NCBI GenBank assembly: GCA_013791905.1
Contig: VMSX01000011.1
Location: 1-64,000 of the forward strand
Origin: Rhodocyclaceae bacterium
Lineage (GTDB): Bacteria > Pseudomonadota > Gammaproteobacteria > Burkholderiales > Rhodocyclaceae
DNA length: 64,000 nucleotides
Direction: 5' to 3'
The number at the start of each line of letters is the position of its first letter. Within the stretch, counting starts at the first letter, position 1. The notes under the pieces were generated by a model. It was given only the letters and a program-made list of their open reading frames with translations. It searched no databases and was not told the origin of the DNA. The translations under genes were made by a program, and so were the position numbers. Positions 1 through 64,000 of the stretch are shown piece by piece.

Positions 1-49
1 CTTGAATTACGTTCTTTGCCAAATCCATACCAATCGTCTTAAGATTCAT
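1..49 (-). CDS. IS110-family transposase, N-terminal fragment cut by window edge
   Basis: Only the first 16 codons are in the window. On the minus strand they read MNLKTIGMDLAKNVIQ, the usual opening of IS110/IS1111 DEDD transposases. The Asp in MDLAK is the first acidic residue of the RuvC-like catalytic fold in that family. A GAAAGGGG ribosome site (plus strand 58-65) lies 8 bases before the ATG at 49. The rest of the gene is to the left of the window, so completeness cannot be judged. Its position beside a Fic pair and a restriction operon marks the region as mobile. Confidence 0.75.
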   Translation of the reverse strand, partial: MNLKTIGMDLAKNVIQ

Positions 50-407
50 ATCGGTCGCCCCTTTCGTTTAAGTGTAAGTGTCACGACTTCACTTTGGCAC
101 ATTGATGCCGTTTAGGGAGGGGCGACCATTCCATTATTCCGACGAAAGTCCATATACGGAATCCAGAAATATCAACAAGCTGGACACCGGCCTTCACCGG
201 TGTGACGGATTTGATCAGTGCTTACCTTTGGGTTTGTTCACAATCAATCAGATCGAACCCAAGCTGAAACCGGCCATCCCGTCGCACCGTTTTCTGCACG
301 ACGGGTCGGTTCAACTTATTTTTGCACCATAACGCAAATATATATTTACTAATGTTGCTCTTTAATGCAATATATGAATTCTCTATCTTGCATTGAGATG
401 CAAAGTC
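50..407. other. Non-coding end of the IS element and leader of the mobile mystery operon
   Basis: No convincing gene lies here; the 84-codon ORF at 78-332 has no family resemblance. The part next to the transposase carries a 10-bp inverted repeat (53-62 with 118-127, GGTCGCCCCT/AGGGGCGACC), a small GGCA/TGCC hairpin at 96-109, and a 7-bp hairpin ACACCGG/CCGGTGT at 184-203. In IS110 elements the non-coding end next to the recombinase gene can encode the guide (bridge) RNA, so structured RNA here is possible but unproven. From about 320 the sequence turns sharply AT-rich and contains the promoter region of the next operon. Confidence 0.4.
322..403 (+). promoter_or_regulatory. AT-rich promoter region with repeated TTGCA/TGCAA motifs
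   Basis: A possible promoter is TTGCAC (322-327), 17 bases, TTTACT (345-350). Nearby are several copies of a TTGCA/TGCAA half site. They include the inverted pair AATGCAA (364-370) and TTGCATT (388-394), and a further TGCAA at 399-403 just before the start codon. The next gene encodes an HTH protein, so these are plausible autoregulatory operators. This is inferred from position and symmetry only. Confidence 0.35.
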
Positions 408-878
408 ATGAAATCGAACTTCTCTGAACTCAAGCTCCGCCAACTCGATGCCAACCTGAGCCGTTGGCGCAGCGCCGACTTGCCGCCGCGTCCGCCATCG
501 GGCTGGATCAAGTCCGTCCGCGAAGGCTTGGGCATGGCCGCGACACACCTCGCCGCCCGGCTGGGCGTCGCCACCTCCACCGTCACCCGGCTGGAGACCT
601 CCGAGGCCGATGACACCATCAGCCTGACCACCTTGCGCCGCGCTGCCGAAGCCTTGGGCTGCGAGTTGCACTATGCCCTGGTGCCCAGGCAGTCCTTGGC
701 CGAAATCCTGGACGCTCGCGCACTGGCTCTGGCACGCCAGCAGATGGCCACCGTCAGCCACACCATGGCGCTGGAAGACCAGGCCACCTCACGCGAAACC
801 GTCGAGGCACAGACGCGCGCCCTGGCCGACAACCTGCTCAAGGGTTCGCGGCGTGCATTGTGGCGGGAACCCAAATAG
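408..878 (+). CDS. Mobile mystery protein A (HTH regulator)
   Basis: A 156-residue protein with an Xre-type helix-turn-helix around residues 35-85 (AARLGVATSTVTRLET) and a helical C-terminus. The overall layout (opening KLRQLD, HTH, then a LARQQM segment) matches the family called mobile mystery protein A. That family is found in mobile DNA next to mobile mystery protein B, a Fic-domain protein, which is the next gene here. I chose the ATG at 408; an in-frame TTG at 393 would add five residues. The likely role is DNA-binding repressor or antitoxin-like partner of the Fic protein. This is known from family pairing rather than from experiment. Confidence 0.85.
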   Translation: MKSNFSELKLRQLDANLSRWRSADLPPRPPSGWIKSVREGLGMAATHLAARLGVATSTVTRLETSEADDTISLTTLRRAAEALGCELHYALVPRQSLAEILDARALALARQQMATVSHTMALEDQATSRETVEAQTRALADNLLKGSRRALWREPK

Positions 879-880
879 GC

Positions 881-1414
881 ATGGCGATCAATCTCGACTA
901 TCCCCCTGGCGCCACGCCGCTCGATGCAGACGAACTCGCCAGCCTGATTCCCGGCCACATCACCACACAGGGCGAACTGAACGAATGGGAGCAGCTCAAC
1001 ATCGCCCAGGGCGAGAACCGGGCGCGGAAACACCGCAAGGAAATCCTCAACGAGGCTTTCCTGCGCCAGTTGCACAAGCAGATGTTCGGCGAAACCTGGA
1101 AGTGGGCAGGTGAGTTTCGCAAGACGGACAAGAACATCGGCGTCGATTGGCACAAGACCGGCGTCGAACTCAAGAAACTGCTCGACGATGTCCACTTCCA
1201 GATCGAGCATGCCAGCTATCCGCCTGACGAAATCGCCGTGCGCTTCCATCACCGCCTGGTCGCCATTCACCCTTTCCCCAACGGCAATGGCCGCCATGCC
1301 CGGCTGATGGCCGATCTGCTCGTCGAGCGCCTGGGCCAGCCCCGCTTCACCTGGGGCCAGCGTAGCTTGACCAATGGCAGCCTGGTCGATGCCAGTGAAA
1401 CACGTCAGCAATAA
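881..1414 (+). CDS. Mobile mystery protein B (Fic domain), truncated by an in-frame stop
   Basis: Fic-fold protein with the active-site motif HPFPNGNGRHAR at about residues 120-131 (family pattern HPFxxGNGRxxR). The general catalysed reaction of the fold is transfer of a nucleotide-derived group, usually AMP, to a target protein. The ATG at 881 follows the stop of protein A by two bases; a GTG at 860 would overlap it. The reading frame stops at TAA 1412-1414. The same frame then continues cleanly with IAALQAADRRDIAPLLAFA to a second stop at 1478-1480. That continuation looks like the normal C-terminus of the family, so a single nonsense change (probably from a Tyr codon) has removed about 22 residues. 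The catalytic core is intact; activity is uncertain. Confidence 0.8.
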   Translation: MAINLDYPPGATPLDADELASLIPGHITTQGELNEWEQLNIAQGENRARKHRKEILNEAFLRQLHKQMFGETWKWAGEFRKTDKNIGVDWHKTGVELKKLLDDVHFQIEHASYPPDEIAVRFHHRLVAIHPFPNGNGRHARLMADLLVERLGQPRFTWGQRSLTNGSLVDASETRQQ

Positions 1415-1773
1415 ATCGCCGCCCTGCAAGCCGCCGACCGCCGCGACATCGCGCCCTTACTCGCCTTCGCCCGTAGCTAAGCACGCCACTGAAACGAACA
1501 AGAGACAAACCCCCTCCCGCGAGCACCGCAAACCACCCACTATTCGATTAGCCTTGCTAGCCCTCGCTGGCGTTGGAGAAACCACTCAAGATATTGGATC
1601 TGCACCCAGGTTTATTGAGTGAGCCACGGGCAACGTAGCGAATTATCGCCGTCCCGCCAGCGCCGACTTTTGCGGCAGCGCTTGGCAGCATGATTATGAA
1701 AAGCTGCTGCCGTGATAATCGGGGTGTTATGATTCCATTTGTCATTGAATTGACTAGGAATTCAGGGAGCAGC
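1415..1773 (+). other. Orphaned Fic C-terminus and intergenic DNA before hsdR
   Basis: Bases 1415-1480 are the displaced C-terminal codons of the Fic gene. Beyond them I see no gene. The stretch holds one copy of the dispersed 24-bp repeat (1648-1671) and a 7-bp inverted repeat GGCAGCA/TGCTGCC (1684-1690 and 1705-1711). A good ribosome site, AGGGAG at 1764-1769, serves hsdR. Confidence 0.6.
1648..1671 (+). repeat. Dispersed 24-bp repeat, copy 1 (intergenic)
   Basis: Full-length copy of a 24-bp sequence that begins GCCGTCCCGCC and ends GCGCCGACTTTT. It lies between the Fic gene and hsdR. The same 24 bases recur at 47424-47447 and 61205-61228, with slightly changed copies elsewhere in the window. 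Confidence 0.9.
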
Positions 1774-4554
1774 GTGGCACAACTAGAGCAACAAGCTCGA
1801 GAAGAAATCGACAGATTACTCACGGCCGCCGGTTGGCATATCTGCGATGCGAATCAGGCCAACATCCACGCGGCCCGTGGCGTAGCTATCCGTGAATTTC
1901 CTCTTCCCCAATACGGTTTCGCCGACTACCTCCTTTACGTGGATGGCAAGGCCGCCGGCGTGATCGAGGCAAAGAAAGAGGGGGTTACCCTCACCGGCGT
2001 CGAGACGCAATCCGACAAATACACCAAAGGCCTGCCCGCCAGCCTGCCGCGTTGGAGCACCCCCCTGCCGTTCTCCTACCAGTCGACTGGGGTGGAAACC
2101 CGCTTCACCAACGGCCTCGACCCGCAGCCCCGCTCCCGTCCGGTATTCGCTTTTCACACGCCCAAGCTGCTGGCCGATTGGCTTGCCTACGGCAATGTCT
2201 TTGAACTCGGCGGCAACAAAGTGGCGCAGGGTTCCGCCACCTTCCTGAGCCGGCTTCAGGCGATGCCGCCGCTCAAGGAAGAAGGCCTCTGGCCCGCCCA
2301 AATCACAGCGATCCACAACCTGGAAAAATCCCTCAAGGAAAACCGCCCGCGCGCCTTGATCCAGATGGCCACCGGCTCGGGCAAGACCTTCACCTCGATT
2401 TCGTTCATCTACCGGCTGATCAAGTTCGCCGGTGCGCGGCGCATCCTGTTCCTGGTCGATCGCGGCAACCTCGCCGACCAGACCCTCAAGGAATTCCAGC
2501 AATACGTCTCGCCCTACAACAACTTCAAGTTCAGCGAGGAATACATCGTCCAGCGCCTGCAGGGCAACCAGATCGACACCACCGCCCGCGTTTGCATCTG
2601 CACCATCCAGCGCATGTTCTCCATGCTCAAGGGCCGCGACCTGCCGGCCGACCTGGAAGAAGAATCGGTCGACCAACTGGGCAAACTGTTCAAAGAACCC
2701 GAGCCCATCGAATACAACCCCAGCATCCCCATCGAGACCTTCGACATCATCGTCACCGACGAGGCCCACCGCTCCATCTACAACCTGTGGGCGCAGGTGC
2801 TGGAATACTTCGACGCCTACCTCATCGGCCTCACCGCCACGCCCGGCAAGCAGACCTTCGGCTTCTTCCACCAGAACCTGGTGATGGAATACAACCACGA
2901 AATGGCCGTCGCCGACGGCGTCAACGTCAACTACGACGTCTACCGCATCAAGACCGCCATCACCGAGGGGGGCTCCAAGGTCGAAGCCGGCTACTACGTG
3001 GAAAAGCAGGAACGCGACACCCGCAAGACCCGCTGGGAAGAACTCGACGACGACTTCGCCTACGACCCCAACCAGCTCGACCGTGACGTCGTTACCCCCG
3101 ACCAGATCCGCACCATCGTGCGCACCTTCCGCGACAAGCTGTTCAGCGAAATCTTCCCCGGCCGCATCGAAGTGCCCAAGACCCTCATCTTCGCCAAGGA
3201 CGACAACCACGCCGAAAACATCGTCGAAATCCTGCGCGAGGAATTCGGCAAGGGCAACGACTTCGCCCAGAAGATCACCTACCGCACCACCGGCGCCACG
3301 CCCAAGGAACTCATCAAGGCCTTCCGCAACAGCTACCACCCAAGAGTCGCCGTCACCGTCGACATGATCGCCACCGGCACCGACATCAAGCCGGTAGAAA
3401 TCGTCTTCTTCATGCGCGCCGTCAAATCGCGCGGCTTCTTCGAGCAGATGAAAGGCCGCGGCGTGCGCGTCATCAAGCCCGATGACCTCAGGGCCGTCAC
3501 CCCCGACGCCACGGCCAAGGACCACTTCGTCATCATCGACGCCGTCGGCGTGTGCGAGCAGGACAAGACCGACGCCCGCCCCATGGAGAAAAAGCCCAGC
3601 GTCAGTTTCGAGAATTTGCTCAAGGCGGTGAGCTTCGGCAACACCGAAGACGACGTCATCACCAGCATCGCCGGCCGCCTGGCCAGAATGGAACACCGCA
3701 TCAGCGCCGAAGACGACGCCAAGATTCGGACCTTAAGCGGCGGCCTCGGCCTAAAAGACCTTGCACACCAGCTAGTTCAATCACTCTCACCCGACCTGGA
3801 TTCGCTCCCCTCGCCCGCAAGCGGGAGAGGGGCCGGGGGAGAGGGCGCAGCAGTTGCCGCACGCATCAACGCAGCCAAACCCCTGTGCGACCCAGCCCTG
3901 CGCCAGCTCATCCTCGACATCAAAGCCAAAAACGAACTCACCATCGACCACGTCAGCCAAGATCAAGTCATCGAAGCCGGCTTCAGCCAAGCCGCCCGCG
4001 ACCGCGCCAAAGGCCTCGTGCAATCGTTTGAAAAATTCATCGCTGACCACAAAGACGAAATCACCGCCCTGCAAATCCTCTACGCCAAGCCCTACAAACA
4101 GCGCCTCACCTTCGAAGCGGTGAAGGAACTCGCCGACGCCATCGAAAAGCCGCCCTACCTGTGGAACGAATCCCAACTCTGGCAAGCCTACGCCTCGCTG
4201 GAAGCGAGCAAGGTCAAAGGCGCCAGCGGCCGCCGCATCCTCACCGATCTGGTTTCGCTCGTGCGCTTCGCCATCCATCAGGACAACGAACTCGTGCCGT
4301 TCCCCGAGCGGGTTAACGCCAACTTCAAAGCCTGGCTGGCAGGGCAGGAAAGCGCGGGCAAGCCATTCGATGCGGAACAATTGCGCTGGCTGGAAATGAT
4401 CCGCGACCACATCGCCGCCAACCTCGGCATCGAGCCGGACGACTTCGAATACGCGCCCTTCGCCCAGGAAGGCGGCTTGGGCAAGGTCTATCAGCTTTTC
4501 GGCGATGAACTGAATACGCTGATTGAACAATTGAACGAAAGCTTGGCGGCATGA
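1774..4554 (+). CDS. hsdR: Type I restriction enzyme R subunit HsdR
   Basis: About 926 residues. The order is an N-terminal PD-(D/E)xK nuclease (FADYLLYVDGKAAGVIEAKK, Glu-Ala-Lys at about 65-67), a superfamily 2 translocase with Walker A MATGSGKT (about 198-205), DEAH (about 329-332), TATPG and GRGVR motifs, then a helical C-terminal domain that docks on the methylase. The subunit cuts DNA after ATP-driven translocation from an unmethylated site. I chose GTG at 1774 because AGGGAG stands just before it; an in-frame ATG at 1690 lacks such a site. It overlaps hsdS by ATGA. An odd insertion of about 15 residues (SLPSPASGRGAGGEG, near residue 680) is encoded by a palindromic repeat and sits before the C-terminal domain. 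Confidence 0.93.
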   Translation: MAQLEQQAREEIDRLLTAAGWHICDANQANIHAARGVAIREFPLPQYGFADYLLYVDGKAAGVIEAKKEGVTLTGVETQSDKYTKGLPASLPRWSTPLPFSYQSTGVETRFTNGLDPQPRSRPVFAFHTPKLLADWLAYGNVFELGGNKVAQGSATFLSRLQAMPPLKEEGLWPAQITAIHNLEKSLKENRPRALIQMATGSGKTFTSISFIYRLIKFAGARRILFLVDRGNLADQTLKEFQQYVSPYNNFKFSEEYIVQRLQGNQIDTTARVCICTIQRMFSMLKGRDLPADLEEESVDQLGKLFKEPEPIEYNPSIPIETFDIIVTDEAHRSIYNLWAQVLEYFDAYLIGLTATPGKQTFGFFHQNLVMEYNHEMAVADGVNVNYDVYRIKTAITEGGSKVEAGYYVEKQERDTRKTRWEELDDDFAYDPNQLDRDVVTPDQIRTIVRTFRDKLFSEIFPGRIEVPKTLIFAKDDNHAENIVEILREEFGKGNDFAQKITYRTTGATPKELIKAFRNSYHPRVAVTVDMIATGTDIKPVEIVFFMRAVKSRGFFEQMKGRGVRVIKPDDLRAVTPDATAKDHFVIIDAVGVCEQDKTDARPMEKKPSVSFENLLKAVSFGNTEDDVITSIAGRLARMEHRISAEDDAKIRTLSGGLGLKDLAHQLVQSLSPDLDSLPSPASGRGAGGEGAAVAARINAAKPLCDPALRQLILDIKAKNELTIDHVSQDQVIEAGFSQAARDRAKGLVQSFEKFIADHKDEITALQILYAKPYKQRLTFEAVKELADAIEKPPYLWNESQLWQAYASLEASKVKGASGRRILTDLVSLVRFAIHQDNELVPFPERVNANFKAWLAGQESAGKPFDAEQLRWLEMIRDHIAANLGIEPDDFEYAPFAQEGGLGKVYQLFGDELNTLIEQLNESLAA
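3807..3832 (+). repeat. REP-like palindrome read in frame inside hsdR
   Basis: The two 12-base arms CCCCTCGCCCGC (3807-3818) and GCGGGAGAGGGG (3821-3832) pair at 11 of 12 positions around an AA loop. A GCCGGGGGAGAGGGCG tail follows. Together they encode PSPASGRGAGGEG within HsdR. This GC palindrome type is common between genes in many Proteobacteria. The reading frame stays open through it. Confidence 0.75.
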
Positions 4555-5906
4555 AGGCCGAGGAACAACGCACGGCCTACACCGCTGCACGATCTACGGT
4601 TCCTGTCGAATGGCCAATAGTCCCGTTTGAGCAGGCAGCCACCCCTCAGTCAGATCGGGGAAAACGCATAAAGCAGCGAGACTATTTGCCAGAAGGTCGA
4701 ATCCCGGTAATCGATCAAGGGCAAGCGCCAGTTGGTGGATATACGGATGATGAAGACTCTGCCTTCTCTGGAGAATTGCCGGTAGTTCTATTTGGTGATC
4801 ACACGCGTGCCGTTAAGCTGGTCAGCCATCGCTTTGCGGTTGGCGCAGACGGAATCAAGATTTTTCGGCCAGCGGAGGGTGTGCGTCCGAAGTACCTTTA
4901 TTACTGGATGAAATCTGCGCGCATTCCTGATCGAGGTTATGGGCGGCATTATCAGTATTTGAGACAGCTTTCAGTTCCATTACCACCGCCGGCCAAACAA
5001 GACGAAATCGTCGCGGAAATCGAAAAACAATTCTCCCGCCTCGACGAAGCCGTCGCCAACCTCAAGCGCGTCAAGGCCAACCTCAAGCGCTACAAAGCCG
5101 CCGTCCTCAAAGCCGCCGTCGAAGGCCGCCTCGTCGAAACCGAAGCCGAACTCGTTCGCCGAGAAGGCCGCAGCTACGAAACCGGCGAGCAACTCCTGCA
5201 ACACATCCTCGAAATCCGCCGCAGCCAGTGGCAAGGCAAGGGCAAATACAAAGAACCCGCCGCGCCCGACACCACTGGCCTGCCAGAATTGCCGGAGGGG
5301 TGGGTGTGGGCAACTCTTGAGCAGCTAACCACGCAAATCGCTGACGTGGATCACAAGATGCCCAAGGCCTTTGAAGGTGGAATTCCATACGTTAGTACCA
5401 AGGATTTCAACGGCGACAACGACATCAACTTTGCAGGTGCGAAGCGCATCTCCCCGGTTGATTACGCCGCACTATGCAAAAAAGTCCGCCCAGAGTTCGG
5501 TGACATCCTGTTGTCACGATACGGGACTGTTGGAGAAGTCAGGACTGTCAAAACAGATATGCCATTCCAAGCCTCTTACAGTGTTGCAATTCTGAAGCCA
5601 ATCAACAGTTTCGAGACCGCGGACTTTGTCGCAACGGTCTTGAGATCGGACGTTATTCAGTCTCAGATCAAACGTGACGTCCGGGCCACGGCACAACCGG
5701 ACTTGGGGCTTGCACACATCCGACAGTTCGTCGTTCCCTTTCCATCATTGGAAGAACAAAAACAGATCATTGCCGATGTCGAGCGTCATCTCACTCTCAC
5801 AGTCGTTGCCGAAGCCCAGGTCAATTCCAACCTTCAGCGTGCTGAACGTCTGCGCCACGCATTACTTGCAAGGGCCTTCACGGCTGAACACATCGGAGCT
5901 AATTGA
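4551..5906 (+). CDS. hsdS: Type I restriction specificity subunit HsdS
   Basis: 451 residues with the usual two target-recognition domains, at about 15-150 and 245-400. They are separated by a conserved helical spacer (QDEIVAEIEKQFSRLDEAVA and following heptads, about 148-195). A second short helical segment ends the protein. Each recognition domain reads one half of a bipartite DNA site, and the helices set the spacing and bind HsdM. The start overlaps the hsdR stop by four bases, so translation is probably coupled. The two recognition domains use visibly more A/T-ending codons than the spacer, the usual sign of domain exchange between strains. The DNA target cannot be deduced from sequence. 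Confidence 0.9.
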   Translation: MKAEEQRTAYTAARSTVPVEWPIVPFEQAATPQSDRGKRIKQRDYLPEGRIPVIDQGQAPVGGYTDDEDSAFSGELPVVLFGDHTRAVKLVSHRFAVGADGIKIFRPAEGVRPKYLYYWMKSARIPDRGYGRHYQYLRQLSVPLPPPAKQDEIVAEIEKQFSRLDEAVANLKRVKANLKRYKAAVLKAAVEGRLVETEAELVRREGRSYETGEQLLQHILEIRRSQWQGKGKYKEPAAPDTTGLPELPEGWVWATLEQLTTQIADVDHKMPKAFEGGIPYVSTKDFNGDNDINFAGAKRISPVDYAALCKKVRPEFGDILLSRYGTVGEVRTVKTDMPFQASYSVAILKPINSFETADFVATVLRSDVIQSQIKRDVRATAQPDLGLAHIRQFVVPFPSLEEQKQIIADVERHLTLTVVAEAQVNSNLQRAERLRHALLARAFTAEHIGAN

Positions 5907-5914
5907 GTATCGTC

Positions 5915-8092
5915 ATGACTAAAGCCAATGTTCCTCAACCAGTTCGCTATACCTTTCTGCTAATTGAACTCGCCGGGCTACTGGCAGCAAATTTCTTTGC
6001 ATTTGGCTCACTACTCCCAACATCTGATCCATCTGGTCTTTGGTTCTACGCTGCACTTTTTGGGTTGCTGTTGGGGCAGCGGCTTGATACACCGTTTTTT
6101 ACTGCACCTAAGGACGCGGTGCTATATGCAATTCCCGCGTTGCTTGCCGTACTACAGATTGCGGATGTGTCATGGTTGGCCAATTCACAATGGGGCCTAA
6201 CCGCACGAACATTATTGGTGGCTTGGATCGTGTTGGTCTTGGTCGCTGCGTCTCTTGCAGTGTGGTTGCAAAATAGCCAAGGAGGTGCGGCCTCGAAATT
6301 AAGTGCGGTGACAGCTCAACTGAGTGGATCACTTGGTAATCCCCGTGCCTTTTTCTCAGTGGTCCTCTTTTTATTGCTGCTTGCCTTTCCACCAAGTGCG
6401 GTGGAGGGGTTGCTGCTTATTGGTGCTGCTTGGGCAATAACGGTACCTTTCTCGCTTTTGGACTATCTCTATGCGTTATGGCGTCGTATCAGACGCGCAA
6501 TTACTTTGGGGAGTAGTTCTAGTCCTGTTGCAGAGGTTGCTGCACATCAAGTACCCAGCCTCGTGATTTTCCGTACAGAACGGCCAGAGTCTATTCCCTC
6601 TGGATGCACGATGATTTATCGCGACACAACTGCAGATTTACGGATTGCGAGTGTTGTTGGCCATGCAGGCCGTGACAGTGGCACCCTCATGCGTGCAGTT
6701 GATCTCGGCTTATATGGCTCGGATGCGGGCTCTGATTACAGTTTCCTTGATCCCATGCAGGCAATGGGAATCTCTGAGAGCTTAATAACTCACGAACAGA
6801 GGCAACGTGCTGAATCGCTCAAAGAGGATTGCATTGGTTTCGTTGCGCCAGATTCGGACATCGGGAAATTGATTATCGAAGTGGTTGCTGAAAAAGACCT
6901 GGCTGCTGGTCGCCTTGTGCAGGCGAGGTGTGGTGCGGAGGATGTGTTTTACCAGCTCACAAATGGGCTTACGAAGGAGGAGATCGTTCAACAGAAAAAC
7001 ACCTTCGGATTCGTCGCTGCACAAGCTCGTAGCGTAGGGATATGGAAAGAAGATGAAGGCCGCTTCAAGCCGGTTACTTGGGTAGCTGCGCCAAATTCAC
7101 CAGTCTTACTTGTGGAGCCGAAGTCGGCTGAATTTGATTTATCTCGTATCGGAACATTTCCGGGTTCCAATTTCGCCGTGCGTTTGAGAAATGTGAATTA
7201 TTTGGTAACACACAACACGGCCATCCTTGGAATATTGGGGGTTGGTAAATCAATGCTTGCAATGGAATTGGTTGAACGTGTCCTGCGTGAAGGCTGCAAG
7301 GTGATCGTATTGGACTTAACCGATCAATATGCAAGCGAATTGGCTGGACTATTCGATTCAACATTCAACGATGGCGTAATTGCTTCGCTTCAGGCGATCT
7401 GTGTCAATGGGAAAGCGAACGTAAAGAAAAATGTTGAAGAAGGCGGCAGCCGTAGCCAGTTTGCGAAGGTTGTTGAGGAGAATATTGAAAATTTCATGAA
7501 ATCGGACCACAGCTTGCTCATCTTGAACCCGGCTTCGTTTGATGTATGGAAACAAGACAGCAAGCCGTATGGCGAAACTGCATCTATGGCGAGTCTCACT
7601 AGTTGTGAATTAACCAACATTATTTCTGATGCCTCGCTGAAGGTTGTTCAGCGAATGGGCCGAGTTGACCAAGCGCGTCTGTTGCTTGTCTATGAGGAAG
7701 CACACTCGCTGGTGCCTGAGTGGAACGCAACCGTTGGCGAGGGGGATCGAGCGGCATCAAACGGCACCGCCAGAGCAATTCTTCAAGGCAGAAAGTACGG
7801 ACTTGGTTGTTTCCTGATTACACAACGAACTGCCAGCGTAACGAAGACAATCTTGAATCAATGTAATTCAGTCTTTGCTATGCGATCTTTCGACGATACA
7901 GGCCGAGAGTTCTTATCGAATTACATTGGACGCGAGTACGCCGCACTGCTGCCGAGCCTACCCGAACGGAATGCTATTTTCTTTGGCCGTGCTTCGAGCT
8001 CTGAGAACCCTGTACAAGTAGAGCTCAATGATCGGAGCGTTTTTATCGCAGCTTTTCGTGCTCAAACTCAGTCAAGTGAGCAGGTTTGGTAG
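5915..8092 (+). CDS. Membrane-anchored HerA/DUF87-type ATPase within the hsd operon
   Basis: About 725 residues. The first 190 hold several hydrophobic segments (RYTFLLIELAGLLAANFFAF, the ALYAIPALLAVLQ region and more), so the protein is probably anchored in the inner membrane. The C-terminal half is a HerA/FtsK-type ATPase: Walker A GILGVGKSML near residue 440, Walker B RLLLVYEEAHS near 590, and a conserved late segment (GRKYGLGCFLITQRTASV, then NQCNSVFAMRS). Family members are DNA-translocating ATPases of the DUF87 group. It starts within a few bases of the hsdS stop (ATG 5915; a TTG at 5903 would overlap) and ends just before hsdM, so it is in the operon. Codon use is clearly AT-richer than hsdR or hsdM, suggesting separate acquisition. 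A defence accessory role is inferred. Confidence 0.8.
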   Translation: MTKANVPQPVRYTFLLIELAGLLAANFFAFGSLLPTSDPSGLWFYAALFGLLLGQRLDTPFFTAPKDAVLYAIPALLAVLQIADVSWLANSQWGLTARTLLVAWIVLVLVAASLAVWLQNSQGGAASKLSAVTAQLSGSLGNPRAFFSVVLFLLLLAFPPSAVEGLLLIGAAWAITVPFSLLDYLYALWRRIRRAITLGSSSSPVAEVAAHQVPSLVIFRTERPESIPSGCTMIYRDTTADLRIASVVGHAGRDSGTLMRAVDLGLYGSDAGSDYSFLDPMQAMGISESLITHEQRQRAESLKEDCIGFVAPDSDIGKLIIEVVAEKDLAAGRLVQARCGAEDVFYQLTNGLTKEEIVQQKNTFGFVAAQARSVGIWKEDEGRFKPVTWVAAPNSPVLLVEPKSAEFDLSRIGTFPGSNFAVRLRNVNYLVTHNTAILGILGVGKSMLAMELVERVLREGCKVIVLDLTDQYASELAGLFDSTFNDGVIASLQAICVNGKANVKKNVEEGGSRSQFAKVVEENIENFMKSDHSLLILNPASFDVWKQDSKPYGETASMASLTSCELTNIISDASLKVVQRMGRVDQARLLLVYEEAHSLVPEWNATVGEGDRAASNGTARAILQGRKYGLGCFLITQRTASVTKTILNQCNSVFAMRSFDDTGREFLSNYIGREYAALLPSLPERNAIFFGRASSSENPVQVELNDRSVFIAAFRAQTQSSEQVW

Positions 8093-8121
8093 TCGCGCTT
8101 AGCCCCAGGAAAATACCAAAC

Positions 8122-9615
8122 ATGAATACCGCAACCATCGTCCAAAAACTCTGGAACTACTGCAACGTCCTGCGCGACGACGGCATGAGCTACGGCGACT
8201 ATGTCGAGCAGCTCACCTATCTGCTGTTCCTGAAGATGGCCGACGAGCGTAGCCGGCCGCCCTATAAACAACCCAGCCCGGTGCTCGCCGGCTATGACTG
8301 GCCCAGCCTGACAAAGAAAGACGGCGACGAACTGTTCGACCACTACCGCCACACGCTGGAGGAACTGGGCAAGCAGAAAGGCTTGCTCGGTCTGATCTTC
8401 ACCAAGTCGCAGAACAAGTTTCAGGACCCGGCCAAGCTGCGGCGGCTGATCGTGGACCTGATCGACAAGGAAACCTGGGTTTCGATGAGCGCCGACGTGA
8501 AGGGCGACGCCTACGAGGGCCTGCTGGAGAAGAACGCGCAGGACACCAAGTCCGGCGCGGGCCAGTACTTCACGCCGCGCCCGCTGATCCAGGCGATTGT
8601 CGACGCCATGGCGCCCCGGCCCGGCGAGACCATCTCTGACCCGGCCTGCGGCACCGGCGGCTTTTTGCTGGCGGCGCATGACTATGTGGTGAAGCACTAC
8701 CCCAACATGACCTCGACGGAGAAGAAGAAACTGCGCGGGGAAAGCTTCAAGGGCTGGGAACTGGTGCAGGCCACCGCCCGGCTGTGTGCCATGAACATGC
8801 TGCTGCACGGTATTGGCAGCCAAGAGTTCGAGCCGATTGCGGTGGGGGATTCGCTGGCTGCCGACCCCGGCGAGCGCTTCGACGTGGTGCTGACCAATCC
8901 GCCCTTCGGCAAGAAGAGCAGCACCACCATCGTGGGCGAGGAAGGCAAGGTCAGCAAGGAGCGCGACACCGTCGAGCGCGACGACTTCTGGGCCACCACC
9001 TCGAACAAGCAGCTCAACTTCGTCCAGCACGTGAAGACGCTGCTGAAGCAGAACGGCCGCGCCGCCCTGGTACTGCCGGACAACGTGCTGTTCGAAGGCG
9101 GGGCAGGCGAGACTATCCGCCGCAAGCTGCTGCACGACTGCGACGTACACACCCTGCTGCGCCTGCCCACCGGCCTGTTCTACGCCCAGGGCGTGAAGGC
9201 GAACGTGCTGTTCTTCGACAAGAAGCCCGCCGCCGAAACCCCGTGGACCCGCAAGCTGTGGATCTACGACCTGCGAACCAACATGCACTTCACGCTGAAG
9301 ACCAGCACGTTGAAGCGGGAAGACCTGGACGAGTTCGTGCAGTGCTACAACCCGGCGAATCGGCATGACCGGAAGGCGACCTGGTCGGAGAAAAACCCCG
9401 ATGGCCGCTGGCGTGAGTACGACTACGAAGAATTAGTCAACCGCGACAAGGCCAGTCTTGACATTTTTTGGCTAAGGGATGAATCATTGTCGGATTCCGA
9501 CAACCTGCCCGCGCCGGAGGTGATTGCGGCTGAGATTGTGGAGGACTTGGAGGCAGCGTTGGAACAGTTCCGGGAGATCGCGAATGATCTCGGTGTTGGC
9601 GCAGCAGAAACATGA
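8122..9615 (+). CDS. hsdM: Type I restriction-modification methyltransferase HsdM
   Basis: 497 residues from the ATG at 8122, which has AGGAAA before it; the ORF could open earlier at 8086 but without family similarity. An N-terminal helical HsdM domain is followed by an adenine-N6 methyltransferase. Its S-adenosylmethionine motif is DPACGTGGF (about 173-181) and its catalytic motif is NPPF (about 259-262). The protein methylates adenine in the HsdS-defined site and forms the M2S core on which HsdR assembles. It is the last gene of hsdR-hsdS-ATPase-hsdM, 29 bases after the ATPase gene. Confidence 0.93.
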   Translation: MNTATIVQKLWNYCNVLRDDGMSYGDYVEQLTYLLFLKMADERSRPPYKQPSPVLAGYDWPSLTKKDGDELFDHYRHTLEELGKQKGLLGLIFTKSQNKFQDPAKLRRLIVDLIDKETWVSMSADVKGDAYEGLLEKNAQDTKSGAGQYFTPRPLIQAIVDAMAPRPGETISDPACGTGGFLLAAHDYVVKHYPNMTSTEKKKLRGESFKGWELVQATARLCAMNMLLHGIGSQEFEPIAVGDSLAADPGERFDVVLTNPPFGKKSSTTIVGEEGKVSKERDTVERDDFWATTSNKQLNFVQHVKTLLKQNGRAALVLPDNVLFEGGAGETIRRKLLHDCDVHTLLRLPTGLFYAQGVKANVLFFDKKPAAETPWTRKLWIYDLRTNMHFTLKTSTLKREDLDEFVQCYNPANRHDRKATWSEKNPDGRWREYDYEELVNRDKASLDIFWLRDESLSDSDNLPAPEVIAAEIVEDLEAALEQFREIANDLGVGAAET

Positions 9616-9655
9616 GCATGACAAACTCCGCGGATATCACTTCGCATAGCCTTAA

Positions 9656-10396
9656 ATGGTGCTAATCGGGCTTGACGCGGCATCGTCCCTTAGCAAGTTT
9701 GGCTATGCGATCGGCCGCTATGATGCAGGCTGCTTGCGAATCGAGTCCGCGGGGCTCATCGAGAGCAGAGCCGAGGCAAACGCAATCGACGCTCATATTG
9801 CGCCAGCCTTGCGTGAAGCAGATAAAGCACTTATTGCAATCGACGCCCCATTGGGATGGCCGGCGACCCTTGCTGCAGAACTAAAAATACATCGTGCAGG
9901 TGAAGCATTCTCCACCGAGAAAGACGCACTGTTTCAACGCCAGACCGATCTCTTCACACACAAACGCCTCGGTAAGAAACCTCTGGAGGTTGGCGCCGAC
10001 CGGATCGCGCGGGCGGCACATCGTGCGCTTGACGTGCTTCAACACCTACGGCGGGCAAGTGGAAAATCGATTCCACTCGCATGGTCCGCGCAGTTTTCGG
10101 GGGTGGCTGCAATCGAGGTATATCCCGCCGGTACGCTGATCGCGCGTGATCTGCCTCATTCAAGCTACAAGAAGGATGAGCAAGCGGATGTTCGTCACGC
10201 AATCGCCAATGCATTATCAGGCGACCTCCCCGATTTAAAACGCTACGCCGATGGAAATGCCGATGTCTTTGATGCCTGCCTATGCCTGATCGCAGCCAAG
10301 GACTTTGTCGATGGAGTTTCTGTTCCACCGGAAGACTTGGATGCGTCTTATGTCGAAGGGTGGATTTGGGTCAGGCGCAGCGCAAGAGATGTATAG
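9656..10396 (+). CDS. DUF429 family protein (predicted RNase H-fold nuclease)
   Basis: 246 residues. The opening MVLIGLDAASSLSKFGYAIG, the central IAIDAPLGWP, the VYPAGTL segment and the late DVFDACLCLIAAKDF match the DUF429 family. That family is predicted to have an RNase H-like fold with acidic residues on the first strand and in the IDAP motif. No biochemical role is established that I know of. It follows hsdM by 40 bases on the same strand and is the last gene before tRNA-Pro. It is probably cargo of the same island, perhaps with a nucleic-acid-related function. Confidence 0.75.
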   Translation: MVLIGLDAASSLSKFGYAIGRYDAGCLRIESAGLIESRAEANAIDAHIAPALREADKALIAIDAPLGWPATLAAELKIHRAGEAFSTEKDALFQRQTDLFTHKRLGKKPLEVGADRIARAAHRALDVLQHLRRASGKSIPLAWSAQFSGVAAIEVYPAGTLIARDLPHSSYKKDEQADVRHAIANALSGDLPDLKRYADGNADVFDACLCLIAAKDFVDGVSVPPEDLDASYVEGWIWVRRSARDV

Positions 10397-10485
10397 GCAA
10401 GTGCAGTGAAATAAATGGACCGGGATTTCGACGATAGATGATGAAGGGGGCATGGTTCGGTCGACTAAGCGCATTTAGCTATGGA

Positions 10486-10519
10486 CAATGCAGCCGGCCC
10501 CAATATAAGGGCTGCATTG
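10486..10519. repeat. 10-bp perfect inverted repeat between the island and tRNA-Pro
   Basis: CAATGCAGCC (10486-10495) is repeated in reverse complement at 10510-10519 around a 14-base AT-rich loop. No T run follows on either strand, so it is not an ordinary intrinsic terminator. It lies in the roughly 230-base gene-free stretch between the DUF429 gene and the tRNA-Pro terminator. Nothing else in that stretch is recognisable. Confidence 0.6.
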
Positions 10520-10585
10520 CGAACTATCTCCGCTATTCGACCGCTTGCTCTCTAACGGCAGGAATGGCGACAGAAAGAAGAAATT

Positions 10586-10616
10586 AAAAAGGGCTTCAGT
10601 CTTTCGACTGAAGCCC
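10586..10616 (-). terminator. Intrinsic terminator after tRNA-Pro
   Basis: On the minus strand GGGCTTCAGTC, loop GAAA, GACTGAAGCCC (plus strand 10591-10616) is followed by TTTTT. It is a perfect 11-bp stem with a stable tetraloop, 11 bases past the encoded CCA of the tRNA. Confidence 0.9.
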
Positions 10617-10626
10617 TTGGTATTAC

Positions 10627-10703
10627 TGGTCGGGGTGCCGGGATTCGAACTCGGGACCCCTTGCACCCCATGCAAGTGCGCTACCAGGCTGCGCCACACC
10701 CCG
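10627..10703 (-). tRNA. tRNA-Pro (GGG anticodon)
   Basis: 77 bases on the minus strand with a 7-bp acceptor stem CGGGGTG/CACCCCG, discriminator A and encoded CCA. The anticodon arm is CTTGC-ATGGGGT-GCAAG, giving anticodon GGG. The T arm contains GTTCGAATC. It lies directly after the merR gene, as in other Betaproteobacteria. Its 3' end faces the mobile region on the left, the usual orientation for an integration site. Confidence 0.95.
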
Positions 10704-10714
10704 ACTGGGGGCGG

Positions 10715-10720
10715 ATTATA
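10715..10720 (-). promoter_or_regulatory. -10 element of the tRNA-Pro promoter
   Basis: On the minus strand a perfect TATAAT is followed by a GC-rich discriminator (CCGCCCCC), typical of stringently controlled stable-RNA promoters, 11 bases before the tRNA. I see no good -35 at the ideal spacing. The element lies 12 bases past the merR stop. Confidence 0.55.
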
Positions 10721-10732
10721 GCAGAGCGATTG

Positions 10733-11095
10733 TCAGGCATGCAGCAACTTGATGATGCCCATCAACTCCATGCGCAGTGATATTCCATTGCCCGCGGCGG
10801 CTGTGCTGGCGGGCTTTTTGGCCGCCGGTTCGTCGAGGCGATTGCGCGCGCCGCTGATAGTGAAACCCTCGTCGTACAGCAGTTGCCGGATGCGGCGCAC
10901 CAGCAGCACTTCGTGGTGCTGGTAGTAGCGGCGATTGCCGCGCCGCTTGACGGGTTTGAGCTGGGTGAATTCCTGCTCCCAGTAGCGCAGCACATGCGGC
11001 TTGACGCCGCACAACTCGCTGACTTCGCCAATCGTGAAATAGCGTTTGGCGGGTATCGGCGGTAGTTCGACCTTATCCTGGCTGGAAATTGTCAT
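10733..11095 (-). CDS. MerR-family transcriptional regulator
   Basis: 120 residues. The N-terminal winged helix ([21 protein letters not shown], then WEQEF and RRGNRRYY) is the MerR DNA-binding domain. The remainder is a short helical tail without metal-binding cysteines. This small MerR-like regulator commonly follows ihfA in Betaproteobacteria. The start overlaps the end of ihfA by 23 bases, so the two are co-transcribed and probably coupled. Target genes are unknown. Confidence 0.9.
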
Positions 11096-11381
11096 GCGCC
11101 GCGGTCTCGACGATGGACTTGAGCTTATGGCTGGCGTGGAAGGTGACGACCCGCCGCGCGGTGATCGGGATTTCTTCGCCGGTCTTGGGGTTGCGCCCAG
11201 GCCGCTGCGGCTTGTCGCGCAGATGGAAGTTGCCGAAACCGGAAAGCTTGACGCTGTCGCCGGTTTCCAGCGCCAGGCGCACTTCTTCGAAGAAGGCCTC
11301 GACCATGTCTTTGGCTTCGCGCTTGTTCAGCCCGACTTTTTCAAACAGCAGATCGGCCAGTTCGGCCTTCGTCATTGTCAT
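11073..11381 (-). CDS. ihfA: Integration host factor subunit alpha
   Basis: 102 residues of the HU/IHF fold: [20 protein letters not shown] at the start, GFGNF in the middle and [14 protein letters not shown] in the DNA-inserting beta arm, which carries the intercalating proline. With IhfB it bends DNA sharply at specific sites and assists recombination, replication and sigma-54 promoters. It lies 12 bases after pheT, as in E. coli and most Betaproteobacteria. AAGGGA precedes the ATG. The cyn operon in this window has a sigma-54-like promoter, a class that often uses IHF. Confidence 0.95.
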
Positions 11382-11393
11382 TTTTGTTGTCCC

Positions 11394-13802
11394 TTATCTG
11401 CGCAAAACTGCGCCGAAGCGTTCGGTTGCCGTGTTTACCAATTGGGCTACCGCCGCGTCGGCGTCGTTGTCAGCCAGAGTCTTCTGAGTATCTTGCATCG
11501 TCACCCGGAACGCAAGGCTTTTGCTTTCCGGCTCAATTCCCTTGCCCTGATAGACGTCAAACAGTCGTATTTCCCGCACATGGGCGGGCGCCGCCGCCTG
11601 CAAAGCGTCTTGCAGCGCCTGTACGGCGCAGTGCTGGGGCACGATCAGGGCGATGTCGCGCACCACGGCGGGGAAGCGCGACGGTTCCCGAAATACCGGG
11701 AACGGGGCTGCCAGCAGCGGTGCCAGTTCGATTTCGAATACCACGGCAGACGCGGCCAGTTCATATTTCTGGTGCCAGCGCGGGTGGATTTCGCCGATGA
11801 CGCCGATGGGCTGGTCATCAAGCAGCACGCGGGCCGCACGCCCGGGATGCAAGGCCGGATGGCTGGTGGGTTCGAAGCGCAGGCGACGTGGCGCCAGGAT
11901 GGCTTCGAGTTCGCCCTTGACGTCGAAGAAGTCGGCGGGTCGGGCTGGCGATCCCCATTGTTCGGGCCATGCCGAGCCGGCCGCCAGGGCGGCAAGGCGC
12001 AGTGGCTGGTGATAGCCGGTACCGTTCTGGCCGCCGCCTGCGGGTGTCAGGTCAGGCAGGAAACAGCGCCCCACTTCAAAGAGCCGCACGCGGTCGGCCT
12101 GGCGCTTGAGGTTGCTGGCCAGCGCACCGACCAGGCCGCCGATCAGGGTGCTGCGCATCACGCCCATCTGGCTGGCGATGGGGTTGGCGAGGCGGACGAG
12201 TTGCGCGGGCTCTGCGCCGGCAAAGTCGGCTTCCCAGTCGGCGTCGACAAAGCTGTAGTTGACGACTTCATGGTAGCCGCGCTCGGCCAGCAGCCGGCGC
12301 ACCTGCATGGCTCCGCGCCGTGCTTCGGGCAGCGGCAGCATTTCCAGCCGCGCGGTGGGCGCCGGCGCGGGAATGTTGTCGTAACCGTGCAGGCGCGCGA
12401 TTTCTTCGATCAGGTCTTCTTCGATGGTGATGTCGAAGCGATAGGCGGGCGGCGTCACGACCAGTTCGTCGGCCGTGCGGGTGTAGGCAAAGCCGAGGCC
12501 GGCGATGAGTTTTTCGGTCTGATCGAAGCCGAGGTCGATGCCGAGCACCTTGGCGGCACGCGCCAGGCGCAGGCGCACCGGGGGGCGCGTCGGCAGATGG
12601 TCGGCAGCGAGCGCTTCGACCACGGGGCCGGGCTGGCCGCCGCAGATGTCGATGATCAGTTGCGTCGCCCGCTCGATGGCGCTGCGCTGCAGTTCGAAAT
12701 CGACGCCGCGCTCATAGCGGTAGGAGGCGTCGGACGAAAAGCCGAGCGCGCGCGCCTTGCCGGCGATGGCGGCGGTATTGAAGAAGGCGCTTTCGAGGAA
12801 CAGGTCGGTCGTTGCATCGCTGATGCCGGAATGCTCGCCACCCATGATGCCGGCCAGCGCCAGGCTTTTGGCGTCATCGGCAATCAGGGCGGTATCGGCC
12901 GTCGGCGTGACGGTCTGCTCGTTGAGCAGCAGCATCTGTTCGCCCGCGGCGGGATAGCGCACATGGATGCTGCCCTGCAACTGGGCATCGTCGAAGGCGT
13001 GCAGCGGCTGGCCGAGTTCGAGCATCACATAGTTGGTGACGTCGACCAGCGCCGAGATGGCACGCACGCCGCAGCGTTCGATGCGTTGCTTGATCCAGTC
13101 GGGTGTGGCGGCGCGGGCATTGACGCCGCGCACGATGCGGCCGCAGTAACGCGGGCAGGCGGCGGGAGCGTCGAGAATGATGCCGCGCGTGTCTTCCAGC
13201 ACGGGCGCGACCGGTGCCACCGTGGGCAACTGCAGGGGTGCGCCAGTCAGCGCCGCCACTTCGCGGGCAATGCCGGAGAGCGACAGGCAGTCGGCGCGGT
13301 TTGGTGTGAGCTTCAGGGTGATGAGGTTGTCATCAAGTTTGAGGTAGCTGCGAATGTCCTGACCGAGGGGCGCATCGGCCGGCAAGGACAGCAGGCCGCC
13401 ATGATCTTCCGACAGCCCCAGTTCGCGCGCCGAACAGAGCATGCCGCAGCTTTCGACGCCACGCACCTGAGCTTTTTTGATCTCGATGCCGGGCAATTTC
13501 GCGCCAACGAGGGCACAGGGCACCAGCATGCCGGCCGCGACATTCGGCGCGCCGCAGACGATTTGCAGCACGCCGTGTGCGCCGCTCATTTCACCCACCT
13601 GGACCGAGCACAGCTTCAGCTTGTCGGCATCGGGATGTTTCTCGGCGCTCAGCACGCGTGCCACGACGACATTGGAAAAGTCGGCGCCGGCGGGACGGCA
13701 CTCCTCGACCTCAAGCCCCGCCATCGTCAGCAAATGGCAGAGTTCTTCGGTCGACAGTGGCGGATTGACGAGGGCGCGCAGCCAGGATTCGGGGAATTGC
13801 AT
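11394..13802 (-). CDS. pheT: Phenylalanine-tRNA ligase beta subunit
   Basis: 802 residues, close to the usual length. It has the N-terminal tRNA-binding OB domain (residues about 40-150), the B3/B4 editing domain, B5, the class II-like core and the C-terminal ferredoxin-fold anticodon-binding domain. With PheS it forms the heterotetramer that charges tRNA-Phe and removes mis-charged Tyr. It follows pheS by nine bases in the operon. A point of interest is RPAGADFS at about residues 37-44. It is encoded by a copy of the dispersed 24-bp repeat, although the protein needs no insertion to align with its family. Confidence 0.97.
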   Translation of the reverse strand: MQFPESWLRALVNPPLSTEELCHLLTMAGLEVEECRPAGADFSNVVVARVLSAEKHPDADKLKLCSVQVGEMSGAHGVLQIVCGAPNVAAGMLVPCALVGAKLPGIEIKKAQVRGVESCGMLCSARELGLSEDHGGLLSLPADAPLGQDIRSYLKLDDNLITLKLTPNRADCLSLSGIAREVAALTGAPLQLPTVAPVAPVLEDTRGIILDAPAACPRYCGRIVRGVNARAATPDWIKQRIERCGVRAISALVDVTNYVMLELGQPLHAFDDAQLQGSIHVRYPAAGEQMLLLNEQTVTPTADTALIADDAKSLALAGIMGGEHSGISDATTDLFLESAFFNTAAIAGKARALGFSSDASYRYERGVDFELQRSAIERATQLIIDICGGQPGPVVEALAADHLPTRPPVRLRLARAAKVLGIDLGFDQTEKLIAGLGFAYTRTADELVVTPPAYRFDITIEEDLIEEIARLHGYDNIPAPAPTARLEMLPLPEARRGAMQVRRLLAERGYHEVVNYSFVDADWEADFAGAEPAQLVRLANPIASQMGVMRSTLIGGLVGALASNLKRQADRVRLFEVGRCFLPDLTPAGGGQNGTGYHQPLRLAALAAGSAWPEQWGSPARPADFFDVKGELEAILAPRRLRFEPTSHPALHPGRAARVLLDDQPIGVIGEIHPRWHQKYELAASAVVFEIELAPLLAAPFPVFREPSRFPAVVRDIALIVPQHCAVQALQDALQAAAPAHVREIRLFDVYQGKGIEPESKSLAFRVTMQDTQKTLADNDADAAVAQLVNTATERFGAVLRR
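13676..13699 (-). repeat. Dispersed 24-bp repeat, copy 2 (inside pheT)
   Basis: Differs from copy 1 by one base (GCCGGCGCC in place of GCCAGCGCC) and equals the copy at 54490-54513. Here it is read in the opposite sense, giving RPAGADFS in the PheT OB domain, a position where homologues have a similar-length segment. Confidence 0.8.
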
Positions 13803-13811
13803 ATTCTTTTT

Positions 13812-14975
<1,164 letters not shown>

Positions 14976-15335
14976 TCAGGCCGACAGTTGTGCCTTGGCC
15001 TGGTTCGCAATCGCGGCGAAAGCCGGCTTGTCGAACACGGCCAGATCGGCCAGCACCTTGCGATCCACTTCGATCGAGGCCTTTTTGAGGCCATTCATCA
15101 GGGTGCTGTACTTCATGCCCAGTTCGCGGGCTGCCGCGTTGATCCGGGCAATCCACAGAACGCGAAACTGACGCTTTCTTTGACGACGGTCGCGATACTG
15201 GTACTGACCGGCCTTCATCACCGCTTCTTTGGCGACGCGATAAACCGAGGAACGCCGACCGCGATACCCCTTGGCTTGATCGAGAACTTTCTTGTGGCGC
15301 GCGCGCGCCGTTACACCGCGTTTGACTCGTGACAT
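14976..15335 (-). CDS. rplT: 50S ribosomal protein L20
   Basis: 119 residues, standard length. It is basic throughout the first half ([20 protein letters not shown]), with the conserved [20 protein letters not shown] core. It binds 23S rRNA early in large-subunit assembly and in several bacteria represses its own operon. It follows rpmI by 12 bases. Confidence 0.98.
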
Positions 15336-15347
15336 ATTGTGTTCTCC

Positions 15348-15545
15348 TTAACCGTTGGGCAACATGGCACGCACGGACTTGGTGTCCGCTGCATGCACTG
15401 TCAGCACGCCACGCAGGTGACGTTTCACCTTGGTGGTTTTCTTGGTGAGGATGTGGCGCTTGAACGCCTGAGCGCGCTTGATGCTGCCTGACCCACGCAC
15501 TTTAAAGCGCTTGGCGGCCCCGCTCTTGGTCTTCATCTTCGGCAT
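15348..15545 (-). CDS. rpmI: 50S ribosomal protein L35
   Basis: 65 residues from ATG 15545 ([20 protein letters not shown]), the usual L35 start and length. An upstream in-frame start at 15599 would add 18 residues foreign to the family. GGAGATC precedes the ATG. It is a small basic protein of the large subunit, between infC and rplT as in most bacteria. Confidence 0.97.
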
Positions 15546-15689
15546 CGAAGATCTCCTTTTTATAACATGCCTGCCAGGTGACTCCCGCCTCGGGAACACT
15601 TGTTAACCTGCAGCCACTTCTTCTCGTCCCGCCCCCGGTTGCCCGGCGCGAAACAAAAAACTTGCCAACTCAACTGCTCAACGCACCGC

Positions 15690-16217
15690 CTATAGCGGTT
15701 TTTTCTTCGACGGCGCCAGCACCATCACCAACTGCCGGCCTTCCATCTTCGGAAACTGCTCGACCAGTGCCACTTGTTCCAGGTCGGCCTTGATCCGTTC
15801 CAGCACGCGCATGCCGATTTCCTGGTGCGCCATCTCGCGACCGCGGAAGCGCAGGGTGATCTTGGCCTTGTCGCCTTCCCCGAGAAACTTGACGATGTTG
15901 CGCATCTTGATCTGGTAGTCGTTTTCATCCGTGCCCGGACGAAACTTGATTTCCTTGACCTCGACGATTTTCTGCTTTTTCTTCGCCTCTGCAGCGCGTT
16001 TGGCTTCTTGATATTTGAACTTGCCAATGTCCATCAGCCGGCAGACCGGCGGGTCTGCCATCGGCGCGATTTCGACCAGATCGACTCCGATCTCTTCCGC
16101 TTTCAGCAGCGCCTCACGAACTGAACATATACCGAGTTGCTCGCTATCCACCCCGACTAAACGAATTTCGGGGGCCGTGATCTCCGCATTGACGCGCTGC
16201 TTCTTATCTTGGGCTAT
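15690..16217 (-). CDS. infC: Translation initiation factor IF-3, probable ATA start
   Basis: 175 residues if read from ATA at 16217 ([20 protein letters not shown]), which restores the full N-terminal domain. AGGAG stands nine bases before it. The first ordinary start codon, at 16151, would remove 22 conserved residues. IF-3 prevents premature subunit joining and rejects non-AUG starts. E. coli infC uses AUU and thereby controls its own level, so a rare start here fits the same logic. The N domain, the lysine-rich linker ([16 protein letters not shown]) and the C domain are all present. It lies 29 bases after thrS. Confidence 0.93.
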
Positions 16218-16246
16218 GGCTAAAATCTCCTAAAAATCTATAAAAA

Positions 16247-18166
16247 TCAGGCCGCTACGCCCTTGCTGCTACGTTCCAGCAGCAGGCGCTCAATCAAGGC
16301 ATCGGGGGACATCTGCCCGAGATCCTGATTGCCTCGGGCACGCACAGCGACCAACCCAGCAGCCTTTTCCTTGTCACCGACAACGACAATATAAGGCCGC
16401 TTCAACAAGCTATGTTCGCGGATTTTATAGTTAATCTTCTCGCCGCGCAAATCGCTTTCGACGCGCAAACCAGCCTTTCGCAACATTTTCGCCACACTTT
16501 CAGCGTAGTCGGTCTGCGCTTCGGAAATATTCATCACGACCACCTGCACCGGCGACAACCACAAAGGCATGGCGCCAGCATGGTTTTCGATCAAAATCCC
16601 GGTGAAACGCTCGAGGGAACCAAACAAAGCGCGGTGCAGCATGACCGGACGCTTGTGGGTGTTGTCGGCCGCCACATAATGGATGTCGAAGCGCTCGGGC
16701 AGGTTCATGTCGACCTGCAGCGTGCCGCACTGCCAGTCGCGGCCGATGGCATCGCGCAGCACGAATTCCAGCTTGGGACCATAGAAGGCGCCTTCGCCAG
16801 GGAAGAGATCGTAGGCGATGCCCATGTGGTCGAGGGCGTTCGATAGCGCGCCTTCCAGCGTGTCCCAGGTTGCATCGGAACCGATGCGCTTTTCCGGACG
16901 CGTAGACAACTTGATGCGCACGCTATCGAAACCGAAGTCCTTGTAGATGTCGAGGATCAGCGCCACCACGCTCTTGCACTCATCCTCCATCTGCTCCTCG
17001 GTACAGAAGATGTGGGCATCGTCCTGGGTGAAATGGCGCACCCGCAACAGGCCGTGCAGCGCGCCCGACGGCTCGTAGCGATGCACCTTGCCGAATTCGG
17101 CCATGCGCAACGGCAGGTCGCGGTAGCTCTTGATGCCCTGTTTGAACAAGGCGACACCGCCCGGGCAATTCATCGGCTTCAGGGCGAAAACGCGTTCATC
17201 CTCGGTCTGCGTCGTGAACATGTGTTCGCGGTAGTTGAACCAGTGGCCGGAAAGCTCCCACAGGGCGCGATCCATGACATCCGGCGTATTTACTTCCACA
17301 TAGCCCGCATCTTCCTGGCGCGCCCGCATGTAGCCAATCAGGTCGAGGAACAAGCGCCAGCCATGAGGATGCCAGAACACGGAACCCGGCGCCTCTTCCT
17401 GGAAATGGAACAGGTCCAGTTGCTGCCCGAGTTTGCGGTGGTCACGCTTTTCCGCTTCTTCGAGCATGTGCAGATAGGCATCGAGCTCGTCTTTCTTCGC
17501 CCAGGCCGTGCCATAAATGCGCTGCAGCTGCTCGTTCTTCGGGTCGCCGCGCCAGTAGGCGCCGGCCACCTTCATCAATTTGAAATGCTTGAGCTTGCCG
17601 GTGGAGGGCACGTGGGGGCCACGGCACAGGTCGACAAAGTCGCCCTCGTGATAGAGCGAAACGTCTTCGCCCGCCGGGATCGCCGCGATCAGCTCGGCCT
17701 TGTAGTGCTCGCCCTGCGACTTGAAGAACTCGACCGCCTTGTCGCGCGGCAGGACTTCGCGGCTGACGGGAAAATCCTTTTTCGCCAGTTCGAGCATGCG
17801 TTTCTCGATCGCCGCCAGATCTTCGGGCGTGAACGGGCGCTTGTAGGCGAAGTCGTAGTAGAAGCCGTTTTCGATCACCGGGCCGATGGTCACCTGTGCT
17901 TCGGGGAACAGTTCCTTGACCGCGTAGGCCAGCAGGTGCGCGGTTGAATGACGAATGATTTCCAGGCCGGCGGGGTCCTTGTCGGTGACGATCGCCAGTT
18001 GCGCATCCTGCTCGATGCGAAACCCGGTATCCACCAGCCGGCCATCGAGCCGTCCGGCCAGCGCCGCCTTTGCCAGGCCAGCGCCAATCGAGGCGGCCAC
18101 GTCGGCAACGGTCAGCGGTTGCGGATATTCGCGTTGGGAACCATCAGGTAGCGTAATCACCGGCAT
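16247..18166 (-). CDS. thrS: Threonine-tRNA ligase
   Basis: 639 residues from ATG 18166 ([15 protein letters not shown]). The order is the TGS domain (1-62), the editing domain with [10 protein letters not shown], the class II core (motif 2 near [20 protein letters not shown]) and the C-terminal anticodon-binding domain. It charges tRNA-Thr and hydrolyses Ser-tRNA-Thr. It heads the thrS-infC-rpmI-rplT-pheST-ihfA run. A GGAG ribosome site (18176-18179) sits directly against a strong hairpin with a T run, so read-through or attenuation probably sets its expression. Confidence 0.97.
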
Positions 18167-18179
18167 CTTCAAGGACTCC

Positions 18180-18219
18180 AAAAGGAACAGGGCGCCGGAT
18201 CACTCAGGCGCCCTGTTCC
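18180..18219 (-). terminator. Strong intrinsic terminator/attenuator touching the thrS ribosome site
   Basis: A perfect 13-bp stem on the minus strand (GGAACAGGGCGCC at 18207-18219 in complement, with its mate at 18184-18196) has a 10-base loop and is followed at once by TTTT, then the GGAG of thrS. It is placed to end the tRNA-Asp transcript. The thrS ATG lies only 14 bases beyond the T run. Confidence 0.85.
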
Positions 18220-18265
18220 GGGTACTGATCAGGCAGGCTTGCAAGCCCTGCGCGACTCTAATTAG

Positions 18266-18342
18266 TGGCGGAGTGGACGGGACTCGAACCCGCGACCCCC
18301 GGCGTGACAGGCCGGTATTCTAACCAACTGAACTACCACTCC
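18266..18342 (-). tRNA. tRNA-Asp (GTC anticodon)
   Basis: 77 bases on the minus strand: acceptor stem GGAGTGG/CCACTCC, discriminator G and encoded CCA, anticodon loop CTGTCAC (anticodon GTC), T arm GGGTTCGAGTCCC. Apart from a few stem changes it matches E. coli tRNA-Asp closely. It lies upstream of thrS. Confidence 0.96.
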
Positions 18343-18390
18343 GCATCGACCTCGTACTTCGACACTTCTTCATCGACATCGAGGGCGCGG

Positions 18391-18418
18391 ATTCTAGCAG
18401 ATTTGCTCATGCGCGCAA
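18391..18418 (-). promoter_or_regulatory. Sigma-70 promoter of tRNA-Asp
   Basis: On the minus strand TTGCGC (18413-18418), 17 or 16 bases depending on alignment, then TAGAAT (18391-18396) and a GC-rich discriminator (CCGCGCCC). The layout is that of a stringent stable-RNA promoter. It lies about 50 bases before the tRNA. Confidence 0.65.
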
Positions 18419-18445
18419 CAGCCCCGCGCACGATTTTTTAGTTGT

Positions 18446-19192
18446 CTACATCTCTGCCGGCAACCACAGATCCGGTCGATCAGTAAACACCGCTGCCGCT
18501 CCGAGTCCATACAGGCGCGCCCCGCTGGCAGGATCATTGACGGTGTAAGCCGCCCACGGAACGCCAGCGTCATTGAGTGCAGCCGCCTGCTGCGGTGTGA
18601 GGTGTTTCGCTGCCAGGTGCAGCGCAACGGCACCCAGGCGTTCAAGCTGCGCTTGCCAATCGCCAGGCAAATGTTCAACCAGCAGCGCCTGCGGGAATTG
18701 CGGCAGGACGCGCCGTGCCGCCAGCGCCGACTTTTCGGAAAAGCTGGAGATCACGCCCGTGCCGTTCCAATTCTCGCCCAACCAACGCGCCACCGTCTCT
18801 CCCGTGATTTCATCGTGCCCCGCAGCCGGCTTGATCTCGATGTTGGGCCACAAGCCGAGGCGGCGGCACGCCGCCATCGCCTCGGCGAAAGTCGGCACTG
18901 GAGTGATGAAATGCTCCGCATGGGGTGCGGCGAACGCGACGTGATGAGGGCCGCCGGCATCGAAGCGGCGAATCTCGGCCAGCGTCCTGTCCGCGACGCG
19001 ACCTGCGCCGGTGGTGGTGCGCTCCAGCGTTTCGTCGTGGATCAGGATCGGCACGCCATCGGCGGTGAGCATGACGTCAAACTCAACCGCCCGGCAACCC
19101 AGGCGGGCGGCTACCGCAAGTCCGGCCAGGGAGTTTTCCGGGGCCAGGGCACCGCCGCAGCGGTGGGCAATGATGCGCGGATAGGCGATCAA
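18446..19192 (-). CDS. ugpQ: Glycerophosphodiester phosphodiesterase
   Basis: 248 residues of the GDPD TIM barrel. IAHRCGGALAPENSLAG carries the conserved His-Arg and Glu-Asn. VEFDVMLTADGVPILIHDETLERTT supplies the metal ligands and second His. NIEIKP follows on a later strand. It hydrolyses glycerophosphodiesters to glycerol-3-phosphate and an alcohol. There is no signal peptide, so it is cytoplasmic. It overlaps the preceding solute-binding protein gene by ATGA, which supports joint use of glycerophosphodiesters. The segment SEKSALAARR is encoded by a copy of the dispersed repeat. Confidence 0.92.
   Translation of the reverse strand: MIAYPRIIAHRCGGALAPENSLAGLAVAARLGCRAVEFDVMLTADGVPILIHDETLERTTTGAGRVADRTLAEIRRFDAGGPHHVAFAAPHAEHFITPVPTFAEAMAACRRLGLWPNIEIKPAAGHDEITGETVARWLGENWNGTGVISSFSEKSALAARRVLPQFPQALLVEHLPGDWQAQLERLGAVALHLAAKHLTPQQAAALNDAGVPWAAYTVNDPASGARLYGLGAAAVFTDRPDLWLPAEM
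18712..18735 (+). repeat. Dispersed 24-bp repeat, copy 3 (inside ugpQ)
   Basis: One mismatch to copy 1 (GCCGTGCC for GCCGTCCC). Read on the gene strand it encodes KSALAARR, within a helix that is present at similar length in homologues. Confidence 0.8.
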
Positions 19193-20523
19193 CGCAGGAA
19201 GGTGGGGGGGGCGGCAAGCACCGGTGCAGCGCGCAGCACGGCGGTATCGAGCGCTTCCTTGGCCGGCTTCTGGTTACCCCAGACAAATTCGACTTCCTCG
19301 TTGAGGATGGCGCGAATGCGGCTCTTGCCAGAGCCGCTGCGGGTGCGCGCCGAGTCGCGCTTGTTCATCGACAGGCGCCGTTCGGCCCGGTCGAGCAGGA
19401 CGGGATTGGCGCCGGATTCGCGCAGGGCCTGCACAGCAGCCGGCGACATTGGCAGGAAGCCGGTAGCCCGCACCCACTCGCGCTGGATTTCCGGTTTCAG
19501 CAGAAACGTGATGAAGCGCGCAATGACCTGTTGCTCCGGCTTCTTGTCGGCCGCCAGCACCCATAACGCGGCGCCATCCGGCAACACGCTCGCCGCGCGC
19601 ACGACATACACGTCTTCGTAGTGGGGCAGCGCAGCAATGCCAAGGGGGAAGTCCGGAATTTTCGCCAACCGCGCATACAGCGAGGACTCCCCCGTCAGCA
19701 TGGCACATTCGCCCGAGGCAAAACGCTCGTCACCCTCGCGGCCGGGACCGGAGTAAATGAAATAGAAACTTTTTTGCCAACTGGTCAGCAAGGCAAGGTG
19801 CTTCACATTCACCATGTTGTTGAGTGCCAGTTGATCAATCTTGCCGTTCTTCACCACCAGCGGCTCGCCCTGCTGGGCCGCCACGTTTTCCAGGTGTACC
19901 CAGGCGAACCGCGAGCTGGTCAGCGGACACTTGTAGCCGGCTTCGCGCAACGCACCTGCGGCCTCCTGCAGTTCCCACCAGGTTTTCGGTGGCGCATCAA
20001 CATTCAGCCCGGCCTTGGCAAACGCCGCCTTGTTGAAAAACAGCACCGGCAGCGACAGCGCCAGCGGCAATGCCTGCATTTTCCCGGTCAGATCGTCCAC
20101 CGCATCGATCATCTGCGGGTAAAACAGCTTGGCATCGAAACGCTCCTTGCCAGTTGCCATCACCTGATGCAATTGCCGAAAGCGCGGCCGGGTATCGAAC
20201 ATCGACATGGCATCGTCCTGGTCGAACAGGGCCAGATGCGGCAAACGCGTACGCTCACCGCTGCTGATACCCTGGACATCCTCAAGGCTGATGCGCCCGC
20301 CCCCCGTCTTGAGTTTCGCCTCCTGATCATTGAACCGTAACGCCAGGGTTGCCAGCGCATCGAGCGGCGCACCCGACAGGCCGTGACGCAGAATGATTTC
20401 CTGCGGGGGCGGCGGTGCGGCCGTGACCTTGGCTTGTCTATCGGATTTGGACGGGGCAGCGGAGGCGGCGGTAACCACGACCAGCAACAGTGAGGCGACC
20501 AAGGTAGAAACTGAACTTTTCAT
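19189..20523 (-). CDS. Extracellular solute-binding protein (UgpB-like)
   Basis: 444 residues with a Sec signal peptide (about 1-23, ends TAASAA) and a family 1 periplasmic binding fold. LPLALSLPVLFFNKAAFAKA and KTWWELQEAA are typical of UgpB/MalE-like binders. The coupled ugpQ suggests glycerol-3-phosphate or glycerophosphodiesters as ligand. No permease or ATPase genes lie beside it, so it must work with components elsewhere. A basic, Ser/Arg-rich stretch near the C-terminus (NKRDSARTRSGSGKSRIR) is typical of the UgpB family end. Substrate is inferred. Confidence 0.8.
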   Translation of the reverse strand: MKSSVSTLVASLLLVVVTAASAAPSKSDRQAKVTAAPPPPQEIILRHGLSGAPLDALATLALRFNDQEAKLKTGGGRISLEDVQGISSGERTRLPHLALFDQDDAMSMFDTRPRFRQLHQVMATGKERFDAKLFYPQMIDAVDDLTGKMQALPLALSLPVLFFNKAAFAKAGLNVDAPPKTWWELQEAAGALREAGYKCPLTSSRFAWVHLENVAAQQGEPLVVKNGKIDQLALNNMVNVKHLALLTSWQKSFYFIYSGPGREGDERFASGECAMLTGESSLYARLAKIPDFPLGIAALPHYEDVYVVRAASVLPDGAALWVLAADKKPEQQVIARFITFLLKPEIQREWVRATGFLPMSPAAVQALRESGANPVLLDRAERRLSMNKRDSARTRSGSGKSRIRAILNEEVEFVWGNQKPAKEALDTAVLRAAPVLAAPPTFLR

Positions 20524-20702
20524 GGGTTATGGCTCAGGCAAGGTGGATGGTTAGTTTACCCCGACAGGGAAATCGCATGATCCGGAGTTGTCCATATGTC
20601 ACGCATAGCGCCCAATCAAGCGGCCTGGAGGCCATTTGGATAAAGAAACATGTGGTTTTGCCGTAAACTCCGCTTAGCGCAATTCGCGTCCGGGATCATT
20701 CC

Positions 20703-21158
20703 ATGCAAAAAGCTGTGCGCCTGACCTTTTTTCTGCCGCTCTTCACCCTTCTGCTCGCCGGTTGCGAACAGCTGGGCATCGAGAACCCGGCCCAGATCGC
20801 CGCCGCCAAGGAAGCGGAGGGCCGCGCCGTCGGCAGTGCCTGCCGCCACAGCGGGCGGGCACTCGAGGATTGCTATTTTCTGAATCCGCGCGCGCAGAAG
20901 GCCGCCATCTTTACCGGCTGGCGCGATATGGACGCCTACATGCGCGAAAACAATCTCGAAATCATCGACCCGATCATCTCGCGACCCAATGACTCCAGCC
21001 GGAAGAGCAAGGCGGCTCCAGTCGAAGAGGTGCCGGTCGAGACAAGCATTCCGGCCGAGACACCGCCGGTGAAAAAGGAAGGCGCAAAGCGCAGCGCTGC
21101 CGAACTTCCCTCACCCGCCACCAATCCCCGCACACCCGGCGGCGGTAAAATGGCCTGA
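20703..21158 (+). CDS. Uncharacterised lipoprotein
   Basis: 151 residues with a lipoprotein signal ending LLLAGC, so acylation at Cys21 is expected. The middle (SACRHSGRALEDCYFLNPRA, then FTGWRDMDAYMRENNL) has two further cysteines that might pair. The C-terminal 50 residues are Pro/Lys/Glu-rich and probably disordered. I do not recognise a function. It is transcribed away from the solute-binding gene, with rhlE downstream. Confidence 0.75.
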   Translation: MQKAVRLTFFLPLFTLLLAGCEQLGIENPAQIAAAKEAEGRAVGSACRHSGRALEDCYFLNPRAQKAAIFTGWRDMDAYMRENNLEIIDPIISRPNDSSRKSKAAPVEEVPVETSIPAETPPVKKEGAKRSAAELPSPATNPRTPGGGKMA

Positions 21159-21187
21159 AGGACTTGAAACCCGGCCAGTCCGCAGCC

Positions 21188-21209
21188 AAAATGACACTAA
21201 TGTCGTTTT
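21188..21209 (+). terminator. Possible weak terminator after the lipoprotein gene
   Basis: AAAATGACA and TGTCGTTTT pair at eight of nine positions around CTAA, with the T run being part of the stem. It lies 30 bases after the lipoprotein stop and before rhlE. The stem is AT-rich, so efficiency is doubtful. Confidence 0.35.
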
Positions 21210-21355
21210 AGCCGTAGAATCCCTCCCCGCGCCCCGCCGGTTGGGCGCAGTCTTTCGGCATCGACACACCCCCGATAGTCATTAGTTGCCCCGCCTGAGC
21301 CGGCCTCGCCCTTTCTAGAGGGCTTATGGGCGCGCAACAAGAACCGGAGCTCATT

Positions 21356-22825
21356 GTGAAATTCACCGATCTCGGGCTAGCGCCCGAACTTCTCCAAGCC
21401 GTGCATGATGCCGGCTATACCGACCCGACGCCGATCCAGGAACAGGCCATTCCGATCATCCTCGCCGGCCACGATGTCATGGGCGGCGCCCAGACCGGCA
21501 CCGGCAAGACCGCCGGATTTGTCCTGCCACTGCTGCACAAGCTGGCGCGCCATGCCAGCAGTTCACCCTCGCCCGCCCGCCACCCGGTACGCGCACTGAT
21601 CCTCACGCCGACGCGCGAGCTGGCCATGCAGGTGCATGAATCGGCCAAAACCTATGGCAAACATCTCGCGCTGCGCTCGGTCTGCATCTACGGCGGCGTG
21701 GACATGCGGGCGCAGATCGCCGAGCTGAAAGAGGGCCGCGAGATCGTCGTCGCCACGCCGGGACGACTGCTCGACCACGTCGAGCAAAAAACCGTCAGCT
21801 TCAACTCGGTCGAATTCCTCGTCCTCGACGAAGCCGACCGCATGCTCGACATGGGCTTCATCCCCGACATCAAGCGCATCCTCGCGCTGCTGCCGAAGAC
21901 GCGGCAAAGCCTGCTGTTCTCGGCAACCTTCTCGGACGAAATCAAGCGGCTCGCCGACGTGATGCTGAAGGCCCCGCAACTCATCGAGGTCGCCCGGCGC
22001 AACATGGTCTCCGAGACCATCACGCACCGCGTGTATCCGGTCGCCACCGACCGCAAGCGTTACCTGCTGAAACAACTGCTGGAAGTATCACCCACCGCCC
22101 AGGCGCTGGTCTTTGTCGGCACCAAGTTCGGCACCAGCCGGCTGGCGCTCTGGCTGGAACGCATGGGCATCAACGCCACGGCCATCCACGGCGACAAGAC
22201 CCAGCAGGAACGCACCAAGGCGCTCGAAGCCTTCAAGTCCGGCGAATCGCGCGTGCTGGTCGCCACCGATGTCGCCGCACGCGGACTCGACATTGACGAC
22301 CTGCCGCTGGTCATCAATTACGAACTGCCGCGCGTCGCCGAAGACTATATCCATCGCATCGGCCGCACCGGCCGCGCCGGCAAGACCGGCGAGGCCGTTT
22401 CGCTCGTCGCCCCCGAGGAAAAACCCCGCCTGACCGAAATCGAAAGGCTCACCAAGTTCAAGATCGAGCAGGTCGTCGTGCCCGGCTTCGAGCCAGGCTC
22501 GGTCGCGCCGCCGCATGAGCATGAACGCAGCGAACGCGGCCATGGTCACAAGCGCGAAGCGCGGGTGGGCCACGGCCCGAAAACCTCGCTAGACCGACTG
22601 CCGGCGCCCGCCAGTCATTTGCCCTCGGTGCCCGTGGCACCCAGGACAACCCGGGCGCCCAAGGCGCAGATGATCGCCGCCGATGGTTTCGACTTTTCAA
22701 AGCCCTACGACTCGCGGGAAACAACAGGAAGCAGCGCAGACAAACTCGCCGAAAAGTCGGCGCTGGCGCCACGGCGCCCACTGCGTCCGGTCGCCGCCCT
22801 GCTCGGCGGACTGGGCAAGAAGTAG
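21356..22825 (+). CDS. rhlE: DEAD-box RNA helicase RhlE
   Basis: About 489 residues. The motifs are in order: Q motif (TDPTPIQEQAIP), AQTGTGKT, PTRELA, DEAD (LVLDEADRMLDMG), SAT, then helicase C with ARGLDI and HRIGRTGRAGK. It unwinds short RNA duplexes in ribosome assembly and RNA turnover. I chose GTG 21356 (MKFTDLGLAPELL) since GGAG precedes it and it matches the family start; ATG 21326 is possible. The C-terminal tail from about 370 is low-complexity and His/Arg-rich. It contains KSALAPRR from a dispersed-repeat copy. Confidence 0.93.
   Translation: MKFTDLGLAPELLQAVHDAGYTDPTPIQEQAIPIILAGHDVMGGAQTGTGKTAGFVLPLLHKLARHASSSPSPARHPVRALILTPTRELAMQVHESAKTYGKHLALRSVCIYGGVDMRAQIAELKEGREIVVATPGRLLDHVEQKTVSFNSVEFLVLDEADRMLDMGFIPDIKRILALLPKTRQSLLFSATFSDEIKRLADVMLKAPQLIEVARRNMVSETITHRVYPVATDRKRYLLKQLLEVSPTAQALVFVGTKFGTSRLALWLERMGINATAIHGDKTQQERTKALEAFKSGESRVLVATDVAARGLDIDDLPLVINYELPRVAEDYIHRIGRTGRAGKTGEAVSLVAPEEKPRLTEIERLTKFKIEQVVVPGFEPGSVAPPHEHERSERGHGHKREARVGHGPKTSLDRLPAPASHLPSVPVAPRTTRAPKAQMIAADGFDFSKPYDSRETTGSSADKLAEKSALAPRRPLRPVAALLGGLGKK
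22752..22775 (-). repeat. Dispersed 24-bp repeat, copy 4 (tail of rhlE)
   Basis: AAAAGTCGGCGCTGGCG is identical to the complement of copy 1, followed by CCACGGC. It encodes KSALAPRR in the disordered C-terminal tail of RhlE. Confidence 0.7.
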
Positions 22826-22842
22826 CGTTCCCGCCTGCCGCC

Positions 22843-23973
22843 ATGGACAAGGCCGCATGGCAACTCGATGCGCGACCGTCTGGCGCGGATGAACTGACCA
22901 TCGCTCTCGGCGGCCGCTGGTGCATGGCCGCGGCCCTGCCTTCCCCCGACAGCGTCGCGCCCCAACTTGCCGCCGGCGTGCGCCGCGTCCGCTTCGACAC
23001 CACGGGGCTGAGCGACTGGGACACCGGGCTGCTGAGCTTCCTCGACAGCCTCCTGAAAACCTGCACAGCACGCGGCATCGCCGCCGATACGACCGGCCTG
23101 CCGCCAGGCGCGCAACGCCTCCTGACGATGGCGCTGACGGTGCCGGAACAAACGGTGCCCGGCCGCAACAACGGTCCGACGGGCATCTGCGCACAGGTTG
23201 GCACGGCCATGATCGAATTCGTCCGCGGCATGCCGGCGATGCTCGCCTTCCTCGGCGAGATCGCGCAGTCGCTGGGACGACTGATGACCGGCCGCGCACG
23301 CTTTCGCGTTCGCGACCTCTGGCTGGAGATCGAGGAAGTCGGCCCGCGCGCGCTGCCCATCGTATCGGTGATCAGTTTTCTCGTCGGCCTCATCCTCGCC
23401 TATCTCGGTGCCGACCAGTTGAAACTGGTCGGCGCGCAGATCTTCATCGCCGATCTAGTGGCGATCGGCATGGTGCGCGAGGTCGGCGCGCTGATGACGG
23501 GCATCATCATCGCCGGCCGCACCGGCGCAGCCTTCGCCGCCCAGCTTGGCACCATGCAGGTCAATGAGGAGATCGACGCCTTCCGCACGCTCGGCATCGC
23601 ACCGGTGGATTTCCTGGTGCTGCCGCGCATCCTCGCGCTGATGCTGATGGTGCCGCTCCTGACGCTCTACGCCGGCTTCATCGGCATGCTCGCCGGCCTG
23701 GTGGTGTCGGTGACCATCTTCGACATCGGCGTCTTCGAGTATTACACCGAGACACTGCGCGCACTTGAACTCAAGCACTTTCTCGTCGGCCTGGCGAAGG
23801 GCAGCGTCTATGGCGCGATGATCGCCTTCGCCGGCTGCCTGCGCGGCATGCAGTGCGGCCGCAGCGCCGAGTCCGTTGGCCACGCCGCCACTTCCGCGGT
23901 AGTCACCGCGATCCTGCTCATCACCATTGCCGCCTCGGTGATGACCATCGTTTTTTACCAACTGGGTATCTGA
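22843..23973 (+). CDS. mlaE: MlaE-type ABC permease with N-terminal STAS domain
   Basis: 376 residues. Residues 1-100 resemble a STAS domain (RRVRFDTTGLSDWDTGLLSF), the role played by separate MlaB in enteric bacteria. The rest is the MlaE permease with five or six membrane helices and the conserved GTMQVNEEIDAFRTLGI. It belongs to the inner-membrane complex that moves phospholipids between membranes and preserves outer-membrane asymmetry. mlaF and mlaD follow on the same strand. The 117 bases to mlaF hold a GC-rich intergenic repeat. Confidence 0.92.
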   Translation: MDKAAWQLDARPSGADELTIALGGRWCMAAALPSPDSVAPQLAAGVRRVRFDTTGLSDWDTGLLSFLDSLLKTCTARGIAADTTGLPPGAQRLLTMALTVPEQTVPGRNNGPTGICAQVGTAMIEFVRGMPAMLAFLGEIAQSLGRLMTGRARFRVRDLWLEIEEVGPRALPIVSVISFLVGLILAYLGADQLKLVGAQIFIADLVAIGMVREVGALMTGIIIAGRTGAAFAAQLGTMQVNEEIDAFRTLGIAPVDFLVLPRILALMLMVPLLTLYAGFIGMLAGLVVSVTIFDIGVFEYYTETLRALELKHFLVGLAKGSVYGAMIAFAGCLRGMQCGRSAESVGHAATSAVVTAILLITIAASVMTIVFYQLGI

Positions 23974-23980
23974 TAATAAT

Positions 23981-24091
23981 GCCCCCCCACGCTCGCAGAA
24001 CCGGCTCGCTGCCCCCCATGAAATCACCCGAAGCGGTGACAGGGGGGCCTCAATTGGCAAATGAGTTTCCTTGGGGCGGCCCGGCGGAAAC
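23981..24091 (+). repeat. GC-rich intergenic repeat, copy A
   Basis: Starts GCCCCCCCACGCTCG, continues CCGGCTCGCTGCCCCCC and ends CTTGGGGCGGCCCGGCGG just before mlaF. Related blocks, mostly in the other orientation, lie at 55866-55981, 56878-56934, 60396-60530 and 62837-62934. Here its last bases provide the GGCGG before the mlaF ATG. Confidence 0.7.
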
Positions 24092-24898
24092 ATGAACGGC
24101 GCGACGCACATCGAGGTGCGCGATCTGGCCATGGGCTACGGCGATTTCGTCGTCCAGCGCGGCCTCGATTTCGTGGTGAACAAGGGCGACATCTTCGTGG
24201 TGATGGGCGGCAACGGCTGCGGCAAGACCACGCTGATGCGCGCGCTGGTCGGTCTGCAGCGCCCGCTCACGGGTACGGTACTCTTCAGCGGCGAGGATTT
24301 CTGGAGCGCCGCCGAGGAAGACCGCGATCAACTCAAGCGCCGGATGGGCATCCTGTTCCAGGGCGGTGCGCTGTGGAGCTCGCTGACACTAGCCGAGAAC
24401 GTCGCGCTACCGCTTGCCGAATACACCGCGCTGACAAAAGCGCAGGTCGACGAAATCGTCGCCTTCAAGCTCGCGCTGGTGGGGCTGGCCGGTTTCGAGG
24501 AGTTCTACCCTTCCGAGCTTTCCGGCGGCATGAAAAAACGCGCCGGGCTGGCGCGCGCCATGGCACTCGATCCGGAGATCCTGGTGATCGACGAGCCCTC
24601 CTCGGGTCTCGACCCGCTGACCGCGCGACACCTCGACGAGTTGATCGTCGAGTTGCGCGACAGCCTCGGCACCACGGTGGTAGTGGTGACACATGATCTG
24701 GCCAGTATCCTGGCAATCGGCGACAATTCGATCTTTCTCGACGCCGACACCCATACCATGATCGCCACCGGACACCCGCGAGACGCACTGCAACATGGCG
24801 ATCCCAAGGTACGCCATTTCCTGACGCGCGGAGGCAATGTTTCACCCCATGATGGTGATTCGCCGCCGCCGCGTGGCGGCCCTGCGGAGGCGGCATGA
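24092..24898 (+). CDS. mlaF: Mla ABC transporter ATPase
   Basis: 268 residues: Walker A GGNGCGKTT, signature LSGGMKKR, Walker B ILVIDEPSSGLDP, then the switch His in VVTHD. It powers the MlaE permease. The start is the ATG at 24092 (MNGATHIEVRDLAMGYGDF). It overlaps mlaD by four bases (ATGA). The C-terminal tail after residue 250 is short and Pro/Gly-rich. Confidence 0.93.
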   Translation: MNGATHIEVRDLAMGYGDFVVQRGLDFVVNKGDIFVVMGGNGCGKTTLMRALVGLQRPLTGTVLFSGEDFWSAAEEDRDQLKRRMGILFQGGALWSSLTLAENVALPLAEYTALTKAQVDEIVAFKLALVGLAGFEEFYPSELSGGMKKRAGLARAMALDPEILVIDEPSSGLDPLTARHLDELIVELRDSLGTTVVVVTHDLASILAIGDNSIFLDADTHTMIATGHPRDALQHGDPKVRHFLTRGGNVSPHDGDSPPPRGGPAEAA

Positions 24899-25908
24899 GC
24901 CGCAAGGCCAACCCCACGCTGATCGGCGCCTTCGTGCTGGGCGCAATTGCGCTGGTCGTCATCGCCACGCTGCTACTCGCCGGCGGCAACTGGTTTGGCG
25001 AGAAGCGTCTCCACGTGCTGTATTTCGAGGGTGCGTCGCAGGGCCTGCAGGTCGGCGCACCGGTGATGTTTCTCGGCGTCAAGGTTGGTACGGTGAAGCA
25101 GATCCAGCTCGGCCTGAACAATCAAGGCGGCCAGGAGCACCACTTCGTCGTGCCGGTAACCATCGAGGTGCTGCCGCACGTGGTGCGCGGACGTGGCGGC
25201 GAAAATGTCGACCTGCGCGACCACACCACCGTGCGCGACCTCGTGGAGCGCGGCCTGCGCGCACGGCTGCGCATGCAGAGCCTGCTCACCGGTCAGCTCT
25301 ACGTCGACCTCGACTTCCACCCGGACAAGCCGGCGCACTTCGTCGCCCTCGATCCCGGTGTCAGCGAAATTCCGACCATCCCCACCGCCGTGCAGGAACT
25401 GAGCTCCAAGCTCGAAGGTTTCCCGATGGAGAAATTCCTCACCGACGTCGCGGCGATCAGCGGTGCAATTAGCACGCTGATGACGGCGGAAGGTACCCAG
25501 GAGCTGCCGCGCCGCCTGCAGGCGACACTGCGCCACCTCGAATCGCTTGCGAAGCGCCTTGATGCGCAGAGCGGGCCCATCCTCAAGGACGTGCGCTACG
25601 ACCTTGCGCAGATACGCAAGACATTGGAGGCGGCCCAGACGGCACTGGCACGACTCGAAACCGCTGCCGACCGCGTCGTCACTTTGGCCGACAACGGCTC
25701 GGAGATGACCCGGAACATGACACAAGCGAGCAACGAACTGGCCAAAGCGGCGTTGGCCATGCGCAACCTGGCTGAGCAGGACTCGCCGACCGTCTCCAAC
25801 ATCAATGCCACGCTCAAGGAGATCGCGCGCGCCGCCGATGCGCTGCGACTGCTGGCCGAATTGCTCGAACGACAGCCCGACGCAATCTATCGCGGCAAAC
25901 GCCCTTAA
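24895..25908 (+). CDS. mlaD: MCE-family lipid-binding protein MlaD
   Basis: 337 residues. One N-terminal membrane helix (GAFVLGAIALVVIATLLLAG) anchors it to the inner membrane facing the periplasm. An MCE domain follows (GLQVGAPVMFLGVKVGTV and the LTGQLYVDLDF segment). A long helical region from about 170 to 320 is rich in Ala/Leu and probably coiled coil. It is the hexameric lipid-binding ring of the Mla complex. The long helix resembles the tubular MCE types more than E. coli MlaD, so YebT/PqiB-like bridging is possible. Confidence 0.88.
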   Translation: MSRKANPTLIGAFVLGAIALVVIATLLLAGGNWFGEKRLHVLYFEGASQGLQVGAPVMFLGVKVGTVKQIQLGLNNQGGQEHHFVVPVTIEVLPHVVRGRGGENVDLRDHTTVRDLVERGLRARLRMQSLLTGQLYVDLDFHPDKPAHFVALDPGVSEIPTIPTAVQELSSKLEGFPMEKFLTDVAAISGAISTLMTAEGTQELPRRLQATLRHLESLAKRLDAQSGPILKDVRYDLAQIRKTLEAAQTALARLETAADRVVTLADNGSEMTRNMTQASNELAKAALAMRNLAEQDSPTVSNINATLKEIARAADALRLLAELLERQPDAIYRGKRP

Positions 25909-25928
25909 AATCAAAACCAGGAGATAAC

Positions 25929-26771
25929 ATGAAACTCGTCCGCTACGGCAGCAAAGGCCGCGAAAAACCCGGCCTCATCGACGCACAGGGCAAACTGCGC
26001 GATCTTTCCAGTCACTGTGCCACCATCGGTTGGGAAGAACTCTCCCCGGCCGGACAAAAGCGCCTGCGCGCGCTCGACCCAACCAAGCTGCCGCTGGTCA
26101 AGGGCAAGCCCCGCCTCGGCGTGCCGTTCACCGGCATCAGCAAGATCGTCGGCGTCGGCCTCAACTATCGCGACCATGCCATCGAAACCGGCGCAGCAAT
26201 CCCGACGGAACCGGTATTGTTCATGAAGGCCACCACGTCGATCAACGGGCCGTTCGACAACGTCAAGTTGCCGCGCGGCTCCGTGAATACCGACTGGGAG
26301 GCCGAACTCGGGCTCGTCATCGGCCGCGAAGCACGCTACGTCAGCGCGGACAAGGCGCTGTCGTATCTCGCCGGCTACGTCACTTTCCATGATGTCTCCG
26401 AGCGCGACTACCAGAAGAACCGCGGTGGCAGTTGGGACAAGGGCAAGGGCTGCGACACCTTCGCGCCGATCGGTCCCTGGCTCGTCACCCGCGATGAAAT
26501 CCGCGACCCGCAAGACCTGCGCGTGTGGATGGACGTGAACGGCGAACGCCGGCAGGACAGCACCACCGCGCAGATGATTTTCTCCTGCGCGCACCTGATC
26601 AGCTACATCTCCGGATTCATGACGCTCCTGCCCGGCGACGTGATCTGCACCGGCACGCCCAGCGGAGTCGGCCTCGGCATGAATCCGCCGCAGTTCCTCA
26701 AGCCCGGCGATGTCGTGCGCCTCGGTGTCGAAGGCCTCGGCGAGCAGAGCCAGAAGGTTATCGCCGGCTGA
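25929..26771 (+). CDS. Fumarylacetoacetate hydrolase family enzyme
   Basis: 280 residues with an N-terminal cap and the FAH barrel. GVGLNYRDHAIETGAAIP, the metal-binding EAELGLVIG (Glu, Glu) and DVSERDYQ, and the closing TGTPSGVGLG are all seen. Family members cleave or hydrate carbon-carbon bonds in 2-oxo acids using a divalent metal, for example 2-oxo-4-pentenoate hydratase or acylpyruvase. The exact substrate cannot be read from sequence. AGGAG precedes the ATG; it starts 20 bases after mlaD. Confidence 0.87.
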   Translation: MKLVRYGSKGREKPGLIDAQGKLRDLSSHCATIGWEELSPAGQKRLRALDPTKLPLVKGKPRLGVPFTGISKIVGVGLNYRDHAIETGAAIPTEPVLFMKATTSINGPFDNVKLPRGSVNTDWEAELGLVIGREARYVSADKALSYLAGYVTFHDVSERDYQKNRGGSWDKGKGCDTFAPIGPWLVTRDEIRDPQDLRVWMDVNGERRQDSTTAQMIFSCAHLISYISGFMTLLPGDVICTGTPSGVGLGMNPPQFLKPGDVVRLGVEGLGEQSQKVIAG

Positions 26772-26778
26772 TTGCAGC

Positions 26779-27339
26779 ATGGTGCTTGCGCTGCATGCCG
26801 AACTTGCCGGTCACCCGGCGAACCCGGCGTGCTTCACTCAACGCATCGACGTCACGCCCGCCCGCAGCGCGACGGGCGGACTGACGCTCGGCTATGCCGT
26901 GCGTGGCCGGATCAGTCAGCTGCGCATCCCTACACCACATGCCCCGGCATCCGCTGCGACGTTGTGGCGTCACACCTGCTGCGAAATATTCATCGGCACG
27001 GCGAGCGACCCCAGTTACCGCGAATTCAATTTTTCGCCCTCTGGTCAGTGGGCAAGCTACGATTTCTTCGACTATCGCCAGCGTGCGCCCGCCGCTCCAC
27101 ACTGTCCGCCGCCGCAAATTCAGGTCAGTTGTATGGAAGATCTGCTGCAGCTCGATGTCATGCTGGCCCCGGAGGCGCTGCCACCCGCCGACGCACTGCA
27201 CATTGCCCTGGCGGTCGTGCTTGAGGCGGACGACGGCAGCCTCGGCTACTGGGCGCTCGCCCATCCAGCCGGCCCGGCGGATTTTCATCAGCGTGGCGGA
27301 TTCATGCTGAATCTCGGCCCGGCAGGTTTCCATTCATGA
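26779..27339 (+). CDS. DOMON-like domain protein
   Basis: 186 residues from ATG 26779. The sequence WRHTCCEIFIGTASDPSYRE and FNFSPSGQWASYDFFDYR are characteristic of a small family of DOMON-like beta-sandwich proteins. Those can bind haem or sugars, but the function of this subgroup is unknown. The reading frame overlaps the next gene by ATGA, so it is coupled to the NamZ-like protein. No signal peptide is visible. Confidence 0.75.
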   Translation: MVLALHAELAGHPANPACFTQRIDVTPARSATGGLTLGYAVRGRISQLRIPTPHAPASAATLWRHTCCEIFIGTASDPSYREFNFSPSGQWASYDFFDYRQRAPAAPHCPPPQIQVSCMEDLLQLDVMLAPEALPPADALHIALAVVLEADDGSLGYWALAHPAGPADFHQRGGFMLNLGPAGFHS

Positions 27340-28541
27340 AATTCGGCCTCGACCGCCTCATCTCAGATGCCGCGCTGCGCAAGCCGCTGGCCGGGCGGCG
27401 CATCGCCCTGCTTGCCCATCCGGCTTCGACGACGCGCGACCTGACACACAGCCTCGACGCCCTCTCCGCTCTGCCCGAAATCCGTTTCAGCGCCGCCTTC
27501 GGTCCGCAACACGGCCTGCGTGGCGACAAGCAGGACAACATGATCGAATCGCCGGATTTCGTCGATCCGCAGCACGGCATCCCCGTCTTCAGCCTCTACG
27601 GTGCGGTACGGCGTCCGACCGATGCCATGCTGGACACGTTCGACGTGCTGCTGGTCGATCTGCAGGACCTCGGCTGCCGCATCTACACCTTCATCACCAC
27701 GCTGCGCTACCTGCTCGAAGCTGCTGCGCGCCACGGCAAAACAGTGTGGATTCTCGACCGGCCGAACCCGGTCGGCCGTCCCGTCGAAGGCCTGCGCCTG
27801 ACAGCCGGCTGGGAAAGTTTTGTCGGTGCCGGCCCGCTGCCGCTGCGCCATGGACTGACCATGGGCGAACTGGCACGCTGGTTCATCGCCACACTGAAAC
27901 TCGATGTCGACTGCGCAGTGATCACGATGGCAGGCTGGCAGCCGGACGCCGCTCCCGGCCATGGCTGGCCGCTCAATGAACGCAGCTGGATCAACCCCAG
28001 TCCCAACGCACCGAATCTGTCGATGGCACGCTGCTATGCCGGCACCGTGATGCTCGAAGGCACGACGCTGTCCGAGGGCCGCGGCACCACCCGCCCGCTG
28101 GAACTGTTCGGCGCGCCCGATATTGATGCGGCGGCTTTGCTGAAGGAGATGGAGAAGCTTGCGCCGCACTGGCTGACAGGCTGCAAGCTACGTCCCTGCT
28201 GGTTCGAGCCGACCTTCCACAAACATGCCGGCCAGCTCTGCCAGGGCATCCAGATTCATGTCGAGGATCCGGCCCATTACGACCATGCCGCCTTCCGCCC
28301 CTGGCGCCTGCTGGCGCTCGCCTTCAAGGCGCTGCGCCGCCTGCGGCCGGACTACCCGCTGTGGCGCGACTTCCCCTACGAGTACGAAAGCGACCGTCTG
28401 GCGATCGACCTCATCAATGGCAGCGAGTTGCTCAGGCAGTGGGTGGACGACCCGGCGGCCACCCCCGCCGATCTCGACACGCTGGCCTCTATCGACGAGG
28501 CTGGCTGGCGCGAGGAAATCAAACCGTTCAGGCTCTACTGA
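27336..28541 (+). CDS. DUF1343 / NamZ-like protein (exo-N-acetylmuramidase family)
   Basis: 401 residues. GPQHGLRGDKQDNMIES, PVFSLYG, LVDLQDLGCRIYTFITTLRY, LDRPNP and EGTTLSEGRGTTRP match the DUF1343 family. One Bacillus member, NamZ, releases N-acetylmuramic acid from muropeptides. No signal peptide is seen, so it would act in the cytoplasm, perhaps in cell-wall recycling. It is coupled to the DOMON-like gene before it and followed by a secreted protein of unknown role. Activity is inferred from family. Confidence 0.85.
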   Translation: MKFGLDRLISDAALRKPLAGRRIALLAHPASTTRDLTHSLDALSALPEIRFSAAFGPQHGLRGDKQDNMIESPDFVDPQHGIPVFSLYGAVRRPTDAMLDTFDVLLVDLQDLGCRIYTFITTLRYLLEAAARHGKTVWILDRPNPVGRPVEGLRLTAGWESFVGAGPLPLRHGLTMGELARWFIATLKLDVDCAVITMAGWQPDAAPGHGWPLNERSWINPSPNAPNLSMARCYAGTVMLEGTTLSEGRGTTRPLELFGAPDIDAAALLKEMEKLAPHWLTGCKLRPCWFEPTFHKHAGQLCQGIQIHVEDPAHYDHAAFRPWRLLALAFKALRRLRPDYPLWRDFPYEYESDRLAIDLINGSELLRQWVDDPAATPADLDTLASIDEAGWREEIKPFRLY

Positions 28542-28567
28542 GACCTCCCCCTTCACAAGAAGTCGAC

Positions 28568-29371
28568 ATGCTGCGCCTGCTGCTATTGCTGCCCCTGCTC
28601 CTGTTCGCCAACGCCTGCCAGGCGGAATGTGCGCCGCATAAACTCACCGAAGCAGCGCAGCTCAGGCTGAGCGGCGACGCGGTGATGATCGTCACGCATG
28701 CGACCTCGACGCACGATGCGCGGTTCTCGACCAAGCGCGGAATTGACGAAGCCGTGCGCTTTGCCAAGAGCAACAAAATTCCGGTCATCTACCTCCAGGA
28801 CGACACGCCGGAAGCGTTTTACTTCATGGAGGACTGCACGCCCGACTACTGGGTGTCCTCGCAGGGTGGTGAAATCAGCTTCGATGTCACTCCGACCCAT
28901 CTCTACATTGTCGGCGGGCATCTTGAGCTATGCCTGTCCGCCACCTTGCACGATGTACTCTACCAATGGGCGCGCAAGGCGCCGCGCAACCTGACGGTGA
29001 CCTACTTCATGGACGCCATCTACTCGAACGGCAAGCTCGTCGAACCCGACATGCCCTTCTACAATGACTTTCAACGCTTCATTGGCGTCGTCACCTATGG
29101 CCGGCCAAGCGGGGAACACTGGCCAAAGCTGAGCCTGCTCGAAACCATGGGGGTCATTATCCGTGAAGATCACGAAATGGAGTTTCTGAAGCAGGCCCTG
29201 CCGCGCTGGGACACCACCTTCCCGGCCAGCTATCGCGTCGAACTGCAACTGAACGATTCGGTCAAAAAAGTACTGCGTCCGGCAGCCGGCTGGCGCCCGC
29301 CAACGTTGCTTTTCCACTTCGTCGATTCCGCGCTCAATTTCACAGTACTGCACCCTCCGTCCGGCAACTGA
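28568..29371 (+). CDS. Secreted protein of unknown function
   Basis: 267 residues from ATG 28568. A Sec signal peptide (MLRLLLLLPLLLFANACQA) is cut near residue 20. Mature sequence features are a VMIVTHATSTHDARFSTKRG opening, a paired Cys region (EDCTPDY, then HLELCLS) and GRPSGEHWPKLS. I do not recognise the family. Position 27 bases after the NamZ-like gene suggests one operon. Confidence 0.75.
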   Translation: MLRLLLLLPLLLFANACQAECAPHKLTEAAQLRLSGDAVMIVTHATSTHDARFSTKRGIDEAVRFAKSNKIPVIYLQDDTPEAFYFMEDCTPDYWVSSQGGEISFDVTPTHLYIVGGHLELCLSATLHDVLYQWARKAPRNLTVTYFMDAIYSNGKLVEPDMPFYNDFQRFIGVVTYGRPSGEHWPKLSLLETMGVIIREDHEMEFLKQALPRWDTTFPASYRVELQLNDSVKKVLRPAAGWRPPTLLFHFVDSALNFTVLHPPSGN

Positions 29372-29401
29372 CATCCCGCCAACGCAGTTTTGTCGGCGAG
29401 A

Positions 29402-29436
29402 GCCAGCCTCTTGGACGAAGCGGGCTCAAGGCTGGC
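29402..29436. repeat. Hairpin in the cyn upstream region
   Basis: GCCAGCC (29402-29408) pairs with GGCTGGC (29430-29436), extended by TTG/CAA inside with a two-base bulge. It lies 31 bases after the previous gene without a T run. It may end the previous transcript weakly or be part of the cyn control region. The 264-base gap also holds a TGCACC half site (29447) and a second stem CCAGCCA/TGGCTGG near 29512-29531. Confidence 0.45.
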
Positions 29437-29582
29437 ACACTGCCGATGCACCAAAATACGGCAAGACTGAATTTTCCCCGCACTAAAAGAGGACGGCAAC
29501 CAGCCGCTCAGGCCAGCCAAACCAGTGGCTGGCTGGCGTGAAAAGATAGACATTTCTATTCAGATCATATTGTTACCAGACA

Positions 29583-29598
29583 TGGCACGTTCCGTGCT
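29583..29598 (+). promoter_or_regulatory. Sigma-54-type promoter for the cyanate operon
   Basis: TGGCACG-TTCCG-TGCT matches the -24/-12 pattern TGGCACGRNNNTTGCW at all but two positions. The key GG and GC are ten bases apart as required. Start of transcription would be near 29608, leaving a short leader with AAGGAG before the ATG at 29636. Nitrogen-controlled sigma-54 expression suits a cyanate scavenging operon. Not tested. Confidence 0.55.
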
Positions 29599-29635
29599 GT
29601 AAGCACTGCGTCAATTGAACGCAAAGGAGCACACC

Positions 29636-30994
29636 ATGTCATCGCTGAACAACCCCTTCGATCCCGATCGCCCCCTCTCACGCTGCAGTTGCGGCCATCA
29701 CGCTTCCCAGGCCGAGCATGACGGCGCGTGCTCTGTCGGCGACGTCGACGCCCTGAACAGCCGGGTAGTGCAGACCGCAGTGATGCGCGCCCTGTTCCCT
29801 CAGGATGCCGAGCGTCGCCGCTTCCTTTCCGTCGTCGGCGCCTCGACCGCCTGGGCGGCGATCTCATCGCTAGTCCCCTTCGGCACGCTGGAGGCGATGG
29901 CCCAGGAAAAGGGCAGCCTGGAGAAGAAAGATCTCAATATCGGCTTCATTCCCATCACCTGCGCCAGTCCGCTGATCATGGCCGACCCGCTGGGTTTCTA
30001 CAAGAAGCAGGGCCTCAATGTCTCGGTCATCAAGACCGCCGGCTGGGCGCTGATCCGCGACAAGGTCATCAACAAGGAATACGACGCCTCGCACATGCTC
30101 GCGCCGATGCCGCTGGCCATGTCGATGGGCGTGGGTTCGTCACCCATGCCGGTCAACGTGGCGACCATCCAGAACGTCAACGGCCAGGCCATCACCCTGC
30201 ACGTCAAGCACAAGGACAAGCGCGATCCCAAGATGTGGAAGGGTTTCAAGTTCGCCGTGCCGTTCGAGTATTCGATGCACAACTTCCTGTTGCGCTATTA
30301 CGTCGCCGAACACGGCCTCGATCCGGACAAGGACATCCAGATCCGCGTCGTGCCACCGCCGGAGATGGTGGCCAACCTGCGCGCCGGCAACCTCGACGGT
30401 TACCTCGGCCCCGACCCCTTCAACCAGCGCGCCGTTTATGACGAGGTCGGCTTCATCCACATCCTGTCCAAGGATATCTGGGACGGCCACCCCTGCTGCT
30501 CCTTCGGCGTGCCGACGCAGTTCGTCAAGGAGAATCCCAACACCTTTGCGGCGCTCTATCGCGCGGTGCTCACCGCGGCGGCAATGGCCAACGACCCGAA
30601 GAACCGTTCAATCATGGCCGAGGTGCTGGCCCCGGCCAACTATCTGAACCAGCCCAAGACCGTGCTCGAACAAGTGCTGACCGGCAAGTTCGCCGACGGC
30701 CTCGGCGGCGTGCAGAACGTGCCCGACCGCGCCGGCTTCGATCCCTTCCCCTGGTATTCGATGGCGGTGTGGATCCTCACGCAGATGAAGCGCTGGGGCT
30801 ATATCAAGGGCGACGTCAGGTACAAGGACATCGCCGAGCAGGTCTATCTGCTGACCGACGCCAGAAAGCGCATGGCGGAGGTGGGACTGACCGCGCCCAA
30901 GGAGTCATATCGCACCTTCAAAGTCATGGGCAAGGAGTTCGACCCGGCCAAGCCCGAGCCCTATGTGAACAGCTTCGCCATCCGGCGCACCTGA
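29636..30994 (+). CDS. cynA: Cyanate/nitrate-type ABC transporter binding protein, Tat-exported
   Basis: About 452 residues. A twin-arginine signal (ERRRFLSVVGAS, about 58-69) is preceded by an unusual 55-residue leader containing SRCSCGHHASQAEHDGAC, a Cys/His cluster. The mature part is of the NrtA/CynA/SsuA periplasmic binding type (GFIPITCASPLIMADPLGFY). ATG 29636 has AAGGAG before it. With the next two genes it forms an importer, and cyanase downstream points to cyanate as substrate; nitrate or nitrile-like compounds cannot be excluded. Confidence 0.85.
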   Translation: MSSLNNPFDPDRPLSRCSCGHHASQAEHDGACSVGDVDALNSRVVQTAVMRALFPQDAERRRFLSVVGASTAWAAISSLVPFGTLEAMAQEKGSLEKKDLNIGFIPITCASPLIMADPLGFYKKQGLNVSVIKTAGWALIRDKVINKEYDASHMLAPMPLAMSMGVGSSPMPVNVATIQNVNGQAITLHVKHKDKRDPKMWKGFKFAVPFEYSMHNFLLRYYVAEHGLDPDKDIQIRVVPPPEMVANLRAGNLDGYLGPDPFNQRAVYDEVGFIHILSKDIWDGHPCCSFGVPTQFVKENPNTFAALYRAVLTAAAMANDPKNRSIMAEVLAPANYLNQPKTVLEQVLTGKFADGLGGVQNVPDRAGFDPFPWYSMAVWILTQMKRWGYIKGDVRYKDIAEQVYLLTDARKRMAEVGLTAPKESYRTFKVMGKEFDPAKPEPYVNSFAIRRT

Positions 30995-31004
30995 GGAAAT
31001 TGCC

Positions 31005-31844
31005 ATGCGCAGCGAAACCCTCAAGGCAGCTTTGATCTCGCTCCTGCTGTTCCTGATCTTCATCGGGGCATGGCACCTGGCCACCTTGCCCAAGAAATCG
31101 ACGGCGCTGGCCGGGGCCGACGCCGAATATGCGGCGCTGATGGGCAAGGGCGCGGAAAAGGCCGGCGGCTTTCCGCCGCCGGCGCAGGTCGGCCAAGCCT
31201 TCGTCACCTACCTGTCCGACCCGTTCTACGACCGCGGCCCCAACGACAAGGGCGTCGGCATCCAGCTGGGACATTCCCTCGGCCGCGTGGCGCTCGGCTT
31301 CTTTCTCGCTGTCGTCATCGCCGTGCCGCTGGGATTCATGATCGGCATGTCGCCACTGCTTTACAAAGCGCTCGACCCTTTCATTCAGGTGCTCAAACCG
31401 ATTTCGCCGCTGGCATGGATGCCACTTGCGCTGTACACGCTGAAGGATTCGAACGTCTCCGGCATCTTCGTCATCTTCATCTGCTCGATCTGGCCGATGC
31501 TGATCAACACGGCCTTTGGCGTCGCAGCGGTGCGGCGCGACTGGATCAACGTCGCCCGCACGCTCGAGGTTAAACCGCTGCGCAAGGCCTTCCTGGTGAT
31601 CCTGCCGGCCGCCGCGCCGACCATCCTGACCGGCATGCGCATCTCGATGGGCATCGCCTGGCTGGTCATCGTCGCCGCCGAGATGCTGGTCGGCGGCACC
31701 GGTATCGGCTACTTCGTCTGGAACGAGTGGAACAACCTGGCCCTTCCCAACGTCATCTTCGCCGTGACGATGATCGGTCTGGTCGGCATGGGCCTGGACA
31801 TGATCTTCGGGCGGCTGCAGAAGCTCGTCACCTACAAGGAGTAA
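31005..31844 (+). CDS. cynB: ABC transporter permease of the cyanate system
   Basis: 279 residues with about six membrane helices and the permease loop signature around EVKPLRKAFLVILPAAAPTILTG (EAA-like motif). Family: NrtB/SsuC/TauC. An N-terminal helix (ALISLLLFLIFIGAWHLA) is followed by a periplasmic stretch before the transport domain. It is ten bases after the binding protein and four before the ATPase. Confidence 0.87.
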   Translation: MRSETLKAALISLLLFLIFIGAWHLATLPKKSTALAGADAEYAALMGKGAEKAGGFPPPAQVGQAFVTYLSDPFYDRGPNDKGVGIQLGHSLGRVALGFFLAVVIAVPLGFMIGMSPLLYKALDPFIQVLKPISPLAWMPLALYTLKDSNVSGIFVIFICSIWPMLINTAFGVAAVRRDWINVARTLEVKPLRKAFLVILPAAAPTILTGMRISMGIAWLVIVAAEMLVGGTGIGYFVWNEWNNLALPNVIFAVTMIGLVGMGLDMIFGRLQKLVTYKE

Positions 31845-31848
31845 CGCG

Positions 31849-32784
31849 ATGAGTGCTCATTTCCTGACCATCGAGGCCCTCAAGAAGATCTATCCAGCCG
31901 CCGGCGACAAGGCCAATCCGCCGGTGTTCGAGGACATCCACTTCCATATCGACAAGGGCGAGTTCGTCTGCATCATCGGCCACTCCGGCTGCGGCAAGAC
32001 CACCATCCTCAACGTGCTCGCCGGTCTCGAGGAGGCCAGCGCCGGCACCGTCATCATGGACGGCCGCGAGGTCCGCGGCCCCAGCCTCGACCGCGGCGTG
32101 GTGTTCCAGAGCCATGCACTGATGCCCTGGATGAGCGTGCTCGGCAACGTCGCCTTCGCCGTCAGGTCGAAATGGCCGGACTGGAGCAAGGACAAGGTCG
32201 CCGCGCACTGCACGCAGCACCTCGAGATGGTCGGCCTCGGCCACGCCATCCACAGGAAGCCGGCGGAACTGTCCGGCGGCATGAAGCAGCGCGTCGGCAT
32301 CGCCCGCGCCTTTGCCATCCAGCCCAAGATGCTGCTGCTCGACGAGCCCTTCGGCGCGCTCGACGCGCTGACGCGCGGCACGATTCAGGACGAGCTGCTG
32401 AAGATCGTGCAGGCCACGCACCAGACCGTCTTCATGATCACCCACGATGTCGATGAGGCGATCCTGCTCGCCGACAAGATCGTGCTGATGAGCAACGGGC
32501 CGCACGCCAAGATCGCGGAGATCGTCGAGATCACCATGCCCAGGAGCCGCACCCGCGCCGGCATCCACCACGACCCGCAGTACTACCGCATCCGCAACCA
32601 CCTGGTCGACTTCCTCGTCAATCGCTCGAAGACCTACGCCGGCGCGGAGGCAGAGGCGCTGCACGACGCGAAGCAGCCGCCGCTGGTGCGGCCCGGGCTG
32701 GAAGCGGAGGAACCCACCGCAAACATCTTTGTCCTGCCCGCAGACAAACCGGCCCCTCAATTAAAGAAAGTCATCAACCAGTAA
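31849..32784 (+). CDS. cynD: ABC transporter ATPase of the cyanate system
   Basis: 311 residues: Walker A GHSGCGKTT, Q loop VFQSHALMPW, signature LSGGMKQR, Walker B LLLDEPFGALD, switch MITHDVDEA. It is of the NrtD/SsuB type. A 40-residue C-terminal extension rich in Pro/Glu/Ala follows the domain. It energises import by the previous two gene products. The stop lies 19 bases before cynS. Confidence 0.88.
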   Translation: MSAHFLTIEALKKIYPAAGDKANPPVFEDIHFHIDKGEFVCIIGHSGCGKTTILNVLAGLEEASAGTVIMDGREVRGPSLDRGVVFQSHALMPWMSVLGNVAFAVRSKWPDWSKDKVAAHCTQHLEMVGLGHAIHRKPAELSGGMKQRVGIARAFAIQPKMLLLDEPFGALDALTRGTIQDELLKIVQATHQTVFMITHDVDEAILLADKIVLMSNGPHAKIAEIVEITMPRSRTRAGIHHDPQYYRIRNHLVDFLVNRSKTYAGAEAEALHDAKQPPLVRPGLEAEEPTANIFVLPADKPAPQLKKVINQ

Positions 32785-32803
32785 TTTCCAAGGAGATAGC
32801 ACC

Positions 32804-33247
32804 ATGAACCGCAATGATGTCACCGAAATGATCGTCGCCGCCAAGATTCAGAAAGGTATCAAGTGGGCGGATGTCGCCAAGAAGGTCGGCCTGTCCAAGG
32901 AGTGGGTGACGGCCGGCTGCCTCGGCCAGATGACCTTCGACAAGAAGCAGGCGGCAACGATCGGCAAAATCTTCGCCTTGCCAGCCGAGGCCGTCGCCCT
33001 GCTGCAGGTCGTTCCCTACCGTGGCGCGCTGCCGACGGCCGTGCCGACCGACCCGACGGTCTACCGCTTCTACGAACTGATCAGCGTCTATGGCACGACC
33101 TTCAAGGAACTGATCCACGAAGAATTCGGCGACGGCATCATGTCCGCCATCGACTTCAAGATGGACATGAAGCGCGAACCCAATGCTGCGGGCGATCGCG
33201 TGAATATCGTGATGTCGGGCAAGTTCCTGCCTTACAAGACCTATTGA
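32804..33247 (+). CDS. cynS: Cyanate hydratase (cyanase)
   Basis: 147 residues. Catalytic residues correspond to Arg88, Glu91 and Ser114 (YRFYELISVYG and GIMSAIDF), equivalent to Arg96, Glu99 and Ser122 of the E. coli enzyme. It converts cyanate and bicarbonate to carbamate and CO2, releasing ammonia. N-terminal helices form the decamer contacts. AAGGAG precedes the ATG. As the last gene of the transporter operon it gives the cluster its function: cyanate detoxification and nitrogen supply. Confidence 0.97.
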   Translation: MNRNDVTEMIVAAKIQKGIKWADVAKKVGLSKEWVTAGCLGQMTFDKKQAATIGKIFALPAEAVALLQVVPYRGALPTAVPTDPTVYRFYELISVYGTTFKELIHEEFGDGIMSAIDFKMDMKREPNAAGDRVNIVMSGKFLPYKTY

Positions 33248-33270
33248 TCGCCAAAACTGACAATGATTTC

Positions 33271-33302
33271 AAGTCGGCGCCGTCCCGCCAGCGCCGACTT
33301 TC
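33271..33302 (+). repeat. Dispersed repeat copy 5, extended to a hairpin after cynS
   Basis: The 24-bp motif at 33279-33302 (last base C not T) is preceded by AAGTCGGCGC at 33271-33280. This makes a perfect 10-bp inverted repeat with GCGCCGACTT (33291-33300) and a 10-base loop. It lies 24 bases after the cynS stop, so it may act as the operon's 3' hairpin. Only a short TTT follows. Confidence 0.75.
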
Positions 33303-33443
33303 ACTAAATTCGGCAATACCCATTTTCAGCCAGAGGCAGTGAATCAACGGCGCTGCAGATAATTGATTGGGGGTTACCCATCACTATCCCACTGGGCTAA
33401 AGTACACCTACCGAAACAAAACGCTGCGGATCGGGGGAGGGTA

Positions 33444-36422
33444 ATGGCCAATTCATGGAAGGCTTGTTTGGCGTGGCGCCCTGCGCTGCTGGGCCTGCTG
33501 CTGGCACTTGTTTCGCCACTGGCGGCGGTGGCAGAAGGTCCCCAGGCAGCCCGCACGGGTGCAGCACAGACAGCGTTTACCCACCTGCCATCGCTGACCA
33601 AGGCTGAACGGGACTGGTTACGCGATCATCCCGTGATCCGTGTGGCCCAGGATCCAGGCTGGCCGCCAGTCGAATTTACCGACAGCGACAGGGAACCCTT
33701 CGGCATGTCCGAAGACTATCTGAAACTCATCGAACAGCGGCTGGGTATCACGTTCGAGCGCGTGCGCAACCTCAGTTGGCAAGAGGCCTATGCCCGCCTG
33801 CAGCGCTGGGAGATCGACGTGACGACCTCCGTGGCCGTGACACCCGAGCGCCAGGAATTCTGGGCCTTCACCCAGCCGTACCTGAAAGTTCCCGTCGTCA
33901 TCGTCACGAACCCGGATGTCGCCTATCTTGCCGATATGGGGGCGCTTGCCGGAAAAAGAGTTGCCGTGGTGGCAGGCTACGCGGTGAACGAATGGATACC
34001 GCGGGACTTCCCCGAGATTTCACTGGTCCGGGTCAAAACAGTGCAGGAAGGCCTTGAGGCCCTGCAACGGAAGGAAGTTTACGCGTTTGTCGACAGCATG
34101 CTCGTCGTCGACTATTACCAGGCGAAATTGCAGGCGACGGTGAAGATTGCCGGACAGACCCCGTATGTCAACGCCCAGTCGATGGCGGTGCGCAAGGACT
34201 GGGCGATCTTCGCCGGGATACTCGACAAAGCCCTGGATTCGATTACCGCAACGGAACGCAACGACATTTTCAAGAAATGGTTGCCAGTCCGTTATGAACC
34301 CGCGTTCAACTATGTCCAGTTTGGGCAATCGCTGGCCGTCTTCGCCTTCGTCCTCCTCGGGCTGGCGTTATGGATGCGCAAGCTGTCCCGGGAAATCCGC
34401 CAGCGAAAACTTGCTGAAGCGGTAGCAGAGCAGAGTGCCAAACGATTTCGCCAACTCTTCAATGTTGCGGCGGTGCCGCTGTGCCTCGTCAACAAAGACG
34501 GCGTCCTGGTGGATTTCAACGACCGCTTCGAGCAACTGTTCGGCTACACCCATGCGGAGGTGCCGACCCTGGCCGAGTGGTGGCAACTTGCCTATCCCGA
34601 CCCGGACTATCGGCGCTGGGTCCTCGCTACCTGGGACGCCGCCGTGCTCCGTGCCCAGCAGAACAATGTCGACATCGCGCCCATCGAATACCAGGTGAGC
34701 TGCAAGAACGGCATGGTGCGCACGGTGCTGATCACCGGCACCATCATGGGCGACGACTTCCTCGCCGCCTTCTTCGACGTCACAGAACGCAAGCAGGCTG
34801 AAATTCGGCTAGCCGCAAGCGAAGCACGGTTCCGGTGCTCATTCAGGCTCATCCCGATCGCCTTGACGCTCCAAACGAAAGATGGCGATCTACTCGACTG
34901 CAGTGACGCCTTTTGCGAAACAACGGGATTTTCCAGGGACGAGGTGCTGGGCACCGACACACTGAAACTGGACTTGTGGGAAAACCCCGAACAACGTGCC
35001 GCCATGCGGGAAATCCTGCTGCGTGATGGACGCGTAGACAATTTCGAATTCAAGCTGCGGCGCCGTAACGGCCAGATCAGGACCATGCAGATGTCAGCGC
35101 GATATCTGACACAGGAACCCGAGCCCATCCTGCTGTCAGTCGCCCATGACATTACCGAGCAAAAGCAGGCCGAGTTCGAAATCAAGCGGCTCAACGCCGA
35201 ACTCGAAGATCGCGTCCTCGCCCGTACCGCCGAGCTCGAAACCGCGAACCGCTTGCTCACCCAGGCGAAGTTCCAGGCCGAAGCGGCCAACCGCGCCAAG
35301 AGCACCTTCCTCGCCAACATGAGCCACGAGATCCGCACGCCGTTGAACGGCATCCTCGGCATGGCCCACCTGCTGCGCCGCAGCGAGGTTAGCCCACAAC
35401 AGGCCAATAAACTCGACAAGATCGCCGCCTCCGGACAGCACCTGCTCGGCGTCATCAACGACATCCTCGATCTCGCCAAGATCGAGGCCGGCAAGCTCGT
35501 CCTCGATCAGCGCGACTTCGTGCTGCCCGACCTGATCAGGTCCGTCGTCGCCGTCATCGGCGACAGCATCAAAGCCAAGGGACTCTCCCTGCATATCGAC
35601 ATTGCCGGCATGCCGCAGGCCCTGCATGGCGATGTCAACCGTCTCGGCCAGGCCCTGCTCAACTACCTCGGCAACGCCGTCAAATTCACCGCACACGGCA
35701 GCATCACCCTCAAGGGGCGTCTGGTCGAAGACCGGGATGGGGAATACCGCGTCCGCTTCGAGGTCAGCGACACCGGCATCGGCATGACGGCCGAACAGTG
35801 CGTGCGCCTGTTCGAGGTATTTGAACAGGCCGATGGCACGACCACGCGAAAATATGGCGGCACCGGACTGGGGCTTGCCATCACCCGCCGGATCGCCCGA
35901 CTGATGGGCGGCGAGGTCGGCGTCACCAGCACGCTGGGGCAGGGCAGCACCTTCTGGCTCACCGCGCGCCTGGGACGCAGCCAGACCGAGGTCGCCGCCG
36001 TGACGCCAGCGCCGACTTCCGGCGCCGCCGAAGCGGCGCTCAGGCGCGACCATGCCGGCGCACGCGTCCTGCTCGTCGAGGACGATCCGATCAACCAGGA
36101 GGTGTCCCTGCTGTTGCTGCACGATGTCGGTCTGGCCCCCGACCTGGCCGAGAACGGTCGCGCAGCCGTGCGTCTGGCGGAGCAGAACGACTACGCCCTG
36201 ATCCTGATGGACGTGCAGATGCCGGAGATGGACGGTCTGGCGGCAACGCGGGCGATCCGCGCCCTGCCGGGACGGGCAGCCACGCCCATCCTGGCGATGA
36301 CGGCCAACGCTTTCGACGAGGACCGCCGTGACTGCGCAGCGGCGGGCATGAACGACTTCGTCGCCAAGCCGGTGGAACCGGACAGGCTGTTCGAGACGCT
36401 GTTGCGATGGTTGACGCGATGA
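33444..36422 (+). CDS. Hybrid sensor histidine kinase with periplasmic binding domain
   Basis: 992 residues from ATG 33444 (GGGGGAGG before it). Order: signal peptide (to about 32); a family 3 solute-binding domain (about 50-275, [15 protein letters not shown]); a membrane helix (about 300-320); two PAS domains (to about 570); coiled coil; HisKA with phospho-acceptor His in [12 protein letters not shown] (about 629); HATPase ([20 protein letters not shown]); a short linker; and a receiver with [11 protein letters not shown] (Asp near 923). It probably senses a small molecule in the periplasm and starts a phosphorelay. No output protein lies beside it. The linker before the receiver holds a diverged dispersed-repeat copy. 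A link to cyanate is only positional. Confidence 0.92.
35997..36020 (+). repeat. Dispersed 24-bp repeat, copy 6 (diverged, kinase linker)
   Basis: 20 of 24 positions match copy 1 (GA for CC at positions 6-7, CC for TT at the end). It encodes VTPAPTSG in the linker between the ATPase and receiver domains, a place that tolerates added residues. Confidence 0.5.
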
Positions 36423-36518
36423 CGCTCGACGTTATCTCGCCGCACCCCATGCGAGGCATTTTGAATCGCCAGTCCTGAAAATGGGTTTCCTTCGGTCACG
36501 CCGATTCTTGATACCAAG

Positions 36519-36549
36519 AAAAACGCCACGGCGAACCGTGGCGTTTTTT
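36519..36549. terminator. Bidirectional terminator between the kinase gene and pntB
   Basis: AAAAACGCCACGG, loop CGAA, CCGTGGCGTTTTTT: an 8-bp GC stem extended by A/T pairs, with a T run on both strands. It serves the plus-strand kinase and the minus-strand pnt operon. Confidence 0.92.
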
Positions 36550-36570
36550 GTTCCTGCGAGCAACTTAACT

Positions 36571-37980
36571 TCAGGCCTTCAGCGCCACCAGCACCTCATC
36601 GAGCATCTTCTTGGCGTCACCGAACAGCATGCGGTTGTTCTCCTTGTAGAAGAGCGGATTGTCGACGCCGGCGTAGCCGGAGGCCATGCTGCGTTTCATG
36701 ACGATCGAGGTCTTCGACTTCCACACCTGCAGCACCGGCATGCCGGCGATCGGGCTGTTCGGGTCGTCCTCGGCACCAGGGTTGACGATGTCATTGGCAC
36801 CGATCACCATCGATACGTCGGTGGTCGGAAAGTCATCGTTGAGCTCGTCCATCTCCATCACGATGTCGTAGGGCACCTTGGCTTCGGCCAGCAACACGTT
36901 CATGTGGCCGGGCATGCGGCCGGCCACCGGATGGATGCCAAAGCGAACCTCAATGCCCCTCTCGCGCAGAAGCTTGGTGATCTCGAAGACCGTGTGCTGG
37001 GCCTGTGCAACCGCCATGCCGTAGCCGGGAACGATGATCACGTGCTTGGCATCGCGCAGCAGCTCTGCCGTCTCCAGTGCGCCGATGGGCGTCACCTCAC
37101 CCGCCGGCTGGCCGTCGGCCGGGGCCACTACCGTCCCGCCGCCCGTGCCAAAACCACCGGCAATCACGCTAATGAAGTGGCGGTTCATCGCCCGGCACAT
37201 GATGTAGGAGAGAATCGCGCCCGAAGAACCCACCAAGGCACCGGTGACGATCAGCAGGTCGTTGGACAGCATGAAGCCTGTCGCGGCAGCCGCCCAGCCC
37301 GAGTAGCTGTTGAGCATCGACACCACCACCGGCATGTCGGCACCGCCGATTGCCATCACCATGTGAATGCCGAAGAGCAGCGCGATGATGGTCATGATCA
37401 CCAGCGGCACCATGCCGTCGCTGATGGTCGGCGCGTTGATGAACTCTCGGCCGAACCAGATCACCAGCAGCAGGCCGGCCAGGTTGAGCCAGTGGCGCGC
37501 CGGCAGCAACAGCGGCTTGCCGCTGATCTTGCCCGAGAGCTTGCCGAAGGCGATCACCGAACCGGAGAAGGTCACGGCGCCAATCAGGATGCCGATGTAA
37601 ATTTCAATCTCATGGATGGTCTTTTCTACGCCGGTATAGGCAATCGAGGTATCGATGTAACTGGCGAAGCCGACCAGGCAGGCAGCGAGACCGACCAGGC
37701 TGTGCATCAGCGCAACCAGTTCGGGCATCTGCGTCATTTTCACGACGCGCGCGGCATACAGACCGACGCTGCCGCCGATGACCATGGCGGCAACGATCCA
37801 GGGAATGCCGGCCATGGTGACGCGCGGGCCGAAAACTGTCGCTAGCACCGCAAGTGACATGCCGATGATGCCGTAGAGGTTGCCGCGCCGGGAGGTTTCC
37901 GGGTTGGACAAGCCGCCCAGGCTGAGGATGAAGAGGATGATGGCGCCAATGTAGGCGACGGTAACGAGACTTTCGGACAT
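36571..37980 (-). CDS. pntB: NAD(P) transhydrogenase beta subunit
   Basis: 469 residues. The first two thirds hold eight or nine membrane helices. The C-terminal domain III binds NADP(H) ([29 protein letters not shown]). It couples hydride transfer between NADH and NADP+ to proton movement and so supplies NADPH. It ends the operon PP2C-pntA-pntB, before a strong terminator. Confidence 0.96.
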
Positions 37981-37991
37981 AACCGTTTTCC

Positions 37992-39587
37992 TTATTTCTG
38001 GAACATCGCCAGCATGCGGCGGGTAACGGCGAAACCGCCGAACATGTTGACCGCCGTCAGCGCCAGGCCAATGAAGGCAACCCAGCGGATCCAGTCATCC
38101 GGACGTCCCGTACCGAGATCGGCCAGCGGCGGCGCGATCTGCACCAGCGCACCGATGGCGATGATGCTGGAGATCGCATTGGTCACGCTCATCAGCGGCG
38201 TGTGCAGCGCCGGGGTGACGTTCCACACCACCATGTAACCAACGAAGCAGGCCAGCACGAACACCGTGAAGTGGGCGAGGAAGGATGCCGGGGCGTGGGC
38301 GCCAACGAACCAGAACAGGGCAGCGGCACAACCGAACACGATGGCCAGGCTGGTGCCGGCCATTGGCGCACTACTGGCACCGTGACCCTTGCCCTTGGCC
38401 TTGGCCGCCGGCGCTGCTGCCGGCTTGGCGGTGGCGGGCGGCGCCGCGGAAATCTTCGGCGCTGGGGGCGGCCAGGTAATGGCGCCTTCCTTGATGACAG
38501 TCAGGCCACGGATGGCTTCGTCGTCCATGTTGACGTCGATGATGCCGTCCTTGGTCTTGCACAGCTCTTCGGTCAGGCGAAACAGGTTGGTGGCGTACAG
38601 CGTCGACGACTGCTTCGCCAGACGGCTGACCAGGTCGGTGTAGCCGATGAGGGTGACGCCGTGCTTGACGACGACCAGCCCCGGTTCGGTCAACTCGCAG
38701 TTGCCGCCCTGCTCAGCCGCCATGTCGACGATGACACTGCCCGGCTTCATGCTCTGCACCATCTCGGCGGTGATCAGCTTGGGCGCAGGCTTGCCGGGGA
38801 TCAGCGCGGTGGTGATGATGATGTCCACCTCCCGGGCCTGCTTGGCGTACATCTCGCGCTGGGCCTGCTGGAAGCCCTCGCTCATCACCTTGGCGTAACC
38901 GCCGCCGCCGGAGCCCTCTTCCTCGTAATCGACCTTGACGAATTCGCCGCCGAGCGACACGACCTGGTCGGCCACTTCGGCACGGGTGTCGTTGGCGCGC
39001 ACGATGGCGCCCAGGCTGGCGGCGGTGCCGATCGCGGCCAACCCGGCCACACCGGCACCGGCGATGAATACCTTGGCCGGTTGCACCTTGCCCGCAGCCG
39101 TGATCTGGCCGTTGAAGAAACGGCCGAAGGCATTGGCAGCCTCAATCACGGCACGGTAGCCGGCAACGCCGGCCTGGGAGGTCAGCGCGTCCATCTTCTG
39201 GGCGCGGGAGAGCATGCGTGGCAACGCGTCGATGGCCAGCACGGTGACCTTGCGGGCGGCCAGTTGCTGCAGCAATTCAGGGTTCTGCGCCGGCCAGATG
39301 AAACTGACCAGGGTGCTGCCTTCCTTCAACAAGCCGATTTCGGCGGCACTGGGACCGCGCACCTTGAAGATGATGTCCGACTGGGCGCACAGCGCCGCGG
39401 TATCGGCAATGATCTGCGCCCCGGCAGCGCGATAGCTTTCGTCGCTGCAATTGGCAGCAGCGCCGGCGCCACTTTCGACGTTGACGGCGAATCCCAGCTT
39501 GATCAGTTTCTCGACGACCTCTGGAACGGTCGCGACACGCTTCTCACCTGCAAATGATTCCTTTGGCACTCCGATAGTCAATGACAT
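37992..39587 (-). CDS. pntA: NAD(P) transhydrogenase alpha subunit (fused form)
   Basis: 531 residues from ATG 39587 ([20 protein letters not shown]). Domain I for NAD(H) is residues 1-370 ([20 protein letters not shown]). A Pro/Ala/Lys-rich linker (about 375-420) follows, then four membrane helices. The unsplit form is like that of E. coli; many alphaproteobacteria have it as two genes. The longer low-complexity linker is the main difference from E. coli. It lies 11 bases before pntB. Confidence 0.96.
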
Positions 39588-39614
39588 GTTTTTCCTTCCT
39601 GTTTGCACTCACAC

Positions 39615-40406
39615 TCACCTAGCCGCAGCTTTTTTCCATAGCGGCATATTTTTTTCCGGTTCAACTTCCTTCAGGCGAACGATGGCCAGCGTGCAGTTAT
39701 CGCCGCGGCCTTGCGCTCGCTCGCGGGCTGTGTTGATGAGAATCTCGGCGGCCTCGCGCACTGGATAATCATTCAGCACTCGCCCCATCTCGTCGTCGCT
39801 AAAGTAGGCCCACAAACCGTCGGAACAGAGCAAAAAACAATCGCCGCCAACCAGCGGCAGCGTCCCGCCAAAATCAATCTGTGGTGCCGAGGTGTCGCCC
39901 AGGCAGGAGATCAGCAGGTTCTTCTGCGGGTGGGTTTCGGCCTGCTCAGGAGTGAGATAACCCATCTTCACCAGGTTCATCACATGCGAGTGGTCACAAG
40001 TTTGCGACACTTTGATGCCATTACGAAAATGGTAGAGGCGTGAGTCCCCGCAGTGCGCCCAGTCGGCGCGTCCCGGCTGGAGAATCAGCAGGCAGGCGGT
40101 GCTGTGCGGATCCTGCTCGGTGGTGAAGCGCGACAGATTGATGCCGTCGTGGGCATCGTTGATGCCCTCGGCCAACATCTCTTCAATGTTGACACCTCCC
40201 GGCGGGTTGGCCAGAAAGATGTTGCGGGCCGAATGAATGACCTGCTCGGCCGCCATCGCACCACCGGTATGACCGCCCATGCCATCGGCCAGTACGGCCA
40301 GCAAGGCGCCCTTCTGGATCGGGTGCGTAAACAGGCCCACGCGATCCTGCTGCTCCTCGCGGTCGCCGATATGCTGCGCGGTGCAAGTTTCGATGGTGAA
40401 GGGCAT
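39615..40406 (-). CDS. PP2C-type serine/threonine phosphatase
   Basis: 263 residues with the PP2C metal motifs: LADGMGGH (about 41-48), GDSRLYHF, CSDGLW and GDNCTLAIV. There is no membrane segment. It removes phosphate from Ser/Thr of protein targets using Mn or Mg. No kinase gene is adjacent. The gap to pntA is 27 bases, so co-transcription is likely, though a functional tie to transhydrogenase is unclear. Confidence 0.88.
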   Translation of the reverse strand: MPFTIETCTAQHIGDREEQQDRVGLFTHPIQKGALLAVLADGMGGHTGGAMAAEQVIHSARNIFLANPPGGVNIEEMLAEGINDAHDGINLSRFTTEQDPHSTACLLILQPGRADWAHCGDSRLYHFRNGIKVSQTCDHSHVMNLVKMGYLTPEQAETHPQKNLLISCLGDTSAPQIDFGGTLPLVGGDCFLLCSDGLWAYFSDDEMGRVLNDYPVREAAEILINTARERAQGRGDNCTLAIVRLKEVEPEKNMPLWKKAAAR

Positions 40407-40463
40407 GACGGGATTATACGATTAGAATCCAAAGGCTTAACTTTTCTCATAGAGGAATCATTC

Positions 40464-40901
40464 ATGCTGCCCGGACGCGGATACAACGAATTGAAAGTCG
40501 GCGACGCCTACGACTCCGCCATGACCCTGACCGAAACCCACATCGTGCTCGGCGCCGGCCTGTTTGGCGACTTCAACCCCCTGCATGTCAATGAAAGCTG
40601 GGCGAAGACCGGCCGTTTCGGCACCCGCATCGCCCATGGCTACCTGACCAGCAACGTCATGGCGGCACAGATGGGCATGCTGCTCTATGGCACGGCCATC
40701 GCCTACATGGAACACTCGATCCGCTTCACCGCCCCGGTCAAACCAGGCGACACGCTGCACGTCACTTGGACGGTCACCGCCAAGGATGACAAGCCCAAGC
40801 ACGACGGCGGCATCGTCAGCTTCGCCGGTATCTGCAAGAATCAGGACGGCACGGCGGTAGCCGATGCCACGGCCAAACTGATGGTGAAGAACAACAGCTA
40901 G
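40464..40901 (+). CDS. MaoC-like dehydratase domain protein
   Basis: 145 residues with a hot-dog fold. The motif FGDFNPLHVNESWAK carries the hydratase Asp/His pair (Asp and His of the D-x5-H pattern), followed by GTRIAHGYLTSNVM. Such proteins hydrate enoyl-CoA thioesters. AGAGGAA precedes the ATG. It is divergent from the phosphatase gene, and its stop overlaps the 3' end of glcF on the other strand by four bases. Confidence 0.86.
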   Translation: MLPGRGYNELKVGDAYDSAMTLTETHIVLGAGLFGDFNPLHVNESWAKTGRFGTRIAHGYLTSNVMAAQMGMLLYGTAIAYMEHSIRFTAPVKPGDTLHVTWTVTAKDDKPKHDGGIVSFAGICKNQDGTAVADATAKLMVKNNS

Positions 40902-42133
40902 GACGTCAGCCGCTCATCCAGCCATTCGATCCAGTGCTTTATCGGCAGCTCGGTACCCGCCTGCAGATGGGCGATGCAACCGATGTTGGCACTGGCGATA
41001 CCGCTGGGCTGGCCCGCCGTCAGCGCGGCGATCTTGTTTGCTTGCAGGCGGCTCGACAGTTCCGGCTGGAGGATCGAATAGGTGCCGGCTGAACCGCAAC
41101 ACAGATGGCTGTCGGCCACCGGCATCAGACTGAAACCCGCCGCGCCAAGCAGCGTTTCGACCACGCCTCGGATATTGAGACCGTGTTGCAGCGTGCACGG
41201 TGCATGGAACGCCAGCGGCAGCGGGGTTCCGGACGGCAGAGCGGCCAGCAATTCGAGCAGACGCGCCTGCTCAGCGGCCACAACCTCGCTAACATCGCGC
41301 GTCAGTTCAGCCACCCGCAGCGCTTTCGCTGCATAAGCCGGGTCGTCCTGCAGCAGATGACCGTAATCCTTGACCTGCACGCCGCAACCGGAAGCCGTCA
41401 TGACAATTGCCTCGACGCCCGACTCGATCTGCGGCCACCAGGCGTCGACGTTACGGCGCGCGTTGTCACGCGCACCTGCTTCATCACCGAGATGCAGCCG
41501 CACCGCGCCGCAGCAGCCGGCGTTCCGCGCTTCATCGAGTGCAATGCCCAGCCGCGCCAGCACCCGTCTGGCGGCACCGTTGATGTTCGGATACATCGAG
41601 GGCTGGGCGCAACCGGCCAGCACCAGCATCTTGCGCGCCTGCCCGCCGGGCAGGGTGACCCCGGCCGACGACAGCGGCGGCACTTTGGCCTTCAGCACGG
41701 CCGGCAGGAAAGGCCGCACCATCTGGCCGAGTTTCATTGCCGTACCGAACAGCATGGGGCGTGGCAAAAGTTCGCGCAGGGAGGCACGCAGCACGCCATC
41801 CATCCCGCTGCGCGGCACGCGCTGCTCGACGACCGCGCGGCCGATGTCGAGCAGCCGCGAGTAATGCACGCCTGAGGGACAGGTTGTCTCGCAGGAGCGG
41901 CAGGTCAGGCAGCGGTCCAGATGCAGGCGGGTGCGCTCGGTCGGCGCCACGCCTTCCAGCACCTGTTTGATCAGATAAATGCGCCCGCGCGGCCCGTCGA
42001 GCTCGTCGCCGAGCAACTGATAAGTCGGACAGGTGGCCGTGCAGAATCCGCAGTGCACGCACTTGCGCAGGATGGCCTCGGCCTCGCGGCCGGCGCTGGT
42101 GTCACGGATAAAGTCGGCGAGATGGGTTTCCAT
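40898..42133 (-). CDS. glcF: Glycolate oxidase iron-sulfur subunit
   Basis: 411 residues. Two ferredoxin-type 4Fe-4S motifs (CVHCGFCTATCPTY and CLTCRSCETTCPSG) are followed by two CCG domains (GCAQPSMYPNI, NAGCCGAV, LCCGSAGTY). It passes electrons from the GlcDE flavoprotein to the respiratory chain during oxidation of glycolate to glyoxylate. It is the last gene of hyi-glcD-glcE-glcF on the minus strand, one base after glcE. Confidence 0.95.
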   Translation of the reverse strand: METHLADFIRDTSAGREAEAILRKCVHCGFCTATCPTYQLLGDELDGPRGRIYLIKQVLEGVAPTERTRLHLDRCLTCRSCETTCPSGVHYSRLLDIGRAVVEQRVPRSGMDGVLRASLRELLPRPMLFGTAMKLGQMVRPFLPAVLKAKVPPLSSAGVTLPGGQARKMLVLAGCAQPSMYPNINGAARRVLARLGIALDEARNAGCCGAVRLHLGDEAGARDNARRNVDAWWPQIESGVEAIVMTASGCGVQVKDYGHLLQDDPAYAAKALRVAELTRDVSEVVAAEQARLLELLAALPSGTPLPLAFHAPCTLQHGLNIRGVVETLLGAAGFSLMPVADSHLCCGSAGTYSILQPELSSRLQANKIAALTAGQPSGIASANIGCIAHLQAGTELPIKHWIEWLDERLTS

Positions 42134-42134
42134 T

Positions 42135-43202
42135 TCAGAGTTCAGCGTACATGCGGCCGGGATTGAATATCCCGTGTGGATCGAAGATCTGCTTGAGACG
42201 GCGCTGCAGATTCAGCAAGGGCAGTGGCAGTGGAGCAAACGCGCCGACGGTCGCCTTGAGCGTGGAATCGGCACGAAACAGCGTCGCGCTGCCGCCGACG
42301 CTTGCCGCAGCGGCGCGAATCGTTGCGGGGGCGGCATCGCTGTGCAACCAGCGCTCTGCCCCGCCCCATTCCATCAGGGTTTCTCCGGGCAAGGCGATAA
42401 CCGGGGCGACAGAAGGCACCGACAGGCGCCAGAGGGGCATGCCGGCGAAGAAGCTCGCATGCTGGTCGCGCAAGCCATCCCAGAATGCCGCCGTCGCGCC
42501 ATCCTCGACTTTTTCGCCACCCAGCATTTGCACTGCCGCGGCAATCGCCGCGCGCGCGCCGGCGAGGCGCACACTCAGCATGCCGTCCTGCCAGGCACTG
42601 GCGACAATGGGCAGCGGCTGGGCTGCCCACTGATTGAGCTTGTCCAGCGCCACAGCCTGGGGCATGGCAAAGCTCAGTGTGGCTTCGGCAACGGGGCGCG
42701 GCAGCACCTTGATGGATATTTCGAGCAACAGCCCCAGCGTGCCAAGACTGCCGGCCATGACCCGCGAGACATCGTAGCCGGCCACGTTCTTCATCACCTG
42801 GCCGCCGAAGCTCAGCTCACGCGCCGCGCCATCGAGAATCTTCACGCCCAGCACGAAGTCACGCACCGCGCCCGCGCTGACCCGGCGCGGCCCCGACAGT
42901 CCAGCCGCCACGGCACCGCCAATGGTGCAGTTTTCAGCGAAGCGCGGTGGCTCGAAGGCCAGACATTGGCCGTGTTCCGCCAGCACCGCCTCGATCTCGG
43001 CAAGCGGTGTGCCGCAGCGCGCCGTAATGACGAGCTCGGTCGGCTCGTAGGCCAACACGCCGGTATGCGCGCGGGTTTCCAGCAGTTCGCCGCGCAATTC
43101 GCAGCCGTAGAAGTCCTTGCTGCCGCCGCCACGGATGCACAGCGGCGCGGCGCTGCTTGCCGCCAGGATGCGTTCGCGGAGCTGCTCGGTCAAATCGGTC
43201 AT
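42135..43202 (-). CDS. glcE: Glycolate oxidase FAD-binding subunit
   Basis: 355 residues from ATG 43202 (MTDLTEQLRER), which overlaps the glcD stop by ATGA. FAD_binding_4 domain: APLCIRGGGSKDFYG, then NCTIGGAVAAGLSGPRR. It is shorter than GlcD and pairs with it in the glycolate dehydrogenase complex. The ORF can be read upstream to 43343, but that part lies inside glcD and lacks family similarity. Confidence 0.94.
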   Translation of the reverse strand: MTDLTEQLRERILAASSAAPLCIRGGGSKDFYGCELRGELLETRAHTGVLAYEPTELVITARCGTPLAEIEAVLAEHGQCLAFEPPRFAENCTIGGAVAAGLSGPRRVSAGAVRDFVLGVKILDGAARELSFGGQVMKNVAGYDVSRVMAGSLGTLGLLLEISIKVLPRPVAEATLSFAMPQAVALDKLNQWAAQPLPIVASAWQDGMLSVRLAGARAAIAAAVQMLGGEKVEDGATAAFWDGLRDQHASFFAGMPLWRLSVPSVAPVIALPGETLMEWGGAERWLHSDAAPATIRAAAASVGGSATLFRADSTLKATVGAFAPLPLPLLNLQRRLKQIFDPHGIFNPGRMYAEL

Positions 43203-44659
43203 CGCGCGCTCCCGGTCAGCCGGTATTCGGAACAGTGGCGTGGCGTCGGCACCGCCTTGCCGGGGTTGAGCAGACCAAGCGGATCGAAGGCCGCTTTCAC
43301 GCCACGGAACGCCGCGAGTTCGTCGGCAGAAAATTGCAGGCACATCTGCTGCACTTTTTCGATGCCCACGCCATGTTCGCCGGTAATCGTGCCGCCCACC
43401 TCAACCGACAGTTCGAGGATGGCCGCGCCCAGCGCCGTGGCGCGGTCGAGTTCGTCGTCACGGCTGGCATCGAACATGATGAGCGGGTGCAGGTTGCCGT
43501 CGCCGGCATGGAAGACGTTGGCGACGCGCAGCCGGTGCTGCTGCGCCAGTTCCTCGATGCGTGTCAGCACATGGGCGATGTGCTTCCTCGGGATGGTGCC
43601 GTCCATGCACAGATAGTCGGGCGTCAGGCGGCCGACGGCCGGAAAAGCCGCCTTGCGCCCGGCCCAGAATTTCAGCCGCTCGGCATCGCTTCGCGAAACG
43701 CGCAGATCGCGCGCACCGCTGGTTTCGAGCACCTGGCACATCGCGGCCATTTCCTCGGCCACTTCCTGCTCGGTACCGTCGGATTCGGCGAGTAGGATCG
43801 CCGTGGCGCTGAGGTCATAGCCGGCATGCACGAAGGCCTCGACGGCAGCGGTCGCCGGCTTGTCCATCATTTCCAGCCCGGCGGGGATGATGCCGGCGGC
43901 GATGATCGCGGCCACCGCATTGCCGGCTTGCGTGACATCGTCGAAGCTGGCCATCACCACCTGCGCGACCGTCGGCCGGGGGGTCAGCTTGACGGTCGCT
44001 TCGAGCACCACGCCGAGCATGCCTTCGGAGCCGATCAACAGCGCCAGCAGGTCATAACCCGGACTGTCCAGCGCATGCGTGCCGATCTCGATGACTTCGC
44101 CATCAATCAGCGCAACGCGCAGCTTGAGGATGTTGTGCACGGTGAGGCCGTATTTCAGGCAATGCACGCCACCGGAATTTTCCGCGACATTGCCGCCGAT
44201 CGTGCAGGCGATCTGCGAACTCGGGTCGGGGGCGTAATACAGACCCAGCGGCGCCGCCGCCTCGGAGATGGCCAGATTGCGCACGCCGGGCTGCACGCGC
44301 GCCAGACGCGCCAATGGATCGATCTCGATGATGCGCATGAAGCGGGCCAGCGACAACACGACGCCCGCCGCCACCGGCGTCGCACCGCCCGACAGGCCGG
44401 TGCCGGCGCCGCGCACCACCACGGGCACCTGCAGAACGTGGCAGACGCGCAGCACGGCGATCACCTGTGCCTCGCTGTCCGGCAGCGCCACGCACCAAGG
44501 CAGGCAGCGATAGGCAGTCAGGCCGTCGCATTCATACGGTTTGATGTCTTCAGGATCGCTGAGCAAACCGCCGGTCGGCAGCAGCGGCAGCAACCGTGCC
44601 AGCAAGGCGACGCGGCGTGTATCGTCCTGATCGGGGGCGGGTGAAAGGGCAGCGGTCAT
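43199..44659 (-). CDS. glcD: Glycolate oxidase catalytic FAD subunit
   Basis: 486 residues. FAD-binding PCMH fold (VPVVVRGAGTGLSGGATP, then TIGGNVAENSGGVHCLKYG) and the FAD-oxidase C domain with HAGDGNLHPLI and GEHGVGIEK. It oxidises glycolate to glyoxylate. Its coupling to glcE and the hyi gene upstream indicates glycolate or C2 metabolism. Confidence 0.96.
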   Translation of the reverse strand: MTAALSPAPDQDDTRRVALLARLLPLLPTGGLLSDPEDIKPYECDGLTAYRCLPWCVALPDSEAQVIAVLRVCHVLQVPVVVRGAGTGLSGGATPVAAGVVLSLARFMRIIEIDPLARLARVQPGVRNLAISEAAAPLGLYYAPDPSSQIACTIGGNVAENSGGVHCLKYGLTVHNILKLRVALIDGEVIEIGTHALDSPGYDLLALLIGSEGMLGVVLEATVKLTPRPTVAQVVMASFDDVTQAGNAVAAIIAAGIIPAGLEMMDKPATAAVEAFVHAGYDLSATAILLAESDGTEQEVAEEMAAMCQVLETSGARDLRVSRSDAERLKFWAGRKAAFPAVGRLTPDYLCMDGTIPRKHIAHVLTRIEELAQQHRLRVANVFHAGDGNLHPLIMFDASRDDELDRATALGAAILELSVEVGGTITGEHGVGIEKVQQMCLQFSADELAAFRGVKAAFDPLGLLNPGKAVPTPRHCSEYRLTGSAR

Positions 44660-44737
44660 GTCGGGCGTTCAATGGCAATGGTGCAAGGGGTGACGCCATT
44701 ATCGCCGAAACTTAGTGCCGCAACTTAGCGCCGCATC

Positions 44738-45508
44738 TCAGCCCAACTCGGCAAGCCAGCCGAAGCTGTCGAGTGTCGCGCCGCTCGGTTTGTACTCGCA
44801 GCCGATCCAGCCGGCGTAACCGAACTGCTCAAGACGCTCGAACAGGAAGGGAAAGCGGATCTCGCCCGTACCCGGTTCATGGCGGCCGGGGTTGTCGGCA
44901 ATCTGGATGTGGCCGATCCGCGGCAGATGCGTCTCCAGCGTGCGGCTCAGGTCGCCCTCCATCACCTGGGCGTGATAGACGTCGTATTGCACCTGCAGAT
45001 TGCGGCTGCCGACGGCATCGAGCACCTGCAATGCCTGCGCGGTGGTCGGCACGAGAAAACCCGGATTGTCGCGGTTGTTGAGCGGTTCGAGCAGCAGGCG
45101 GATGCCCGCGCGCTGTATCGCCGCAGCGGCAAAGCGCAGGTTGTCGACGAGCGTTTCCAGCGCCTGGTCGCGGTCGCCGGCCGCAATGCCGGCCAGGCAG
45201 TTCAGCCGCGTGCAACCCAGCGCCTCGGCATACTCGATGGCCCGCCCGACGCCATCCTGAAATTCCGCCTTGCGTTCCGGCAGGCAGGCAATGCCGCGCT
45301 CCCCCGCCGCCCAGTTACCTGCCGGCAGGTTGAACACCGCCACCTCAACACCCGAAGTCAGCACCACCTCGGCCAGCACCGCCTTGTCGAAGTCGTAGGG
45401 AAAATGGAATTCGACCCCCTTGAAGCCGGCCCGCGCGGCAGCACCGAAGCGGTCGAGGAAGTCGTGCTCATTGAAAAGGAAAGTGAGGTTGGCGGAAAAA
45501 TTTAGCAT
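44738..45508 (-). CDS. hyi: Hydroxypyruvate isomerase
   Basis: 256 residues of the xylose-isomerase-like TIM barrel: FNEHDFLDRFGAAARAGFKG, metal-binding LLLEPLNNRDNPGFL (Glu) and GCEYKPSG (Glu) near the end. It interconverts hydroxypyruvate and tartronate semialdehyde in the glycerate branch of glyoxylate use. It lies 78 bases before glcD on the same strand. The expected glyoxylate carboligase and reductase genes are absent upstream, where the second defence island begins instead. Confidence 0.9.
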   Translation of the reverse strand: MLNFSANLTFLFNEHDFLDRFGAAARAGFKGVEFHFPYDFDKAVLAEVVLTSGVEVAVFNLPAGNWAAGERGIACLPERKAEFQDGVGRAIEYAEALGCTRLNCLAGIAAGDRDQALETLVDNLRFAAAAIQRAGIRLLLEPLNNRDNPGFLVPTTAQALQVLDAVGSRNLQVQYDVYHAQVMEGDLSRTLETHLPRIGHIQIADNPGRHEPGTGEIRFPFLFERLEQFGYAGWIGCEYKPSGATLDSFGWLAELG

Positions 45509-45523
45509 GGATGGATTCCGGTT

Positions 45524-45655
45524 TCAGAACAGTTCGCTATGGTCATGCAGCCTGCTCAGCCATTCAGAACCCAAGCCAGGGGCGGCGGCGCAAGCCACAT
45601 CGAACAGGCCGCGCAGGAGTTCGCGGGGTTTCGGCATCGTCGCATTACTTGCCAT
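45524..45655 (-). CDS. Small ORF, 43 codons; possible glycerate kinase stub
   Basis: Reads MASNATMPKPRELLRGLF then DVACAAAPGLG and a short tail, ending 15 bases before hyi. The ATG at 45655 overlaps the AbiEii stop by 11 bases; a second ATG is at 45637. PRELLRGLFDVACAAA resembles the N-terminus of glycerate 2-kinase (GckA/TtuD), an enzyme often encoded beside hyi. If so, this is a remnant left when the island joined. It could also be a genuine small protein coupled to the toxin gene. The tail (SEWLSRLHDHSELF) is not like glycerate kinase. Confidence 0.4.
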   Translation of the reverse strand: MASNATMPKPRELLRGLFDVACAAAPGLGSEWLSRLHDHSELF

Positions 45656-46637
45656 TGATCTCGTTCTCCAGTGCTCGCAGATTTGCCATGATTTCGCCGA
45701 AGCTCGGCACCTTGCCGAAGATCATGTTCGCCATGGCCCGGTAATCGGCCTCGACCGCCGCCAGCACATGCGCTTCCGGCATCAGGCGCAGACTACCGGG
45801 AATCGCCAGATCGTAGCGCGCCCAGGCACGCGGATAAAAACGCTGCTTGAATGCCACCACATCCGCCAGCAAATCGAGATTCGCCAGAGCCGTGTCCCTG
45901 ACCGGCGCCGCAGCCATCCGCGCCAGATCGTAATAGTGGCGCGAGTAGCGCGAGGGCTGGGAGTTGCCCTCCGGCCGATGCGCCTCGTGGTGCAAGATCG
46001 TTGCCTTCTCCCAGAACGTCCGCTCGGCCTTGATCACTCGCACCGCACATTCCGGCCGCGCAAATACATGGGGAAACGCCTCGGCGGCATAGCAGGTAAT
46101 CATCCGTTCCTCATAAGGCAACCATGCGGCCAGCGGCCCGACCTCCAGCCGCAGTTCGGGCCGCAGATAGCGATCAGGGAAAGCCGCCGGGTAACGGATA
46201 TTAAGAACATGGGGGTCGACCTTGTCCAGTTCGCATTGGCACACATCACCCAATGCCGCGATCACTCGCGTCAACAATTCGCCGCCGATGAAGGCCTGCG
46301 CCTGCGCGTTGATCGCTGCGTTGAGCTTTTCCTGCCCGGACTTCGAGCGCTCGGCCAGCGGGTCCTCATTGCCCAATCCTTCACCCAGCACCCGCCAATC
46401 CAGAATCAGGTCGATGTCCTCGGAAAAGCGCTCGATCAGCCGATAGGCTTTCGACAAGCTGGTGCCGCCCTTGAACATCAAGAGACGTGCCAGTTCGGCA
46501 TCGGTGAACAGGCGATCCAGCACCCAGGTCACCCAGAAGTCTTTTTCCGCCACCGCCGGGGTCGTCCTCATCCCAGCGGCGGTTTCGGCAAACAACGCCG
46601 AGCGCTCGGCAGCCGACAAACGGGCAACGCGATCCAT
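45645..46637 (-). CDS. AbiEii-like nucleotidyltransferase toxin
   Basis: 330 residues from ATG 46637, which overlaps the stop of the previous gene by one base (TGATG). The nucleotidyltransferase core has LLMFKGGTSLSKAYRLIERF (GG-S/T) followed by SEDIDLIL (catalytic acidic pair), matching the AbiEii/AbiGii family. FWEKATILHHE is a later conserved segment. In type IV toxin-antitoxin pairs this protein modifies tRNA or other RNA with nucleotides and halts growth, aborting phage infection. The partner is the upstream DUF6088-type gene. The ORF as drawn from 47000 is too long; the upstream part lies in the partner gene. Confidence 0.87.
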   Translation of the reverse strand: MDRVARLSAAERSALFAETAAGMRTTPAVAEKDFWVTWVLDRLFTDAELARLLMFKGGTSLSKAYRLIERFSEDIDLILDWRVLGEGLGNEDPLAERSKSGQEKLNAAINAQAQAFIGGELLTRVIAALGDVCQCELDKVDPHVLNIRYPAAFPDRYLRPELRLEVGPLAAWLPYEERMITCYAAEAFPHVFARPECAVRVIKAERTFWEKATILHHEAHRPEGNSQPSRYSRHYYDLARMAAAPVRDTALANLDLLADVVAFKQRFYPRAWARYDLAIPGSLRLMPEAHVLAAVEADYRAMANMIFGKVPSFGEIMANLRALENEINGK

Positions 46638-47251
46638 CAGGCGCGCCCCTCGCTCTCTTGGCAAACCTGCTTGACGATCTCGTATATCCAGCCCGTCACC
46701 ATGCGCGTATCCCGGAGAACGCGTGCGTGCAACTGCGGATCGAGCCACTGCCGCAAGGTCGCGACCACCGCCGTATCGACATGCGCCTTGCCCAGCGCCT
46801 TGAGCGCCTGCACCAGCAAGCCGCTTTCGCGCAGTTTGAGCCCCGTATCCTTCAAGGCCGATTGGCGAAACGCCAGCACCTGCTGACCGATGGTGTATTG
46901 CCGGCTCGGGCCGTCGGAAAGATACAGCCACTTGCCCGGCACCTGCGTGGAGAGCCCAAGCAGATTCAACGCCGTATCGCCCGAAGGCTGGATGCGCCAA
47001 TTGAACTTGCGCGCCAGCGCCTGCGCTACCTGGTCGATGTCCGGGCTCAATTGCCCCAACAGTTCGCTATGGCGCGGGTAGTCATACACCCCGTGACAAA
47101 CCCGGCGTATCGTTCCCGCCCGTGCCAGCCCGGAGAGCGCCTGATGGATATTCGCTTCGCCGAATTCGGCGACGAAATCCGTCTTGGTGAACGCCCACCC
47201 CCTGCCGCGTCCATATATCCGAGAAAGTATCTTTTGTTCAATCGGTTGCAT
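46637..47251 (-). CDS. AbiEi-like / DUF6088 antitoxin
   Basis: 204 residues. The N-terminal winged helix (KILSRIYGRGRGWAFTKTDF, then ALSGLARAGTIRRVCHGVYDY) and the middle GDTALNLLGLSTQVPGKWLYL match DUF6088, the AbiEi-type antitoxin. Such antitoxins repress their operon through the winged helix. The gene precedes its toxin with a one-base overlap. The 167 bases before it, down to the fused hsdMS gene, probably contain its promoter, which I cannot define well. Confidence 0.85.
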   Translation of the reverse strand: MQPIEQKILSRIYGRGRGWAFTKTDFVAEFGEANIHQALSGLARAGTIRRVCHGVYDYPRHSELLGQLSPDIDQVAQALARKFNWRIQPSGDTALNLLGLSTQVPGKWLYLSDGPSRQYTIGQQVLAFRQSALKDTGLKLRESGLLVQALKALGKAHVDTAVVATLRQWLDPQLHARVLRDTRMVTGWIYEIVKQVCQESEGRA

Positions 47252-47418
47252 GATCGATGCCGAAGCATTCCTTCAGGAAAGCAGCCTTGTTTTTCTGAAA
47301 ATACCACACCCCGGACTGGCGCGCCATGAAAACCTTGGTACAGGGATGGGCGTGGCGACACCCTCTGCTGACTCTGCAGCCCGGCGGTCACCATCGCATG
47401 GCCGCTGTCATTTCCTCT

Positions 47419-49941
47419 TTATCGCCGTCCCGCCAGCGCCGACTTTTCCTCCGCGCCCCAGACGCGAGCCAGCGTCGCCTGGATTTTCTGCTCGAAGCGG
47501 GCGATCAGTTCGCGGTTGGCGGCGACCAGCGCCTGCTCGGCTTCGATCTCGGCGACGATGGCTTGCTGGGTGGCGAGGGGTGGGAGGGGAAGCTTGAAGT
47601 TCAGAACATCCGTCTTGGTGATATTTGGGTCTTTCCGCGTGCTGTTTGCGACCTTCTTCCAATAGTCCTTCGACGCTATAAGAATGGCGTTCAGAAAATA
47701 GGGGCTCACTTTCGGCGTTGGTAGAAGTGCGGTCATCGCTTGGTTGTGAGTTGCCTCGATCTCAAGAACACCAGTTCTTCCGATCTGATTGAAACCTCCA
47801 TACATCGCGATCAGCACGGTCCCCACAGGCAGGATGCTGAGGTGAGTTTCGCCCAATGCCTGCGGAGTAATTTTCTCGTCAGTCAATCTGATTGGCCCGT
47901 CTCTGAGGTCGAGTGTTTTTACCCATGGGATTGTCCCGCCCTTGAAATAGTCCGTGCGACTGCGAGATGGTGTTGTCCCCGATTTCGTCTCAAAGAGATC
48001 TGCAAGTGGCACCACCGGCCAGTCGGGGTGGATGGGGATGTGGGGGCGGTAGTGGTCGAGGACGGCGCGGGCGCCGTTGATGACTTTCTGGTAGCCCTCG
48101 ATCTCCGCCACGATTCCCTTCTGCACCTCCAGCGGCGGCAGGGGAATCTGGAACTGGCTGAAGAATCCAGTGTGAAAGCTTTGAACGGTGACACCGGGCT
48201 TGATGCCCTTTTCAAGAATCTCGGTGCGTCTTGCTTTCAGGATCCAAAACAGGAAACGCACTTCGAGTCTGCCGTCCGTCGGTATGAGCGCGATGATGTC
48301 TTGGTTGAAGCACATCTCCCGGGCGGTAATGGCAAGCGGCAAGGAGTGCTTCAGAATCCCCGACCGCACAACACACAACAACGTATCGGCGGGAATGATG
48401 CTCGTAGCACTACCTTCGACCGCAGCCTTTGAAACGTGATCCTCGGTATCGTGAAGCACGTCCTGCTTCATGTCTTTCGGTGACACCCACGGAATGGTAC
48501 CGCGCCAAAACGCGTCGTTCTCTTTCGACGGCGTTCCGCCACTGGCTCGGCGTGTCAATTCTCCAAGAGGAATCAATGGCCACGCCGCCGTAGCGGACGT
48601 CACTCCCTCCCGATACCGCTCCCCACTGAGGTTGTAGTCGCCATTCGCGGCGATCTTTGCCTTCGCCACGATCAGCCCGCAGGTTGGCAGAAGTTCATCA
48701 ACGGCTTGGCCGCTGCGCAGTGCCTGAACGTAGGTGGCAAGTTCGGCCTTGACCTGTGGCAGATCGTTCTTGTCGAAGGCGCGGCGCTGGGCGCCGAGGC
48801 CGTAGCCGTCGTTTTCGACCTTGAAGAAGGCGATGCTGTCGCTCTTCCTGGCGATGGATTTGTCGAGGATGAGGATGGAGGTCTTGACGCCGGAATAGGG
48901 ATTGAAGCAGCCCGCCGGCAGCGAGACGACGGCGACCAGGCTGTTGGCGACAAGCATTTTGCGCAGGGCTTTGTAGGCGGTCTGGCTCTGGAAGATGATG
49001 CCTTCGGGCACGATGATGGCGGCGCGGCCTTGCGGGCTGAGGTGCTCGGCCATGTAGTCCACGAAGAGCACTTCGCTGCGCTTGGCCTGGATCGAGAAGC
49101 GCTTGTGGGGCTTGATGCCGCCTTTCGGCGACATGAAGGGCGGGTTGGCGAGAATGACGTCGGCCGTCTCGTTCCACTTCTCGTCGCTGGTCAGGGTGTC
49201 GTATTCGACGATGTGCGGGTCGGTGAAGCCGTGCAGGTACAGGTTGACCAGGCTGAGGCGCACCATGTCGGGCGAGATGTCGTAGCCGCGGATGTTGGTG
49301 GCGAGGCGCTTGCGCTCGTCGGGCTTGAGCGCGTGCTTGCCGCTGTTGTGTTTGAGGATGTGCTTCCAGGCCGAAATCAGGAAGCCGGCGGTGCCGCAGG
49401 CGGGGTCGAGAATGCTTTCGTGCTTTTGCGGGTCGATGACCGCGACCATGAAGTCGATGATGTGGCGCGGGGTGCGAAACTGGCCGGCGTCGCCCTGGCT
49501 GCCAAGCACCGAGAGCAGGTATTCGAAGGCGTCGCCGAGGCGTTCGGAGTGGTCGTAGGTGAAGCCGTCGATTTCCTTGAGGAAGCCGCGCAGGGTTTCC
49601 GGGTCGCGGTAGGGCAGGTAGGCGTTCTTGAAGATGTCGCGGAACAGTGGCGGGATGCCGGGGTTCGCGGTCATCTTGCCGATGGCTTCGGAATACAGCG
49701 TCAGCACGTCAAAGCCGCCCAGTTTGGGGGCCATCAACCTGGCCCAGCCGTACTTGGCGTAGCCATTGGCGAAGAAGCTGCGTTTGCCGCCGAGTTCTTC
49801 GGCTTCGGCGTCCATGTCGTCCATGAACTTGTAGATCAGCGCGATGGTGATCTGCTCGACCTGCGATTTTGGGTCGGGCACCTTGCCGACGAGGATGTCG
49901 CGACAGGTGTCGATGCGGCGCTTGGTGTCGGTGTCGAGCAT
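47419..49941 (-). CDS. Fused type I methyltransferase-specificity protein (HsdM-HsdS)
   Basis: 840 residues. Residues 1-450 are HsdM: S-adenosylmethionine motif DPACGTAGF (179-187) and NPPF (266-269). Residues about 460-840 are HsdS with two target-recognition domains (WPLIPLGELTRRASGGTPSK and WPVVPLADLFETKSGTTPSR), each ending in a helix (PLPPLEVQKGIVAEIE; PLPPLATQQAIVAEIE). One chain therefore carries modification and site recognition, normally two proteins. The usual M2S assembly must be reached differently. The C-terminal KSALAGRR and the stop region are supplied by a dispersed-repeat copy. HsdR of this system is upstream past the MNT/HEPN genes. Confidence 0.9.
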   Translation of the reverse strand: MLDTDTKRRIDTCRDILVGKVPDPKSQVEQITIALIYKFMDDMDAEAEELGGKRSFFANGYAKYGWARLMAPKLGGFDVLTLYSEAIGKMTANPGIPPLFRDIFKNAYLPYRDPETLRGFLKEIDGFTYDHSERLGDAFEYLLSVLGSQGDAGQFRTPRHIIDFMVAVIDPQKHESILDPACGTAGFLISAWKHILKHNSGKHALKPDERKRLATNIRGYDISPDMVRLSLVNLYLHGFTDPHIVEYDTLTSDEKWNETADVILANPPFMSPKGGIKPHKRFSIQAKRSEVLFVDYMAEHLSPQGRAAIIVPEGIIFQSQTAYKALRKMLVANSLVAVVSLPAGCFNPYSGVKTSILILDKSIARKSDSIAFFKVENDGYGLGAQRRAFDKNDLPQVKAELATYVQALRSGQAVDELLPTCGLIVAKAKIAANGDYNLSGERYREGVTSATAAWPLIPLGELTRRASGGTPSKENDAFWRGTIPWVSPKDMKQDVLHDTEDHVSKAAVEGSATSIIPADTLLCVVRSGILKHSLPLAITAREMCFNQDIIALIPTDGRLEVRFLFWILKARRTEILEKGIKPGVTVQSFHTGFFSQFQIPLPPLEVQKGIVAEIEGYQKVINGARAVLDHYRPHIPIHPDWPVVPLADLFETKSGTTPSRSRTDYFKGGTIPWVKTLDLRDGPIRLTDEKITPQALGETHLSILPVGTVLIAMYGGFNQIGRTGVLEIEATHNQAMTALLPTPKVSPYFLNAILIASKDYWKKVANSTRKDPNITKTDVLNFKLPLPPLATQQAIVAEIEAEQALVAANRELIARFEQKIQATLARVWGAEEKSALAGRR
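47424..47447 (+). repeat. Dispersed 24-bp repeat, copy 7 (3' end of hsdMS)
   Basis: Identical to copy 1 over 24 bases, and both are flanked by AT(C) on the left. On the gene strand it encodes the last residues KSALAGRR before the TAA of the fused methylase. Confidence 0.9.
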
Positions 49942-49945
49942 GGGT

Positions 49946-50398
49946 TTATGGTGCGATTGCGAGCAGATCGGGACGCTGGCGCGCCAGCCATTTCAGGGTG
50001 TGGGCGATGAGGGCCTCGGCTTGGGCCAGGCATTCGGCGACAGCGGCAGCGGTGACAGGATCGCCTTCGTAGTCATTGAGGTTGCGCTGCTTGCGCAGGG
50101 CATCAAGGATGATCACGGTGTCCTGATCAATGCCCATGGTTTTTGGCAGGGCTTGCAGCGCCGTCTGATGATGACCGGGCTGACTGGTAGAGGTGCGGTA
50201 ACCTTTGGCCCAGAGGCCGATCATCGCGCACTGCATGATGGCCTTGTAGGCAGCGTCGAAGCGATTATCGGCGCTGAGTCCCGGCAGGCGCGCATCGAGC
50301 AGGTTGCGTGCTGCCGCGTCCAGCAGACGCTGCACGCCTTCAGCGGTGGCTTCAAATGCCTGCAGGCGATGAATGGCCAGCAAGTTTTCCAAGGTCAT
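49946..50398 (-). CDS. HEPN-domain protein, partner of the nucleotidyltransferase
   Basis: 150 residues from ATG 50398 (MTLENLLAIHRLQAFEAT). It is all-helical and matches the HEPN type paired with MNT proteins: RFDAAYKAIMQCAMIGLWAKG, then ALRKQRNLNDYEGD. The usual RNase motif is R-x4-6-H; here RNLNDY has Tyr where His is common. In MntA/HepT pairs the HEPN protein is an RNase toxin that is silenced by AMP chains added by the MNT partner. The gene overlaps the MNT gene by 47 bases and ends four bases before hsdMS. Confidence 0.78.
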   Translation of the reverse strand: MTLENLLAIHRLQAFEATAEGVQRLLDAAARNLLDARLPGLSADNRFDAAYKAIMQCAMIGLWAKGYRTSTSQPGHHQTALQALPKTMGIDQDTVIILDALRKQRNLNDYEGDPVTAAAVAECLAQAEALIAHTLKWLARQRPDLLAIAP

Positions 50399-50960
50399 GT
50401 TCGGTTCCGATGACAAAGAGTTTCGGGTTGGCGAGGATGTTGCCGACAAAAGAATCCTTGGCGGCGAGGCGGCGGGCGAACTCGGCGGCAGTATGGATCA
50501 CTGGGTTGATTTCGCGTTGCAGTTGCTCCTGCACTGGATGAAGCACCTTGACAGCCGCGCCGAAGGTGCAATCGGCGATCAGCAGCAGATCGACATCGCT
50601 GCGCGCGTTTTCTTCGCCCCGCGCCATGGAGCCGAAGACCAACGCCAGTTCTGGCACCGGGTCGAGCGTGCGCAAGGCGTCGGCAAGCACGCCAACCATT
50701 CCGCTGGTCTTGCGAAACAGCCCGGCCAGTTCGGTAAACACCGGACAGTCGCGATTGGCGCGATAGTGCACCTGGTTGCCTTGTTTCTCGCGCAACAACA
50801 GCCCGCCCTGCGCCAACCGGGCCAGTTCCTTGTGCAGCGTGCCGGGCGTGGTGCCGGTCAGGCGCGCCAGTTCGCGCACGTGATAGCTGCTGTCTGGATG
50901 CAACAGCAATTGGGTCAATGCACGTTGGCGGTAGCTGCCAAAAAGAAGATCGAGTAACAC
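50352..50960 (-). CDS. Winged-helix MNT nucleotidyltransferase
   Basis: 202 residues from GTG 50960. N-terminal winged helix (SSYHVRELARLTGTTPGTLHKE) and a minimal nucleotidyltransferase with GSMARGEENARSDVDLLL (GS-x10-DxD). The MNT part would modify the HEPN partner. The winged helix suggests the protein also represses its own operon, and tandem repeats lie just upstream (50986-51020). Module order hsdR, MNT, HEPN, hsdMS on one strand. Confidence 0.83.
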   Translation of the reverse strand: MLLDLLFGSYRQRALTQLLLHPDSSYHVRELARLTGTTPGTLHKELARLAQGGLLLREKQGNQVHYRANRDCPVFTELAGLFRKTSGMVGVLADALRTLDPVPELALVFGSMARGEENARSDVDLLLIADCTFGAAVKVLHPVQEQLQREINPVIHTAAEFARRLAAKDSFVGNILANPKLFVIGTEHDLGKLAGHSSPAGI

Positions 50961-50985
50961 GGGAATGAATTTTCGTAGCCTTTAA

Positions 50986-51020
50986 TGCTTCGATTGTAGC
51001 TTATTGTGCTTCGTATGTAG
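50986..51020 (-). promoter_or_regulatory. Tandem operator-like repeats before the MNT gene
   Basis: TGCTTCGATTGTAG (50986-50999) and TGCTTCGTATGTAG (51007-51020) are direct repeats, 12 of 14 identical, exactly 21 bases apart, so on the same face of DNA. A partial third (TTTTCGTAG) ends at 50978. They lie between the hsdR stop and the MNT start, as expected for binding sites of the MNT winged helix. Confidence 0.6.
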
Positions 51021-51024
51021 ACTG

Positions 51025-53586
51025 CTACATGAACTGGTTGAGGGATACATAGTCCTTCACGTACTCCGGAATCTTCTCGCGCCATTCCTTGGGCACGGCC
51101 TTGAAGTCGGCCATGCTGAAGGCGGGATTGACGTTGAGGTCGGTATATCTTCCCTGCTTGATGATGTCGCGCAAGTTGCCGTCGGTGGCGTAGGCTTTGA
51201 AGAAGTATTTCATGGCGCCGATCGCGGCGGCCTGCTTTTCGATATTTTCCGTCGATGCATCGAGCAAGAATTTCTGGAATTCGTCTTCGAGCAGTTCATC
51301 CTTGCCCTTGAAGTGGGGAATCAGGCCGAAGATTTTTTCGAGAATCTCGCGCAGGGTGAGGCGGCGATCCACGCCGGCCGCGCGGCGCAGTTTGTCGAGC
51401 GTATAGAACTCTGTCGGCTTGTCGAGCAGGCGGGTGGCGACGTAATCGATGGCCTGATTCCACTGCTCAAACTCCACATGCTGCTGCAAGACTGGGTCGG
51501 CCTTGACGGCGTTCTCGAAACCTTCGAAGAACATGCGGTCGACTTTCATGCCCTGGGCACCGACCGGTTCCTCGACCAGATGGGCGATGGCGTCGCCGCC
51601 GCCATGGATGTATTCGCCCGCGGGGCCTATCGTCGTGCCGCCGGCATTCACGCCTTCACCCGCGCCAGCCCGGGGATTGGGCAACTTCAACACCTCGTCG
51701 TAGCTGAACTTCTCTTCGAAATATTCGCAGTTGGCGAAGAAGTCGAAGAGCTTGTAGCGGGTCTTTTCCTGTTTGCCAGCAGACAGAAATTCCGCTTTCA
51801 ACGGCTTGTCGAAAAGCTGTTCGAGAAAGTCGTGCTTGCGGGTGCCGCGCCCCTTGATCTGCACGAAGTCGGATGGCGAGAAGATCGGCCGCAGCAGGCC
51901 GAGATTGAGGATGTCCGGGCAGTCGTAGCCGGTGGTCATCATGCCGACGGTGACGCAGACGCGCGCCTTGCTGGTCTTGTAGGTTTCGAGAAAGTTGGCC
52001 GAGCCAAGCAGATTATTGTTGGTGAAGTTGATAGTGTATTGCTGGGCATCGGGAATCAGCGAAGTGACCTGCACCGCAAAATCGGATTGATACTTGCCGG
52101 GCCAAAGAGCGTCGGCCTGTTCGTTGAGGACTTGCGTCAGTTTGCTGGCGTGGTTCTGGCTGACGGCGAAGACGATGGATTTGCCGAGTTCGCCGCTGAT
52201 GGGATCGCGCAGGGCATTGTTCATGAAGGTCTGGCAGAACAGCCGATTGGTCGCCTCGGAAAAGAACTTCTTCTCGAAGTCCTTATGGAAGAAACTTTCC
52301 TGTTCCGCATCGCCTGCCACTACGGGAATGGCTACGGCATAGCCCTTGTCGGAGAGCAGTTGCGTGGTGATGTCAGTGCGGGCATCGACGACGACAGGAT
52401 TGATGAGGTAGCCCTCGCGCACGCCGTCGAGCAACGAATAGCGAAAGGTGGGCTGGCCGGATTCGCAACCGAAGGTGCGGTAGGTGTCGAGCAGCAGGCG
52501 GCGTTCGGCCTCACGTGGGTCACGGGTGCCGGGTTTGCTGGTGTCGAATTTCTTGAGGTAGTCGCGCGGCGTGGCGGTGAGGCCCAGCTTGTAGCCGACG
52601 AAATACTCGAATACGGCGCGGGCGTTGCCACCGATGGAGCGGTGCGCTTCGTCGGAAATCACCAGGTCGAAGTCGGTCGGCGAGAACAGGCGGCGGTACT
52701 TGTCGTTGAACAGCAGCGATTGCACGGTGGTGACGACAATTTCCGCCTTGCGCCATTCGTCGCGCCGCTCCTTGTAGATCACCGAGGTGTAATCGTTCTT
52801 GAGTTGGGCGATAAATGCCTTGTTGGCCTGATCTTCGAGTTCCAGCCGGTCGACGAGAAACAGCACGCGCCGGGCATTGCCGGTGCGGAAGAATAGCTTG
52901 ATGACCGCGGCGGCGGTGAGAGTCTTGCCGGTGCCGGTCGCCATTTCGAACAGGAAGCGGCTGTGGCCCTCGGCTACGGCGTCCTGAATCGCCTGGATAG
53001 CCCGCTTTTGGTAATCGCGCAGGAAGCGCAGGCGATTCTTCTGGATGAAGGTGTCGCGTTCGGCCGGGTTATTCCAGCCGGCTTCGGCCGCATAGCCGGG
53101 CATCTGCGTCAGGGCGATGTAGTCCTTGCCGACCCGTTCGGTGATGAGTTTTTGCGGGTTGGGCTGGAAGCGGTGGCAGCCCTTGATCGAGTCGGGCGAC
53201 GGGAAGCGCGTGATGATGTGGGGGTTGCCCTGCACCAGATCCCAGAAATAATGCAGGTTGCCGTTGGAAAGGATGACGAAGCGGCAGTTCTGCGACTTGG
53301 CGTACTTGCGCGCCTGCTCCTTGCCGACCAAGGGATTCTTGTCTTCGGACTTGGCCTCGAGCACGACCAGCGGAAAGCCGGATTCATCAAGCAGCAAAAA
53401 GTCGATGAAGCCCTTGCCGGTTTCCTCGAAGTTCTCGCCCAGTGCATCGACAGCCAGTTTGGTCAGCTTGACCTTGGGTTCGAGGACAATGTTGGCCTTG
53501 CCCGTGGCGGCGTCAAAAAAGCGCCAGCCTGCCTCCTCCAGCAGCTTGTTGATCTTGATGCGGGCTTTGGCTTCTTTGGCGACCAT
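51025..53586 (-). CDS. hsdR: Type I restriction enzyme R subunit HsdR, second system
   Basis: 853 residues. PD-(D/E)xK nuclease (IDFLLLDESGFPLVVLEAKS: Asp62, Glu77, Lys79), translocase with MATGTGKT (215-222), SDEAH (311-315), TATPRDY and GRGTRK, then a helical C-terminus. It is only distantly like the first HsdR in this window (different length and motif context), so the two systems are independent. A Gly-rich stretch (AGAGEGVNAGGTTIGPAGEY, near 655-680) sits before the C-terminal domain. Its modification partner is the fused hsdMS gene. Confidence 0.92.
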   Translation of the reverse strand: MVAKEAKARIKINKLLEEAGWRFFDAATGKANIVLEPKVKLTKLAVDALGENFEETGKGFIDFLLLDESGFPLVVLEAKSEDKNPLVGKEQARKYAKSQNCRFVILSNGNLHYFWDLVQGNPHIITRFPSPDSIKGCHRFQPNPQKLITERVGKDYIALTQMPGYAAEAGWNNPAERDTFIQKNRLRFLRDYQKRAIQAIQDAVAEGHSRFLFEMATGTGKTLTAAAVIKLFFRTGNARRVLFLVDRLELEDQANKAFIAQLKNDYTSVIYKERRDEWRKAEIVVTTVQSLLFNDKYRRLFSPTDFDLVISDEAHRSIGGNARAVFEYFVGYKLGLTATPRDYLKKFDTSKPGTRDPREAERRLLLDTYRTFGCESGQPTFRYSLLDGVREGYLINPVVVDARTDITTQLLSDKGYAVAIPVVAGDAEQESFFHKDFEKKFFSEATNRLFCQTFMNNALRDPISGELGKSIVFAVSQNHASKLTQVLNEQADALWPGKYQSDFAVQVTSLIPDAQQYTINFTNNNLLGSANFLETYKTSKARVCVTVGMMTTGYDCPDILNLGLLRPIFSPSDFVQIKGRGTRKHDFLEQLFDKPLKAEFLSAGKQEKTRYKLFDFFANCEYFEEKFSYDEVLKLPNPRAGAGEGVNAGGTTIGPAGEYIHGGGDAIAHLVEEPVGAQGMKVDRMFFEGFENAVKADPVLQQHVEFEQWNQAIDYVATRLLDKPTEFYTLDKLRRAAGVDRRLTLREILEKIFGLIPHFKGKDELLEDEFQKFLLDASTENIEKQAAAIGAMKYFFKAYATDGNLRDIIKQGRYTDLNVNPAFSMADFKAVPKEWREKIPEYVKDYVSLNQFM

Positions 53587-53616
53587 GGCCGGGATTGTAT
53601 GACATACCGATGGCAG

Positions 53617-53639
53617 GCCGCCATCTCTACGATGGTGGC
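53617..53639 (-). repeat. Hairpin between the MOSC gene and hsdR
   Basis: GCCACCATC and GATGGCGGC (minus strand) pair at eight of nine positions around five bases. It follows the MOSC stop by about 17 bases. There is no T run, so it is a weak terminator candidate only. Confidence 0.4.
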
Positions 53640-53655
53640 TGGAGGGATAACGGTT

Positions 53656-54336
53656 TCAATCTTCGTTGCGAGTCAGTCGTTCAATGCGCTCTTGCAGCTT
53701 GCGCACCCATTCCGGGCTCAGACCGGGAGCGGCGGCCAGCATGGCGAGCGCTGCTGGCAGCGGGTGCGGGGAGCGGACGGTGCGCCAGAAGCGGGCCAGG
53801 GGCACCGATCCGGCGGGGCGTTCGAGGTGCACCAGACTGTCGCCGGCGCAGATGGCGCCCGACGTCAACACCCGGTAGTGCCAGCCGGTGCAGCCATGTT
53901 CGGCAATATAAGCCGCGACGCCCTTGCAGCCGGTGCGCCGATCGATCTTCCAGCACGGCGTGCGCGGCTGCGTCACCTGGATGCGCGTCGCGCCGAGCGC
54001 AAAGATGTCGCCGATGCAGACCGTTTCCTCGGTCAGGCCGCGGGTCGTGATGTTCTCGCCAAGGCCGCCGGGCAGCAGATTGCGCGCCGCGGGAAACGCC
54101 GCCAGCAGGCGGGCGTAGTGCTCGGCAGGAAAGAGGTGCAAGGCCTTGTCGGGGCCGCCGTGCGCCTGCAAATCGGCGTGCGTGTCGCCCGCCAGCCCTT
54201 CCTCGCTGAGTTGCACCGCCCCGGTTACGGCGGTCTTGACGATGGCGCTGGAGCGGCTGTCGTCGGCCAGCACTGCGACCGCGCCGACAAATATCGCATC
54301 GACGTTGCAGGCGGGAAGCATGTGTTGTGGCGTCAT
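53656..54336 (-). CDS. MOSC domain protein (YiiM-like)
   Basis: 226 residues. The MOSC fold is shown by GLAGDTHADLQAHGGPDKALHLF, LGENITTRGLTEETVCIGD and the Cys-bearing QPRTPCWKIDRRTG. The Cys is the likely molybdenum-cofactor sulfur or metal-binding position. YiiM-type proteins reduce N-hydroxylated compounds with the molybdenum cofactor. The C-terminal 60 residues form a helical tail typical of the subgroup. It is nine bases from the next gene upstream. Confidence 0.85.
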   Translation of the reverse strand: MTPQHMLPACNVDAIFVGAVAVLADDSRSSAIVKTAVTGAVQLSEEGLAGDTHADLQAHGGPDKALHLFPAEHYARLLAAFPAARNLLPGGLGENITTRGLTEETVCIGDIFALGATRIQVTQPRTPCWKIDRRTGCKGVAAYIAEHGCTGWHYRVLTSGAICAGDSLVHLERPAGSVPLARFWRTVRSPHPLPAALAMLAAAPGLSPEWVRKLQERIERLTRNED

Positions 54337-54344
54337 GTGGTGGT

Positions 54345-55397
54345 CTATAGCTTGATTGTTGTCAGGTCGTGACTCAAGTTTTCCAGCGCGTCCTGTGTGT
54401 CAACAGCATCCTTCCGGTAGCGGTCAAGAAAGTTGCTGGCGACGGCACGCCAGTGTTCCGCGCCTCGCTGCACGATTTCAGATAAAACCGCCGTCCCGCC
54501 GGCGCCGACTTTTGCCGTATCGAACGCAGCCAGCAAAGGAAACATCTCCTTGCGCATGCCGTCGAAATTGGTGAACCAGAAATGCAGTTGCGGCCAGGCG
54601 GCACGTTCGATCAGGGCCGGCAAGGTCACCAGGCAATCGGCAAGATTGTCGCGCACGGCACGAGCAAGAATTTCCGGGCGTCGTTTCTTGAAGCCGGCCA
54701 GCATCCTTTCCCAGTCGGGGCCGAGCAGGCCGCTCGCCGCATGCTCGCCGCGTTCATGCAGGATCAGGCTTGCGGTTTCGGCATCGGTCATGCGCTGGAG
54801 CGCCGCCTGGGGGTCATCGGCATAGCCGTGCGCGGCGAGTGCCCGCGCCAGGGTGCCGGGTGTTTGCTTCATGCTCCAGCCTTCGGCCTTTTCCCACAAC
54901 CACTGCCGCAAAGCTTCGCGCCGCACAATCACGACACCATTTTGCAGGGCGGCCGGGATGGCGGTCAGGTCGCGCGCATATTCGCGTTCGCAGACCAGCA
55001 CCGTCAGCCCATCCGTTTCCTCTCGATACGCCAGTTGCCCGAGGAAGAAATGCGGCTTGCCGAACCGCCCGATACCGGCGCCATAAACGAGGCCATGGGG
55101 CGCGAGCCGCTGGTTGATTGCAACACTGGCAAACGGATCGAATTCTTCACCGGCGACGGGCAGCGGATCATAGCTGTCTTCAGCCAGGGTTTCCCAGAGG
55201 GCTTCGCGCGCGGAAAGCCAGGCGCCGACATCGCCACGCGCCAGGGTCTCGCCCAGCGCAATGCCCTGCTCCCAGCGGTAGAACTCGCGCATTTCGAGCA
55301 GGTAGGTGCATAGCGACATCTCGCGCGCATGACGCGCATCGGCGATGTAGCAGTTGCGCTGGACGGCGCCAATCAACCGATGAAGCTCTTTCGTCAT
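54345..55397 (-). CDS. Conserved protein of unknown function (resembles Sfum_1244 family)
   Basis: 350 residues. N-terminal features are QRNCYIADARHAREMSLCTY, LLEMREFYRWEQG and LWETL, which recall the family named Sfum_1244 in bacterial annotations; I hold this as likely, not certain. No enzyme motif or membrane segment is clear. KVGAGGTA (near residue 300) is encoded by a dispersed-repeat copy and lies between helical segments. The stop of the next upstream gene overlaps its start by four bases. Confidence 0.6.
   Translation of the reverse strand: MTKELHRLIGAVQRNCYIADARHAREMSLCTYLLEMREFYRWEQGIALGETLARGDVGAWLSAREALWETLAEDSYDPLPVAGEEFDPFASVAINQRLAPHGLVYGAGIGRFGKPHFFLGQLAYREETDGLTVLVCEREYARDLTAIPAALQNGVVIVRREALRQWLWEKAEGWSMKQTPGTLARALAAHGYADDPQAALQRMTDAETASLILHERGEHAASGLLGPDWERMLAGFKKRRPEILARAVRDNLADCLVTLPALIERAAWPQLHFWFTNFDGMRKEMFPLLAAFDTAKVGAGGTAVLSEIVQRGAEHWRAVASNFLDRYRKDAVDTQDALENLSHDLTTIKL
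54490..54513 (+). repeat. Dispersed 24-bp repeat, copy 8 (in the Sfum_1244-like gene)
   Basis: Identical to the pheT copy and one base different from copy 1. It is read on the gene strand as KVGAGGTA. Confidence 0.85.
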
Positions 55398-55849
55398 GGC
55401 TTCGGCTCACTGGGTGTCCGGCGCTTGCGCCCCTGCCAGTGCGCCACGCCCTGCACGATGCGCGAAAACGGCAGCGCTTCGAAACTGGCATATTCGGCCT
55501 GGGCCAGGCGCACCAGTTTCATGACATCGGGCGCGGTAGCTGCGGGGTCAAGCAAGTCGCGCAGGCCAATTAATCCGCCGCATTGCACCTTCATTGACAT
55601 GGCATGCGGCAGGATGCGCTGGGCATCCTTGATCTTGAGCGCAAAGGCGGAGTTCGCCCGCAATAGCGAGAGCAACTGGCCACAGGCCGCCCGCACCAAG
55701 GGTTCGCGACAAGCCACCACCTCGCGTTCCGCCAGCGATATTCGCTGCACCGCCTCGCACACCGCTGCCCGCGCCAGCATGGCCTGCTCGAAGACACAGG
55801 GCAGCTGATTAACCTGCTTGCGAGTGAGGTGGTAGCTGGTCTCGTCCAT
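55394..55849 (-). CDS. Uncharacterised protein, 151 residues
   Basis: Mainly helical by composition (EQAMLARAAVCEAVQRISLA and similar), with four cysteines spread through it and a basic, Pro-rich C-terminus. There is no signal peptide or membrane segment. I do not recognise the family. The stop overlaps the start of the Sfum_1244-like gene by ATGA, so the two are probably made together. A GC-rich intergenic repeat stands upstream. Confidence 0.65.
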   Translation of the reverse strand: MDETSYHLTRKQVNQLPCVFEQAMLARAAVCEAVQRISLAEREVVACREPLVRAACGQLLSLLRANSAFALKIKDAQRILPHAMSMKVQCGGLIGLRDLLDPAATAPDVMKLVRLAQAEYASFEALPFSRIVQGVAHWQGRKRRTPSEPKP

Positions 55850-55865
55850 CGCGACAGGAGATTAT

Positions 55866-55981
55866 GTTTCCGCCGGGCCGCTCCAAGGAGACATGCGCGG
55901 CTTGCCTCCTCTGGGGGTGGGGGGCAGCGAGCCGGGTTTGTGACCGAAGGAAATCCCTGTGGGACGAGCCTGGGGGGGCAT
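55866..55981 (-). repeat. GC-rich intergenic repeat, copy B
   Basis: On the minus strand it reads TGCCCCCCCAGGCTCG, then TCACAAACCCGGCTCGCTGC and CCCCCC, then CTTGGAGCGGCCCGGCGG. This is the same order of blocks as copy A. It fills the gap between the 76-residue and 151-residue genes. Confidence 0.7.
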
Positions 55982-55986
55982 CAGTG

Positions 55987-56217
55987 TTACGACTCCTCGC
56001 CGGTGCGCGGGTCGGCTTCGCGCACGGTACGCAGCGCCTCTTCGGCTTGCAGTTCATTTTCGCCAAAAATTATCTTGATCTGGCAATTCGTCAGGTCGGT
56101 CTCCTTGCGCAGGCGCTTGGCATCTGCCGAGGCATCCTTGAACATAGGGAAGGCGGCGAGCTTTTCGAGTTGCTTGATCGGCCCAAGCTGGCTGACACGA
56201 TAGATGTAGTAAGGCAT
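55987..56217 (-). CDS. Small conserved protein, 76 residues
   Basis: Reads MPYYIYRVSQLGPIKQLEKL at the start, then a charged helical part (DASADAKRLRKET) and an acidic end. Codon use and third-position GC are gene-like. It sits ten bases from the S24-like gene on the same strand. Function unknown. Confidence 0.65.
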   Translation of the reverse strand: MPYYIYRVSQLGPIKQLEKLAAFPMFKDASADAKRLRKETDLTNCQIKIIFGENELQAEEALRTVREADPRTGEES

Positions 56218-56227
56218 GGTGCTCCTG

Positions 56228-56617
56228 TTAGACGTAAAACTTGGCGGCCTTGCGGCGACCAGGCTTGGATTTCTGGATGATCACCCCCTTGATGACCGAC
56301 AGGTCGGGAATGTTCGCGGAGGGATAATTGGGGTTGAGGGGCTGCAATTTCCAGCCCCCGTTCGCGCCCGCCTGGACCAGTTGACGAAATATCCACTCGT
56401 CGTCCAGCCACGCCATGACATAGGAACCGTTGGTCGCCAAGCCTTCCGGCTCGATGACGATGATATCGCCTTCGACAAATTCGGGTTCCATACTGTCACC
56501 GAGCACCATGAGGGCAAAGGATTCGCCGGAACTACAGCCTTCCAGCGCGGCATCGGTTGCGGGGTCGGCAAGAGCGGCTGGCACTACGGGAATGGGGAAA
56601 GGTTTTTTATCGTTCAT
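56228..56617 (-). CDS. S24 (LexA-like) peptidase domain protein without DNA-binding part
   Basis: 129 residues. ALMVLGDSMEPEFVEGDIIV is the S24 serine motif. The lysine of the Ser-Lys dyad would be expected after YVMAWLDDEWIF, where this protein has RQL (Arg). There is no helix-turn-helix, so it is not a repressor in the usual sense. It may be a ligand or RecA-responsive accessory or a signal-peptidase-fold protein with altered activity. It lies between two small proteins of unknown function in an apparent operon. Confidence 0.75.
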   Translation of the reverse strand: MNDKKPFPIPVVPAALADPATDAALEGCSSGESFALMVLGDSMEPEFVEGDIIVIEPEGLATNGSYVMAWLDDEWIFRQLVQAGANGGWKLQPLNPNYPSANIPDLSVIKGVIIQKSKPGRRKAAKFYV

Positions 56618-56620
56618 GGT

Positions 56621-56869
56621 CTACTCGGATAACCAACGTAACAGGTAATAAAGGCGAAAACCCTCCGACGAACGTGAGGGACCCACGACCTCGGCGGCAT
56701 GCAGATTATGCTCCGGTAGGGCACGCGCCAGCGCTTCTTCAGCCGACGTCACCACCTCGACACAGTTTTCGGGGAAACGTTTGCGCTTGCCTCGTGTCGC
56801 CTGCACCAATGCAAAATACTGTCGCACCAGATGCGGTGCTTCGGCATCAAGATAGACGCCGCCTTTCAT
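56621..56869 (-). CDS. Small conserved protein, 82 residues
   Basis: Starts MKGGVYLDAEAPHLVRQYFA, with a basic middle (GKRKRFPENC) and the ending YYLLRWLSE. No known domain is recognised. It is three bases upstream of the S24-like gene, suggesting coupling. A repeat block stands just before it. Confidence 0.6.
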   Translation of the reverse strand: MKGGVYLDAEAPHLVRQYFALVQATRGKRKRFPENCVEVVTSAEEALARALPEHNLHAAEVVGPSRSSEGFRLYYLLRWLSE

Positions 56870-56877
56870 GTCAGCCT

Positions 56878-56934
56878 CCCGCCGGGCCGTCCCAAGGGAG
56901 GCTGCGAGCAGGGTTTGTGAGCGTGGGGGGGCAA
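56878..56934 (-). repeat. GC-rich intergenic repeat, copy C (short)
   Basis: On the minus strand: TGCCCCCCCACGCTCACAAA, then CCCTGCTCGCAGCCTCCCTTG and GGACGGCCCGGCGGG. The middle is shorter than in copies A and B. It fills the gap between two genes. Confidence 0.7.
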
Positions 56935-56935
56935 A

Positions 56936-57952
56936 TTACACACCTCGCAGGATGTTGATGTTCGCAATGATCGGCGCGAACAACGGCTCAAGATGGCGGC
57001 GCATCAGCGGGCCCACTGCCGTGGTGCGCGTCAGAATCGGCTCGGCGACACTGGCGTTCAATCGTGACAGCGCCGCCAGCGCGGCGGCCTCAGCCGGGAA
57101 GCCATCAATATCGGCGACATTGCCTTCCTCGCGAAAATAGCCGCCCAGCAAATCGAGCAACAAATAGGCCGTTTCGTGGGTAAGCGGTTTTTCCAGCACC
57201 AGTTCCGCAGCCTTGAGATAAGCCTGCCCGCTCCCCGTACAGCAACGCGCCAGCAGTCTCGCGGCGGGCGCGTCCTGCGTCAACTCCGCCGGCAAGACAC
57301 GCGGCGGCTCGTCCGGCAAATAGTCGGGACGACTTTCAAGAAAACCGATCAGATAGTGCGGACGGCGGCGGGCCTTGCGCCACAACAGATCACACGCCTC
57401 CGGCTCGACCAGCCCAGTCGCCAGCACCACACGCACGGTGTTCATGGCGGCAACCGGGTCTTCCTCAAAGGGCAGGTGCTCGATCAGATAATCGACGAGC
57501 ACCTTGCCCATTGCACCCTCCCGCACCGCCGGACAGGCCAGCATCACGCGGGCCATTTCCATGGTCGGCAGCGCCCACCAGGCACGCCGCGCCAGTTCGT
57601 CGGTCAGGGTCGGCGCATAGGCCACCGCCAGCACCGCTTCTGGTTCGCCGAGCTTCAGCAGGACTTCAAGGTTCTTCGGACTGGAATGCCCCATGCGCGT
57701 CCAGCACCGCAGATGCACCGGGTAACCGCCGGGCGAATCCAGTGCATGGCCACCCAGCAATTCGCGCACTCGCATGAAATAGCGCTCGGAGCGGCCGACC
57801 GGATTCAGCAAAACGCGCGCCTCGCCTCTGGCGGTCAGCCCATGGAGCGTACGCGCTCCTTCGTCGATCCGCACCGCCAATAAATCACCCGCCAGCAGCA
57901 CATTGAGGCGCAGCGCATCTTCGGGCGTCAGGTCTGGACTTGTAGAATTCAT
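56936..57952 (-). CDS. DsrS-like protein
   Basis: 338 residues. The start LTPEDALRLNVLLAGDLLAV, then LHGLTARGEARVLLNP and LDSPGGYPVHLRCWTRMGH recall DsrS, a cytoplasmic protein encoded at the end of dsr operons of sulfur-oxidising bacteria and of unknown exact role. No other dsr gene lies in the window. The body is helical and repeat-like (RRAWWALPTMEMARVMLACP). Identification is from memory of the family pattern and should be checked. Confidence 0.55.
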   Translation of the reverse strand: MNSTSPDLTPEDALRLNVLLAGDLLAVRIDEGARTLHGLTARGEARVLLNPVGRSERYFMRVRELLGGHALDSPGGYPVHLRCWTRMGHSSPKNLEVLLKLGEPEAVLAVAYAPTLTDELARRAWWALPTMEMARVMLACPAVREGAMGKVLVDYLIEHLPFEEDPVAAMNTVRVVLATGLVEPEACDLLWRKARRRPHYLIGFLESRPDYLPDEPPRVLPAELTQDAPAARLLARCCTGSGQAYLKAAELVLEKPLTHETAYLLLDLLGGYFREEGNVADIDGFPAEAAALAALSRLNASVAEPILTRTTAVGPLMRRHLEPLFAPIIANINILRGV

Positions 57953-58137
57953 CGGTCGTAAACGCAGTTTCAGAGAAGGCTAATCCCCGCGTTAGCGGGT
58001 GTTATGCCGAAACTAAAATAACACACCAGCCCCTGTTGTTTATACTGAGCCGAGAAGTTTTGGAACGATCAGGATAAGCAAACATCAAAACAGTATTGTC
58101 TCGCTAATGACGAGTTGCCGTAATTGGAGATCATCAC

Positions 58138-58599
58138 ATGAATAAATTACACCGCTCGACCTGGCTCGCCCTGGCCGCCTCCGTCGCTCTGCTGGCCGGG
58201 TGCGCGAGTAGTCAATCCGGCTCCAGTTATTCCCGCGAACAAACGCGTGGAGAAATGAACATTCGACTCGGCGTGGTCGAAAGTGTTCGCCAGGTCGCCA
58301 TCGAAGGCAGCAAATCGCCGGTTGGCCCGGTTGCGGGCGGGGTCATTGGCGGCATTGCCGGCAGCAATCTGGGCGGCGGCCGCGGTTCGACGGTGGGCGC
58401 AGTGCTTGGCATGGTCGCCGGCGGCGTTGCCGGGCAAGCCATCGAAGCAGGCGTCACCAAGAAGGATGGCCTGGAAATCACCGTCAAGCTGGATAACGGC
58501 CAGCTGATTGCCGTCACCCAGGAAGCCGATGAGCAGTTCTATCCCGGCGACCGCGTGCGCGTGCTTTCCGGGCAAGGGGCAACCCGCGTATCACGCTGA
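58138..58599 (+). CDS. slyB: SlyB/PcP-type outer membrane lipoprotein
   Basis: 153 residues. Lipoprotein signal with LLAGC (Cys21). A glycine-zipper membrane segment (GGVIGGIAGSNLGGGRGSTV and the following VLGMVAGGVAGQA) and a C-terminal beta domain (DGLEITVKLDNGQLIAV) are those of the SlyB/PcP family, which stabilises the outer membrane under Mg2+/polymyxin stress. TGGAGA precedes the ATG by eight bases. Confidence 0.88.
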   Translation: MNKLHRSTWLALAASVALLAGCASSQSGSSYSREQTRGEMNIRLGVVESVRQVAIEGSKSPVGPVAGGVIGGIAGSNLGGGRGSTVGAVLGMVAGGVAGQAIEAGVTKKDGLEITVKLDNGQLIAVTQEADEQFYPGDRVRVLSGQGATRVSR

Positions 58600-58629
58600 T
58601 TGCCGTAGCCGATTTTTCTCTGCAGATGA

Positions 58630-58658
58630 TGGACGCCTGCCAGGCGTCCCGCTAGAAT
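58630..58658 (+). promoter_or_regulatory. Sigma-70 promoter of the manganese riboswitch, with overlapping palindrome
   Basis: TGGACG (58630-58635), 17 bases, TAGAAT (58653-58658); transcription would begin near 58665, at the edge of the riboswitch. GGACGCC and GGCGTCC (58631-58637, 58643-58649) form a palindrome covering the -35 and spacer, a possible repressor site. Confidence 0.6.
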
Positions 58659-58664
58659 CGCCGC

Positions 58665-58770
58665 CGTCATTGGGGAGTAGCCGCCCTCCATCCAGAGGGG
58701 CTTGCGTCAACACACTTGGCCATCCGGCCATGGTGCAAGCGGTTTCCCAAACTTGGCAAGACCTTTGACC
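58665..58770 (+). promoter_or_regulatory. yybP-ykoY manganese riboswitch
   Basis: The conserved elements are in order: GGGGAGTAGC (58672-58682 region), CGTCAACACACTTGGC (about 58705-58720) and ACTTGGCAAGACCTTTGACC (58751-58770). These are the signature blocks of the yybP-ykoY class, which binds Mn2+ and turns on exporters. The gene downstream is a TMEM165/GDT1-type exporter, the commonest partner. The segment up to 58837 would be the expression platform. Confidence 0.92.
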
Positions 58771-58837
58771 ATTGCGCCTTCAGACTGGCTGGAGAGGCGC
58801 CGTGGTCATTCGTCTTCTCCGGCCAAGGGGTGTCACA

Positions 58838-59413
58838 TTGGAAGCCTTCCTCATTGCTACGGGTATCGTCGCCCTCGCCGAAATTGGCGACAAGACGCAA
58901 TTGCTGGCCTTCATCCTGGCCGCCAAGTTTCGCCGGCCGCTGCCCATCATCCTTGGCATTTTTGTCGCGACGGTGGCAAACCACGCCTTCGCCGGCGCGC
59001 TAGGAGCGTGGCTCGCATTGCTCATGGGACCGGAAACGCTGCGCTGGGTGCTTGGCCTTTCGTTCATCGGCATGGCAGTCTGGACGCTGATTCCCGATAA
59101 ATTCGACGAGAAAGACGCCAAGCTGGCACGCTTTGGCGTCTTCGGCACAACGGTGATTGCCTTCTTTCTGGCCGAGATGGGTGATAAAACCCAGATCGCC
59201 ACGGTGGCCCTGGTAGCCCAGTATCAGGCATTCGCTGCCGTGGTCGCCGGGACCACTTTGGGCATGATGATCGCCAATGTGCCGGCAGTGCTGCTGGGCG
59301 ACCGGATCGCCCACCGCATGCCGGTCCGCACGGTACATGCCATTGCCGCCGCAATCTTTGCCATCCTCGGTGTCGCCACCCTGCTCGGCGCGGGCGAGCA
59401 ATTTGGTTTTTAG
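58838..59413 (+). CDS. TMEM165/GDT1 family manganese exporter
   Basis: 191 residues from TTG 58838 (MEAFLIATGIVALAEIGDKT), which has AAGGGG seven bases before it and matches the family start. Upstream in-frame starts lie too close to the riboswitch. It has six membrane helices and the two signature motifs EIGDKT and EMGDKT, which bind the cation. Riboswitch control indicates Mn2+ export. The stop is followed at once by the ATG of the CDF gene. Confidence 0.93.
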   Translation: MEAFLIATGIVALAEIGDKTQLLAFILAAKFRRPLPIILGIFVATVANHAFAGALGAWLALLMGPETLRWVLGLSFIGMAVWTLIPDKFDEKDAKLARFGVFGTTVIAFFLAEMGDKTQIATVALVAQYQAFAAVVAGTTLGMMIANVPAVLLGDRIAHRMPVRTVHAIAAAIFAILGVATLLGAGEQFGF

Positions 59414-60373
59414 ATGAGAAAATCCGCCATGCACAATCACAACCTGTCCGACTGGTCGCACGACCACGTATTTGACGAAGGCAACCTTGCCGCAGAGCGC
59501 GGCACGCGTGCCGTCATGTGGATCACCGCCGTGATGATGGTGATCGAAATCTTCGCCGGCTGGTGGTACAACTCGATGGCGCTGCTGGCCGATGGTTGGC
59601 ACATGAGTTCGCATACCGTGGCCATCGGCATCAGCGTGTTTGCCTATGCGGCGGCCCGCCGTCATGCCAACGACCCGCGCTTTGCGTTTGGCACCTGGAA
59701 GATCGAGGTGCTGGGCGGCTTCGCCAGCGCGATATTCCTGCTCGGTGTGGCGGCGATGATGGTGTTTGCCTCGGTCGAGCGGATTTTCTCGCCACAACCG
59801 ATCCATTATCAGGAAGCGCTGGTCATTGCCGTGGTCGGCCTTGTCGTCAATGTCGTCTGTGCGGTGATCCTCGGCAAGGCGCACGACCACCACCATGATG
59901 ATCACCACGAACACGGGCATGAGCACGCGCACGGCGATGATCTCAACCTGAAAGCTGCCTACATCCATGTCATCACCGATGCCCTGACCTCGGTGCTGGC
60001 GATTGTCGCGCTGGCCGGCGGCTGGATGTATGGCTGGAACTGGCTCGACCCGGCAATGGGCATCGTCGGCGCAGTGCTGGTGGCCAGCTGGGCGCGAAAC
60101 CTGCTCGCCGAAACCAGCAAGGTGTTGCTCGACCGCGAGATGGATCATCCGGTGGTGCAGGAGATTCGTGAGGCGGTCGAAACCGGCCCTGAAGCCGGCG
60201 ACACACAAATTGCCGACCTGCATGTCTGGCGCGTCGGCAAGCGCACCTACTCGTGCGCGATCACCCTGGTCACGCACGACGCGGCGCTAACGCCCAAACA
60301 GGTCCATGAACAATTGGCCCAGCATGAAGAGATCGTGCACGCCACGATCGAGATCCATCTCTGCCCTGGCTAA
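59414..60373 (+). CDS. Cation diffusion facilitator exporter (DmeF-like)
   Basis: 319 residues. HDHVFDEGNLAAERGT at the start is typical of the DmeF subgroup (Co/Ni export). Six membrane helices follow, with ALLADGWHM and VITDALTSV metal sites (HxxxD type), a His-rich loop (HDHHHDDHHEHGHEHAHG) and a C-terminal cytoplasmic domain. It follows the TMEM165 gene with no gap, so it too falls under the manganese riboswitch. That placement suggests Mn may be a substrate besides Co or Ni. ATG 59429 is an alternative start. Confidence 0.9.
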   Translation: MRKSAMHNHNLSDWSHDHVFDEGNLAAERGTRAVMWITAVMMVIEIFAGWWYNSMALLADGWHMSSHTVAIGISVFAYAAARRHANDPRFAFGTWKIEVLGGFASAIFLLGVAAMMVFASVERIFSPQPIHYQEALVIAVVGLVVNVVCAVILGKAHDHHHDDHHEHGHEHAHGDDLNLKAAYIHVITDALTSVLAIVALAGGWMYGWNWLDPAMGIVGAVLVASWARNLLAETSKVLLDREMDHPVVQEIREAVETGPEAGDTQIADLHVWRVGKRTYSCAITLVTHDAALTPKQVHEQLAQHEEIVHATIEIHLCPG

Positions 60374-60395
60374 AAGCTTGGAAATATAGCGTTTG

Positions 60396-60530
60396 CGCCG
60401 GGCCGCCCCAAGCAAATGCGGCACGCGGCGCCAGCCGCAACCCGCTCCGCTGCCAATAGAAGCGCCCCGTAACAAACGAGCAAAGCGAGCGGTTAAGAAC
60501 CCCCCGAGAGGGGGGCGAAGGGGGGCGGGC
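60396..60530. repeat. GC-rich intergenic repeat, copy D (diverged) with hairpin
   Basis: Begins with GCGCCGGGCCGCCCCAAG, like the ends of copies B and C, but the middle differs. It ends in CCCCCC-GAGA-GGGGGG (60500-60515), a perfect stem. It lies between the convergent CDF and VWA genes and may end both transcripts. Confidence 0.55.
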
Positions 60531-60531
60531 C

Positions 60532-61776
60532 TTAATTCAGTTGTATGCGCCGGCCCCACGGCACCGGCGCTTTGCCCTTCACCAGCCACAGCACCGGATA
60601 ATTCGGCGGCTGGGCGGGAAACTCGCCTTCCGCATCGGTGAAGTAAACCAGCGAGTCCGGCTGCTGGCCACTGCGCTCGATCCACTCGAACACCGGGGTA
60701 AATGCGGTCCCGCCACCACCGGCAAACTGGCGCGGCAGGCGCAGTTCGTCCCAGGGTTCGAACACCCAGGGCGCATCGGCCGCCAAAGCGGTGTCGCAGG
60801 CAAACAGCGTGATGCGCACCGGCATCGTTCCCTTGAGCGCGTTCATCTCGCCGAGAAAACTGGCCAGATCCGCCTCGCTCACCGAACCCGAAACATCGAT
60901 GGCGACATGAATGTCACCGGAGTGGCTGCGCAGGCTCGGCCAGATCACCTCGCCTTCGCGGCGCGAGGGGCGCAGCCAGGTGTAGTCATCGCGCCCTACC
61001 TGGGTCAGGTATTGCGCCAGCAGCGCCCGCCACGACACCTGCGCGGCCAGCCCCGCCTCGCTGAGACGCGCCAGACTTCCGGAAAGCTTGCCTGCCTCGC
61101 GGGCGCGTTGCGCGGCGGCGGCCAGATGACGTTGCCATTGCTGCTGCAATTGTTCCTTTTCTTTCGCGGTCAGCGGCGGTGGCGGGCCGTTTTCCTCGTC
61201 ACCCGCCGTCCCGCCAGCGCCGACTTTTTCCGGCGAGTTGCCGCCCGCATCGGGATCGATCTCCTGCGGATCGCTGCCACCCTTACCCTGCGCTTCCGAC
61301 TGCTCGCCCTGCCCGCCCCCTTCGCCACCTTCATCGCTGTCCCAGACGTGGTCGTCGAGCATTTCGCTGTCTAGATTGTCATCGATGCAGGGGTAGATTT
61401 CTTCCGCAGCCATGCCGCGATACAAGTCGAGCACCTGCGCATCGAGGGGCGGCATGAGGCCTTCGTCCATGAGCAGCGGGTTGATGGCGAAATCGCAGGC
61501 CAGATCCCATTTGCGCTGCACGCGATGACCGCGGCGCGCGAAATGGCCCAGTGCGCAATGCAGTGCCTCGTGGGCCAGCGCGAACTGCACCTCAGCTGAA
61601 GTCAGGTTCTCGATCCAGCTTGGGTTGTAGTAGATGGCGCGGGCATCGGTCGCCGTGGTGCGGCACCAGGCGCCAGCGGGTTTCAGGGGCAGGCGCAACA
61701 CCAGCGCGCCGAGAAAGGGCTTGTCGAGAATCAGCCGAGTTCTGGCCGCGGCAAGCCTGGACTCGGCATCACTCAT
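60532..61776 (-). CDS. DUF2201/VWA-like metallopeptidase-type protein
   Basis: 414 residues. N-terminal putative metallopeptidase domain with LAHEALHCALGH (HExxH, about 69-80). An acidic, Gly-rich low-complexity centre (about 145-205) follows, then a C-terminal VWA-like domain with DVSGSVSEAD (MIDAS, near 292). Such proteins pair with MoxR ATPases and are thought to help assemble or insert metals into complexes. The gene starts inside the end of the MoxR gene (eight-base overlap). KVGAGGTA in the centre comes from a dispersed-repeat copy. Confidence 0.88.
   Translation of the reverse strand: MSDAESRLAAARTRLILDKPFLGALVLRLPLKPAGAWCRTTATDARAIYYNPSWIENLTSAEVQFALAHEALHCALGHFARRGHRVQRKWDLACDFAINPLLMDEGLMPPLDAQVLDLYRGMAAEEIYPCIDDNLDSEMLDDHVWDSDEGGEGGGQGEQSEAQGKGGSDPQEIDPDAGGNSPEKVGAGGTAGDEENGPPPPLTAKEKEQLQQQWQRHLAAAAQRAREAGKLSGSLARLSEAGLAAQVSWRALLAQYLTQVGRDDYTWLRPSRREGEVIWPSLRSHSGDIHVAIDVSGSVSEADLASFLGEMNALKGTMPVRITLFACDTALAADAPWVFEPWDELRLPRQFAGGGGTAFTPVFEWIERSGQQPDSLVYFTDAEGEFPAQPPNYPVLWLVKGKAPVPWGRRIQLN
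61205..61228 (+). repeat. Dispersed 24-bp repeat, copy 9 (in the VWA gene)
   Basis: Identical to copy 1. Read on the gene strand it encodes KVGAGGTA within the flexible linker of the VWA protein. Confidence 0.9.
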
Positions 61777-62821
61777 ACAGCATCAAGTCGGCCACCGCGT
61801 TGGCCCAGCCGGAAAACTGCGGCACGGAAAATAAGGCCTGGCCGATGCCGCGATGCATGTCGGAAACCAGCATCACGCCCATTTCGCGCTGGGGGAAATG
61901 CTGCGCGTAATCGAGCATGTTGCCCCAGATGGCCTGGGCGTCCGGCGTGTCCTTGACGCGCAGGGCGCGACCCGCCAGCGCGGCGGCAACGGCATATTGC
62001 AGATCGATCTCAGTGGGTACGGACACGGTCTGGCCAGCACAAATGGCATCGAGGTCGGGCAGCCGGTCAAGGCTGTCGATGAAGGCGGCGCACTCGATAC
62101 CCGCCGCGTGACCGACGCAGGCGGCCAGCGCGCCGCCGAGCAATTCGGGATGATCACCGAACTTCCGCAGCGCGCGGTGGGCGAATTCCCAGGAGCGCGG
62201 GCTGGGGAAAGCCATCTCGCCGCCGGCGTTCTTCGCCGGGTCGAAAGCGAAAATCAGTTCGGGCTTGAAGCGCAAAAAGGCGATCAACCCCTCGTCAATG
62301 CCGTTGGCGTAGGCCCAGGCCGCCCAGTCATCGAGATTGACATCCACCTCGTAGTGAGAAAAACGATTGGCCAGCGGCGCCGGCATCGCATAGGTGACGC
62401 CGCGGTCGCCCTGGCGGTTGCCGGCGGCGAAGATCGCCCAGCCATCGGGCACCCGGTAGTCGCCCAGCCGCCGGTCGAGAATCAGCTGATAGGCGGCCGC
62501 TGAAACGGCCGGCGGCGCCGAGGTGATCTCGTCGAGAAAGAGCACGCCGTCCGGGCCGTGGCGCGTGGCATCGGGCAACATGGACGGCGTTGCCCATTCG
62601 ACATGATCGCCGACGCGAAAGGGGATGCCGCGCAGATCGGAGGGTTCCATCTGCGACAGCCGGATATCGACCACCGGTACGTCGTGGCGTGCCGCGACCT
62701 GGGCGACGATCTGCGACTTGCCGACCCCCGGCGGCCCCCACAACATCACAGGAGTGTGGTGACCGGCGGCAGTGCTCTGAAATTCACGATCGAGGACAAA
62801 GGAAAGTTGGGCAGGGCGCAT
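61769..62821 (-). CDS. MoxR-family AAA ATPase
   Basis: 350 residues from ATG 62821. AAA core with Walker A GPPGVGKS, Walker B VLFLDEIT, sensor I FAAGNRQGD and the arginine-finger region ANRFSHYEVD. MoxR ATPases act as chaperones with VWA partners, here the next gene. The C-terminal third is alpha-helical. The actual target complex is unknown; neighbours give no clue. Confidence 0.9.
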   Translation of the reverse strand: MRPAQLSFVLDREFQSTAAGHHTPVMLWGPPGVGKSQIVAQVAARHDVPVVDIRLSQMEPSDLRGIPFRVGDHVEWATPSMLPDATRHGPDGVLFLDEITSAPPAVSAAAYQLILDRRLGDYRVPDGWAIFAAGNRQGDRGVTYAMPAPLANRFSHYEVDVNLDDWAAWAYANGIDEGLIAFLRFKPELIFAFDPAKNAGGEMAFPSPRSWEFAHRALRKFGDHPELLGGALAACVGHAAGIECAAFIDSLDRLPDLDAICAGQTVSVPTEIDLQYAVAAALAGRALRVKDTPDAQAIWGNMLDYAQHFPQREMGVMLVSDMHRGIGQALFSVPQFSGWANAVADLMLYE

Positions 62822-62836
62822 AAGGGTCAATGTCCG

Positions 62837-62934
62837 CGAAGGGCCGCCCCGAGAGGACGGCGCGCCCCAGTGGAGGGCAACGAAAAGGGTTTGTGAGCAC
62901 AGAAGATCCCCGCGGAATGAGCGTGGAGGGCCAT
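62837..62934 (-). repeat. GC-rich intergenic repeat, copy E
   Basis: On the minus strand: GCCCTCCACGCTCATTCCGC, later GTGCTCACAAACCCTTTTCG, TTGCCCTCCA and GGGGCGGCCCTTCGCGG. It has the same block order as copy B with more changes. It fills the gap between the reductase and MoxR genes. Confidence 0.65.
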
Positions 62935-63927
62935 TTAGCTTGACTCATAGTGCAGTTGTGCGGCGGGTAACCCGCCAGCCATCAGCGCCTTGCATGCCGC
63001 TTCGACAAAATCGGCAGGGCCGGAAACATATACCTCGCGCCGGACGGAACCTGCCTCGGCAAGCAGGCGCGTTACGGCAGCCGCACCGGCTGCGGGCCGG
63101 TCGTTCGCTTTCAGCGTGAAAAAACTGAAGGTATCGAGCGCGTCTGCCCAGGCGCGGCACTGGTTTTCGAGATAATGGCCGTTGTCGCGGGTCGCCGCCC
63201 AGATCAGCTGCAACGCACCCGGCATGTCCGCGGCGACGGCACTCTCGATCAAGCTCTTCGCCGGCGCAAAGCCAGAGTCGCAAACGATAAAGGCAATATC
63301 GGTGACCACATCTTTCCGTAGGACGAAATCGCCAAACGGGCCGAACAGACTGACCGGATCATTGGCCTTGATCACCCCGGCAAACAGGCTGCGCGCAAAA
63401 TCGTCCTCCGGGTTATTGCAAATGTGGAAGTGCAGATTGCGATCGTCGCAAGGGCATGAGGCAATCGGGTAATCGCCGCGGAAATTGGCGGAAAGTCCCG
63501 ACACGCTCAACGTGACGCGCTGCCCGGCCAGAAAGCGCAACCGGCTGGTGCGCGGCGTTTGCAGATGCAGCAGCATGATATCGGTCGCCAGCGGCTCGAT
63601 CTTCCTCACCGTGGCGACAATCTCCTGCTCGGGAATGTCGGACGGCAGGTTCGCTTCGAGCATCTCGATCTCCAGATCGGTAACCGCCGTGTGCGAACAG
63701 AGCAGCGTATGCCCCTGGGCGCGTTCGCTGGCCGACAGCGGGTAGTCGGTGTGGTGCACCTGCTTGGTGCGTCCCGAGACAATCCGCGCCTTGCACAAGC
63801 CGCAATTGCCGTTGCGGCAACCATACGATGGCGCCAGACCAGCGCGCAATGCTGCCTCGAGAACCGTTTCATTGCCCTCGACGAAGAATTCGCGGCCCGA
63901 AGGCTTGACCTTCACATGGGCCGTCAT
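62935..63927 (-). CDS. 2Fe-2S ferredoxin-type NAD(P)H reductase
   Basis: 330 residues from ATG 63927 (MTAHVKVKPSGREFFVEGNE). Plant-type 2Fe-2S domain with CRNGNCGLC and LCSHTAV, then an FAD domain (YPIASCPCDDRNL, where RxYS is replaced by YPIAS) and an NAD domain (CDSGFAPAKSLIES). It moves electrons from NAD(P)H to a partner oxygenase or dehydratase; related proteins are annotated as CDP-6-deoxyglucoseen reductase or oxygenase reductases. The same frame stays open to the window edge with a GTG at 63951, so an earlier start is possible. Alternatively an upstream gene ends in TGA overlapping this ATG. Confidence 0.82.
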   Translation of the reverse strand: MTAHVKVKPSGREFFVEGNETVLEAALRAGLAPSYGCRNGNCGLCKARIVSGRTKQVHHTDYPLSASERAQGHTLLCSHTAVTDLEIEMLEANLPSDIPEQEIVATVRKIEPLATDIMLLHLQTPRTSRLRFLAGQRVTLSVSGLSANFRGDYPIASCPCDDRNLHFHICNNPEDDFARSLFAGVIKANDPVSLFGPFGDFVLRKDVVTDIAFIVCDSGFAPAKSLIESAVAADMPGALQLIWAATRDNGHYLENQCRAWADALDTFSFFTLKANDRPAAGAAAVTRLLAEAGSVRREVYVSGPADFVEAACKALMAGGLPAAQLHYESS

Positions 63928-64000
63928 GACACGTAGTACATCATCAAGCACCTCCAGTGTATCCGCGGGCTCATCACTGCCCAGTACCCCGGCGAGTCCT

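Follow-up and report, generated by a model that had tools for sequence, protein, structure and literature searches.

A 25-base word, CGCCGTCYCGCCAGCGCCGACTTTT, recurs hundreds of times in the genome of a Rhodocyclaceae bacterium (G000, 3.64 Mb) and in its relatives, and it is probably a DNA uptake sequence, spread by biased uptake and recombination. The initial annotation of the window (the whole stretch of 64,000 nucleotides analysed here, from contig VMSX01000011.1) had named such a sequence among several candidates, and this idea is supported by genomic hallmarks: abundance, dialects, an in-place origin in pheT and occurrence in one clade. Also observed were a sharply bounded 25-bp unit, copies on both strands and in several frames, ComEC and a gene for a ComP-family pilin.

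The copies in the window and the genes around them are as follows, with mismatches counted against the 25-mer.

1647..1671, plus strand: motif copy, 0 mismatches, intergenic, 18 bases before an HsdR-like type I restriction gene (1690-4554)
13676..13700, minus strand: motif copy, 2 mismatches, in pheT (11394-13802, minus) on the gene's strand, encoding CRPAGADF
14635..14659, plus strand: weak copy, 4 mismatches, within pheS (13812-14906, minus)
18048..18072, plus strand: doubtful copy, 4 mismatches, within thrS (16247-18181, minus), where motif-free relatives have fairly similar codons
18711..18735, plus strand: motif copy, 1 mismatch, within a glycerophosphodiester phosphodiesterase gene (18446-19192, minus)
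22752..22776, minus strand: motif copy, 2 mismatches, within a DEAD-box helicase gene (21326-22825, plus), near its 3′ end
33278..33302, plus strand: motif copy, 1 mismatch, intergenic, with a cyanate lyase gene (32804-33247) on one side and a sensor kinase gene (33363-36422) on the other
35996..36020, plus strand: weak copy, 4 mismatches, within the hybrid sensor kinase gene (33363-36422, plus)
42489..42513, plus strand: doubtful copy, 4 mismatches, within an FAD-binding-domain gene (42135-43343, minus)
47423..47447, plus strand: motif copy, 0 mismatches, at the end of a type I methylase/specificity fusion gene (47419-49941, minus), whose last codons it forms
54489..54513, plus strand: motif copy, 1 mismatch, within a DUF6866 gene (54345-55397, minus)
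61204..61228, plus strand: motif copy, 0 mismatches, within a DUF2201 (VWA-like) gene (60532-61776, minus)

All nine places at which the initial annotation had recorded a 24-base sequence carry this 24-mer, with 0, 1, 1, 2, 1, 4, 0, 1 and 0 mismatches in order from 1648 to 61205; its three identical copies were confirmed, as was the variant base shared by those at 13676 and 54490. The 24-base word is present as described, and the conserved unit proved to be one base longer at the 5′ end, giving 25. In addition, we found that the copies at 13676 and 22752 lie on the minus strand and that weaker matches to the 24-mer occur at 14636 (4 mismatches), 18049 (3) and 42490 (4), of which the last two are doubtful. 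The copy at 33278..33302 is accompanied on its 5′ side by an inverted arm, AAGTCGGCGC, with which it could form a hairpin. When the 15-base core of the word was searched in the window at ≤3 mismatches, 18 matches were obtained against 2.87 expected, and none of 100 shuffles reached 18; this result and the absence of the reversed word genome-wide uphold the earlier view that the recurrence is not due to chance.

In the window, an exact motif copy stands ahead of one type I restriction gene (1690-4554) and another closes a second such gene (47419-49941). A different dispersed repeat of about 145 bp, intergenic and present in dozens of copies in G008, G009 and G015, lies at 60376-60542.

The 25-mer was compiled from 91 copies in 464 kb of G000 (the window plus 20 further stretches; 13% of the genome). 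Its edges are sharp: conservation begins and ends within one base, and the flanks of the 91 copies carry near-zero signal. The sample contained 91 copies of the 24-mer at ≤5 mismatches, 1 at six and background beyond, and the reversed 24-mer, used as control, gave no match below 6 mismatches; the 25-base word gave 7, 22, 30, 14, 10, 8, 1, 3 and 41 matches at 0 to 8 mismatches, respectively. The motif copies are a discrete class, separate from background. The word consists of a block CGCCGT, a looser stretch (with Y at position 8) and the core CCAGCGCCGACTTT, and nearly every base of it is specified (39.5 bits for the copies at ≤5 mismatches). A second over-represented word, TTGGGGCGGCCC/GGGCCGCCCCAA, was found in the same 464 kb in 27 copies against 0.07 expected.

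The whole genome of G000 contains 478 copies of the 24-base form at ≤3 mismatches, evenly split between the plus (239) and the minus strand (239), and 498 matches of the 15-mer at ≤1 mismatch; the reversed control gave 0 in both searches. Since the reversed word never occurs in G000, the 25-mer is not a product of base composition. Within the GTDB genus of G000, 18 of 19 genomes hold 181-706 copies (reversed control 0). The genome-wide signal that the initial annotation had suggested from the density in the window is thus real, with many copies elsewhere in the genome and in relatives, above what base composition gives.

Copies are mostly single and occur on both strands, within and between genes. 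Gene prediction with a simple codon-based finder puts 67 of the 92 copies in the G000 sample (one of the 92 at 6 mismatches) in genes, compared with 85.8% of random places (binomial P 0.0014), and leaves 25 intergenic. Uptake sequences are described as fewer in genes than by chance in the available part of PMC7811141, and we therefore count this under-representation in favour of an uptake role. Of the coding copies, 29 are in the orientation of the gene and 38 against it, and four of the six frames hold more than 2 copies each. Copies in several frames and both orientations are a DNA-level signal. Their spacing is more even than random in a 264 kb stretch (CV 0.74 vs 0.97, P 0.026), with P 0.079 in a second stretch of 120 kb. 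Locally, 31 of 43 copies in G000:C4:1-264000 are on the plus strand (binomial P 0.005; the genome total is even), and G002 shows runs of like-oriented copies.

Across a sample of 297 Rhodocyclaceae genomes, 37 contained more than 100 copies, and the other 260 contained ≤28. These carriers comprise 11 of 12 genomes in g1, 11 of 12 in g2, 1 of 1 in g9, 1 of 1 in g62, 4 of 4 in g70 and 9 of 9 in g88. A maximum-likelihood tree of PheT (53 rows) places all 26 of the carriers that it includes in a single branch of 32 rows (support 98/96); the six other rows of this branch are G086, which has a dialect of the word, L010 and L013 (4 and 5 copies respectively, 22.7 kb each), and the reduced genomes G277 (17 copies), G064 (24) and G006 (0). 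Judging from this tree, which is of one gene, has open forks and does not place g88 together, one origin of the word with later losses would be the simplest reading. The losses in G277 and G064 count against an uptake role, as does G006, a genome of the same genus as G000 that has 0 copies despite ComEC and a ComP_DUS pilin.

Two further occurrences were recorded. In the motif-poor genome G168 (two contigs), 7 of 8 copies lie within 334 kb (C1:1672223-2005931), as if this region had been imported from a carrier. Among IMG/VR viral contigs (L312-L355), 44 stretches carry the exact 20-base core; L312, L338, L346 and L351 have 5-7 copies each, and in L316 four copies recur every 316 bp, with one more besides.

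De novo 12-mer counts, in which the motif was not used, had a piece of it as their leading word in G000, G017, G011, G026, G019 and G141. The form of the word differs between lineages. In G086, GCGTCGACTTTT is the top over-represented 12-mer (the contigs of this genome were chosen for listed motif matches, which biases its density); G026 favours GCACCGAC (12 of 18 copies); G016, of the same genus as G000, reads CGCCGCCC...GAGTTT (15 copies); G019 is loose after CGCCGT, often with GACTCTT; and in G017, G002, G011 and G001 the word mostly starts with T. No dominant 12-mer was found in 80-180 kb each of the motif-poor G006, G028, G036, G168 and G064, and 47 kb of G277 gave only a CAGAGGCGCAGA-type repeat; the sequences of G105 (18 kb, with no word listed) and G141 (40 kb) are too short for a verdict from 12-mers. 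These lineage dialects follow phylogeny, each variant being represented mostly by one genome and 12-20 copies. The available text of PMC3630211 gives dialects as a trait of the Neisseria DUS.

How the copies arose is best seen in pheT. Motif-free relatives mostly read GLEVEE-xxPVAPxF-xxVVVA there, and carriers of the site read GLEVEE-CRPASADF-SNVVVA or near. A first alignment was built from 54 loci (8 of 80 from genome contigs), with G010, G012 and G014 left out and G064 not covering the site; over 20 codons its 53 rows are all ungapped, 22 of them with the motif at ≤4 mismatches, 2 at 6 mismatches and 29 motif-free. In a wider set of 129 loci, in which several genomes appear twice, 125 are ungapped over the 20 codons, and the four gapped loci are G010 three times and G064. 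The insertion in G010 (L086, L100 and L004) consists of 4 residues inside the motif site and occurs in this genome only. Given the ungapped alignment, the word overwrote ancestral codons of an essential gene without a change in length, and it is not an inserted element there. The evolution seen at pheT is by point mutation rather than insertion, and uptake sequences are described in PMC1939737 and PMC7811141, as far as available, as evolving in this way. G190, G026, G079, G105 and G187 carry the word elsewhere and lack it in pheT, and thus sites turn over.

Outside pheT, an alignment with a motif-poor relative was possible for 20 of 66 coding sites, the other 46 having no usable relative (in another relative comparison, 74 of 92 copies had none), and 20 of 34 alignments were ungapped. 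At 16 of these 20 sites there is no motif-size gap; at 4, a gap of at least 8 residues, in one case exactly 8, lies over or beside the motif, which counts against an uptake role. Between G017 and G002, 49 sites in 280 kb gave 18 ungapped, 9 gapped, 9 partial and 13 unaligned cases, and of the 18 ungapped sites 8 are kept, 9 stand at 6-7 mismatches and 1 is absent. In a set of 298 comparisons, of which 210 come from pheT, 264 were ungapped, with the motif retained at ≤5 mismatches in 243, at 6-7 in 15 and at ≥8 in 6. In only 9 of 14 orthologous groups was the motif more conserved than its flanks (identity 0.835 vs 0.782, P 0.15; 0.803 vs 0.804 at 415 random control places), and at ungapped sites the motif exceeded its flanks at 13 of 18 for G017 vs G002 (P 0.06) and at 7 of 10 in the reverse comparison (P 0.56). 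Extra conservation of the motif above its flanks is suggested and is not significant in these samples.

For the machinery of uptake, ComEC was found in 34 of 37 genomes examined, including 18 of 19 of the genus, and is not specific to carriers. A ComP_DUS-family pilin (PF16732) is likewise present in carriers and non-carriers alike (25 of 26 genomes tested); in G000 its gene stands beside a GspH/FimT-like gene, and G086, which has a dialect, gave no match to PF16732. Given that motif-free genomes also have ComEC and the ComP_DUS pilin and that G086 has no match to this pilin, no receptor is tied to the tag. Co-occurrence as a route to the receptor was tried and rejected: neither GspH, which is in all 10 genomes, nor the ComP_DUS pilins distinguish carriers from other genomes. 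Of 21 loci, 8 yielded pilin frames, and PDB sequence searches with two pilins returned type IV pilins in general.

We infer a bias at uptake, a minor pilin that binds the tag, and drive that maintains it. The tag would be bound by the DNA-uptake machinery of the type IV pilus, so that tagged DNA would be preferred in natural transformation, and incoming tagged DNA would replace homologous chromosomal DNA. Chance near-matches would then be pulled stepwise towards the tag and retained (molecular drive), and within genes this drive would act as far as the protein tolerates.

The main rival to an uptake tag is a binding site for a protein of the chromosome, be it one of nucleoid organisation, segregation or recombination or a global regulator; selection would keep this site in its hundreds of positions, and it would play no part in uptake. 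The in-place evolution, the conservation of particular positions and the rather even spacing would equally fit such a site, and no receptor ties the motif to uptake. We nevertheless regard it as unlikely, because copies lie inside genes in either orientation, pheT occurs with or without the site among related carriers, and the lineage dialects are typical of uptake tags; known genome-wide protein sites are moreover generally shorter or far fewer than this 25-mer. The lack of a visible replication polarity also speaks against it. On the closed chromosome of G017, the plus-strand matches listed (100 of 152) are evenly spread over the first 1.68 Mb, and the remaining 52 of 152 must fall in the last 1.06 Mb; this even spread of the listed matches argues against replichore polarity and shows no switch in strand bias. 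Two stretches of opposite GC skew in G000 both lean to the plus strand, that is, there is no consistent relation to skew. A replication-polar motif of the KOPS or Chi type, with an orientation switch at origin and terminus, finds no support in the G017 plus-strand list or the GC skew of G000. The initial annotation had spoken of a nucleoid or replication motif; the replication half of this proposal is not supported, and a nucleoid-protein site stays as a rival.

A tiny mobile repeat of the REP/REPIN kind, spread by a RAYT (Y1) transposase with later decay of the copies, is much less probable still. Mismatch counts per copy follow a Poisson law (mean 2.24), as expected of decaying copies, which counts against an uptake role; the deviations are nevertheless concentrated at few positions (0 of 91 copies at three, 38 of 91 and 39 of 91 at two; chi2 329, 24 d.f.), unlike the even decay of dead copies, and this unevenness we count for an uptake role. 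The gaps of at least 8 residues at 4 of 20 coding sites would fit such a repeat, set against 16 of 20 without a motif-size gap and the replacement in pheT without change of length. G000 has one Y1_Tnp gene, whereas 13 of 18 motif-rich congeners gave no Y1_Tnp (RAYT) match. An inverted core lies within 60 bp of 12 of 49 copies in G017 and 7 of 22 in G002, but of only 3 of 91 in G000, where predicted genes contain 67 of the 92 copies sampled. Of the examples printed for G017 and G002, 11 of 12 belong to a 54-bp, BIME-like unit, motif plus inverted half, which is in tandem at L304 10698-10876 (G002); both genomes are without a Y1_Tnp match, and we read these units as a probable later capture of the motif in the G017/G002 sublineage. 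A mobile repeat is largely refuted as the origin of the coding copies. As a general explanation REP/RAYT, and with it the small mobile repeat offered by the initial annotation, is out by the missing RAYT genes, the rarity of inverted partners in G000, the genic placement and pheT; it holds as a local fact, the 54-bp units of G017 and G002. Finally, a recurring peptide motif (K-V-G-A-G-G/E-T-A) under protein-level selection has next to no chance of being the explanation: the commonest frame does encode KVGAG[G/E]TA in 25 of 67 coding copies, but 42 of 67 are in other frames or on the other strand (e.g. RRPASADF) and 25 of 92 copies are outside predicted genes, a spread by which a peptide-level signal was ruled out.

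An uptake tag being the preferred reading, we would tentatively go one step further and propose a third, separately arisen kind of uptake sequence: a long, two-block 25-bp word with species-level dialects, a receptor that is not ComP or is a retuned ComP relative, and a tag captured into a BIME-like unit in G017 and G002. PMC7811141, in its available part, names Pasteurellaceae and Neisseriaceae as the two families in which species show a strong preference for DNA that carries short motifs. In open-licence PMC text, preprints not included, we found no paper with both "DNA uptake sequence" and Rhodocyclaceae and none of five motif strings; "DNA uptake sequence" together with Burkholderiales yielded only Neisseria work, related matches were by title on Neisseria or Haemophilus, and none of the titles listed by broader queries concerned this motif. 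If the proposal is true, the word would be a third system of self-recognition tags and an independent replicate for the question of whether such tags reflect selected recognition or are a by-product of biased uptake. Natural transformation would be expected in members of the clade, with DNA exchange following dialect boundaries, and the tag would serve as a watermark for tracing gene flow, for example in the G168 cluster.

Compared with known systems, the word resembles REP/REPIN (BIME) sequences, which are palindromic, extragenic and RAYT-linked, in being short, dispersed and present in hundreds of copies, and in the 54-bp units with inverted half of G017 and G002; it differs from them in that the G000 copies are mostly genic and without inverted partner and that 13 of 18 motif-rich congeners gave no RAYT match. 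The Neisseria DUS is denser than the 25-mer in G000 (about 2 copies per 10 kb). GCCGTC is common to both words, and neither the DUS 10-mer nor a known dialect occurs in the 25-mer; in an alignment on GCCGTC, the CTG of Neisseria has no counterpart (CTG occurs on the other strand), and the partial likeness may be chance. Nor does the 25-mer consensus contain the core letters of the USS. The word is longer than the Neisseriaceae DUS (25 bp against 10-12) and has different letters; common to both are copies that now and then form an inverted pair (G000:C4:437439-/437482+), a minor pilin gene of the ComP_DUS family (in 25 of 26 genomes tested here) and, going by the available text of PMC3630211, copy numbers in the hundreds, placement on either strand within genes and between them, and dialects following phylogeny. 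The Pasteurellaceae belong to a different bacterial class, and here, unlike in their USS, nearly every base is specified. As far as the available parts of PMC7811141 and PMC1939737 go, the USS and the 25-mer are alike in being asymmetric, in combining a strong core with a weaker section, in having lineage variants, in arising by point mutation rather than insertion, and in being rarer in coding sequence.
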